A stretch of 64,000 nucleotides of DNA from Liolophura sinensis (Eukaryota; Mollusca; Polyplacophora; Chitonida; Chitonidae), in NCBI RefSeq assembly GCF_032854445.1, contig NC_088300.1, forward strand, positions 1,922,001 through 1,986,000, given 5' to 3'. Shown here in pieces: positions 1 to 64,000 of this stretch. Both the position numbers and the translations under genes were made by a program. Position 1 is the stretch's first letter; every line of letters begins with the position of its first letter. The notes beneath the pieces are model-generated. The model was not told the origin of the DNA, did not search any database, and saw only the letters and a list, made by a program, of their open reading frames with translations.

Positions 1-755
1 ACAAAGGCTGCATACCAAAGCTGCATACCAGCCTGAATACAAAGGCTGCATACCAAAGCTGCATACCAGCCTGAATACAAAGGCTGCATACCAAAGCTGC
101 ATACCAGCCTGAATACAAAGGCTGCATACCAAAGCTGCATACCAGCCTGAATACAAAGGCTGCATACCAAAGCTGCATACCAGCCTGAATACAAAGGCTG
201 CATACCAAAGCTGCATACCAGCCTGAACACAATGGCTGCATACCAAAGCTGCATACCAGCCTGAATACAAAGGCTGCATACCAAAGCTGCATTCCAGCCT
301 GAACACAAAGGCTGCATACCAAAGCTGCATACCAGCCTGAACACAATGGCTGCATACCAAAGCTGCATACCAGCCTGAACACAAAGGCTGCATACCAAAG
401 CTGCATTCCAGCCTGAACACAAAGGCTGCTTACCAAAGCTGCATACCAGCCTGAATACAAAGGCTGCATACCAAAGCTGCATACCAGCCTGAACACAAAG
501 GCTGCATACCAAAGCTGCATACCAGCCTGAACACAAAGGCTGCATACCAAAGCTGCATACCAGCCTGAATACAAAGGCTGCATACCAAAGCTGCATACCA
601 GCCTGAATACAAAGGCTGCATACCAAAGCTGCATACCAGCCTGAACACAAAGGCTGCATACCAAAGCTGCATACCAGCCTGAACACAATGGCTGCATACC
701 AAAGCTGCATACCAGCCTGAATACAAAGGCTGCATACCAAAGCTGCATACCAGCA
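1..755. repeat. 38-bp minisatellite at left edge
   Basis: About 20 head-to-tail copies of a 38-bp unit (aaaggctgcatacc followed by aaagctgcataccagcctga), with a few point variants such as gaacacaat for gaatacaaa. The array is cut by the window edge. It lies downstream of the last visible CEP128 exon and is probably inside the next intron of that gene. The repeat gives long stop-free frames on the minus strand, but 38 is not a multiple of 3 and the implied peptide is only the satellite read in rotating frames. I do not regard it as coding. Confidence 0.95.
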
Positions 756-782
756 ATAATAACAAGGTTATACCCATTTATA

Positions 783-905
783 ATATTTATTTACTTATTT
801 GATTTGTGTTTTACGCTGTACTCAAGAATATTTCAATTATATGCATTATGGTGGGATGAAACCGGGCAGAGCCTGGGGAAACCCATGACCATCTGCAGGT
901 ATGCT
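783..905 (+). repeat. Dispersed element, family A copy 1
   Basis: A T-rich head (ttatttacttatttgatt) leads into a core reading tttacg, ctgtactcaagaatatttca, cattatggtggga and accgggcagagcctgggg. The same order of blocks recurs at 16034-16165 and, in reverse orientation, at 9640-9765, so this is an interspersed repeat and not a tandem one. It has no coding capacity. A SINE-like or MITE-like element is likely, but no terminal repeats or Pol III boxes were confirmed. Confidence 0.6.
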
Positions 906-1196
906 AATACTTTTATCTTCTCTTGATCATCTATTTATTTATCTCACCAGTTTTCTAACAAAGATTATTTAATTAATTTTGTATCACACAGATTTACGGA
1001 AAGGGAACACTTAAATCTTGACAAAGCCTTAATAACCTTTTCAATACAAAGGCAGTTTATCCTATCCCCACACCACATGGACATGAAATGGTATTGTAGC
1101 CTTGTAGAGATGTGGTAGTAGACATGTGATAGCTGAGACTCCCATATCTCCATCACACCCACCTGCATCCCCACTCCGACTCCATCAATGACCTAC

Positions 1197-4100
1197 CAGA
1201 ATGTCACCCATTTCCCGGCGTATGTTCTCCAGCTGCACAGTAGCTGCACTTCCATGCTGTTTGATGTTTTCTAGCTCCTTGACCAGGTGTTCATTCCTCT
1301 GCATCATCTGTGAAGCGCTGTGTTTGTGGCGGTCTGCGTCTCTCTCTACCTGTTTACACTTCATCTTCCATCTGGCCGCAAACAATAACAGATACACCTT
1401 AGGCTGTTGTACAAATAGAAAACTTTTCTAGTTTTCTATAAAGTCCAAAATAAAATTATTTCATTGCAGCCAAAACATCTGGAAAATGTTAAGTTCGTAA
1501 CTAGTGCAAGTGAACTGGTTAACCCAGGAACTGCACTCAGAAAACTGACTGCCAAGTGAGTAATTTATCTGAAGGGTGTTTAACGTCTTTCTCACAAATT
1601 GTTCACAAACAGAACTCTGGGTCGGCTGACGGGCAGGAGAAACTATAATACCCTGAGTAAGCCACCCACCGTGGCTAGCTACCTGACAAACCTCCTGGCC
1701 AGCTACCTGACAAACCTCCTGGCCAGCTACCTGACAAACCTCCTGACTTCAAGTTGCTGTTGAAAAACCCTTGTACTCCAGAAAAATTTTGAGAAAGGCA
1801 TCAAACAACAACCGAAAAAATGACAAGTGAAGCTGTCTGCTGTTGGTATTGACTTACTGTCTGACTGTCTCCTGAGCTCTTCCCTTGAACTCCTCTTTCT
1901 TGCGCTCGCTCTCTGCCAGTGCCTGCTGTGTGACCCTCAGCTCATTAGACAGCCTCTCCACCTCCCGCGTGTACTCCTTCAGTCTCTGTAGGGCATCTTC
2001 AAGCTGAGTGGTCAGGTGAGACTTCTGACGGTTTGCTTCCTCAGACTTGTCAGACACCTCCTTCAGCTGGGTGATGTACTTTGCATTTTGCTTTTCACGG
2101 TTTTCCAGATCTTTTGTGAGGACCTGGAAAATGTGGCATGAAGTACTTTATCTCACCTTTTATTTACCCTTTATTTATCACTCGCTGTTTATTTCACTAA
2201 TTTTTATATCTCCCATTCAGGAATCCCCGTTAACAAACATTTTCAGTAAACAAATATTAAGAATGAAGCTCGTTAACAAAATTTGAGCTTCATTAAGATT
2301 GGTTTAGAAGATTAAGGCTGCAAACCTCGATGTGGTCTGAGAGCTGCGCCCTCTGTCTCTCGCTGCGCTCCACGCCTCGACGCAGGTCATCCACCTCACT
2401 GGTCATGCTCAGCGACTTTGACAGATGACCCCTCAGCTCGTTTATTTCTGACTGGAATCTCTGACGTTCTCTATCCTTCTCTTCTTCAACTACGTACAAA
2501 CAAAAAGATGAACTGTAAAATACATACCATCATACCAAAGAGAAGATGAAAACATTAACATGATCAATATGGTAAAATAATCACCATGATACAGTGTCAA
2601 CAATTCCACCATGCAAATTTCTGCAATTACCTTATAACATATCAACTGCTGTTCACTTGAGTGAAGCACAAAAGAAAGGGATTTATTGATCTGCAATTGT
2701 CTCATAACATATCAACTGCTGTTCATTTGAGTGAAGCACAAAAGAAAGGGATTTATTGATCTGCAATTGTCTCATAACATATCAACTGTTGTTCACTTGA
2801 GTGAAGCACAAAAGAAAGGGATTTATTGATCTGCAATTGTCTCATAACATATCACCTGCAATTCACTTGAGTGAAGCACAAAAGAAAGGGATTTATTGAT
2901 CTGCAATTGTCTCATAACATATCAACTGCTGTTCATTTGAGTGAAGCACAAAAGAAAGGGATTTATTGATCTGCAATTGTCTCATAACATATCAACTGCT
3001 GTTCACTTGAGTGAAGCACAAAAGAAAGGGATTTTTTGATCTGCAATTGTCTCATAACATATCAACTGTTGTTCACTTGAGTGAAGCACAAAAGAAAGGG
3101 ATTTATTGATCTGCAATTGTCTCATAACATATCAACTGCTGTTTACTTGAGTGTGGTACATAAGAAAGGGATTTATTGATGTTTTATGAGTGACTAGAGA
3201 ATTTTCACTTCTACAAATTTTATGGTCAGGGTGGAAGTAACCAGAGTGCCAGACATAAACCACCGTCTTTTGGGAAATGAGCTTTTCCACGTGAACTCGC
3301 ATGCCATAACATTGGTGGAAGACAGTTGGTCTTCAATGAAGGTAACACTACACAACAGGCACCACCGATTCATTATCATTACCTAGAGCAGAAGGAATCT
3401 ACAAAGTCCAGTTCTGCACTTCAAGTAAAACATTACATGTACTTCAGACAGCTGGATGTGTAGATAAGCTGTTATTTTTCTAACCTGTTCTCATTTTCCT
3501 CCGATCCCTCACATCTTCCTCCATACGACTTTCCGTCAGTTGTGACCGGATTTTGGACCTCTCCTCATCAGCTCGAGATAGCTGTAGTTTTAAATCGTCT
3601 ATCTGCAGAAAAAAAACCATAAACAATAACTCAACTGAAGACTAATATCCAAATCAACCAATCTGGCCAGAACTATCAAGGGATAGTTTAGTTCATCTAC
3701 CAGTAAATAAGTTCACATTTAATTTACTTATTTATTTGATTGTTGTTTTAATGCCATATTCTACCATTTTTCATCAGACAATTTTTCATCAGACAATTTT
3801 TCATCAGACAATTTTTCATCAGACAATTTTTCACCAGGATGATGGTAGTCAATTTTTGGAGTGATGGAAAGCAGTGGGTCTGGCATAAACAATCAAAAAA
3901 TCACTGGCAAGTGTTATGCGGACAAATGGCGTTCAAGGAATGTTACAGTGTATCACAGCCGTACCAGTGTCATCAACAGATCAAGTGTCCCCGAAGTCCC
4001 CCATACAGTGACAGCGGGGAAATATCACAGCCCCACCAGCATCGTCAATCGCTTAAGTGTCATGAAGTCCCCCATACAATGACAGCAGGGAAATATCACA

Positions 4101-7100
4101 GCCACACCAGCATTGTCAACTGCTTTAGCGTCATGAAGTCCCCCATACAGTGACAGCAGGGAAATGTACACATTTCCTGTCCAAGGCCAGGATTGATTGT
4201 GCAAGAAACTACAAGATGATGACGGGTTAACAATGAACATTTAATCCTTCATTATTACAATAAATATCATAGCATAATCAGAATGAAAATGCTACAACAT
4301 GTGAAACAGATATGTAGGTATAGCGTTCTTTTGTTTAAACAGATACTGGCTCAAGGTACAAAGACAAGCACTTACCTGTTGCTGAAGTGCTGACTTCCCA
4401 CCTTCACTATGATCTAGCTTTCTCTTGACATGGTCGAGTTCAGACTCAAGCTGTAAACATCAACACAAGATGATGAGTTTAGGAAATGCTTTGTCCTTAG
4501 TACCCAAAAACCTCCAGCAAACATAATGAAGAAATAACACCAGTTAAACATAGACACCTCACCAACTCTTGCATCTACATGTTTTTCTCCATTTTACTCC
4601 GACAAACCATGACATTCAGCATAGCGGCAATAAACGTAGAAATTCTTACCCAGCACAAGAGATTCTCCTCTCTGTGAAAGAGAGGTGCACTCTCCTAACA
4701 TACTATTATAAAACTGTATTATGTTTCCTTGCATTAAGGACCTCTGTGTACAAAATACCCCAGCTAGTTGAGCAATATCAATAACCTGCACTCGATCCGA
4801 TTTTTTCCATCAGGGGCGGTAACAAGGGTTCAGACACAACTCCAGATGAATCCCACACATTGTCTTACCCTGTGTCTGATAGACTCTGACTGTAATAGCT
4901 GACTCTTCATCTTCCAGTCCTCAGGGGCGGGCTGAGTGGGAGGAGCTAGAGGTGGAGCCTGGAGCTGACTGTGTAGAGCCTTCAAAGACAGGACATAAAA
5001 CTGCTGATTGACATTGATGCAAGATTTGATTGATGGATGAACAGTTACCTGTCAATAATTGACAAGAATTTCAAGAGGGGCATTCGTCTTTGACTTTCAT
5101 TTCTTATGAAGCTACATGTATGCTACACAATATGGTGCTATTTCAGCTACTGGCATGAAAACAGTGGCAAAAAGACTATAAAACAAAATGACACAAACTA
5201 ATGTGCTTTCACAGCAGAATTTGACAATTAGTTTAAACATTCAGTAATTTTTTGGTCCCAAGTAGTGTTAATGTAACTACATGGGAGCAACAAATCTAGA
5301 GGAGATGTGAAAATAAAACAAAATGCCACAGACAGTCCTATATCTGTTTTAGCTCTGACAAGATGTGCCGACCTGTTTTAGCTCTGATGAGATGGTACCT
5401 ACCTGTTCTAGCTCTCACAAGCTGGTGCTTACCTGTTTCAGCTCGAACGACAAGCTGCCCACCTGTTTTAACTATGACGGGATTTTATCTCTGATGATTT
5501 GGTGCCTATGTTTAGCTCTGACAAGTTGGTGCATATGTTTTAACTTTGAAAAGTTGGTGCCTACCTGTTTTAGCTCTAGCGAAATGATGCCTACCTGTTT
5601 TAGCTTTGATAAGATGATGCCTACCTGCTTTAGCTCTGATGAGATGGTGCCTACCTGTTTTAGCTGTAATAAGATGATGCCTACCTATGTTAGCTCTGCC
5701 TAGATGATGCCTACCTGTTTTAGCTCTGATGAGATGGTGCCTACTTGTTTTAGCTATGATGAGATGGTGTATACCTGCTTTAACTCTGACGAGACGGTCC
5801 ATACCTGTTTTAGTTCTGAGGAGATGGTTCCCACTTCATCAAATTTCCTATCCATCATCCTGCGCTCTGCTAACAGATCATTTTGTAGCGACTGCAGGCG
5901 TCTTTCCACACTGGATGATACCTACAAAAACAACACTACTCCATCAGCACGTGGATTTTTAGCCATTGATAAAGAAGAGCAGGTACGCCCTAACAGTCAT
6001 TCATTTTCCTATTACCTCACACATCAGAAAATCCTGTTAGCAACTACAATGCTGGGGATAAAAATCTTTACAATTATGGTGCTAATAATGGGGAGTTAGT
6101 TCCGTGTAACGTTATAACATCTTGTGACCCTTGAACAAACGGCTCATTCTTGGCTAAACTACACCTGCATCATTAAATCTTTCATAGACAGACTGATCTG
6201 GTAACACAAGTCAGCATTGAGTACAGACACAAGAACCAATAAAACTTGTACAAATAATTGTGTAGAAACAACTTACTGGATCTATTGCTACATGTGTCCT
6301 CAGTCCTTCTGATATGTCCCGTAAACTTCTTCTGGTATCAAAATCATCCCTACAAAACATATTATTACATCCTGGCATTACATGTTTCATACGTCATGGC
6401 CATAATCATGCCCATATTTCACCAAACCAGGTCTAAAACATTGAAAGGTAAATTAAGGATACAAAAACACTGTGATGTAAGAATTGATATGATCTGTTTC
6501 TTCACATTGGCTTAAAACTTATGATTTGTGTCAACTGAAACATGCACCCAAATTGCTAAAAAAGGAACCAAGAAATGAATGTAAGAATTTCTCAGCTTGT
6601 GTACTTCATAGTTAGCCAGAATGGTCAGTTTAGATACAAAAGTCTCACCTGTCCCGTCTGTCCAGCTGTCGACTGAAGCTGTCCTCTAAAGTCACCTGAT
6701 TGTGAGACAGATCTCGCACTGACTGGTGAAGGTCATGCAGTTCTCGGTTCATGTCATCGGCAAAGCGTACAGATCCTGACTTCTTCTTGCGTCGTGTTGG
6801 CGACTCCACATCGCTCTATTGGAAAAGACGTAACTACTTTTTTTACCAGTATCTGCAACACATCTTGTAATATTCCCTAGATCCATGCTCTCATTTTACA
6901 CAATCTTTGTGATCCCACTTAATGACAGATGTCTAAGATCTCCTGTGATCAGAAATGCTTTCCGTATTCCTCTCAGTACTCAGTTTAAGCACAACAGTAA
7001 GTGACCACATTAACAACTGATTCATGGCTAACCACAAACACTAATACGTACTCACAGATCGCAAGTCATATGTACTGTACATGTAGTTTAACTGAAGTTT

Positions 7101-10100
7101 AGAATAGTTCAAATGACACATTTTGCTTGATTCCGACTGATTTGAGCTTTTTTGTGAAATGTAATTAATTTCTTATCAGAAAAACTTTACGGGGAAATAA
7201 TTCTGGCTTCATAACTGTCATTTGAAGGCCTTTATAGGATTCTGAAAGTGCATTTTTACACACCAAACTTTCCAGGAAATACAGTACTTACATACATACT
7301 TACTTACAGCTGACCGGCATACACTGGGTAACAAAGCATACTAATATCTACTATCAGCTGATAAATACTTACTGGGTAAAACACAAACTGAAATGTTAAA
7401 AGGAATTTGTGAAAAAAAGAAATACTCACTCGAGATTTAGAATATTTGTTACTCACATGAGCAGAGTAGTCGTCATAGTGTGATTTCCTACGTGCTGGAA
7501 AGTACAAATAAAGTTTAAGAGCAGTCCAGGAAATCAGTAGACACAGTCATATACTTCACAATGACGGTAAGTTATATGTCAGTACAAAAAAGATTTCCAT
7601 AATAACATCATACCAGAGCAATAAAAACACATCACACCAGAGCTACTAAAAACACATCACACCAGAGCAATAAAAACACATCACACCAGAGCTACTAAAA
7701 ACATCATACCAGAGCTATTAAAAAACATCATACCAGAGCCATTAAAAAACATCATACCAGAGCTATTAAAAAACATCACACTAGATCTATTAAAACACCA
7801 TACCAGAGCAATTAAAACACATCACACCAGAGCTACTAAAAACATCATACCAGAGCTATTAAAAACATCATACCAGAGCTATTAAAAACATCATACCAGA
7901 GCTATTAAAAAACATCATACCAAAGCAATAAAAACACATCACACCAGAGCTACTAAAAACATCATACCAGAGCTATTAAAAACATCATACCAGAGCTATT
8001 AAAAAACATCACACCAGAGCTATTAAAAAACATCATACCAGAGCTATTAAAAACATCATACCAGAGCAATAAAAACACATCATACCAGAGCTATTAAAAA
8101 CATCATACCAGAGCTATTAAAAACATCATACCAGAGCTATTAAAAAACATCACACCAGAGCTATTAAAAAACATCATACCAGAGCTATTAAAAACATCAT
8201 ACCAGAGCTATTAAAACACATCATACCAGAGCTATTAAAAAACATCATACCAGAGCTATTAAAAACATCATACCAGAGCTATTACAAAACATCATACCAG
8301 AGCTATTAAAAACATCATACCAGAGCAATAAAAACACATCATACCAGAGCCTTGAAAAACATCATACCAGAGCTATTGAAAAACATCACACCAGAGCTAT
8401 TAAAAACATCACACCATAGCTATTAAAACACATCATACCAGAGCTATTAAAAAACATCATACTAGAGCTATTAAAAAACATCATACCAGAGCTATTACAA
8501 AACATCATACCAGAGCTATTAAAAAACCATACTTTTACTTTATGATAAGATGTATTATACCTCTAGAACCATTGCTTTTTTTAATAGGTGACACCAAGAA
8601 AGAACAGCTGGGATAGTCTACATTTCCCAATTATTAGATGATTTCTTCGTTTTATTTCTATCCTTACACCCTCCTCCAACATTAACAAAAGAGTGAAATT
8701 ATAATTGGCGTGGCCTTAACAATAATATAACTTACTGCGGTCTGGTCCATCAAGGTCACTGACTTTCAAGCTGCGAGCTGTTAACATAGAGTTACGTAGC
8801 CTCTCCTGCTCCAATTCCTCTGCTGTCTTATCCAGGTCTGTGCGCAGCTGTAAGCAGATTTCCATCCATTAATTATTTCAGTGTTGACCCATATTTTACA
8901 TACATACATTTACAACCCATGCAAACCAAATTTACTTCTTCACATGCTTTTTTTTTTTAAAATATTATACTGACATGCTTCCCGGCATCAGTGAAATGTT
9001 TTGTGAATCTAATGAATGCCTGGTGGAATCCAGGGGAGGTCACAAGGTGAATGCCTGGTGGAATCCAGTGGAGGTCACAAAGTGAATGCCTGGTGGAATC
9101 CATTGTGGAGGTCACAAAGTGAATGCCTGGTGGGATCCATTGTGGAGGTCACAAAATGAATGCCTGGTGGAATCCATTGTGGAGGTCACAAAGTGAAGGC
9201 CAGGCAGAAACCAGTGGAGGTCACAAAGTGAATGCCTGGTGGAATCCAGTGGAGGTCACAAAGTGAATGCCTGGTGGAATCCATTGTGGAGGTCACAAAG
9301 TGAAGGCCTGGTGGAATCCAGTGGAGGTCACAAAGTGAATGTCTGGTGGAATCCAGTCGCGGTCACAAAGTGAAGGCCAGGAGGAAACCAGTGGAGGCCA
9401 CAAAGTGAATGCCTGGTGGAATCCAGTGGAGGCCACAAAGTGAAGGCCTGGTGGAATCCATTGTGGAGGTCACAAAGTCGCTTGGCTGCTTTCTTTATGT
9501 AATGGCACAAATTGAGCTTTTCAGTTACAATTCAAAAGGAGCACATGTGCTCAATCAGACATTTAATCATCTTATGACTCATTACCTGATATTTCACTTT
9601 AGATGGATACAAAAACTATATCATACATTATTCGTCCTGCGGATGGTTGTGGGTTTCTTCCAGCTCTGCCCGGTTTCCTCCCACCATAATGCTGGCTGCC
9701 ATCACATAAGTGAAATATTCTTGAGTATAGTGTAAAACACCAATCAAATAAATATATTATTTGTCCACTTTATGCTACATTTTAGATAGAACTCCTCACC
9801 TTGTCTATGGCAGACTTCTGCTCCCTGCCCACCTCTCTATATGTACCCAGCATGTGATCCAAACTACGCAGATTTCTAGTTGTGTCCTGTAACAGGTCAG
9901 CAAGGGTAATGTTAAATACAAATAAATACTTTATACATGTATCATCACTCGGCAAAATGATTTGATGTGGGAAAACTCTGATATTTTCTTTGCAATCGCC
10001 ATCATCTTGCTGGTTGTCGCAGATATTGTGTACTGCACTTGTCTAAACTCACTTTGTTTCAAAGGTGCCTATTTCCAGTGTTATAGTCATGAAAAAGTCA

Positions 10101-13100
10101 AGATAGATTGATAATCTCCTCAACAACTTTATCATTTTTACCCAAATTTTGGACCATCTGTGCACTCAAGAAAGTCGAAGGTTACTCTGTGAATGCTCTA
10201 TTCAATGCTTTTGACAAAATTATACTAAGCCTGAAAAGCAAGGACACTGCCGGTTTTACTGAGGAGACAAGAGAGAATTGAAGACTGTTTTAAGTGCTTT
10301 CCAATTCAGTGACCCTTCAGTTTGGGGATGTCTCCAGTTTGAGATGTTTTCCCTAACAGGCAATTTAAAACGGCCTGTTAAACACAGGAATAAACAGCAT
10401 GCAAACCCGAGAGTAAATGCCAACAAAGCGCTGAGAAATGGGCAGCCAGTGTTTCGGGGTTGGCACTCTTCCAACAATTCTGTAATGTGATCTTGTCCAT
10501 GAAAGTTACACACCTGACTTGGTGAATTTATCACCACAGACTACAATTACACAGCCCACAGACAAAACTGCCACTGAAACTGTGACATCACAGAAAGGCA
10601 GACTGGAAACAGCTAGCAGATAGAATACAATGAACATTTTAACTTTATGGGTTACTAGTATTGACAACAGCACTCAACCTGAACCCAACATCACATCCAC
10701 CTTAAACCAGTTGAGCTCTTTGTTATAGTCTATTAATGTCCATCTTTAAGGGCCTTGAAACAAGAACTGTCTCCTTGAAAAAAGTGCATCCTTTATACAT
10801 GCATTTTTTTTCTGGTGTACATATATATATATCTGAATATACAATAGCTATATGTACTGTTACTAGTTTTCAAAATTCAGTTGTATTGATTACCAGAATG
10901 CAAACAAAAGTAGCTCATCCAGGGGCTACAGATTGTGAAATCATACATGTCACTTTCTGTTTTATCCAGCAAAACAAATTGTTGACACATTCTTACAAAA
11001 TTAAAGGACATACATAGAGAAAAAGTATTTAGGAATTGCCAACTTCAACACTACATTTCCTCACACCACCACAGAACATAAAATAGACAGTGTTGCAAAA
11101 AAAAGTATAATAGAGGTATGTAAACAGATTTCTCCATAAAACAAAGAAAACAGAAACCTGAAAGACACAAATACATCCTTGTCCATAACACATGCAATGT
11201 CCACAATATCTTCCTAGGCAAATGTCATTTAAGAACCATCACACAAGAAACTTAAAAATTACCCATATGACATCACCATAATCTGTATAAAAAAACAGGG
11301 AAAAAATAAATAAATTTATTAAAACTATGTCTTAAAGTGAAAGATAGCACCTGATTAATGTTTATGTCCACTGAAAGACCACCATTCAAAGGAACATAAA
11401 TCGGCATTAAATATCTGTTTAGATTTTTTTCCACCAAGTAGAAGTTTAGTAAAACTTCGTCTTGTCACAGCTTCAGGACGTCTCCATTATCAACAGCAAG
11501 GTGACGTCACATTTGCTCTAGCTCTCTAACGTTATTTCCCATATAATAGTCTAAGCAGCACCCTATGGCAGATTAAAGTTGTGACCTTCCACGATGAACA
11601 ACCAAAAGATAAACAGGACATACTGGAAGGACATTTTTTCCATTGCTTGAACTGTTCATACAGTTGGTTTACTATATCATTTATATTCCTGGTTCATGTC
11701 ATAGTCACCAGAGGGGTTGTGCTGGTACCAGTAATTCAGACCCCTATTAAATATTTACAAAATTGCAATAGAATTGTTGTACAACTGGATTCATGCTCAA
11801 ATCTGACACCAATTGACATAAATCTAAGCGTCACTGAGGCTGATCTAGGCATTTGACTGTCGCCGGATTTTATGCTTCAATTTTGTACTGATGGCTTCTA
11901 ATATGAGAGCAGTGCTGACCTAGTTTTCATGGATGTCAGGGAAAGCACCTTGGATTAAACACTGCGTTTCAATAATTTTATTGTATTTTATAGAAGAAAA
12001 CAGAAAAAACATCCCTTGTCTGTGAGACAGACAAAGGGCGAAATTCAAATTCTTTAGATGAAATAAATTCAGAGAAAAAATATTATTTAATTAATTTTAA
12101 GCATTGTCCGATGAGATGCCGCCTTCTCATTCCCATTAACCTTCGGCATCCGTAATGGACTTTTCCCTTACTGACACTCGTTATTTAGCAACTGCATGCT
12201 GACTATACACTAACATGAACGACAAAAAATGTAATTGTATAAACTGAACAGAGTGTCTGAGTAGGCCTAAGGTCTTCTGGGGAGATGAATGCAGTTTGGC
12301 CTGACACGGTATGCTGCTGTATGACACCATTGGTGATTCAGTCGCTGAAAATTACATGGACTGTGAATCAACTGATCTTCCATCTGTAGATGATACAGAT
12401 ATGTCCACAACACTTTGTGAAATGGCCCTTCTGACTAAACATATACAAATCATTGTAAACGATCGAAAAATGATGTCTTATGCAGTAGTTCTCTGTTATC
12501 ATATGTCATTTCATGGAGAGAATGGGTAAAGTCTATGCCACAGCTTATGCAGCACAACCTGACAGCAACATGTTGGATTGGATAAAATTCTGAAGATGGC
12601 TGCCACCACACCAGCCGTTTGTACAGTATTGTCATTTTGTTCTACGTTACTCGGTGAAATCCCATTAAAATAAGACAGTATGATACTTTTCAGAAGGCCT
12701 GACTATCCTCCTTTCGAGTGAAATATGTTTTAGCCAGGTTCTGTCTTGTCCTTTAAATTTGTGTCTTTAGCTGTACTGGAAAATATCTCTTATCACTGAG
12801 TTAGCAGTAGTCAGTAGAGAAGCCGAAGTCTCTGAAGAAGTCCACAGGTATTATCTGACAAACTAAATGTACCTGAGGCACAGGCATAGTCTATCCAGTG
12901 AGAGAGCTGGACTTGAATGTGACCTAATTTACAATCAAGGAATCATGTCAGATCTGAACAAAGGCACTTTAATTTTAATACAATTTCTCAAAAGAGAAAA
13001 ATGAGTTATGAAGATACAGAATAAAACACAACCTTAGTCCAGACTTGGCAGGAATCAGAGTGTGGACAAGCAGTGAGTTATCTTCAAGTTTGTATTTGTT

Positions 13101-13258
13101 TTAACAGAGAACACCACAGAACTTACCTTGAGGTTGGATGCCAGTTTATTAACAGGGTCAGCCATCATGGCTTCATAACTGTCGGAAGAGTCTACATAAT
13201 TTGAGCGGGACCTCGAAACCCGAGGAGCATACATTTCATCACTTTCTGTGGACATCAT
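1197..13258 (-). CDS. CEP128: CEP128-like centrosomal coiled-coil protein, 5' 13 coding exons (3' end off window)
   Basis: Centriolar coiled-coil protein; the vertebrate family member sits at subdistal appendages of the mother centriole and is about 1,090 residues. Exons in transcript order: 13258-13127, 9886-9800, 8847-8736, 7494-7457, 6815-6649, 6349-6277, 5921-5805, 4979-4869, 4450-4376, 3602-3485, 2489-2326, 2123-1858, 1371-1197. Phases agree at all 12 junctions, giving 545 residues. The identification rests on residues 38-65, where exons 1 and 2 join as KLASNLK/DTTRNLRSLDHMLGTYRE, matching the N-terminal signature of CEP128 (NLASVLQ-DTSRNLRQ...GRYREY type), and on a DLDGP motif near residue 106. 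From about residue 139 the chain is charged heptad-like coiled coil, broken by a Pro-rich linker near residues 250-262 (exon 8). The start is the first of two adjacent Met codons. The 3' exons lie beyond base 1. Confidence 0.88.
1672..1746. repeat. 24-bp triplicated repeat in CEP128 intron 12
   Basis: Three copies of a 24-bp unit (ctacctgacaaacctcctgg and variants) lie between exons 12 and 13. Short and nearly perfect, so probably a recent expansion. Confidence 0.85.
2632..3180. repeat. 70-bp minisatellite in CEP128 intron 10
   Basis: About eight copies of a 70-bp unit containing ctcataacatatcaact, cacttgagtgaagcacaaaa and gaaagggatttattgat. Copies differ by one to four bases and the last is the most diverged. 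I found no match between this unit and the flanking exons. Confidence 0.95.
3712..3838. repeat. Element head plus 15-bp repeats
   Basis: A stretch resembling the T-rich head of the family A dispersed repeat (tttatttgattgttgtttta) is followed by five tandem 15-bp units of the form acaatttttcatcag. It lies in CEP128 intron 9. Confidence 0.7.
3950..4160. repeat. 71-bp triplicated repeat in CEP128 intron 9
   Basis: Three copies of a roughly 71-bp unit marked by gaagtcccccatac at 3993, 4064 and 4135, each followed by a gacagc-gggaaat block. Short open frames here, on both strands, follow from the repeat and are not taken as genes. Confidence 0.85.
5340..5804 (-). repeat. 30-bp array built from the 3' end and donor of CEP128 exon 7
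   Basis: About 15 copies of a 30-bp unit directly follow exon 7 on the minus strand. Exon 7 ends TCAGAACTAAAACAG and the intron starts GTATGGACC. Each copy repeats the same layout, an ATCTCATCAGAGCT block, then AAAACAG, then GTAGGCACC, so each carries about 23 nt of exon and a donor site. The unit is exactly 10 codons, so read-through from exon 7 stays in frame and repeats a decapeptide of the VGTISSELKQ type until a stop in the second intronic copy. Most copies keep the AG/GT donor core. Confidence 0.88.
7612..8530. repeat. Short-period minisatellite in CEP128 intron 3
   Basis: About 40 copies of a unit near 22-24 bp (accagagctattaaaaa plus catcat), with variants carrying gagcaataaaaacacatc. 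Copy length varies by one or two A residues. It is not related to the neighbouring exons at 7457-7494 or 8736-8847. Confidence 0.93.
9001..9480. repeat. Minisatellite of about 36-39 bp in CEP128 intron 2
   Basis: Thirteen or so copies built from gaatgcctggtggaatcca, an optional ttg insertion and tggaggtcacaaagt. Two length classes alternate according to whether the insertion is present. No exon match was seen. Confidence 0.9.
9640..9765 (-). repeat. Dispersed element, family A copy 2 (reverse)
   Basis: Reverse-complement copy of the family seen at 783-905 and 16034-16165. It reads cctcccaccataatgctggc, then agtgaaatattcttgag and gtaaaacaccaatcaaataa, ending in the A-rich complement of the T-rich head. 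It lies in CEP128 intron 2. Confidence 0.65.
9887..13126. other. CEP128 intron 1, no further gene seen
   Basis: Intron between the first coding exon and exon 2, about 3.2 kb. I see no tandem array, no second gene and no RNA gene. Open frames of 60-97 codons (for example near 10278-10490, 10736-11017 and 11581-11856) have no recognisable motif, no splice context and AT-rich random composition. A short TA run lies near 10820. Confidence 0.6.
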
Positions 13259-14500
13259 TCAAACTCTTATAAACGAACACCAGCTTAACACATTACGGGT
13301 TGCTGACCAGTCACTGATTTAGGAATCAGAGACTGCATTCATCTGTAGTGTACCAGGTATGTTCATTCTGGAAATAACACACAAATGAATAGTCACTCGA
13401 CAGGGAATAAATTTCTATATCTATATTTTGTTCACATTCTTGACTATACATGTAGTTAAAGTAAGCTTAAACTTTAGTTTTAACATTATTCACTAAGTAT
13501 CCTTATCCACAATGCTCATGGTTAAAATTCCCTATGCAGTCAACAATGAAATTAATATGTACAACATACTTGCAGTGTCACTGATTAATGAATTACAGTC
13601 AGAACACATTCTAGCCAGAACACCCCCTCTATATAATGCATGCTTAAGCTAGCTACATGTTTTGTGATGTATGCCTCTGTATGGATTCTATGTGTTCTAT
13701 ATACATATGGCCTATAAATGTTGCTATATGTTGCTATGGTAAAATACACATTTATAAATTATTTCTGAACTTTAAAGTTTCTGAACTGATTGCATATAAA
13801 CATGATTGTTGATGTATAGAGAAATGAACAGAGAATATCTGATATTTTTGACAAAGATTACACAGTTAGTCGTATTGATATTTGTCACATACTTTCAAAA
13901 ATACCTAGGCTTATAGGAACGCGTACATGACACTCGCTGACTGACCAGTATTGTTGTTGTAGACCGTCAACTGCAAACATGTTGGATCTCTGCCGTTTAG
14001 GTATAGGGTGTTTAGATAGCAGGCATTCTTGCTAGAGGGTTTCTTGACCTGATCCCCTAATTAATTATAGTAATTAATGCAGTCAAAGTATCAGTATGCA
14101 CACATTACAAATACATGTATATTACTGCTGCAAGCATTGGCAGAATGAAAAGCTGAAAATATGACAATACCATTCAGCTACTGACTCACAAAATGTCACA
14201 CCGAGAAGGTAACTGGGACTTACCATATATTCCTGGGAAAGTCGATTCAAATCTTTTTAAAGCTCTTTCTTCAGAATGCCACCACTATATCACAGAGATT
14301 CCTACTGTTCAGTGCGACCTCAGTAGTCAATAGGCACACCCTCTTTTCTTGACATAACCAACAATGACAAATGCGCTGGCTGAACCATCTGTAGTTTGCT
14401 GATAGTTACAACACCGACAGGTTGTAACACGTTTAAAAAAACGGAGGGAAGCCTACCAGCTTTAGTTTAGGTCGAGTTAAACACAACGCAGACACCGCAC
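13259..14500 (-). other. Probable CEP128 5' untranslated exons
   Basis: Upstream of the ATG at 13258 a good acceptor (tatttccag on the minus strand, AG at 13369-13368) would begin the first coding exon at 13367. A consensus donor (ATATATG/GTAAGT, last exon base 14223 or 14224) would end an upstream noncoding exon. Together they suggest one 5'UTR intron of about 0.85 kb. This is inferred from splice motifs alone. Confidence 0.35.
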
Positions 14501-14879
14501 GGTCCGATTAATTATTAAGGATTCCTTCCACTTCTCACTGATGTTATTGTTTGCCACTTAGTGCGAAAGGTGAATTGCAAAGGTAGACTCTTGTATGGCT
14601 ATGGGTGGTGCGCTATAAAACAAAACAATTTACGTGGCCCGTTGTCAGCTAATTCAAACAACAACAACGATTCGTGTACCAACTTGTTCCCCATGTGTCC
14701 TTCATCGATGGAGTTTACCTTTAGTTACCTAATTAGGTACCTTACCGTTTACTACACTACAGACACAGCGTGTTACATTACATCCCACAGTTTTCATGCT
14801 CGCGTGAAAACAAATACAGTAGTATCAAACAAGCTGTGTTTGGATCTATCATAAAGTAAACGAAAATCGAAACAACCGC

Positions 14880-14930
14880 TCTTTCCGGAAGCGAAGAGTT
14901 GTCGAATAAGAAGCTCAGTGATTGGTTAAA
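14880..14930 (-). promoter_or_regulatory. Candidate CEP128 promoter elements (ETS and CCAAT)
   Basis: CCGGAAGCG at 14885-14893 matches an ETS-type core, and ATTGG at 14921-14925 is a CCAAT box read on the minus strand, the CEP128 strand. They lie a few hundred bases upstream of the suggested noncoding exon, a sensible order for a TATA-less housekeeping promoter. Single motifs of this length occur by chance, so the support is weak. Confidence 0.3.
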
Positions 14931-15772
14931 ACTAGGTTGAAAGTTGACAGACTCACGTAAATAAACCCACGTGGTTATAATAATGAATGGATAGATTAAC
15001 TGGAGAGTACCAGTTTTTTTTTTCAAGACAACAACAAAAGAAAACATACTGTTGCAGCAATGGTTAACATATAGCTGTACATACCATCTCGATGGAATGT
15101 GAATTCAGCTCCACCAAGAAACATCATTGTTATTGACATAATAAAAATGGCCCTGTTGAAAAATCTCACCTATAAAACTTTTAATTAAAAATATACTTGA
15201 TACCAGATTTGCAAAGTTTGAACAGATAACGTGATTTCTGGGGATTTTCTTGGATATATACAAATTCAATTCTCATGCAACATGTGTATGAATACCTCTC
15301 AGCCTGCCACATGCAGCACCATATAATCACCATATCAGTGCTGGTATCAGACAACACACATTTCCTACATGTTGGGGTTTACAAGGGTCCCGCGTTCAGA
15401 TATCTTTGTGACTCAATTAAAAATTATGGTCAATGATAAATTAACACGCGACACTGTGTATACATTGTAAGTCATCCACAAAACATCATTAACAATCATT
15501 CTATTTGCCTGTAGCTCCACGAAAATTATGACATAAACAAATGACCAAATGCCAATAGGTGACACTGTTGTTTCCGATTCCATCTTAGTGAAGACCGTGA
15601 GCATTATCTTCTAAACTGAATAAGAAGAATTTCCAAAGTAACTGGAGTACTGAATCAAAAAAATGCTACCTTTGAAGTAAATATTGTGTTCAGTAACAAA
15701 TAAGTTATCATGTGATTCTCAAGTCAGTAGATCTAACACAACTTCCAGTATTGGCAATTCTGTTTTTTTTTT

Positions 15773-15773
15773 A

Positions 15774-15818
<45 letters not shown>

Positions 15819-15832
15819 TAATTATAATTATT
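15773..15832. repeat. (ATA)n microsatellite
   Basis: Roughly 16-18 tandem ata/aat triplets, followed by an imperfect ttaattataattatt stretch. Confidence 0.95.
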
Positions 15833-16033
15833 ATCATTCTTACAATGTGTTATTATGTTTATTTTTCTGTTAGCTGTTTTAATGGCAGTGACCTCATTCT
15901 TCAATAAACTTCATGATTTACTTTTTTGTAACTTTTTTAATCATGTCACCTTATGGAGCTATTCCAGATAACAGCATTTATGAAACAAGTTCAATTAATA
16001 TGATCTGCGACCATTATTCACAGTATATTATAG

Positions 16034-16165
16034 TACAGGTATTTATTTATTTATTTCTTTATTTATTTATTTGATTGATGTTTTACGTCGTACTCCAGAA
16101 TATTTCACTTATGCGACAACGGCCAGCATTATGGTGGGAGGAAAATGGAAAGAGCCCGGGGGAAA
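16034..16165 (+). repeat. Dispersed element, family A copy 3
   Basis: Best-preserved copy in the window. It has repeated atttattt blocks, then gattgatgttttacg, ctccagaatatttcactta, cggccagcattatggtggga and a gagcccggggga end. The order of blocks matches 783-905 and the reverse of 9640-9765. Confidence 0.7.
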
Positions 16166-16474
16166 TATATTATAGTACAATGTATATCATAGTCCCAGAT
16201 ATGACTTCCAAAGTTTTACAAAAGTTGTACCTCATCTAATGTAAGTGTATGTAAGTAGATCCAACCTTGTGGGCATGCTATACATTGTTATGCAACAGTT
16301 CAGTTAAACAAAACATTGAACTTTGATAGTTGATTAATAAAAAAAATACGTCCGACTTTTAATTTTTCAAGGTGCTTTGATTGAAGTGCCCTTTCAGTGA
16401 GTACCCAAGCACGTAATAAGATTGATCTTTGTGATGTACACAAGGTTGTCTCCCCTCTAAGAGTTCTCTAGAAC

Positions 16475-16502
16475 GAAGTGACGTCAGTGGTTGGCGGGAT
16501 AC
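16475..16502 (+). promoter_or_regulatory. CRE-like palindrome with adjacent E2F-like site
   Basis: TGACGTCA at 16479-16486 is a perfect 8-bp CRE palindrome. TTGGCGGGA follows at about 16491-16499 and resembles an E2F half-site. The pair lies about 2 kb upstream of the RAD51 start codon and could mark its distal noncoding first exon. There is no direct evidence of a transcription start. Confidence 0.25.
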
Positions 16503-18523
16503 GCGACTTTCCTCTTCCCAGAAACAGGGATCGTTGCTCATAATTTCACGTCTAGTGCACAGTATATACCCTATACCGTTTTTTTCTTTGTTACAGTTTG
16601 AACTTTCATCATTAATTTTGTTAGCTGTGTGTTTACTTTGTTGGAAAACTACAGAGGTGCGTATTTCGCCCGAAGTTTGTAATCCTACACCATAGACTGT
16701 GGTTAAGTCGGATTACGAAACTTATAAGTGACAGCGTTGTCTGGCACTGAGATTTTGTTGTCTTCTTTCTGTTCGATTGACTACCAAAAACTGAAACGTT
16801 AGTTCTTACACTTGATGTGAGGCAAAAAAATGAAATGACCAAAAGTTACTCTTGGTCGTGGATGACTGTGTTTGTTTTTATATTTCTGCGAGCCCCAGTC
16901 CAACATAGAAAATGTAAACATAGTCATTCAGTGCTAACTGTGGCAGGAAATAAATAATCTTTGAAGATATCAGCCATGTTGTCATCAGTCCTACTGTAAA
17001 GTGTTAAAGAGACTACACCGGAGAATTTTGGCATTGTGATTGGTATATATCTTGAAATAATAAAGTAGCTTTGCATGCTGTAGATGTAAAATAAGCATTT
17101 GAAGACAAGTTAGAATAGAAAACCCTGTTTTTCTGTAGTCTTGCAACTTCACTCTAATATTATTTTGAAGTCACTATGGTAGTGTCATGCAGCCTTATAT
17201 TTAGTTATCTGGAAGTAGTGCCAGCGTTCTGCCAACTTGTGACTCAGGCATTTATAGTGTGTCTCCTGTGGAAGTTCAGACCTCCACAGATATGCGCGCT
17301 ACAATTTTGGCGGCCTCACCCTTATTCATTAGTAGCCTGTCGGTCTCGAAGATCATTGTCCCACGTTAAAACGAAACCAAAATGTAATGGTGACCATCCC
17401 TTTTTTGAGCAATGACTTGTACTTGTAGCATTTGGCTCCATTTAAAATTTTACAAAACGAAAAAATTGCTTAGGCTTGACCACATAGCTGGAGTACGGTT
17501 TTCACTAATAGTTCAGATTTGTGTCAGTGAAATATTGCAGCAGCTAATGTAGGGTTCAAGATGAACTGTGTTGGGGTGAGAAAAATGTTCACTGAGAACA
17601 CTCCACCCACGGGAGGTGACATTGTTTAGACTCACCACCGCCATCATTGTTAGGTTTTGTTTTAATGAAAGACGATGATCTTCAAAAAGCAGCAGGCTGC
17701 TCAGGAATGAAGATGAGGATTTTTAGCATGCATATTTGTGCAGGTCTGTACTTTCGCAGCAAATATTAGATAAGTACCTTAGGCACGAAGAGACAGAACT
17801 CTGCCCGTACACCAAGAAAATTAAATGGAATGTTGTATAATTCTGCCTTTAGGAAGAGCTATACACTAGAGCTCTGGATGACTGTTGGCTTTTTTATAGT
17901 TGGAGGACTCATATAAGGTGGACCATTATCAAAACTGTCAATGAAGAATATACATGTGACGATTATGGCATCATTTTTCTTGCAAATACGACAACAAGAT
18001 GATGCACATAGTTCAGTCTTTCTGTGACATCTTCCTTTCACAAGCAGTCCTCTTTTGCCGATACATCCACAAGTGGTGATGGCTGTTAATTTTCATGCAT
18101 GCATTAACTTTTTTGGTTCAGGTCAAAACAGAACTACTAAAATAATCTATTATTGTGTTAAAATGGAATATCGCAAGGTATAGAATGTGATATTTTTTTG
18201 AAAATGCATGAGTTAGATATTGGAGGAAAACTACACAAATTTCAGTTTGAATTGATTAAGCAGAAATTTTGCGATAGGCCACAGGTATAGTCTATCAGTT
18301 GAAATGACGGTGTAACTGGATGAGACCTCTGTGGAAAATATAACAGCATGAGATCTCTGTTGAAAATAATAGTGAAGTGAGCGATATATTTGTAATAATT
18401 TTGTAATAATGGTTGTAATCTGTTGTTATCTACAACAAAGACTATTGCTTAAAATGGGCAATGTTAATATGTTCAAAATGTGGTTAATATTTCCCAGAAT
18501 AAGCTTTCCATATCTCAGTCGCC

Positions 18524-26630
<8,107 letters not shown>

Positions 26631-27015
26631 GTCTTTGAATAGACACTGCAATCTCTTTATCATTTGGTCGAAGCTGCTCACCTGGTATGAGTCTTACCAG
26701 TACTTCTAGACCCAGATCTGCAAGGAGGAGGAATCAAATACACCATATAAACAAACAAAAAAAAAACAAAATGTTTACTGGTACTATCTAATAATTTGTT
26801 TGATTAGACATGACAAAACAAGATAGTATTGGGCTTTTATTTCATTCGAGCCATTGCAGTGTACTTTATTACCATGATGCTATTATGGATGTGTTAAAAT
26901 GAACGTACTTGACCTTTTGTATTAAATGTCTGCTCTTCTCTAAATTATCTTGTGATGCTGTGACTGCTTGTATAATTCACACCCACATTTCCACATGAAC
27001 ATCAAAACACATTGT

Positions 27016-27021
27016 AATAAA
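27016..27021 (+). terminator. Candidate RAD51 polyadenylation signal AATAAA
   Basis: AATAAA lies 386 nt after the RAD51 stop codon. A variant ATTAAA at 26921-26926 is an alternative. The cleavage site cannot be fixed from sequence alone. Confidence 0.4.
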
Positions 27022-28554
27022 CAGATCAGCAGTTTGCTGCTCAGCTGTAATGTTGTCAAAAAGGCACCTTCAAGCTTGTATCATGGGATCAGCTACTGTG
27101 AGTGGTAACTGTTGATGGGGGACACATTTGTTGGTCTGTGTCACTTTTCAACACACCAATGAATTGGGCTGTTGATTGCCACCTGGGCGAGCATTGTGTA
27201 AACAAATGGCAATCTGTAAACCAGTCATTCGGGGTATTAAAAACATACAGCATAGACAGGGATTGGCTAACAGTAGAGACAAGATTTCCTGGGTTAAGGA
27301 CTACAGCCTTGGTCACACATGAATAAATGCACTATACTTAAAATTCATAGTAGCTTAGGCTTGCCTATCAGCCAGTCAGTGATGTAAATACTTTATTTAA
27401 GAAACAAATCCAGTTTTATAAATAATCCATTTTGTTTGTTAGATAACGGTAAAACACTAAGTTCATTGGTCAGTAAGTTAAGCCGTCATGCAAAGTCAGT
27501 TTCATCATAATGAATTTAATATGGGTACCCATATTACCTGTAATGAGTTACAGGTCAAGTTTGGTGTAGGTCAGTACACAACTACATTGCTTTGAGTTAC
27601 AGAAAAAATGACGTCAATCATTAGACCAGATTTTCTGATTTAATCGCGTTTCACCACTGACAGAAAGTTGAGAGTATTCTCCTTCTGTCAAGAGGACAGG
27701 GATTTGTACATTTACATGTAGCAGTGTGCTCTCTTCAAAAAGTGCCTTTTGTTTTATTGTGAAATTGTGCTTCATTAATTTAGTAAGTCAAACATACACC
27801 TGTAGGGTAGACACAGGTACATGTACCGTAGCTAAGATGGTTTTGTCATAGCTTATCGATCTCCAAGTTTCTGATAGAATTTTGTTTTTTCTGTACATAT
27901 GTACATAAAATAAACTATTACAAAAACATTAAGAAGTCTTGTCTGACTATACTTTGTAATTTAAAAAGAAAAAAAATTCTAAGTGGCGTTGCCAGCTTTC
28001 TTGGTGGTTTATGCCATGGTTAATTTATGTGCAAATGCATGCTTCTGACACCCTTCACAGGCTGATTGTAAACCTTGCCTCCAAGTATTCAGCTGCTGGT
28101 TCGCCTCCAAGTGTTCGTCATGTACCTGACAAGGTGTGATTTCTCTTGCACTGTTTTCTCCACCTAAATCCTGATCTCGACATATGAAATGGATTTTAAA
28201 TCTGAATATGGCCCTGAAGACCAGCAAAATGGATACAATACAATTTGCAGACATGCAAAGATTGGAAATTGTCACTTAGCATTGTTTTGATAATTTTTTT
28301 CTCAAAGCAGAAAGCAATCACCAGTGATGAGATTTTTAGTACCATGTCAGTCAAAAGACATGCTGCAATTATGCACAAGACTTAAAAGCCCACAGACGCA
28401 CTACCTTAAATTTCATCCAGGACTAACTTGCCCATATTCCCTGTTGTGGAGAGTTCCATTAATTTTAGAAAGGTGTTTTGAGGTTTGCTTTAGACATATT
28501 ACATTTAGTGCATATAATGTGCCTCCTTGTTGCAGGACAGATATTCACCGCTCT

Positions 28555-28745
28555 TTTATCTAGTGCTGCTTCACCAAGACCCCTTACCGAAGGCAAGTAA
28601 GTCGTCCCGCCCGAGCCATTATACTGATACGGGTCAAGCACTCGTTGCACTATTCCCTTCATGCTGAACGCCAATCAAGGAAGTTACAACTTCCTCTTTC
28701 AAGGTGACTCAGCCCAGGATTGACCCTGGATCTACTGCTCCTTAT
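28555..28745. repeat. Dispersed element, family B (possible SINE)
   Basis: Unlike its AT-rich surroundings, this stretch is mixed in composition. It contains cgagccattatactgatac, gggtcaagcactcgttgcac, catgctgaacgccaatcaag and ctacaacttcctcttt-like blocks, ending in cccaggattgaccctggatc. On the minus strand the last block resembles a Pol III B box. I associate this type of sequence with interspersed repeats in lophotrochozoan genomes; only one copy is present here, so the call depends on that recollection. Confidence 0.4.
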
Positions 28746-29906
28746 TACAGTGTGATACAAATGGCAAGAGTATGAACCGGCTGGGCATCAAATGATAGTT
28801 CAAAATTTCTCAAGTTTTTTTGGCAAGACACAAAGCAATCAACAAACAGGTGCTGATGCTCATAAAACACAAGATGAATGCCAAGATATAAAAATTTTTG
28901 ATTTATTTTAGTGTACACATTCAGAGCATAAATAATTCTGACAGTAATATGCAAATGTTTATATCAAGACGATGATCAAGATGACTGATGTAAACTGATT
29001 GATAGTGACCACAATACAGTTGTTCATCAAACCAAGGAAAATGAGCCCGCTGTTGGTTCATGTATGGTGCACCTTGATATATTTCTCATATCATGGATCA
29101 CCTGTATTTTTGGGCTCGCCTGTATTTCTGGGCTCACATTGTCCCACATATTACATGCAATGAATCATGAAATTACATTATACAACACCTAAATCATTAT
29201 ATTTATCCTCTTTTCACCAGATTTAGCTGTGAATCCTCATTGGCAGAGGTTATTATGGCATTCAGTCTACTTCCTAAATAAGCCAGCATCAGCTTCCTAC
29301 TGTATAATTTTGTCTGTGCCTGTTGTCCAGGGTAATGTTGCAGGCATGTTTACAGAACTGTAATAAGTTGTTACGGAGTTACATATAGGCAGAGGTAAAC
29401 AGTAGAACACATGTGTGACCTGGAACATTGACAGTGATTTAATCAGCTTTGAACAGCATTCACTGTTCAGTTTTAGGTAGTACAGTTGTACGCCATGCAT
29501 GTCAACAGTATGTAACTGTTTTGCCGTCAAGCAGAGAATTGCATGCTTTTCTCAAGGGTTAATCACATATACATTACTGGCAGGCACCAGTGTTGATGCA
29601 CTTTGTGAACAGACTGTAAACCAGGACTGGGCAACTGCTTCTATCTACACTGTACGATGCACTGACTGCAGCAGGGGTAATTCTGATGGCAAACTGAGGG
29701 GGTATTACACAGAGCAGAAAATCTCTCTGCCTAGGTACATGTACTCTGTCCATTGTGATTATGTTGTACATTATGACCTCTTGTTCACAGATGTCTCCAT
29801 TAAACATCAGTGTCTTCTGTATGCTAATGTCTCAGTTGTAAACAAGCCGATTTAATGATTTAACTGAAGTCTTGACTCAATCCTCAGGGAGCTGCACATA
29901 TAAGCC

Positions 29907-32900
29907 TCACACTCGTATCACTTGACCAGAGACCTCTACACCACGACTGTCGGTCTTGTCAGAGGGCTGCAGTCGTAGGCGGGCGTACGTGCCTCCCGTA
30001 TGACCTTTAGCTAGTCGCCCCGGGTTCACACAACAACATCCATCAATATCCTACAACAGCAGTAAACAATCACTGTAATATCTCAATATTAATTTTCTGT
30101 CAGTCTTGTTTTACCACGAGAGGACGCGCTGGAGAAAATCTAAAAAAGTATTCATCAAATCAAAACATTACATACAAACACGACCAATAAAAACATTACA
30201 TGCGAACACGACCAATAAAAACATTACATACTGTCACCACCAATAAAAACATTACATACGGACACAACCAATAAAAACCTTACATATGGACAAGACCAAT
30301 AAAAACATTCATACTGACATGACCAATAAAAACATTACATATGGATATGACCAATAAAAACATTACATACGGATATGACCAATAAGAACATTACATACTG
30401 ACATAACCAATAAAAACATTACATACTGACATAACCAATAAAAACCTGACATACGGACATAACCAATAAGAACCTTACATACGGACATGGCCAATAAAAA
30501 CATTACATACAGACATAACCAATAAAAACATTACATACTGTCACCACCAATAAAAACATTACATACGGACACAACCAATAAAAACCTTACATATGGACAA
30601 GACCAATAAAAACATTCATACTGACATGACCAATAAAAACCTTACATATGGACAAGACCAATAAAAACATTCATACTGACATGACCAATAAAAACATTAC
30701 ATATGGATATGACCAATAAAAACATTACATACGGATATGACCAATAAGAACATTACATACTGACATAACCAATAAAAACCTGACATACGGACATAACCAA
30801 TAAGAACCTTACATACGGACATGGCCAATAAAAACATTACATACGGACATAACCAATAAAAACATTACATACTGTCACCACCAATAAAAACATTACATAC
30901 GGACATGACCAATAAAAACATTACATACTGTCACCACCAATAAGAACCTGACATACGGACATGACCAATAAAAACCTGACATACGGACATAACCAATAAG
31001 AACCTTACATACGGACATGACCAATAAAAACATTACATACGGACATAACCAATAAAAACATTACATACTGTCACCACCAATAAAAACATTACATACGGAC
31101 ATAGCCAATAAGAACATTACATACGGACACAACCAATAAAAACATTACATACGGATATGACCAATAAGAACATTACATACGGACATAACCAATAAGAACC
31201 TTACATACAGACATGACCAATAAAACCATTACATACGGACATAACCAATAAAAACATTACATACTGTCACCACCAATAAAAACATTACATACGGACATGA
31301 CCAATAAAAACATTACATACTGTCACTACCAATAAAAACATCATACGGACAATAAAAACATTACATAGTGATATAACCAATAAAGTCAGTGTTCTATCAA
31401 GCAATGCCTTCGTAACTCTCTTTATTACCCTCAGGCCATTATCAGGGCACTGAGATAATTACATAGTGGGAATACAAAACCTGGCAAAAGGGAAATAAAT
31501 TACAATTCACCAGGACACCTAGAAACACTTTAACAACTAGACAAGACGTAGTTAACATATTATGCTAACCTTCTCATAACTCCAATGGTTGTATTTACAA
31601 ACATGCTATTTAATCCGTGTGATCTTTGTTGCGAATATAATATTGCCAGATATTTTTGTTCCTTTTGTCACTGAAGAAGTTACACTAAAAAATATAATGC
31701 TTTTCGTCACCTGCGCACTTTGACACTTATTACAAATTCATTCATACAAGTCGATACGTTTGTCCATCTGCCAACTTCTACAGGTGGTGAATGATTTGAT
31801 GTTTGAAAGTATAGTAAAGAAAGTAACAGTTGGCCAGGTAACGCGTAAAAGTATTTTACTAACTCAAATTTGGTCTTGATCTCCCTGTAAAAGTGGCCCT
31901 AGGGGGAGTATCTAATATCTTCTGTCCACTTTTTAATAAACAGATCCTGCAATCGTAGTCTGACACACTGTATCAGTTACTGTTATTGAGAAATATCTGA
32001 CTAGATTACACATCAGATAGTCCCAAATTGTCTAATAATAATTAGGGGTCCATGCTTGTATCCTGGCAGGACACCTCTTGAAATCATTCCTATTAGCATT
32101 ATTATTCTCTATGGGCAACTCGTAAAATTACAATATCTTGTAAAAATAAACAAATACACCGGTAAAGGTAAAAAAAAAACAAACTTTGGAATCTTAATGA
32201 ACAACATATGAAGCAAATTCTGGCCTTTCTGTGCTGTTTTACCAGTCACACGATTTAGCGGCCATTTTAAATTTTAATGATGAGCTAAAAAAATCTTCTT
32301 CTCCAATACGGCTAAACCTTTTGAGAAAAACTTTTCGTTTAATGTTCGTAGGTGGATCGCCTTACCCATATTGTAAAAAAGTCTGGTATGCACAAAAGGC
32401 CAAAACTGAGCAATAAACTTGGCTCAAAAATAGGTCAATTATTAAAACCATTTAAAAGAATTATTTTTGTTGTTTTCATGTTATGACCAAAAAAACCATC
32501 CAAAATTTGACTAAACCATTCTAACTAAATAACAGGAAAGCTTCATGCTAGACTGAATGAAACCATTGAGAATGGGGATCAACTTTGCAACAATGTATCC
32601 TTGTCTTTTGCTCTGAAGCATCAACTTTGCAACAATGTATCCTTGTCTTTTGCTTCGAAGCATCAACTTTGCAACAACGTATCCTTGTCTTTTGCTCCGA
32701 AGTATCAACTTTGCAACAATGTATCCTTGTCTTTTGCCCCAAAGCATCAACTTTGCAACAATGTATCCATGTCTTTTGCTCGGAAGCATCAACTTTGCAA
32801 CAATGTATTCTTATTGTCTTTTGCTCTGAGGCATCAACTTTGCAACAATGTATTGTTTCTGTCTTTTGGCTATCAGCAGAAGATCAAAGCCACCTATTCT

Positions 32901-35900
32901 CTATTGCTAGTCTTTGGTACCTGGTCAATTGTAAATGATACCTGGCAATCTAGGGTTCAAATCTAGTAAATTCCTTTCCACTTTTTTTTTTTTCATGTCC
33001 TAATATCATGACCTATATAGACACTTGGCTACCAGAAGTGGTAAAAGTCTACTAGCATGGATCCAGGCAACTCTGTTGGATAACAGTTTTAGTTTAACTG
33101 GCTTTAGCCAGGTGTATTTATTTGGATAAAAGGGTGAAATTTCTCATCAAGCTGATCATACCAGACAGAAGTCAGACAAGTCTAGTAGCATTATCACAAA
33201 AACATCTGAATGTAAAACATGAACATTAGAAGCAGATTGTTCACTACCGACACATTTCCAAATAGCATGTATGCTGTGCACAACGCTTACCTTAATGAAG
33301 TACCGAAGGTCAGAGGGCACCAGCAGTACATGTGGGTTGACGGGAAGCCTGGCATACAGCTCAAGTTTGTCATAGTCAATGTTCACTTCCTCTGACGGAG
33401 GATTCAGCGGGTAATAACTACAACAAAACACTACAATGTACACGACTGTATAGAATTCTGATCTACTATGAAGGGTTGATTAATTATCTACACTAGCAAT
33501 ACTGAACTGGTACAACAGGTGTAAAACCATGTCTCACACCTTAGTTATTATCAAATGCTTACTTTTCAGCCTCATTTTCCAATAATTATACTCTGAATTG
33601 TGTTCAATGAGACATGTGAAGAATGAGTGAATGAATGATTATGGCTTAAAGCCACATCGGCAATATTTCAGCCATGTCGTGGCGAGAACAAAGTGAAAAC
33701 ACGAGACAGTTACGGTTTTCGATACAATAGTGTGAACATCAAAAGTAAAACAAAAAGTACAGACATGTTTAAAATCAGATAAAAAAGAAAAATAAGAGTT
33801 AAAACTCGAAAACCAGCATACTGTCAAAACAGTTTATCTAGAAATCTATATGTATGTAACTGTTTATCTATAGATATTTACGACAATTAAAATTTATATT
33901 TTATTATATAGGCCAATGGCCTTCAAATAATTTATGACAACATCGCCAGCGATGCTCTCAAATAATTCATATATAGAGTTGACTGTGTAGAAGACATATG
34001 AAAAACATTTATGTAAAGATAAGTTTGAAGATACATTTAAAGAAGGATCCTACTTACTAATGGGAACTGTAAAGGTTTCGTGTTTCAAGTGACAAATCCA
34101 GTACAAAACTATCCATTACTGGGCACGGACAAATTTTTTGGTGAAACATTTAGCTGATCTTTTTCAGGGGTTTTTCTCCAGATGACCATGTCATATTTCA
34201 GAGGTCCCATAAACATTGACACTTTTAACCACAATGGACTTGCTCCGCTTGTTAATAATTGTCCGTAAATCATATTAGAAAATATGTACCAAGAAACAGC
34301 ATTTGTTCGCACTATCTTCATGATGTGTATATTTACAAACCATTCACCACATGTATCAAACCTTCACCATTCTCTATGGAAATGTCTCCTATTTCCATTT
34401 ATTGATCTATTGTTTCACGCCACTGTAAAAAATGTTTCTCGAAACCAGGCAAAAATGACCATTTGCAGGTTGATGACAGGAAATGTTTTCTATAATTGCA
34501 TACCCAGAGGGTCCACTGTAGTGAAGGCTTTTGCTTACCTGTGTTGAGTGAGCAAGTGCTTGGCTAATCTGCCCAGTCTGTCTGAGGAACCTGAAGGTCT
34601 GAGGGAAGGAAAACAGGAGACCAATAATGTGAAGCCTGACCTTGGACACGATCGTTCCCTATTGGTTACAGTATCCACAGCAAACAAGAATGGCTTAAAT
34701 TGTACCTTACCTCTGAACAGACACACGTAATATCCTACTGGGAGATTTACCTTGCATACACAGTATAGTACAATATTTCATCGCACAACATTACTAGGAG
34801 AATGTACTTCCGTCTCACTCAGAGATTTCCTCTTCAAGTACAGTACAATACTTTACTGCACAACTCATTGCCAACATACTTCCTACTCACCCAGAGATTT
34901 CTTCTCCACTCAGGTGTAACAATACATCTGTGGAAGTGAGACCTATGACTGTGTTGTTCACCCTCAGTGTGCATGGGTCACTCACAAACCTCACGTGTTT
35001 GTGCTGGAGCAGAAAACATTACCTATGTCATCAATATGCCACAGGAAGTATGTACCTCATGGCACTGCATACTCCGATTGATTCCTTCATTTTGTAAAAT
35101 ACACATACAATATTTCTCCACGCTCCTGACTTTATATTGTATACTACCTGTATGATAGTGCAAGAAAACACAAGTAAACATTAACAATACAGTTTTCCTT
35201 TATAACAGTGCACGTTTGTAGGTTACTGACTGAATACAGGCTCATGTGAATGGGTTCTAATACTGTGCTGCAATCAGACGTGATTAAACAACCAGCTCAT
35301 GCCTCTGCCATGAACTCTGACACAAAAACTTCTACATATATAAAAAAACAGACATTGTAACATCCAATGCCATGGTATTGTCTATTAGTGATGTGCAATA
35401 TGAATGTTGCTAATGGCGACATACATCAAACATACGCAATCAAGATCTCGTTTAAAGACGAGCAAAACTGTGGAAGGTGTAAAATAAATTTATTTATTGC
35501 ATTCCAAGCTCAACAATGATAGAGGGCCTAATTACAGTCCACTACCTTTGAGTTCATTCTGAATGGTGGCTGTGGGTACACATAGTCATGGTGAACATCT
35601 CTTTGTGAGGGAACGACTACAACTTCACACTGTATTCTGTAACACAAACACATAAAGATCCTCTTTACTGTGAAAACCAGACATACATGTATCCCTCCAA
35701 TTACAGCTTCTTATAGGCCAGGGGAACAGACTCATTAAACAGGCATTTAACAACAGTGCGCTATAACAGAGTGTCAATGTCCTGAAAGGATTTGATTCGA
35801 TTAACACAGTGACTGAGTAAATCAATTGTTTACCAAATTTCTAATTTGTATTCAAATGAATATGTCTGTATCTGCAGCCATGTTGCCTTGTTTATTTACT

Positions 35901-38900
35901 TGCATGACTTTATTATTGTCTGAGTTAATGAATTTGGTGGACAAGTGGGATGAGATGACGTTGCCCAAGGTTGAGGGTTGTGATGCCAGTATTTTCTGAG
36001 GCCTCTGTCTCTGATTTTTGACATGTTTTTTATTTTGTTTGTCTACCTTTGCGTCAGAATGCTTATTTCATCCATTTTCCTTTGGAAAACTTCTTCAAAA
36101 GTGGTTTCCAAAGTTCCTTTCTGAAAAATAAAAGAGACAAAAATTAGCAAATAGGGGTTTAGCGCAAAAAATAATAATAATAATAATAATTAACAACCAA
36201 AAGACTATTCATTCTTTATTTGCTTTCAGTTTCTGGCACACGTGAAGCACTATCAAGCTTAACAATGGCTGCAAGTCTGATCAATTACCTATATAAAATA
36301 TCACAGAGAACAGCAAGTTTGACAGCAATACATTTCCTTACCTCAACTTCTTCATTCTTAGAATCAACAAATGGACCCATCTGTGGAAATAAGTGGAAAT
36401 AAGCGGAAATGAGGAGATATCTGGGCAACTTGTCTTACTAACATCACACAAATGAATCATCTAGGTTCTAATGTTATATAGATACAGAGTACTTTCCACA
36501 GAATATAAAGGTTCAATGGTTGTAAACAGAGTACTGTTCACAGATTATAAAGCTTACCATGGTTGTAAACAGAGTACTGTCCACAGAATGTAAAGTTTAC
36601 AATGGTTGTAAACAGAGTACTGTCCAGATTATAAAGCTTACCATGGTTGTAAACAGAGTACTGTCCACAGAATATAAAGGTTCAATGGTTGTAAACAGAG
36701 TACTGTCCACAGATTATAAAGCTTACCATGGTTGTAAACAGAGTACTGTCCACAGAATGTAAAGTTTACAATGGTTGCAAACAGAGTACTGTCCAGATTA
36801 TAAAGCTTACCATGGTTGTAAACAGAGTACTTTCCACAGAATATAAAGGTTCAATGGTTGTAAACAGAGTACTGTCCACAGATTATAAAGCTTACCATGG
36901 TTGTAAACAGAGTACTTTCCACAGAATATAAAGGTTCAATGGTTGTAAACAGAGTACTGTCCACAGAATATAAAGCTTACAATGGTTGTAAACAGAGTAC
37001 TGTCCACAGAATGTAAAGGTTCAATGGTTGTAAACAGAGTACTGTCCACAGAATGTAAAGGTTCAATGGTTGTAAACAGAGTACTGTCCACAGATTATAA
37101 AGCTTACCATGGTTGTAAACAGAGTACTTTCCACAGAATATAAAGGTTCAATGGTTGTAAACAGAGTACTGTCCACAGAATATAAAGCTTACAATGGTTG
37201 TAAACAGAGTACTGTCCACAGAATGTAAAGGTTCAATGGTTGTAAACAGAGTACTGTCCACAGATTATAAAGCTTACCATGGTTGTAAACAGAGTACTTT
37301 CCACAGAATATAAAGGTTCAATGGTTGTAAACAGAGTACTGTCCACAGAATATAAAGCTTATAATGGTTGTAAACAGAGTACTGTCCACAGAATATGAAG
37401 GTTCAATGGTTGTAAACAGAGTACTGTCCACAGAATATAAAGCTTACCATGGTTGTAAACAGAGTACTGTCCACAGAATATAAAGGTTCAATGGTTGTAA
37501 ACAGAGTACTGTCCACAGATTATAAAGCTTACCATGGTTGTAAACAGAGTACTGTCCACAGAATGTAAAGTTTACCATGGTTGTAAACAGAGTACTGTCC
37601 AGATTATAAAGCTTACCATGGTTGTAAACAGAGTACTTTCCACAGAATATAAAGGTTCAATGGTTGTAAACAGAGTACTGTCCACAGATTATAAAGCTTA
37701 CCATGGTTGTAAACAGAGTACTTTCCACAGAATATAAAGGTTCAATGGTTGTAAACAGAGTACTGTCCACAGAATATAAAGCTTACAATGGTTGTAAACA
37801 GAGTACTGTCCACAGAATGTAAAGGTTCAATGGTTGTAAACAGAGTACTGTCCACAGATTATAAAGCTTACCATGGTTGTAAACAGAGTACTTTCCACAG
37901 AATATAAAGGTTCAATGGTTGTAAACAGAGTACTGTCCACAGAATATAAAGCTTACAATGGTTGTAAACAGAGTACTGTCCACAGAATATGAAGGTTCAA
38001 TGGTTGTAAACAGAGTACTGTCCACAGATTATAAAGCTTACCATGGTTGTAAACAGAGTACTTTCCACAGAATATAAAGCTTACCATGGTTGTAAACAGA
38101 GTACTGTCCACAGAATATAAAGTTTACAATGGTTGTAAACAGAGTACTTTCCACAGAATATAAAGCTTACCATGGTTGTAAACAGAATACTGTCCACAGA
38201 ATATAAAGCTTACCATGGTTGTAAACAGAGTACTGTCCACAGAATATAAAGGTTCAATGGTTGTAAACAGAGTGCTGTCCACAGAATATAAAGCTTACCA
38301 TGGTTGTAAACAGAGTACTTTCCACAGAATATAAAGGTTCAATGGTTGTAAACAGAGTACTGTCTACAGAATGTAAAGGTTCAATGGTTGTAAACAGAGT
38401 ACTGTCCACAGAATATAAAGGTTCAATAATGGTTGTAAACAGAGTACTTTCCACAGATTATAAAGCTTACCATGGTTGTAAACAGAGTACTGTCCACAGA
38501 ATATAAAGGTTCAATGGTTGTAAACAGAGAATTTTGACTGGCAAGTCACATTTACATTTACTTTAACCACTCAGTTTCCATTCAGATCCTCACCAGTATG
38601 AGTAGGTGTGGCTGGTCTCTCTGTAAATACTTGTACAGGTCTCCCAAGGGTTCATACATCATGTTATCTGATGTGGAGAACGGGCCAGTGGCCACCATAA
38701 CATTCACAACCTCATCTGCAATACCACAAATTCATACGTCATGTTATCTGATGCGTAGAACGGGCCAGTGGCCACCATAACATTTACATCCTTACATGCA
38801 ATACCACAAATTCATACGTCATGTTATCTGATGCGTAGAATGGGCCAGTGGCCACCATAACATTTACATCCTTATATGCAATACCACAAATTCATACATC

Positions 38901-41900
38901 ATGTTATCTGATGCGAAGAACGGGCCAGTGGCCACCATAACATTTACATCCTTATATGCAATACCACAAATTCATACGTCATGTTATCTGATGTGTAGAA
39001 TGGGCCAGTGGCCACCATAACATTTACATCCTTATATGCAATACCACAAATTCATACATCATGTTATCTGATGCGTAGAACGGGCCAGTGGCCACCATAA
39101 CATTTACATCCTTATATGCAATACAACAAATTCATACATCATGTTATCTGATGCGTAGAACGGGCCAGTGGCCACCGTAACATTTACATCCTTATATGCA
39201 ATACCACAAATTCATACGTCATGTTATCTGATGTGTAGAACGGGCCAGTGGCCACCATAACATTTACATCCTCATCTGCAATACCACAAATTCATACGTC
39301 ATGTTATCTGATGTGTAGAATGGGCCAGTGGCCACCATAACATTTACATCCTTACATGCAATACCACAAATTCATACGTCATGTTATCTGATGTGTAGAA
39401 CGGGCCAGTGGCCACCATAATATTCACAACCTCATCTGCAATACCACAAATTCATATGTCATGTTATCTGATCCGTAGAACGGGCCAGTGGCCACCATAA
39501 CATTTACATCCTTATATGCAATACCACAAATTCATACGTCATGTTATCTGATGTGTAGAACAGGCCAGTGGCCACCATAACATTTACGTCCTTATATGCA
39601 ATACAACAAACTTATTACTGGTTTTGTTCACAGATACATGTACTCTTACCTAGATTTTGTGTTTGCTATACAGTGAGTCAATGGTATGAAGACTTCTCTA
39701 AACTTTTTGGCATTTCTAAATCTTTGCATTATACTAATAACGACCTGGCAAAGAGTTTTATATTCAAACATGTTAATACATATTATTTACTTAACACTTC
39801 AATTGTCTGATCAAGTCAGGGACAGTATCAATATCTTTTCCATTTTAACATGTACAACACATATATAGAAGACATCTTAAACAAGCAGTAACAGCACATC
39901 ATAAACATACCAGCTTCAATCTTGACAGCTTTCTCAGGCTGGGGTGGGGGCACTCCCTACAAAACAAGAACAAATATTTCTATACCTAACATATTACTTC
40001 AGTGAAAATTTCACAAAGACCAGCCATATTTTGTTTACGTTGGCAGTAAATCACTGAATGCGCGTAAGTTGCTTGTGCTTTGACGAGATGAAACATCACA
40101 CGACAAGGTAATTAGGGGCACATTTGTCACATGAAGTTCTCACCTTGTGAAGTTTTCTGGTCACAAACTTCTGGCCTGTGATATTTATACCATCAAAAGC
40201 CACAACCTGTGAAACAAGCCAAAATAGTTCATAAAGTACTATTTGGATATAAAATCTTTACCAAAACATTTGGCCCTTTACCAAAACATTCCAATTTTTG
40301 ATCACATACTTACTAGTCTGAACTCAGCAAATGAGATGTCATGAGGAAATAGGTTAGCTCTATGTATGGTCAGGTTGAAGCACTCTATAATCTCAAAATA
40401 ACCCACATCAATGTGGCTATATTGTTTAACTTATACCTGTACTAGTTCACCTTTGGTGAAGAATGACTGATTCAACATATATTTTGAAACTACCTTCTCA
40501 TCTTTAGATGAGGTAAACTGAACAGGAAAATTTTTATTCAACTTTGATTATGTACAGAAGTCGTCATCTGTGAATACAGATGCACGCTGATGAATCACAT
40601 TAACAAATAGAATGGTCTACTCGGTACAATACCACAAATAGAATGGTCTACTCAGTACAATACCACAAATAGAATGGTCTACTCGGTACAATACCACAAA
40701 CGGAACTTCATGAATATATACACGTATATACAACATGTACATTTACAGAAAATCACAGAATTACAGAAACGGTGGTATTTTTACCTGGCCAGGAAACAGT
40801 GAATACTCTTTGAGCTCGGAGAGGTCAATGGGTATACACCTGCCTGCCGAAGTTTCCCTGGAGCCCTCCAGTACCACAGACTTGGCATTGAGTTTACCTT
40901 GACTATCACAGCAGATTCTACCACACACAGTCACTTCATCCTGGAACGTGTACATTGTTATATCATACTCCGGAACATGATTGCTGTAATCATGGACATA
41001 TATCGCTTGACAGTCATACTCTGATACACAGTATATATTTCCCATTTTCTTTTCTAAAATTGAAATCAGAAGAGATCCGCTAGTGTTTCAATGCAATACT
41101 CAAAAATTTTTCACCTTCATGAGTGCAGGTATGGCTGCACTACCCAGAGTAAAGCCCTGACCTTCACCAAGTACTTATCAGACCCCCTGACATCAAGCTG
41201 CAGTTAAACATGTCACCTCTCATGTGAAATGCTAACGAATTCCACCTGGATGCCATTTTGACGCTCAGCCAACGATGATTCTTATGGAGAGACTGTCCCA
41301 ACAAACCTGATGATTTCGATGATATAGACATAATAGTTACAAACATGTTACAGTCCTTTTGAGAAACACACAAATGTCACCATTACCTGTACAGGCAATG
41401 CCACATGTGAGAACTCCTCTATCTTGTGGTGAGTCTGAAGGTACTGTGCCAGCTCCTCTACCCCATCATTTAGCACTGCAGACATCAAAACAGAACAAAG
41501 AAGCATACAGTCATATAAATACAGTACCTGGCTGCTATCACAGGTGGACAACCAAAAGGGATTCACTTGTTCTGCTGAATTCAGAGATAGCATTAACTTG
41601 CTGAGCTGAATTCAGCAATAGCATTAACTTGTTGCGCTGAATTCAGTAAAAGCATTAACTTGTTGTGCTGAATTCAGTGATAGCATTAACTTGTGCTGAA
41701 TTCAGCAATAGCATTAACTTGTTGCACTGAATTCAGCAATAGCATTAACTTGTTGCGCTGAATTCAGCAATAGCATTAACTTGTTGCGCTGAATTCAGTG
41801 ACAGCATTAACTCGTTAAAATCAATTATCTGTGTATGTGAGACCGGATATATTGCTTCATGAAATACTAAAAAAGGACCAGAAATTAAGTAAGCCTTTTG

Positions 41901-44900
41901 ATTTCCTTATTCCTGTTCACATGTTCTTTAAAGAAAGCATAGAAAGCTCAGTGTTGTTGTTGTAGATCATACCATGAGCTTTGTCTGCCAGCTTCTGGAA
42001 CATGAACTTGTAGGGTTTGTCCAGCATATCTGTGAGATCCCATGGGGTAATCGACGCTGTGTTCTCTGCCTCACGCTTCCAGCTCACTTTGTCAGCATTT
42101 CCGTAACTAGCCACAACATCACCGGCTGTGGTGCGGGAACCATATTTGCGTGATGGTGTGGCGCTGAAAAATATCAACATATACACGTGAATGAAAAAAT
42201 ACCTCAATTACACAAACAGAAAGATTAAAACAAATCAAAAACAAAAAAAAAAAAGAACAGTGTGTGTTATTTATAACAAATTACTCAGATAATTGTAAAA
42301 GGTCCAAACCTTGGAGTTCCCCTAAACAAAGGTCCAAATATTACAAACAATAATAATAAAAAAAAAAAATAAATTCTTACTTGGCTGGTGAAAAACTGGC
42401 GGGAGAAAATGGCACTACAGGGCTTCTGCCTTTTCCTGTTAGACGTTTGATTGGTAGATTATCTGGTGTTAACTGTCGCTTTTTATTTTGTCCGCCCTGA
42501 AATGTACAGACAAAATACAGAAACAAAGTGCTATAGTGTCATGTTATATCTGGATTTTGTATGATGATTATCATTACTATAATAAAGGAGTACATATATA
42601 ACATCAGATGATCACAGTTCTCGGTAAACACTGCTCAATTTTTTTTCTAAATTATTCTTTATAAGCTCAAAGTACATAAGTCAAACTCCTTTTATTAACA
42701 TAATCAGCACTGAACTTGCAGTGAATTCATTTTAGTCATCCAGAGAGAAAGCCAGCATGAGCTGGACTTAACCTGAGAGCGACCGCTTGTTAATACTCCT
42801 GAATCACTGCGCCATACTGGCATGCTAATCACCTCAGCCACCTATAAAATATATGTAAATATATAAGCATATATACCTTATAAAAACATGGACTAATATA
42901 TGTACAAGTATGTTAAACTAGAATATCCAAAACTTATGAGAAGATACAAAATAAAAACATGCTCCCAAAAGTATATGTACACAAAATACCAACAAGAACA
43001 TGTCCACATCAGGTACATTTTTCTGGTAGACTATTCACCCTGATCTTACCTTAAAAGATGGAGTGGAGTACGTGTCCAGTAACCCATCCCCCTGCTCTTC
43101 ACTGTGCACACTGGCTGGTATTAAGGTGTAAACACAAGTTCCTTCCTTAATTAACAGCTGTTCTGAGTGCAGCAAGACAGGCACAAGAGTTGTAAACATT
43201 TAATGCTAAAAATGTAAGAAGCATAAGTTTCTTGTTGCAGCTTTACTACTAAATGTATTGGTAGCTTGGTTAGTGTATCTGCATTTCTACCATTTGTACA
43301 GGACTCTGAAGATAAAAAGGCAATACAAATTTAGTAGTAAACTGAAACACTTTCACAAAGGATACGCCTCAGGGAGAGTCTCCAAGTCATAAATCACACT
43401 GCTTCCTTCCTTCTTTACTTTTGGTGTCTTGGGTAATTTGGATATTTTCTTGTTTAAACGCTAGAAGATAAAATCATTTGTAAATACAAGTGCATGTAAA
43501 GGCTCAAGTCAAAACAGCTCCGATACTAAGTGATTTTAAAACTTCACTTTAAATTTAAGCACTAATCAAACTCTACTTCTTCCAATACTGTTTACTTATT
43601 TCTTGTGCAGCCCTCAAAATTGGCGTGAACGATTGTTCAGTTTGCCTAGCGGTTACACAAATTCAGAAACAGGCAAAATGACAAAGGAAAAAAAAAAAAG
43701 ATTGAAGTATAAAAAAAGATGATGTTATCACACCACACCTGTTTCCACAGTCATCTGTCCGACACCTCAATCAGTCAGTGACAGTTCATATGTCATAAAC
43801 GAAAATGTCGAGGGAAGTCAGTGATAATTAAATCTTCACAAAACACCAGACACCAAAATTTATTGATGAAATACCTTCAACATAACATTACTACAGGTAA
43901 ATTGGTTTCCATAGTAGAAATTATTGGGAGCCCACCATTTCCTAGGTCAAAAGTACATGAAACCGAAAAGGTGTTTCCCGGCAATTCTGAAACCCTCATG
44001 CCTGCATAAGTCCAGCGGTGGTCAACCACAAAGGAAAACGACTGGTGTTAACTGTACTAACCGGGAGTCTCCAGTGTAAAACTTATCCACTATAAAATTT
44101 ATATGTACTTGAATTTCATAACCTATTTCTGCCAAACACATTTTGGCGGAACCCGTTCATACAACCCATGGTTATGCAAAAATAATTTGCTTAACCGAAA
44201 GCCTATGCAAAGTTAATTTCACATAACCTTTTTTCTGGTTAAGCAGATATTTCAAATTTTGGGAGCTGACAAACCACAATGGATAATGTTCCGAACTTAA
44301 TAACTGGAAATATTCATCCATTTTCGCCTTGCATGAAAAATAATTATGTCAAGCTTTGGGAAAATGCTGCACTTTTTGTTTCAAAGTGTTGCAACTCACC
44401 AAGGCACAGGAAGCCCTATCAAAAATGTTACCTCACAAGGACAAAATCAAGCATCAGAGACAATACCACATGTTAAAAAAATTGACTTGTTAGACTTTGA
44501 AAACTTGTTTCTCTTCACTTGCACCATCCAGTTAACATCTAGATGGTAAGGGCGACACAGGCAAACTTTCAAACTACAAACTGTCACTTTCATTCTTTAC
44601 ATTATATATTCTTACCTCCCTTTCAAAGACATCTAACAACTCAGCACTGATGTTCTTCGGACCAGCTTTCCTACTGTGGACAAACGCAATCCATTCAGAG
44701 CTCAGGTCACTGGCATCCAATCGGTAGATCGAGCAGAAACCCTTCACTAGAAATAACAAAAAACAGTTTTTAGTCTAGATTAGCCCTAAACCAATGAGGG
44801 CATCCGTAAAAAAGCGCCTAGATTTAGCCAGAATTTGAAATAAGGCTGTATCATTTGCAATTTTTGCCTATCTTTCCTGTATTAATTTTGTCAGGCCAGG

Positions 44901-47233
44901 GCATCTCAAAGACAAACCTTTAAGGCTAAACCTACGGCCAGACGTCACCTGTATGGACCTATCACAAAAAATAGGTTGTAGGTGTGAAAGATCTTTTGTT
45001 TTATTCTGGGTCATGAAAAAGGTAGGTATTTTGAGAAGAGAAGTACCAAAGTTATACCAATATCTTGGTGTTCTTAATGAGGGGTAAGTATAAATTCCGC
45101 TCAGGAACAAAATACCTGAGGCAATGACTCAAGTTACTGACTACACAGTCATAATGTTTAAGACCACCCACCTCATCATTAATACACATTTAGCCTTTAC
45201 TGCTGGAATTAATTCATATCATGGTATAAACGAATTCGCGAAAATTGAGTCCTGACAATCGAGATAATTTTTAACGGCTGGTGTAATGGTGTAAAGTGAT
45301 TTACCACGCCAAATATTACTGAATGGATTGCTTTATTCGCGAAATGAGAATCTGTTATCTTTGAGAAAGGTGAACTTTAGACCTGCGTGACAAGAATATA
45401 TCACGAATTCTTTATTTTTTTTAATGGAATAATCTATTTTATAAGAGAACAAACCTTAATCCATAATGCTTGACAATTTGTAAGATAACAAAGATGGCGG
45501 CCACACATTGTTAGATCGCTGGAGTGGTAACAACAAATCTGTCGCTCACAATAAACACAAAGGACGATTCTTGCCAAATCATCATAGGTCGGGCAAAGGT
45601 TACTCCAAAATACATATATTTCCAATTTTATTTACCTAAGAGCTGCAGAGATTGAAAATGTTTTTCAACTAAATTCAACAGTGGAACTTTAAGCTTTAGA
45701 AAATAAAAATAAACAATCTGGAGTCAACGGCAGCATCATATGTGGAGGGCTTTAATAGCAGCCAACAAGTTTGAAGGGAAGAAAATCAGCTGAAATCATG
45801 TTTGTTCCTGGATTCCCATTCGAGCATGTCGCTTTGTTTACCCAGGTATGGCAGGATTACGATTGTCAGCATAGTTTTTATTTTTTCATATTAAGAATTT
45901 ACATTAATAAGAACTTGTTATACTCTCAAATCTGGCCAAAAGTGATGCCTGGAGATGTACTTGTGACAACAATTTTGCCATTTTTCCACGTGAATATTTT
46001 TATGCTAGTACCCCCCAAAAATGGGGCACCACACCATCGCGTTAATTCCCAATTCAACCGCACTAAACAGCTGGCTCACAATATTATTTACTACTATTAT
46101 TTATACTCTCTTGACAGCTGATTGGTTTTATTGGTTTGTATCAGCTGTTACTATTTACCCCTTTGGGCCCCCATGTCACGAAACAGATTTGGCTGCTGGA
46201 GTTCACAGCTCTGTGTTGTCATGGTAATTGCCCTTGGCTTATATTATGAGGGGTTTTTGGTCATTTATCAGATATTCCCTGTTGTTTCAGCTATGTTTTT
46301 TGTCCTGTGTAGTTCCTCATTTTTGGCTCTGTCTATTACTGACCATTGTCTCGTCCTAACACTCCTGAAATGCCGGGTTTTCTTCATATAAATAATAAAA
46401 CCTGGTCACATCATTCATCCCTCATTCCCTTTCCCTAACCCCCACTAAGGCAAGACCAAGATCATAAGTTAAGACAAAGAGCGTGCTGAAGCCAGACACT
46501 AAACCTGGCCCTCCTCGTTTATCCCAGGCAACCTTTGCTTAGCCCACAGCTGACCTTGTCATTTCTTTTCTAACGCCCCAATTCTGTCATATAGACCTCC
46601 ACGCAGACAATTTAACTGGAAAAAAAAATCGCTCAAATCCAACCTTATTTTTGCTAACTGTTTACAGGGCATGCAATTAATAATAAGCATGTTGGGTTGG
46701 ATAAAAATTTTACCGCCTATCACCTTGTCCGAAGTTGAAAAAAAAAAAAAATTCCACACATAACAGATGCTGATCTGAGTCGTCCAATTCGAAAGTTTAA
46801 ACGGCTGGATTACTGTTGAAAGATGGTTTACCAATGCTGGCTTGGACATACATTTCGGGCGTTTTACGAAATCGGTGGATAGCAAAAATAAAGTAGGGTT
46901 CGAGCCGGTTTTTTTTTTTTTAAAGAAATTGTCCGCTAAACACCCGGCCGAAGCTGGGCGTTACGTTTGAACGTCCAGCTTAGCTTTAGGATAACCTTAG
47001 ATACATCATTGTGTCTACAAGTATAAATTGTACAACAACAACAAAAGAAAGCGCGGCCGCGCAGTGGACGTGAAGATGAAATCATTTCCATCGTATCGAC
47101 AATAACCAAAAACGTCCACAACTTGGAATTTTCGGAACTCACATTTGTCGATTATATCATCGTCATCAATGCTCAGTTCAACACCAAAACATTCGAATTC
47201 ATCCACAAGATCTCCGGCCGACACAGAAGTCAT
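29907..47233 (-). CDS. POLA2: DNA polymerase alpha subunit B, complete, 18 coding exons
   Basis: Regulatory B subunit of DNA polymerase alpha-primase, which starts nuclear DNA replication. Exons in transcript order: 47233-47143, 44746-44616, 43460-43366, 43110-43050, 42496-42381, 42163-41973, 41475-41387, 40940-40785, 40206-40144, 39956-39911, 38715-38594, 36380-36342, 36120-36047, 35636-35546, 35003-34891, 34598-34539, 33417-33291, 30050-29907. Phases agree throughout and give 602 residues (human POLA2 is 598). Seen: an acidic N-terminal domain (about 1-73); a Ser/Pro linker with LLDTYSTPSFK and SPASFSPA; ATPSRKYGSR; an OB-fold region with DLSELKEYSLFPGQ (about 297-310); and the inactive phosphodiesterase-like domain with VATGPFSTSD, MGPFVDSKNEEVE, VPSQRDVHHDYVYPQPP, GLTSTD, ARLPVNPHVLLVPSDLRYF, and a C-terminal VNPGRLAKG...GGTYARL. 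The exon 3 donor is weak (GC/GTATCC) and was chosen because it keeps phase with an acceptor at 43111. Confidence 0.96.
30150..31385. repeat. 28-bp minisatellite with higher-order period in POLA2 intron 17
   Basis: About 44 copies of a 28-bp unit (ccaataaaaacattacatac plus ggacatga). Variant copies (tactgtcacc, cctgacat, atatggacaag) recur in the same order at 30231 and 30538, a higher-order repeat of about 307 bp (11 units). No flanking exon matches the unit. Confidence 0.95.
32575..32860. repeat. 39-bp minisatellite in POLA2 intron 17
   Basis: Seven copies of a 39-bp unit (gcatcaactttgcaacaatg, tatccttgtcttttgctc). Because 39 is a multiple of 3, all frames on both strands show repeated peptides up to about 120 codons. 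This is a property of the satellite and not a gene. Confidence 0.93.
33630..33715. repeat. Dispersed repeat fragment
   Basis: gaatgagtgaatgaatgatt followed by ggcttaaagccacatcggca and atatttcagccatgtcg. I recall similar gagtgagtga-headed elements in mollusc DNA. Only one copy is present in the window. Confidence 0.35.
34735..34915 (-). repeat. Three-copy repeat carrying the POLA2 exon 15 3' end
   Basis: gagattt-centred blocks at 34742, 34822 and 34894 are followed by matching cagtacaatacttta and gcacaac segments, giving periods of 80 and 72 bp. The 34894 copy is the real end of exon 15 (AGAAATCTCTGG/GTGAGTAGG on the minus strand). The 34822 copy reads AGGAAATCTCTGA/GTGAGACGG and keeps the donor, whereas the 34742 copy has lost it. 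The copies are old and degenerate. Confidence 0.6.
36475..38530. repeat. Minisatellite of about 42 bp in POLA2 intron 11
   Basis: About 49 copies of a unit reading ggttgtaaacagagtactgt, ccacagaatataaag, then either cttaccat or gttcaat. The two end variants alternate in runs, and whole blocks (for example around 36620-36760, 36790-36930 and 37570-37740) are nearly identical, showing recent higher-order duplication. I found no match to POLA2 exons 11 or 12. Confidence 0.95.
38716..39605 (-). repeat. 80-bp array built from the 5' end and acceptor of POLA2 exon 11
   Basis: Eleven copies of an 80-bp unit lie directly upstream (on the gene strand) of exon 11. The unit joins about the first 65 nt of exon 11 (GTTATGGTGGCCACTGGCCC through CAGATAACATGATGTATGAA) to the 15 nt before it (tttgtggtattgcag). 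Markers gggccagtggccacc recur every 80 bp from 38683 to 39563. In most copies the acceptor reads tgcatataag/GATGTAAATG; two copies near 39275 and 39435 keep tgcag/ATGAGG as in the real exon. The exon-derived parts do not stay open, since a TAA arises early in the next unit. Confidence 0.92.
40605..40705. repeat. 31-bp triplicated repeat in POLA2 intron 8
   Basis: Three copies of aatggtctactcggtacaat plus accacaaatag, nearly perfect. Confidence 0.85.
41590..41818. repeat. 31-bp minisatellite in POLA2 intron 6
   Basis: Seven or eight copies of a unit containing gctgaattcagcaatagcat and taacttgttg. Each contains the palindrome GAATTC inside ctgaattcag. Confidence 0.92.
44747..47142. other. POLA2 intron 1, no gene seen
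   Basis: About 2.4 kb between the first two coding exons. Open frames up to 116 codons (45771-46121, 46559-46885) show no recognised motif. Contains poly-A or poly-T runs near 46735 and 46910 and an acaacaacaac run just inside the exon 1 donor side near 47033. No tandem array, in contrast with most other introns here. Confidence 0.55.
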
Positions 47234-47439
47234 TTTTCCTCTTTCCCGCGGAAATAATCACTTGGCCGCAAGATTGACTCATTCAAAATAACCATTGGTC
47301 AAAATCTGTTACTCACCGAAATTTTGTCGTGTGCAGTTATCATTTGACAAATAATTCCAAATATATTTTTGGAAACTAAATGTATTGTAAATACTCTTGT
47401 TTTTTTGCACCTCCGCACTGAAGCGTCCTAGGTTTCAAA
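47234..47439. promoter_or_regulatory. Divergent promoter of POLA2 and the cadherin-like/U-box gene
   Basis: Only 206 bp separate the two start codons, so both 5'UTRs and promoters must fit here unless there are upstream noncoding exons. TTTCCCGCGGAAA at 47242-47254 is a 13-bp palindrome containing the classical E2F site TTTCCCGC, 9-21 nt before the POLA2 ATG. ATTGG at 47294-47298 is a CCAAT box on the POLA2 strand, about 61 nt upstream. E2F control fits the S-phase role of POLA2. No TATA box is evident. Confidence 0.6.
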
Positions 47440-50400
47440 ATGGACGACTGCACTCTGGAAAAACTCTCCGTAAAGCCTGGAATATTGAGTCCAGTTTTCA
47501 ACAAAACTATCACTGATTATTCCGTGACAGTAGCTAGCAATGTAGAAAACATAACCCTCGATCTCCTCACTTCCGACTCGGGTGCATCATATTCGATTGT
47601 GGTAAGTCTGACTAGTATTGTTGGTTTGCTAAAATGACGTGGCTGGACGCAAGTAACTGAGTGCATTATCGTCTTATAGCACCCCACCGTTTTTTTTTAT
47701 CGACTATTTCTGCCTAGTATCGTGTATTGTATGTGGTCCTAAGGAACAGGAGGAAACCCGTGTAGGCGCATGAATGGCCACCTTGTGTTTATGGTAAACC
47801 CTGCGCACACCTTCCCGCTGGGCCAAGGGAAAATGAGCGTGAGTATCAGTCAGTAAATGCTGTCATGGGGAGGGCTGGTTGTGTACTGATATGCAAGAAA
47901 GGCGTGCGAGGAAAGGGACGACTAAAGATACAAACACAAAATTACATAAACAGCCTTTTGGTGCACGCACAAAGTTAGCCTTAAGCATACAGCAAGTGGA
48001 TATACAGGTATAAACCCATACAAACAAAAACTATAGGGTATGTTTGTGTAGTAGGGCCTAAACGGCACTCCTACAAAAATCTGTGAAAGTGGGATGAAGT
48101 TATGTCTACGTGAAACAAACATATTTCTGAAATGTGGACGACCATTCAAGACTGCATCGATGAAGCCAAATTGTGGCTACCTGCTATCAGACATGTCAGG
48201 AGGCTATTTGGGACAAAAGGGTTGAAAAAGTGGCAGCCATTCCAGATAGGCGTGTTCGTATACTTTAAAGGTTTAGATCCAGCTGTTCTTTTAGAATGGA
48301 TACAACTTCTAATGCCTGACCTGCAACATTTCCAATATCTGCATAGAGTGTTCCATGAAGGTAAACGTGGCCGTTGGTACTGCGCGCACAAAGTTGTTAT
48401 GAGGAGACTGCAGTGGATAATTGGAGAAAGCAAAACTCCACCACAAGCACAGCAGATGTAAGTAGGCCTACATGCTTTGTGTTCATTCCATTTTTGTAAA
48501 TGTGTGTACAAATGTCTACAACAGAAATCACAGTCATTTTGGAGATGCCAATCATTTAAAAGATGCCAACCATTTAAGAGATGCCAACCATTTAAGAGAT
48601 GCCATTTAAAAAATATGCCCCCCGGCCCTCCCTCCAGATTATGCATATGCATATTTCTTTTGTATATGCCCGTGAACAAGTAACCATGCCCCCAATTCGA
48701 TCCAATATAGCCCTAAAATAAGTCCCTTTTGATGAACGCTCGCATATCGTTTAGGCAGAATCACCTAGTTTAAGTCATGATATAGCAACCCAAACTGCGC
48801 ATTTCTTTTGTATATACTCCCGAAAAAGTAACCATACCCTGTTTTCTCTCCACAATAGCCCCCTAAAAATTGACGTTTGATGAATGTTTGCATGTTGTTC
48901 AGACGGAATCACCTATTATACATTAGTCGTGATTTAGAGTGCGCATTTGTTTTGTATATACCCTGGTCTGTACTACAGGTAATAACACCCCGTCAGGCTT
49001 GACTTCCCGCAGTATGGGGGGTTAAATGACATCCAGTGAAATGCGTTGAAGGCAGGCAGTGGGCGCAGACATGCTTAATCAAGAAAAATACATTGGGTAC
49101 AATTTCAGAGTTCAGCAGTTCTGCTGCGCTCAATGCCGCTCGAAGCTGTGACTATAATGTCAGATGACATAGCCCACGAACTGTGTGGCAGTTTCAAAAC
49201 ATGAATGAAAAGAAATCTGCATTGATCTGTGGCTAAAAGAACATTGCCTGACTCAGATTTGAAACATATGGTATTGATTTACCTGATAAATCGTTTCATC
49301 ATAGGTTGTAAAGCCCAGAGTCTTCCAGTCAAGTTGAACTTAAAACCGTACAAAACCCATCTCCCAAACTGGACATGCCTGTGCAGATAAAGAATGGAAG
49401 GGAAGTGACTTGTAACTGTAACATGTGTTTTATTGTTTTAAGGTGATAAGACATAAAGAAACACATAAAGATACTGGTACAGAATATTGCTTAGCTTTCC
49501 TCACCATCAGCAGTAGTTGAAATTATAGTTACTCTGTGTTGTTTTTATAATAACCTTAGATTCAAAACTGGTATTCCCATTAACAGGAAATGAAATAGCC
49601 AAACTCAACATTTATGAATTGTGCCAGGCTGAATGGTGACTCAAAGATCTCAGTGATCTGACTGCTGACTTTCTGATGGATTCTGTCCACACTGTGGATA
49701 ATTCCAACAGACTGCTGGCAGCATAAGGCTCTCTGGATGTAACAAACTACAGATGAGGAGTGTACATGTAAAACTACTTGAGAAACGCTTTATTTCTAAA
49801 ATCGGTTGAACTTTTTTTGACCTTGCCATTCTTTATATATTGTACATATAATACAGAAGTATGCGGAGACCTAATTGCTCAATACAAGGTACCGTGGGAT
49901 ACTGCATGTTCTGGTCAAGTACTAAACAATATGATGTCAGTTTATTGAAGAATTTGCTTTTTATAGTATTTGATTGATTGATTCGTATTTAATTCCGTGC
50001 TCAGTCAAGAAATTTTGTCTCATGTGATAGCAGTTAGTGATATGTGTGGAGGAATCCCAAACAGATGTGCGGGCTCAAATTCCGCCTTGAAGAGGGAGTT
50101 TGTAGATTCCCAGATCTCGCTGCTTGTGGAGCTTATTGAGGACAATAAGCAGTGAATGACTGTTTGCAGGGTCATGTTCAGTCTTCCACCAATGTGGTCT
50201 GCTTACATATGCATGTAAGTCACATGTGGAAAAGTTCTGGAGTAACTTGCCGGAGGTTGGTGGTTTATGCCAGACACCAGTTTTCTCCATCCATATGATG
50301 AAACTGACTGACATTCTACAAGTGAATTATTTTTGTGTATGACCTTAAACAACAATCAAATAAATAAATAAGACATCAAAATGCTCACAGTAAAAAAAGA

Positions 50401-53400
50401 TTCTTTGCCAAGTACATGTACCTGACACACCTCCTGGATTAAAGGTGCTGATTGTTGTGGTGAGCTTGAAACACCTGAGCCTGGCAGACCCACTTTTAAC
50501 AATGAAGAGTTGAGCAATCGGTCATCAAGAAACAGTGGCAACTCCCCAAACATTACAACCACAGATGTAAAGCGAAAGCAATGTTTAACACAAGTTCCTT
50601 AGCGTGGAGAACATACTTTGTTGTACTGTAAATGTTTTTGACCATGAAGAGCCATACATATTAGCCTGAAAAAAACGTAAGGCTCATGACTCTACTAATC
50701 AGTAATAATCATACAAGTCATAATGATTTTTTATTTTTTGGATTCAAGACAACTAATCAGTAATAATCATACTAATCATAATGATTTTTTATTTTTTGGA
50801 TTCAAGACTACTAATTAATTATAATCATACTAGTCATAATGATTTTTTATTTTTTGGATTCAAGACTACTAATTAATTATAATCATACTAGTCATAATGA
50901 TTTTTTATTTTTTGGATTCAAGACTACTAATCAGTAATAATCATACTAGTCATAATGATTTTTTATTTTTTGGATTCAAGACTACTAATTAATTATAATC
51001 ATACTAGTCATAATGATTTTTTATTTTTTGGATTCAAGACTACTAATCAGTAATAATCATACTAGTCATAATGATTTTTTATTTTTTGGATTCAAGACTA
51101 CTAATTAATTATAATCATACTAGTCATAATGATTTTTTATTTTTTGGATTCAAGACTACTAATCAGTAATAATCATACTAGTCATAATGATTTTTTATTT
51201 TTTGGATTCAAGACTACTAATCAGTAATAATCATACTAGTCATAATGAATTTTTATTTTTTGGATTCAAGACTACTAATCAGTAATAATCATACTAGTAA
51301 TAATGATTTTTTATTTTTTGGAGTTACTCTGCTCAATGTCATGCTCGTTTTTTGTAATATCATTCTAGATTTGCTAGCTGACAGTAATAAATGCAAGTGT
51401 CATGTTTTGTCTGCTATTGCTATATTTTCTCTTTTTCCATAGGGGAGCAGAGGAAGTAAAACACTACCTCTGAAAGAAGGTGAAATTACAGAAATTAAAA
51501 TCGAAGTGACTGCAGAAGATGGGACCACAAAATTTTACTCAATTCTTACTAAAAGATTGTCTGCCAAAGATGCAACTCTGAGTAGCCTGACTATCAGCCA
51601 TGGAGATTTGTCGCCTGCCTTTTCACCTGATGTCACAGAGTATTACTGTAAGTCTGTATTAATAATGTTCCTGCTAATTAACTGTGTATGGTACAAGAGA
51701 ATGTTTACAACTAATTAGAGGGGAATCAGGATATGCTCAGGTTACTGTGTATGGTACAAGATGCTGTTGACAACTAACTAGAGAGGAATCAGGGTATGCT
51801 CAGGTTACTGTGTATGGTACAAGATGCTGTTGATAACTAATTAGAGGGGAATCAGGGTATGCTCAGGTTACTGTGTGTATGGTACAAGATGCTGTTGATA
51901 GCTAATGAGAGAGGAATCAGGGTATCCCCAAATGACTGTGTGTATGATACAAGATGCTGTTGACAACTAATTAGAGAGGAATCAGGGTATGCTCAGGTTA
52001 CTATGTGTATGGTACAAGATGCTGTTGATATCTAATTGGAGAGGAATCAGGGTATGCTCAGGTTACTGTGTTTATGGTACAAGATGCTGGTGATTAACTA
52101 ATTAGAAGGAATGAGGGTATGCTCAGGTTACTGTGTATGGTACAAGATGCTGTTGATAACTAATAGAGAGGAATCATGATATGCTCAGGTTACTATGTGT
52201 ATGGTACAAGATGCTGTTGACAACTAATTAGAGGGGAATCAGGGTATGCTGAGGTTACTGTGTGTATGGTACAAGATGCTGTTGATAACTAAATTAGAGG
52301 GGAATGAGGGTATGCCCAGGTGACTGTGTATGGTACAAGATGCTGTTGATAACTAATTAGAAAGGAATCAGGGTATGCCCAGGTGACTGTGTGTATGATA
52401 CAAGGTGCTGTGATAACTAATTAGAGAGGAATCAGGGTATGCTCAGGTTACTATGTGTATGATACAAGATGCTGTTGACAACTAATTAGAGAGGAATCAT
52501 GGTATGCTCAGGTTACCATGTGTATGGTACAAAATGCTGCTGATAACTAATTAGAGAGGAATCAGAGTAATGCTTAGATTACTGTGTGTATGGTACAAGA
52601 TGCTGTTGACAACTAATTAGAGGGGGAATCAGGGTATGCTCAGGTTACTGTGTGTATGGTACAAGATGCTGTTGATAGCTAATGAGAGAGGAATCAGGGT
52701 ATCCCCAAATGACTGTGTGTATGATACAAGATGCTGTTGACAACTAATTAGAGAGGAATCAGGGTATGCTCAGGTTACTATGTGTATGGTACAAGATGCT
52801 GTTGATATCTAATTGGAGAGGAATCAGGGTATGCTCAGGTTACTGTGTTTATGGTACAAGATGCTGGTGATAACTAATTAGAGGGGAATCAGGGTATGCT
52901 CAGGTGAGTGTGTATGGTACAAGATGCTGTTGATAACTAATTAGAGGGGAATCAGGGTATGCTTAGATTACTGTGTGTATGGTACAAAATGCTGTTGACA
53001 ACTAATTAGAGAGGAATCAGGGTATGCTCAGGTTACTATGTGTATGGTACAAGATGCTGTTGATATCTAATTGGAGAGGAATCAGGGTATGCTCAGGTTA
53101 CTGTGTTTATGGTACAAGATGCTGGTGATAACTAATTAGAGGGGAATCAGGGTATGCTCAGGTGAGTGTGTATGGTACAAGATGCTGTTGATAACTAATT
53201 AGAGGGGAATCAGGGTATGCTTAGATTACTGTGTGTATGGTACAAAATGCTGTTGATAACCAATTAGAGGGGAATCAGGGTATGCTCAGGTGACTGTGTA
53301 TGATACAAGATGCTGTTAATAACTAATGAGAGAGGAATCAGGGTATGCTGAGGTTACTGTGTGTATGGTACAAGATGCTGCTGACAACTAATTAGAGAGG

Positions 53401-56400
53401 AATCAGGGTATGCTCAGGTGACAGTGTGTATGATACAAGATGCTGTTGATAACTAATTAGAGAGGAATCAGGGTATTCTCAGGTGACTGTGCATGGTACA
53501 AGATGCTGTTGATAACTAATTAGAGAGGAATCGGGGTATGCTCAGGTAACTGTGTGTATGGCACCAGATGCTGTTGACAACTAATGAGAGAGGAATCAGG
53601 GTATGCTGAGGTTACTGTGTGTATGGTACAAGATGCTGTTGATAACTAATTAGAGAGGAATCAGGGTATGCTGAGGTTACCATGTGTATGGTACAAGATG
53701 CTGTTGATAACTAATTAGAGAGGAATCAGGGTATGCTCAGGTGACAGTGTGTATGATACAAGATGCTGTTGATAACTAATTAGAGAGGAATCAGGGTATT
53801 CTCAGGTGACTGTGTGCATGGTACAAGATGCTGTTGATAACTAATTAGAGAGGAATCGGGGTATGCTCAGGTAACTGTGTGTATGGCACAAGATGCTGTT
53901 GACAACTAATTAGAGGGGAATCAGGGTATGCTCAGGTGACTGTGTATAGTACAAGATGCTGTTGATAACTAATTAGAGGGGAATCAGGGTATGCTCAGGT
54001 TACTGTGTGTATGGTACAAGATGCTGTTGATAACTAATTAGAGAGGAATCAGGGTATTCTCAGGTAACTGTGTGTATGGTACAAGATGCTGTTGATAACT
54101 AATTAGAGAGCAATCAGGGTATGCTGAGGTTACTGTGTGTATGGTACAAGATGCTGTTGGTAACTAATTAGAGGGGAATCAGGGTATGCTCAGGTTACTG
54201 TGTTTATGGTACAAGATGCTGTTGATAACTAATTAGAGAGGAATCAGGGTATTCTCAGGTGACTGTGTGTATGGTACAAGATGCTGTTGATTAATTAGAG
54301 AGGAATTAGGGTATGCTCAGGTTACTGTGTGTATGGTACAAGATGCTGTTGATAACTAATTAGAGAGGAATCAGGGTATGCTCAGGTGACTGTGTATGGT
54401 ACAAGATGCTGTTTGACAGGTAATTAGAGGGGAATCAGGGTATGCCCAGGTGACAGGGTGTATGGTACAAGATGAAGTTGATAACTAATTAGAGGGGAAT
54501 CAGTTATGCTCAGGTGACAGTGTGTATGGTACAAGATGCTGTTGACAACTAATTAGAGAGGAATCAGGGTATGCTCAGGTGACAGTGTGTATGGTACAAG
54601 ATGCTGTTGATAGCTAATGAGAGAGGAATCAGGGTATCCCCAGGTGACAGTGTGTATGGTACAAGATGCTGTTGACAACTAATTAGAGAGGAATCAGGGT
54701 ATGCTCAGGTTACTGTGTATGGTACAAGATGCTGTTGATAGCTAATGAGAGAGGAATCAGGGTATCCCCAGGTGACAGTGTGTATGGTACAATATGCTGT
54801 TGATAACTAATTAGAGAGGAATCAGGGTATACTCAGGTGACGGTGTGTATGGGAGATGGTTGTGGCTGGTGGATTTTTAGGTCTATCAAATTGATGCCCA
54901 TTCACTGTCACAATTGCCAGAATTTATTCATATTTTGAAAACTAATTAGATGAGAAATCAAAGGTTATGTGGAATAGGTGAAGGGTTTTGTGGTGAGTAC
55001 GTTTTTTTTGCTGTATCAAATTCAATTCTGTCCATCTGTGTATCCGTCTGGTGAGAATGTATCATAATTGGCTTAAATATATAGCAGGCTCACGAAACTC
55101 TCAGATCCCTTTGACTAATCTATACCATTATTTTTTTTTGAGGTGTACATTATTCAATACTGGTTTCTTTGTGTTCGTCTTACGTTGTATCTTGCATATT
55201 ATTCAGTAATATTTGAAAAACCATATGTAATAAGATGAGGACCATAAAACTTCAAGGTTACCTTGACCATGTGAGTGGACTTGTGAGTTTTGCATATTTT
55301 GGTCAAAAGCATATATCAGGACATGAAACTATAGCTTTTTAAGAAGAGCAATCTGAGAGCAGATTGCAAACTTGTAAATACAGTATGTATATACTTTTTG
55401 ACTGTTTCTGTTGTTGTAAATTATTCAGCTCTGTGAGAGGCATCTGAAAGTTTGGTAGATGTCTGAACAATGGCGAGACTGTACATTTATATGGTTATAA
55501 CTAAAATAGTATTAATCCTCTAGATAAATATTAGACTTAAATCATTAGACCCTTTTACTGTACCTTGTCTTGACATTTTACATCCTTCCAGAGGAGTGCT
55601 AATTTTTTGAGTTACCCAAAGCATACAGATGGAACCTTTATCCATAAAATGATGAAAGAAAGAACTGTGTTTTGTGTGTGAGAGTGTGTTTTGTTTTTAT
55701 TGAGAAAATGTTTTTGGCTTTCAAACTAAATCATTTACATTGTTGAAAAAGTACAGAAATGTGCTTTATGTTAATAAAAATGGTGCTGTATACTGTGTGT
55801 GTGTGTGTATGTTCACTCGATAGTTTATATGTACCACTATATATATTGATTTAAAAAAAAAACTAAAGAAAAACCCTACCTAACTACCTACCCATTTTTC
55901 CCAAACATGTTACTGGAAATACATATTTTTTCTGAATGCCCTCACATGGTTACAGTGCTGGCTCACTGCCACCATCAGATGCCTTATCATTGTGGTCAAA
56001 TGGTTACAGTGCTGGCTCACTGCCACCATAAGGAGCTTTATCAATGTGGTCACATGATTACGGTGCTGGCTCACTGCCACCATCAGGAGCTTCATCAGTG
56101 TGGTCACATGGTTACGGTGCTGGTTCAGTGCTGCCATCAGGCTCTTTATCAGTGTGGTCACATGGTTACGGTGCTGGCTCACTGCCACCATCAGGAGCTT
56201 TATCAGTGTGGTCACATGGTTATGGTGCTGGCTCACTGCCACCATCAGGAGCTTTATCATTGTGGTCATATGGTTACGGTGCTGGTTCAGTGCTGCCATC
56301 ACGCTCTTTATCAGTGTGGTCACATGGTTACGGTGCTGGCTCACTGCCACCATCAGGAGCTTTATCAGTGTGGTCACATGGTTATGGTGCGGGCTCACTG

Positions 56401-59400
56401 CCACCATCAGGAGCTTTATCAGTGTGGTCACATGGTCATGGTGCTGTTTCAGTGCTGCTTCAGTGCTGCCATCAGGCTCTTTATCAGTGTGGTCACATGG
56501 TTACGGTGCTGGCTCACTTCCACCATCAGGAGCTTTATCAATGTGGTCACATCATCACTCACATGTTATAATGCTACTTTCACTGTTAGGTCTGCAGCTA
56601 TACATCAGGTGATATGTCATGTGGAGGCCTGTGGTTTACACCGTGTGCATGTCGCTGGTGGAGGCCTGTGGTTTACACTGTGTGCATGTCGCTGGTGGAG
56701 GCCTGTGGTTTATGCCGTGTGCGTGTTGCTGGTGGAGGCCTGTGGTTTACGCCGTGTGCATGTTGCTGGTGGAGGCCTGTGGTTTACGCCGTGTGCATGT
56801 CGCTGGTGAAGGCCTGTGGTTTACACCAAGCTCTCTGCTTTCTTCCACCCATTATACACATGACTGCCCTCATATAAATGAAAAATTTTGATTACCAAAC
56901 CTAGATTCTTCTAGATGTGCTATTACTTTTTCAGGTTTGTTACCTTGTAATATCCCTAGTGTAACTCTCAGTCCAATAGCCCCTGACAGTAAAAATGAGG
57001 TATTGGTGGGAGGTGCCAAACCTGGGAGCCCCACCCCTCTTAATGTTGGGGAGACCAAAGTGGAGGTGGAGGTGACCTCAGCAGATTGCTCAAACAAACA
57101 GGTCAGGTGTACTGTATAGCTGCTGTCATGAAAATTGTGTTGAAACATCAGGCTGCTTGAATTAATAACACGGCTATATACAAATTTTTCTCTTTCATCT
57201 TTTTTGTCTAACTTGTCTGTAATTTTCTACAGTCTGTAAAGTTTAACTTATATTAATTGATCATTTACTGAAGAACATTTATGACAGTGGGCGGTTTTAT
57301 GGTTGGCTGAGTACAGAGCCCTGGGATATCCAAAATATACCTCATAAGGTATCTAACAATTGTATGTATTCTGAGCTATGTTTGTTGGATTTCTGTCAGT
57401 CCCTTTGTTGAAAAATTTCCAACAGTCTTTGTGTTTTAATTTGTACTTTTTCAGACCTACGTTGTTCATATAACCAAAAAGCTGCTTCCTCGACTGGTGA
57501 AGTTTACGTCTTCTGAATTGGCCACCTCATTTGAGTGTCCAATCTCCCTCAGCCCGTACTACTGTCCAGTGTCCATACGAGGAAGTGACCCAAAGCATAC
57601 CTTCTCACGTCCATTAATCGATGAAATGACCCGAACCTCTAAGATTGACCCATTAAGTGGAGAACCTCTAGGCCCAGACTGGAAGGTCATTGAGTATGAC
57701 ATTGAAAAAAAGATGTCTGCTTCCACAGTGTCTATACCTTTGACATATGGAGGTAAATTCATGGTGTATGTAAGTGGGGAAGTGTCCTTTGTACATCTTT
57801 GATATGGGAATGTCCTATATACATCACAGGTATGGGGATGTTCTATATACATCAAGGGTATGGGAATGTCCTACATACATCACAGGTATGGGAATGTCCT
57901 ACATACATCACAGGTATGGGAATGTCCTACATACACCATGGGTGTAGGAATGTCCTATATACATCACAGGTATGGGAATGTCCTATATACATCACAGGTA
58001 TGGGAATGTTCTATATACATCACAGGTATGTGAATGTCCTACATACATCACAGGTATGGGAATGTCCTACATACATCATGGGTGTAGGAATGTCCTATAT
58101 ACATCACAGGTATGGGAATGTCCTATATACATCACAGGTATGGGGTGTTCTATATACATCACAGGTATGTGAATGTCCTACATACATCACAGGTATGGGG
58201 TGTTCTATATACATCACAGGTATGTGAATGTCCTACATACATCACAGGCATGGGAATGTCCTACATACACCATGGGTGTAGGAATGTCCTATATACATCA
58301 TGGGTGTAGGAATGTCCTACATACATCACAGGTATGGGAATGTCCTACATACACCATGGGTGTAGGAATGTCCTATATACATCATGGGTGTAGGAATGTC
58401 CTATATACATCACAGGTATGGGAATGTCCTATATACATCACAGGTATGTGAATGTCCTACATGCATCACAGGTATGGGAATGTCCTACATACACCATGGG
58501 TGTAGGAATGTCCTATATACATCATGGGTGTAGGAATGTCCTATATACATCACAGGTATGGGAATGTCCTATATACATCACAGGTATGGGGTGTTCTATA
58601 TACATCACAGGGATGTGAATGTCCTATATACATCACAGGTATGGGAATGTCCTACAAACATCACAGGTATGGAAATGTCCTACATACATCATGGGTGTAG
58701 GAATGTCCTATATATATCACAGGTATGGGAATGTTCTATATACATCACAGGTATGTGAATGTCCTACATACATCATAGGTATGGGAATGTCCTACATACA
58801 CCATGGGTGTAGGAATGTCCTATATACATCACAGGTATGGGAATGTCCTATATACATCACAGGTATGGGGTGTTCTATATACATCACGGGGATGTGAATG
58901 TCCTATATACATCACAGGTATGTGAATGTCCTACATACATCACAGGTATGTGAATGTCCTACATACATCACAGGTATGGGAATGTCCTATATACATCACA
59001 GGTATGGGAATGTCCTATATACATCACAGGTATGGGAATGTCCTACATACATCATGGGTGTAGGAATGTCCTATATACATCGCAGGTATGGGAATGACCC
59101 ATATACATCACAGGTATGGGAATGTCCTATATACATCACAGGTATGGGAATGTCCTATATACATCACAGGTATGGGAATGTCCTATATACATCAAAGGTA
59201 TGGGAATATCCTATATACATCACAGGTGTGAAAATGTCCTAAATACATCACAGGTGTGGAAATGTCCTAAATACATCACAGGTGTGGGAATGTCCTATAT
59301 ACATCACAGGCGTGGTAATTTCCTATATACATCACAGATGTGGAAATGCCCTACACACATCACAGGTGTGGGAACATCCTATATACATCACAGGTGTGGA

Positions 59401-60560
59401 AGTGCCATGTATAAATCACATTTGTGGGATTGTTTTAAGTAGACCACAGATGTGAAAATGTCTTATATACACGATAGGTGTGGAAGTGTGCTATACACAC
59501 TATAGGTGTGGAAGTGTGCTATACACACAACAGGTGTCGGAATGTCCTATTTACACCACAGGTGTAGAGATGTCCTATGCACATCACAGGTGTGGGAATG
59601 TTCTATATACATCACAGGTGTGGGAGTGTTCTGTATACACAACAAGTGTGGGAATGCCCTATATACACCACAGGTGAGGAAGTGTCCTGTACAGATCACA
59701 GTTGTGGGAGTGTTCTATATACACAACAGGTGTGGGAATCCCCTTATACACCACAGGTGCAGAAGTGTCATATGCACATCACAGGTGTGGAAGTGTCCTA
59801 TTTACAGCACAGGTGTGGAAGTGTCCTGTACACATCATACATGTAGGTGTGGGAATGTCCTGTATGCAGGACAGGTGTGGAAGTGTCTTATATACATCAC
59901 AGATGTGGAATGTTCACAGGTCAATGACGCTTCTTCGGGAAACTTTTTGGGTCATCTCTCAAACACTTTGAATGGTGAACACTTGTCTGGAGAAGTTCTC
60001 CGACGGTCTGCCAGATTCTCCTGAATGCTGTTCATGTCGCATGAGGGAGACATATTTCCCAACAAGGTATTCAGGTTTGCTTGTTTCGCGGGTCGCACTT
60101 TCAGGGCTCATCAGGGGATTGCATGTACTTGGTATGCATGCGTCTGTACTGTACCACCCCAAATGGTGTCACAGGGCACCTCTCGACATGCTTACATGGG
60201 GCCAGGACTTTCTAGCAATGCATGTCCAGGATCAGGGACGTGTACAAGTGCAGGGATACTGGGCTTCAGGGGCTCACGGGGATGGCACGGGGCCCATCCA
60301 TGTTCATCAGCTCCTGGTTGTGTTGTGGTACCTCTTCTGCCATCAGCACAGGTTCATCCGCCGGGATTTCCAGGTCGACTGCAGGATCCTCCACACTCTT
60401 GTGTGTGAGGTTTCTTGAGGCGACAGGCTCTGTGCACCTGCCTCACGGGGTCACCACAATGGTGCCGATCCATCTCACTGTTCCACACCACCTGTGAAGT
60501 GTTCATTGATCTGAACAAAGATGACGGTCTGCCATTTGTAGTTTCTAGAGCATCTGTCAC
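47440..60560 (+). CDS. Cadherin-like beta-sandwich and U-box-like domain protein, 5 exons seen (3' end off window)
   Basis: I do not recognise a named orthologue. Exons: 47440-47601, 51443-51647, 56935-57101, 57455-57752, 60410-60560; phases agree and give 327 residues so far, ending in a split Thr codon. Two tandem domains resemble the Cadherin-like beta-sandwich family (Pfam Cadherin-like_b). The first (about 5-93) runs LEKLSVKPGILSPVF, ITDYSVTVA, then VTAEDGTTKFYSI. The second (about 98-188) runs ATLSSLTISHGDLSPAFSPD, VTEYY, then VGETKVEVEVTSAD. Residues 204-270 look like a U-box: FECPISLSP, then HTFSRPLIDE, then TSKIDPLSGEPL. This suggests an E2-binding ubiquitin ligase module, though the family's function here is inference. 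The last exon is Cys-rich (ALCTC, PQWC) and ends FVVSRASV. There is no signal peptide, so the beta-sandwich domains are probably intracellular. Exon 5 is the least certain: its acceptor (tcttgtgtgtgag) is modest, but phase and codon quality support it. Confidence 0.75.
48132..49446 (+). CDS. Possible nested two-exon gene, unknown function
   Basis: Inside intron 1 of the cadherin-like/U-box gene, same strand. Exon 48132-48457 opens with ATG and encodes 108 residues (start MWTTIQDCIDEAKLWLP; later FQIGVFVYFKGLDP, LHRVFHEGKRGRWYCAHKVV and RRLQWIIGES), ending at a consensus donor CAGAT/GTAAGT. A second piece at 49314-49446 can follow in phase and adds 44 residues including PESSSQVELK before a TGA; its acceptor is mediocre. 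The residue mix (Trp, Arg and hydrophobic, few low-complexity runs) looks protein-like, and the frame is cleaner than others nearby. A 177-codon frame on the opposite strand overlaps exon 1 and looks like its shadow. It could also be a chance frame or a gene fragment. No family recognised. Confidence 0.38.
48538..48610. repeat. 18-bp tandem repeat
   Basis: Four imperfect copies of gatgccaaccatttaaga. The multiple-of-3 length gives a repeated WHLLNG-type peptide on the minus strand that is not taken as coding. Confidence 0.85.
49965..50370. mobile_element. Foldback or MITE-like element
   Basis: The left end reads tttgattgattgattcgtat with tttaattccgtgctcag. The right end reads ttaaacaacaatcaaataaa, whose complement begins tttgattgttgtttaa. 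The two ends are thus imperfect inverted repeats about 0.4 kb apart around a noncoding interior that includes ccggaggttggtggtttatg. Such ends suggest a small nonautonomous element. No target duplication was established. Confidence 0.35.
50680..51325. repeat. Minisatellite of about 59 bp in intron 1 of the cadherin-like/U-box gene
   Basis: Eleven copies of a unit containing tgattttttattttttggat, tcaagactactaat and aataatcatactagtcataa. Two subtypes alternate (aattaattataatc and aatcagtaataatc). It ends about 120 bp before exon 2. Confidence 0.95.
51665..54870. repeat. 65-bp minisatellite in intron 2 of the cadherin-like/U-box gene
   Basis: About 49 copies of a unit containing atggtacaagatgctgttga, taactaattagagaggaatc and agggtatgctcaggttactg. 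It starts about 20-40 bp after the exon 2 donor. Many copies contain CAGGTTACTG, CAGGTGACTG or CAGGTGAGTG, that is CAG/GT donor-like sites. A weak resemblance between ggttactgtgtgtat and the exon 2 boundary (gtattactgtaagtctgtat) suggests, without proving, a boundary origin. Block duplications are visible (for example 51880-52110 against 52660-52880). Confidence 0.94.
54871..55925. other. Intron 2 remainder, no gene seen
   Basis: AT-rich sequence between two arrays, with a short (GT)n run near 55793-55809. No motif-bearing open frame and no RNA gene recognised. Confidence 0.6.
55930..56565. repeat. 54-bp minisatellite, long open frames in many registers
   Basis: Eleven to twelve copies of a 54-bp unit (tggtcacatggttacggtgc, tggctcactgccaccatcag, gagctttatcag). 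As 54 is 18 codons and the unit lacks stops in most registers, both strands show open frames of 170 to 300 codons. Copies vary at synonymous and nonsynonymous sites alike, there is no splice logic linking it to the exon at 56935, and it is followed by an unrelated array, so I call it noncoding satellite. Confidence 0.9.
56618..56830. repeat. 37-bp minisatellite
   Basis: Five copies of tgtggtttacaccgtgtgca followed by tgtcgctggtggaggcc, ending about 100 bp before exon 3 of the cadherin-like/U-box gene. Confidence 0.92.
57785..59915 (+). repeat. 28-bp array with a CAG/GT junction in each unit, intron 4
   Basis: About 75 copies of a 28-bp unit (gtatgggaatgtcctatata plus catcacag) begin about 35 bp after the exon 4 donor at 57752. 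Unit junctions read catcacag/gtatggg, which is at once a minimal acceptor (CAG) and a donor-like CAG/GTATGG. The intronic stretch just after the donor (ggggaagtgtcctttgtaca) resembles the unit, so the array seems to have grown from the 5' end of the intron. The right third (after about 59230) is more diverged, with aggtgtggaagtgtcc variants. Open frames of 65-172 codons inside it rotate with the repeat and are not genes. Confidence 0.94.
59930..60409. other. GC-richer, ORF-dense insert before exon 5
   Basis: Non-repetitive block between two arrays, clearly richer in G and C than its surroundings. It is open for 90-148 codons in overlapping plus-strand frames, and on the minus strand a frame includes VEDPAVDLEIPADEPVL. 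No frame joins in phase to the exon at 57752 without a stop, apart from one starting at the acceptor before 59903 that ends at a TGA at 60022. It may be a degenerate transposable element or an alternative terminal exon. I cannot choose between them. Confidence 0.35.
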
Positions 60561-63500
60561 GTAGGAGACGTGCAGGTTCTGCCGTGATCAATATGCCATT
60601 TGTAGCTTGTAGAGCATCTGTCACATAGGTGTCGTGCAGGTTTTGTCATGATCAGCCTGCCATTTGTAGCTTGTAGAGCATCGGTCACAAAGGTGCCATG
60701 CAGGTTCTGCCATGATCAATCTGCCATTTGTAGCTTGTAGAGCATCTGTCACATGGGTGTCGCACAGGTTCTGCCGTGATCAATCTGCCATTTGTAGCTT
60801 GTAGAGCATCTGTCACATAGGTGTTGTGCTGGTTCTGCCATGATCAATCTACCATTTGTAGCTTGTAGAGCATCGGTCACAAAGGTGCCATGCAGGTTCT
60901 GCCATGATCAATCTGCCATTTGTAGCTTGTAGAGCATCTGTCACATGGGTGTTGTGCTGGTTCTGCCATGATCAATCTACCATTTGTAGCTTGTAGAGCA
61001 TCTGTCACATAGGTGTTGTGCAGGTTTTGTCATGATGAGTCTGCCTTTTGTAGCTTGTAGAGCATCTGTCACATGGGTGTCGTACAGGTTCTGCCATGAT
61101 CAATCTACCATTTGTACCTTGTAGAGCATCTGTCAGATAGGTGTCATGCTGGTTCTGCCATGGTCAGTCTGCCATTTGTAGCTTGTAGAGCATCTGTCAG
61201 ATAGGTGTCATGCAGGTTCTGCCATGATCAGTCTGCCATTTGTAGCTTGTAGAGCATCTGTCACAAAGTTGTCATGCAAGTTCTGCCATGATCAGTCTGC
61301 CATTTGTAGCTTGTAGAGCATCTGTCACATAGGTGTCATGCAGGTTCTGCCATGATCAATCTGCCATTTATGGCTTGTAGAGCATCGGTCACAAAGCTGT
61401 CGTGCAGGTTCTGCCATGATCAATCTGCCATTTGTAGCTTGAAGAGCATCTGTCACATGGGTGTCGTACAGGTTCTGCCATGATTAATCTGCCATTTGTA
61501 ACTTCTAGAGCATCTGTCACATGGGTGTCGTACAGGTTCTGCCATGATCAATCTACCATTTGTAGCTTGTAGACCATCTGTCACAAAGGTGTCATGCGGT
61601 TCTGCCATGATCAGTCTGCCATTTGTAGCTTGTAGAGCATCTGTCACAAAGGTGTCATGCGGTTCTGCCATGATCAGTCTGCCATTTGTAGCTTGTAGAG
61701 CATCTGTCACAAAGGTGTCATGCAGGTTCTGCCATGATTAATCTGCCATTTGTAACTTCTAGAGCATCTGTCACATGGGTGTCGTACAGGTTCTGCCATG
61801 ATCAATCTACCATTTGTAGCTTGTAGAGCATCTGTCACATGGGTGTTGTGCTGGTTCTGCCATGATCAATCTACCATTTGTAGCTTGTAGAGCATCTGTC
61901 ACATGGGTGTTGTGCTGGTTCTGCCATGATCAATCTACCATTTGTAGCTTGTAGAGCATCTGTCACATAGGTGTCATGCAGGTTCTGCCATGATCAGTCT
62001 GCCATTTGTAGCTTGTAGAGCATCTGTCACAAAGGTGTCATGCGGTTCTGCCATGATCAGTCTGCCATTTGTAGCTTGTAGAGCATCTGTCACAAAGGTG
62101 TCATGCAGGTTCTGCCATGATTAATCTGCCATTTGTAGCTTCTAGAGCATCTGTCACATGGGTGTCGTACAGGTTCTGCCATGATCAATCTACCATTTGT
62201 AGCTTGTAGAGCATCTGTCACAAAGGTGTCATGCAGGTTCTGCCATGATTAATCTGCCATTTGTAACTTCTAGAGCATCTGTCACATGGGTGTCGTACAG
62301 GTTCTGCCATGATCAATCTACCATTTGTAGCTTGTAGAGCATCGGTCACAAAGGTGTCATGCAGGTTCTGCCATGATCAGTCTACCTTTTGTAACTTCTA
62401 GAGCATCTGTCACATGGGCGTTGTACAGGTTCTGCAATGATCAATCTACCATTTGTAGCTTGTAGAGCATCTGTCACATAGGTGTCATGCAGGTTCTGCC
62501 ATGATCAGTCTACCATTTGTAGCTTGTAGAGCATCTGTCACATAGGTGTCGTGCAGGTTTTGTCATGATCAGTCTGCCTTTTGTAGCTTGTAGAGAATCT
62601 GTCCCCCAGGTGACATGCAGGTTCTGCCATGATCAGTCTACCATTTGTAGCTTGTAGAGCATCTGTCACATTGGTGTCGTGCAGGTTTTGTCATGATCAG
62701 TCTGCCTTTTGTAGCTTGTAGAGAATCTGTCCCCCAGGTGACATGCAGGTTCTGCCATGATCAGTCTACCATTTGTAGCTTGTAGAGCATCTGTCACATA
62801 GGTGTCGTGCAGGTTTTGTCATGATCAGGCTGCCTTCTGTAGCTTGTAGAGAATCTGTCGCCCAGGTGACATGCAGGTTCTGCCATGATCAGTCTGCCAT
62901 TTGTAGCTTGTAGAGCATCTGTCACATAGGTGTCGTGCAGGTTCTGCCATGATCAGTCTGCCATTTGTAGCTTGTAGAGCATCTGTCACATAGGTGTCGT
63001 GCAGGTTCTGCCATGATCAGTCTACCATTTGTAGCTTGTAGAGCATCTGTCACATAGGTGTCGTGCAGGTTCTGCCATGATCAGTCTGCCATTTGTAGCT
63101 TGTAGAGCATCTGTCACATAGGTGTCATGCAGGTTCTGCCATGATCAGTCTGCCATTTGTACCTTGTAGAGCATCTGTCACATAGGTGTCATGCAGGTTC
63201 TGTCATGATCAGTCTACCATTTGTAGCTTGTAGAGCATCTGTCACATAGGTGTCGTGCAGGTTTTGTCATGATCAGTCTGCCTTTTGTAGCTTGTAGAGA
63301 ATCTGTCCCCCAGGTGACATGCAGGTTCTGCCATGATCAGTCTACCATTTGTAGCTTGTAGAGCATCGGTCACATAGGTGTCGTGCAGGTTTTGTCATGA
63401 TCAGTCTGCCTTTTGTAGCTTGTAGAGAATCTGTCCCCCAGGTGACATGCAGGTTCTGCCATGATCAATCTACTATTTGTAGCTTGTAGAGCATCTGTCA

Positions 63501-64000
63501 CATAGGTGTCGTGCAGGTTTTGTCATGATCAGCCTGCCATTTGTAGCTTGTAGAGCATCTGTCACATGGGTGTCGTACAGGTTCTGCCATGATCAATCTA
63601 CCATTTGTAGCTTGTAGAGCATCGGTCACATAGGTGTCATGCAGGTTCTGTCATGATCAATCTGCCATTTGTAGCTTGTAGAGCATCTGTCACATAGGTG
63701 TCGTGCAGGTTCTGTCATGATCAGTCTGCCTTTTGTAGCTTGTAGAGCATCTGTCACATGGGTGTCGTACAGGTTCTGCAATGATCAATCTACCATTTGT
63801 AGCTTGTAGAGCATCTGTCACATAGGTGTCATGCAGGTTTTGTCATGATCAGTCTGCCTTTTGTAGCTTGTAGAGAATCTGTCCCCCAGGTGACATGCAG
63901 GTTCTGCCATGATCAGTCTACCATTTGTAGCTTGTAGAGCATCAGTTACATAGGTGTCGTGCAGGTTTTGTTATGATCAGCCTGCCATTTGTAGCTTGTA
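60561..64000 (+). repeat. 64-bp array built from the 3' end and donor of exon 5
   Basis: About 54 copies of a 63-64 bp unit run from the exon 5 donor to the window edge. Exon 5 ends CTGCCATTTGTAGTTTC, TAGAGCATCTGTCAC and the intron begins GTAGGAGACGTGCAGG. The copies read ctgccatttgtagcttgtag, agcatctgtcac, then ataggtgtcgtgcagg and ttctgccatgatcagt. About 38 nt of each unit is exon and 26 nt is intron. The boundary GT appears only at the real exon; the copies have AT, AA or other bases there (cacatag, cacaaag, cacatgg, cccccag). Confidence 0.93.

What the first reader, a model, noticed from the sequence alone, without database searches (positions are those of the whole stretch)
1..64000. Exon-edge minisatellites: intronic arrays whose unit is a piece of exon plus its splice site
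Five large arrays and one small one, in all four genes, have units that align with the end of the adjacent exon and run across the splice junction: CEP128 exon 7 (30 bp), RAD51 exon 4 (62 bp), RAD51 exon 8 (58 bp), POLA2 exon 11 (80 bp, acceptor side), POLA2 exon 15 (three copies) and exon 5 of the cadherin-like/U-box gene (64 bp). Independent units in four genes argue for a general mechanism in this genome, such as slippage or break repair that favours exon boundaries. Intronic minisatellites are well known, but I know of no description of a class systematically seeded at splice junctions.
Basis: partly seen in the sequence, partly recalled or inferred. Interest (0 to 1): 0.85.

Follow-up and report, generated by a model that had tools for sequence, protein, structure and literature searches.

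The report
Exon-edge tandem repeats in a chiton
In a chiton genome, a number of intron repeat arrays turn out to be head-to-tail copies of the edge of a neighbouring exon plus its splice site; arrays of this kind are already known from amphioxus as 'mirages', but here they recur across several genes and sit more often at the exon's downstream edge.

Summary
The genome is the chiton Liolophura japonica. Outside the window, 17 of 393 sampled exon edges lie in tandem units of the same build; in it, 5 of 79. The class is already described: amphioxus 'mirages' (passages).
Seeding at junctions is partly supported. Placed at random in their own introns, 4.1 of 52 arrays should cross an edge (4.9 with GC weighting); 11 do, 9 at donors (2.0-2.6 expected) and 2 at acceptors (2.0-2.3). 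A point control is weaker: 15/302 edges against 100/3010 intron points, p = 0.10, and the window alone shows no excess. Decoy donors in the copies mostly stay intact, decoy acceptors mostly do not (few arrays, post hoc).
Most likely: frequent random tandem duplication filtered by splicing, copies beyond a used donor being harmless and copies before an acceptor competing. The donor excess is not fully explained.

The parts
5344..5828 (-). 30-bp array reaching 24 bp into the coiled-coil ('CEP128') exon 5805-5921 at its donor; GT kept in 5 of 6 recognised copies
5805..5921 (-). coding exon whose 3' end is the outermost copy of the array
20493..20584 (+). RAD51 exon 4 (..[10 protein letters not shown])
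20548..21569 (+). 62-bp array, 16.5 copies; starts 37 bp inside exon 4; 15 of 15 recognised copies keep the donor GT
23194..23315 (+). RAD51 exon 8 (..[12 protein letters not shown])
23316..25827 (+). 58-bp array (TRF 23384-25827, 42 copies) plus degenerate copies next to the exon; donor GT is AT in 39 of 43 recognised copies
38594..38715 (-). POLA2 exon 11
38651..39610 (-). 80-bp array, 12 copies, acceptor side; reaches 65 bp into exon 11; acceptor CAG is CAT in 9 of 11 recognised copies
34891..35003 (-). POLA2 exon 15
34735..34907 (-). two to three degenerate copies of the exon 15 end plus donor, about 72 bp apart (limits approximate, third copy by eye)
60527..64000 (+). 64-bp array (continues about 753 bp past the window); claimed as exon-derived, NOT confirmed

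Best explanation
These are mirage-type minisatellites. Short segments (about 30-140 bp) are tandemly duplicated often in this chiton's introns and then grow into arrays. When a segment happens to straddle an exon edge, the exon keeps the copy next to the splice site in use and the further copies become intron. On the donor side such copies carry extra donors that lie downstream of the one used and are tolerated; on the acceptor side the copies carry extra acceptors upstream of the one used, which would compete, so these arrays are rarer and most of their acceptors are broken. SHOWN: the anatomy, its recurrence in other genes, the donor-side excess over random placement inside introns, intact coding frames of RAD51 and POLA2 across their arrays. 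INFERRED: random duplication as origin, tolerance of decoy donors, selection against decoy acceptors, splicing at the exon-proximal site.
For: Recurrence: 15 of 302 edges in 22 loci, window included, 7 of 148 in myosin exons, 0 of 22 in the remaining matches. Arrays without a scored edge are commoner (41 of 52) and lie evenly nearer donors and acceptors, 20:21. Exon part of the unit variable, 14-93 bp in nine arrays. Donors 16/237, acceptors 6/235. Donor GT kept in at least 80% of copies in 14 of 16 donor arrays; YAG kept in at least 80% of copies in 1 of 6 acceptor arrays. Of 273 points 45 bp inside exons 4 are hit, each of them in an edge array. Units of intronic arrays are GC-richer than introns (0.421 against 0.372) and so are donor edges (0.427), which predicts about 1.3-fold seeding at donors. 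Amphioxus mirages are reported not to disturb splicing (passages).
Against: Random seeding plus GC bias leaves 9 donor arrays against 2.6 expected, so it does not explain the donor side in full. The donor/acceptor contrast is p = 0.047 over all samples, not significant outside the window (12/197 against 5/196, p = 0.135), and absent in sample 2 (3/66 against 4/66). The decoy-acceptor pattern rests on six arrays and was noticed before it was tested; the one acceptor array of the myosin sample keeps its signal in both copies, and one donor array (RAD51 exon 8) has lost its GT. No RNA evidence was on hand.
Confidence: 0.55

Rival explanations
1. Exon 3' ends or 5' splice sites are hot spots where tandem duplications arise more often (for example through transcription-linked breaks, R-loops or recombination-prone sequence at the donor).
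For: Donor arrays 9 against 2.0 (2.6 GC-weighted) expected, P 0.0001-0.0007; outside the window 6 against 0.9-1.2. Point control: donors 2.65 times intron points, 95% CI 1.12-5.18. A further donor array was found at a VPS45-like exon that my models had missed. Among 41 intronic arrays without a scored edge the sense strand carries the better donor-like site in 26, p = 0.037 (three of the four best are parts of edge arrays or that missed exon).
Against: No clustering of breakpoints at the junction; acceptor edges are not enriched; numbers are small; the tolerance for joining an array to its edge was widened from 1.3 to 1.4 units after I had seen that one array was just missed (with 1.3 it is 10 of 52 against 4.1, P 0.004).
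Confidence: 0.25
2. Pure chance: arrays are so dense that some must cover exon edges; no preference at all.
For: Pooled edges 15/302 against 100/3010 intron points, one-sided p = 0.10; ratio 1.74, CI 0.90-2.96; window alone 4 of 19 against 2.3 expected, P 0.18; the earlier ungapped test gave 10 of 302 against 4.4-5.1 expected, P 0.037, and for the window 3 against 2.4.
Against: Array-level test within the same introns, P 0.0008 (0.005 with GC weighting); outside the window P 0.0009 (0.003).
Confidence: 0.17
3. The repeated donors have a use, such as extra U1 binding sites or regulated alternative exon ends.
For: In 9 of 16 donor arrays the median decoy scores at least as high as the real donor. 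In the CCT3-like gene the next decoy is 66 bp on, in frame and stop-free, so its use would add 22 residues.
Against: In 14 of 16 donor arrays the next decoy shifts the frame or no frame is open up to it; of the other two (both in the CCT3-like gene) one has a stop in the exon's own frame. RAD51 exon 8 keeps 4 of 43 GTs. Nothing here tests function.
Confidence: 0.03

Closest known systems
'Mirages': minisatellite-like tandem duplications of exon-intron boundaries in amphioxus (Adh, troponin C, globins BflGb6/BflGb9, PGBD5; retinol dehydrogenase and presenilin papers cited for similar loci). Passages of PMC3087553 and PMC3902484 seen; Canestro et al. 2002 not held
   Same: Tandem units spanning an exon edge, at either end of the exon, many but not all copies keeping splice signals; unit sizes overlap (10-160 bp there, about 30-140 bp here)
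   Different: Another phylum (Mollusca); up to 43 recognised copies; sampled over several gene families with controls; donor-side excess and donor/acceptor difference in decoy decay are not in the passages I read
Variable internal tandem repeats at exon-intron boundaries of human genes in segmental duplications (PMC2812944, passages)
   Same: Minisatellite units (about 30 bp) at an exon-intron boundary, with splice sites involved
   Different: There the repeats lie in exons and may turn into new introns; here the exon keeps one copy and an existing intron holds the rest
Intron gain by tandem genomic duplication of an AGGT-bearing exon piece (PMC3443670, passages)
   Same: Short tandem duplication that copies splice signals
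   Different: There a new intron is made inside an exon; here introns grow from their edge. The age of these introns was not tested
Ordinary intronic minisatellites
   Same: Most arrays in these introns show no exon edge (41 of 52)
   Different: No coding sequence or used splice site recognised in the unit

Membership tests
mirage minisatellite (amphioxus) | tandem units that span an exon-intron boundary | tested here: met
   22 of 472 edges examined
mirage minisatellite (amphioxus) | either boundary of an exon can be affected | tested here: met
   16 donor and 6 acceptor edges
mirage minisatellite (amphioxus) | many, not all, copies keep AG/GT signals | tested here: met
   GT in 89 of 132 copies, AG in 31 of 51
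mirage minisatellite (amphioxus) | copies at the array boundary left out of homogenisation | tested here: inconclusive
   RAD51 exon 8: exon 80% like the copies, copies 93% like their consensus; RAD51 exon 4 shows no such difference (84% and 82%)
mirage minisatellite (amphioxus) | regular splicing not disturbed | not testable with these tools
   no RNA; RAD51 and POLA2 frames are intact if the exon-proximal site is used
mirage minisatellite (amphioxus) | length instability between alleles or cells | not testable with these tools
   one assembly, no reads
intron gain by tandem duplication | intron is new at that position | not tested
   no related gene structures on hand

The most novel reading that the evidence does not exclude
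In this chiton 5' splice sites, and not acceptors, are preferred birthplaces of minisatellites, two to four times over intron DNA, so that introns grow in good part by tandem copying of the exon end that precedes them; and spliceosomes pass over a dozen or more equally strong donors downstream of the first.
Probability: 0.27. Interest if true: 0.7.

Novelty: new member of a known kind. Interest (0 to 1): 0.45.

Why it matters
It shows that boundary-spanning minisatellites, reported gene by gene in amphioxus, recur in a mollusc at a measurable rate (22 of 472 exon edges examined). Cases such as RAD51 exon 4, with 15 recognised copies of its donor in a row, are natural tests of how a spliceosome picks one donor among many, and the possible donor/acceptor difference makes first-AG scanning against donor choice testable with public RNA data.

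Tried and rejected
The first statistic (ungapped 41-mers) missed the RAD51 exon 4 and POLA2 exon 15 donors and carried one wrong donor (E0D), so it was replaced by gapped alignment with that donor set anew. Sliding a control along introns and placing arrays at random inside their own introns give different strength; both are reported. One search, which counted whole loci including intergenic DNA with a stricter margin, gave the smallest P (0.0002, down to 0.00007 for arrays of 4.5 or more copies) and I do not rely on it. Exon edges left out: three terminal donors in sample 1, 14 of 162 in the myosin sample (weak sites or ends of the domain), 4 of 26 in the last sample; one myosin edge with a score of exactly 20 was not counted. 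One array overlaps an acceptor by 4 bp only and was not scored as an edge array. HMM matches not sampled: three long open ones and three. Idea that the 30-bp array in the coiled-coil gene is coding: rejected, the exon's frame meets a stop in the array (no frame open to the recognised decoy). Sixth array as exon-derived: not supported. Papers: searches (open-licence library only); for most papers listed I saw the listing only. Of those opened, two amphioxus papers describe the class, PMC2812944 a related human case; the Daphnia tandem-repeat survey PMC3152781 has no match to 'splice', 'exon-intron', 'intron-exon' or 'exon boundar', passages of the C. elegans minisatellite paper PMC4039745 do not mention such units, and the comparative chiton paper PMC12005716 has no 'tandem repeat' or 'minisatellite' in its main text.

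Full report
Source. The window is G000:C6:1922001-1986000, an assembly of 609,464,459 bases in 632 contigs. The number of scaffolds, the longest (96,433,062) and seven other scaffold lengths seen equal those printed for the chiton Liolophura japonica (PMC11068029, passages); two scaffolds and the total differ by a few thousand bases. I take it to be that assembly. Names of genes in the other loci (CCT3-like, CCT5-like, VPS45-like and so on) are my recall on top of the Pfam family.

Observation. I set exon edges by reading splice sites and frames: 79 edges in the window (one of them, the acceptor after the 30-bp array, joins out of frame). For each edge I aligned the 50 bp centred on it to 600 bp on either side, requiring at least 10 bp matched on both sides of the edge. 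Over the window and 21 other loci, 15 edges of 302 score 22-50 and the others 15 or less. Five window edges are among the 15: RAD51 exons 4 and 8 (donors), the coiled-coil exon (donor), POLA2 exon 11 (acceptor), POLA2 exon 15 (donor, degenerate). The spliced RAD51 is colinear with PDB RAD51 homolog 1 without a gap, so the edges at both arrays are exact. The claimed cadherin/U-box exon 5 is not supported.

Independent samples. Sample 1: nine loci hit by the TCP1 family (47 of 50 matches; 91 edges after dropping three terminal donors); three of its arrays were first seen by eye. Sample 2: all 12 loci with at least three matches of Adaptin_N, Sec1 or Cullin within 15 kb, a rule written down before fetching (66 matches, 132 edges), although the match tables with their open-frame lengths had been seen. 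Sample 3: all 81 Myosin_head matches listed with 280 bp on each side (148 of 162 edges scored). Sample 4: the remaining matches except three long open ones (22 of 26 edges). Edges in tandem units: 3 of 91, 7 of 132, 7 of 148 and 0 of 22; with the window 22 of 472, donors 16 of 237 and acceptors 6 of 235. Examples: a CCT5-like exon ending ..AVSKAADK (109 bp), a CCT3-like exon ending ..GGGATEMALAQ (66/88 bp) and another edge in the same gene, a cullin exon (136 bp, 15.6 copies), a second cullin gene with a donor and an acceptor array. A further donor array of 81 bp and 27.5 copies lies at a VPS45-like exon that my models had missed; it is not in the counts.

Is it more than chance? Point control: walking into introns with arrays collapsed to one unit, 100 of 3010 intron points are hit against 15 of 302 edges, one-sided p = 0.10; ratio 1.74 (CI 0.90-2.96), donors 2.65 (1.12-5.18), acceptors 1.03 (0.24-2.33). 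Array control: each of 52 intronic arrays (period at least 20, at least 2.4 copies) is placed at random in its own intron; 10 cross an edge against 4.1 expected, P 0.004. After widening the tolerance for joining an array to its edge from 1.3 to 1.4 units, which admits one array seen by eye, it is 11, P 0.0008, or 0.005 when donors and acceptors are weighted for GC; donors 9 against 2.0 (2.6), acceptors 2 against 2.0 (2.3); outside the window 7 of 33 against 1.8 (2.2), P 0.0009 (0.003); window alone 4 of 19 against 2.3, P 0.18. So the window by itself would not have shown an excess; the other genes do, on the donor side. The donor/acceptor contrast is p = 0.047 over all samples and was noticed after sample 2; the later samples give 6/87 against 1/83, p = 0.12. 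One caveat would raise edges without any hot spot: the exon copy is held by selection, so old duplications stay recognisable longer at edges than inside introns (inference). It should affect acceptors as well, and large arrays little.

How it behaves. The exon part of the unit runs from 14 to 93 bp in nine arrays, as random breakpoints would give. Intronic arrays without a scored edge lie evenly nearer donors and acceptors, 20:21. Of 273 points 45 bp inside exons 4 are hit, each in an edge array. In donor arrays the GT is intact in 89 of 132 copies, and in 85 of 89 when RAD51 exon 8 (GT to AT in 39 of 43) is set aside; in acceptor arrays AG is intact in 31 of 51 and YAG in 20 of 51 (the sums for 85 of 89 and 20 of 51 are mine). 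From the divergence of the other bases one would expect about 100 of 132 and 40 of 51 for the two-base signals. By array, 14 of 16 against 1 of 6 keep the signal in at least 80% of copies, p = 0.004 (the 80% cut and the counts were chosen by me after seeing the copies). Copies are not independent, the pattern was seen before it was tested, and the one acceptor array of the myosin sample keeps its AG in both copies. Read with established splicing knowledge (the first suitable AG downstream of the branch point tends to be used; recalled), this fits tolerance of downstream donors and selection against upstream acceptors.

Known or new. Passages of two papers describe the same anatomy in amphioxus globin, Adh, troponin C and PGBD5 genes under the name mirages, report that splicing is not disturbed and that repeat number varies, and propose intron gain from them; the reference list names retinol dehydrogenase and presenilin papers. 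A human study reports variable tandem repeats at exon-intron boundaries of duplicated genes. New here, as far as the searches named in Tried and rejected go, are a mollusc, a rate over several gene families with controls, and the donor bias. I file it as a new member of a known kind.

Noticed in passing
window 1-64000: TRF arrays cover about a third of the window (about 22 kb by my sum), some with higher-order periods (43/85, 65/193/258).
   Followed up: partly
L024 962-3222: 81-bp array, 27.5 copies, starts at the donor of a VPS45-like exon (..DDQEVVREVQ|gtgagc) that the HMM match had missed.
   Followed up: partly
L006 1664-2518: CCT3-like exon-edge array: the next decoy donor is 66 bp on, in frame and without a stop, so its use would add 22 residues per copy.
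   Followed up: partly
window 59920-60520: Parts of the region before the 64-bp array have a 75-89% identical copy on C1 (6002896-6003541, minus strand); nature unknown.
   Followed up: no
window 57777-59913: 28-bp array beginning 25 bp after the donor of the exon 57455-57752, its consensus with a donor-like CAGGTATGG; not scored as exon-derived.
   Followed up: no
window 4869-5804: Exons of the coiled-coil gene on either side of the intron with the 30-bp array do not join in frame; a small exon or another acceptor is missing in my model.
   Followed up: no
L022, around 1691-1930 (minus strand, edge P3A): Two or three decayed copies of the exon start lie upstream of an adaptin exon, an old acceptor-side duplication.
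   Followed up: partly
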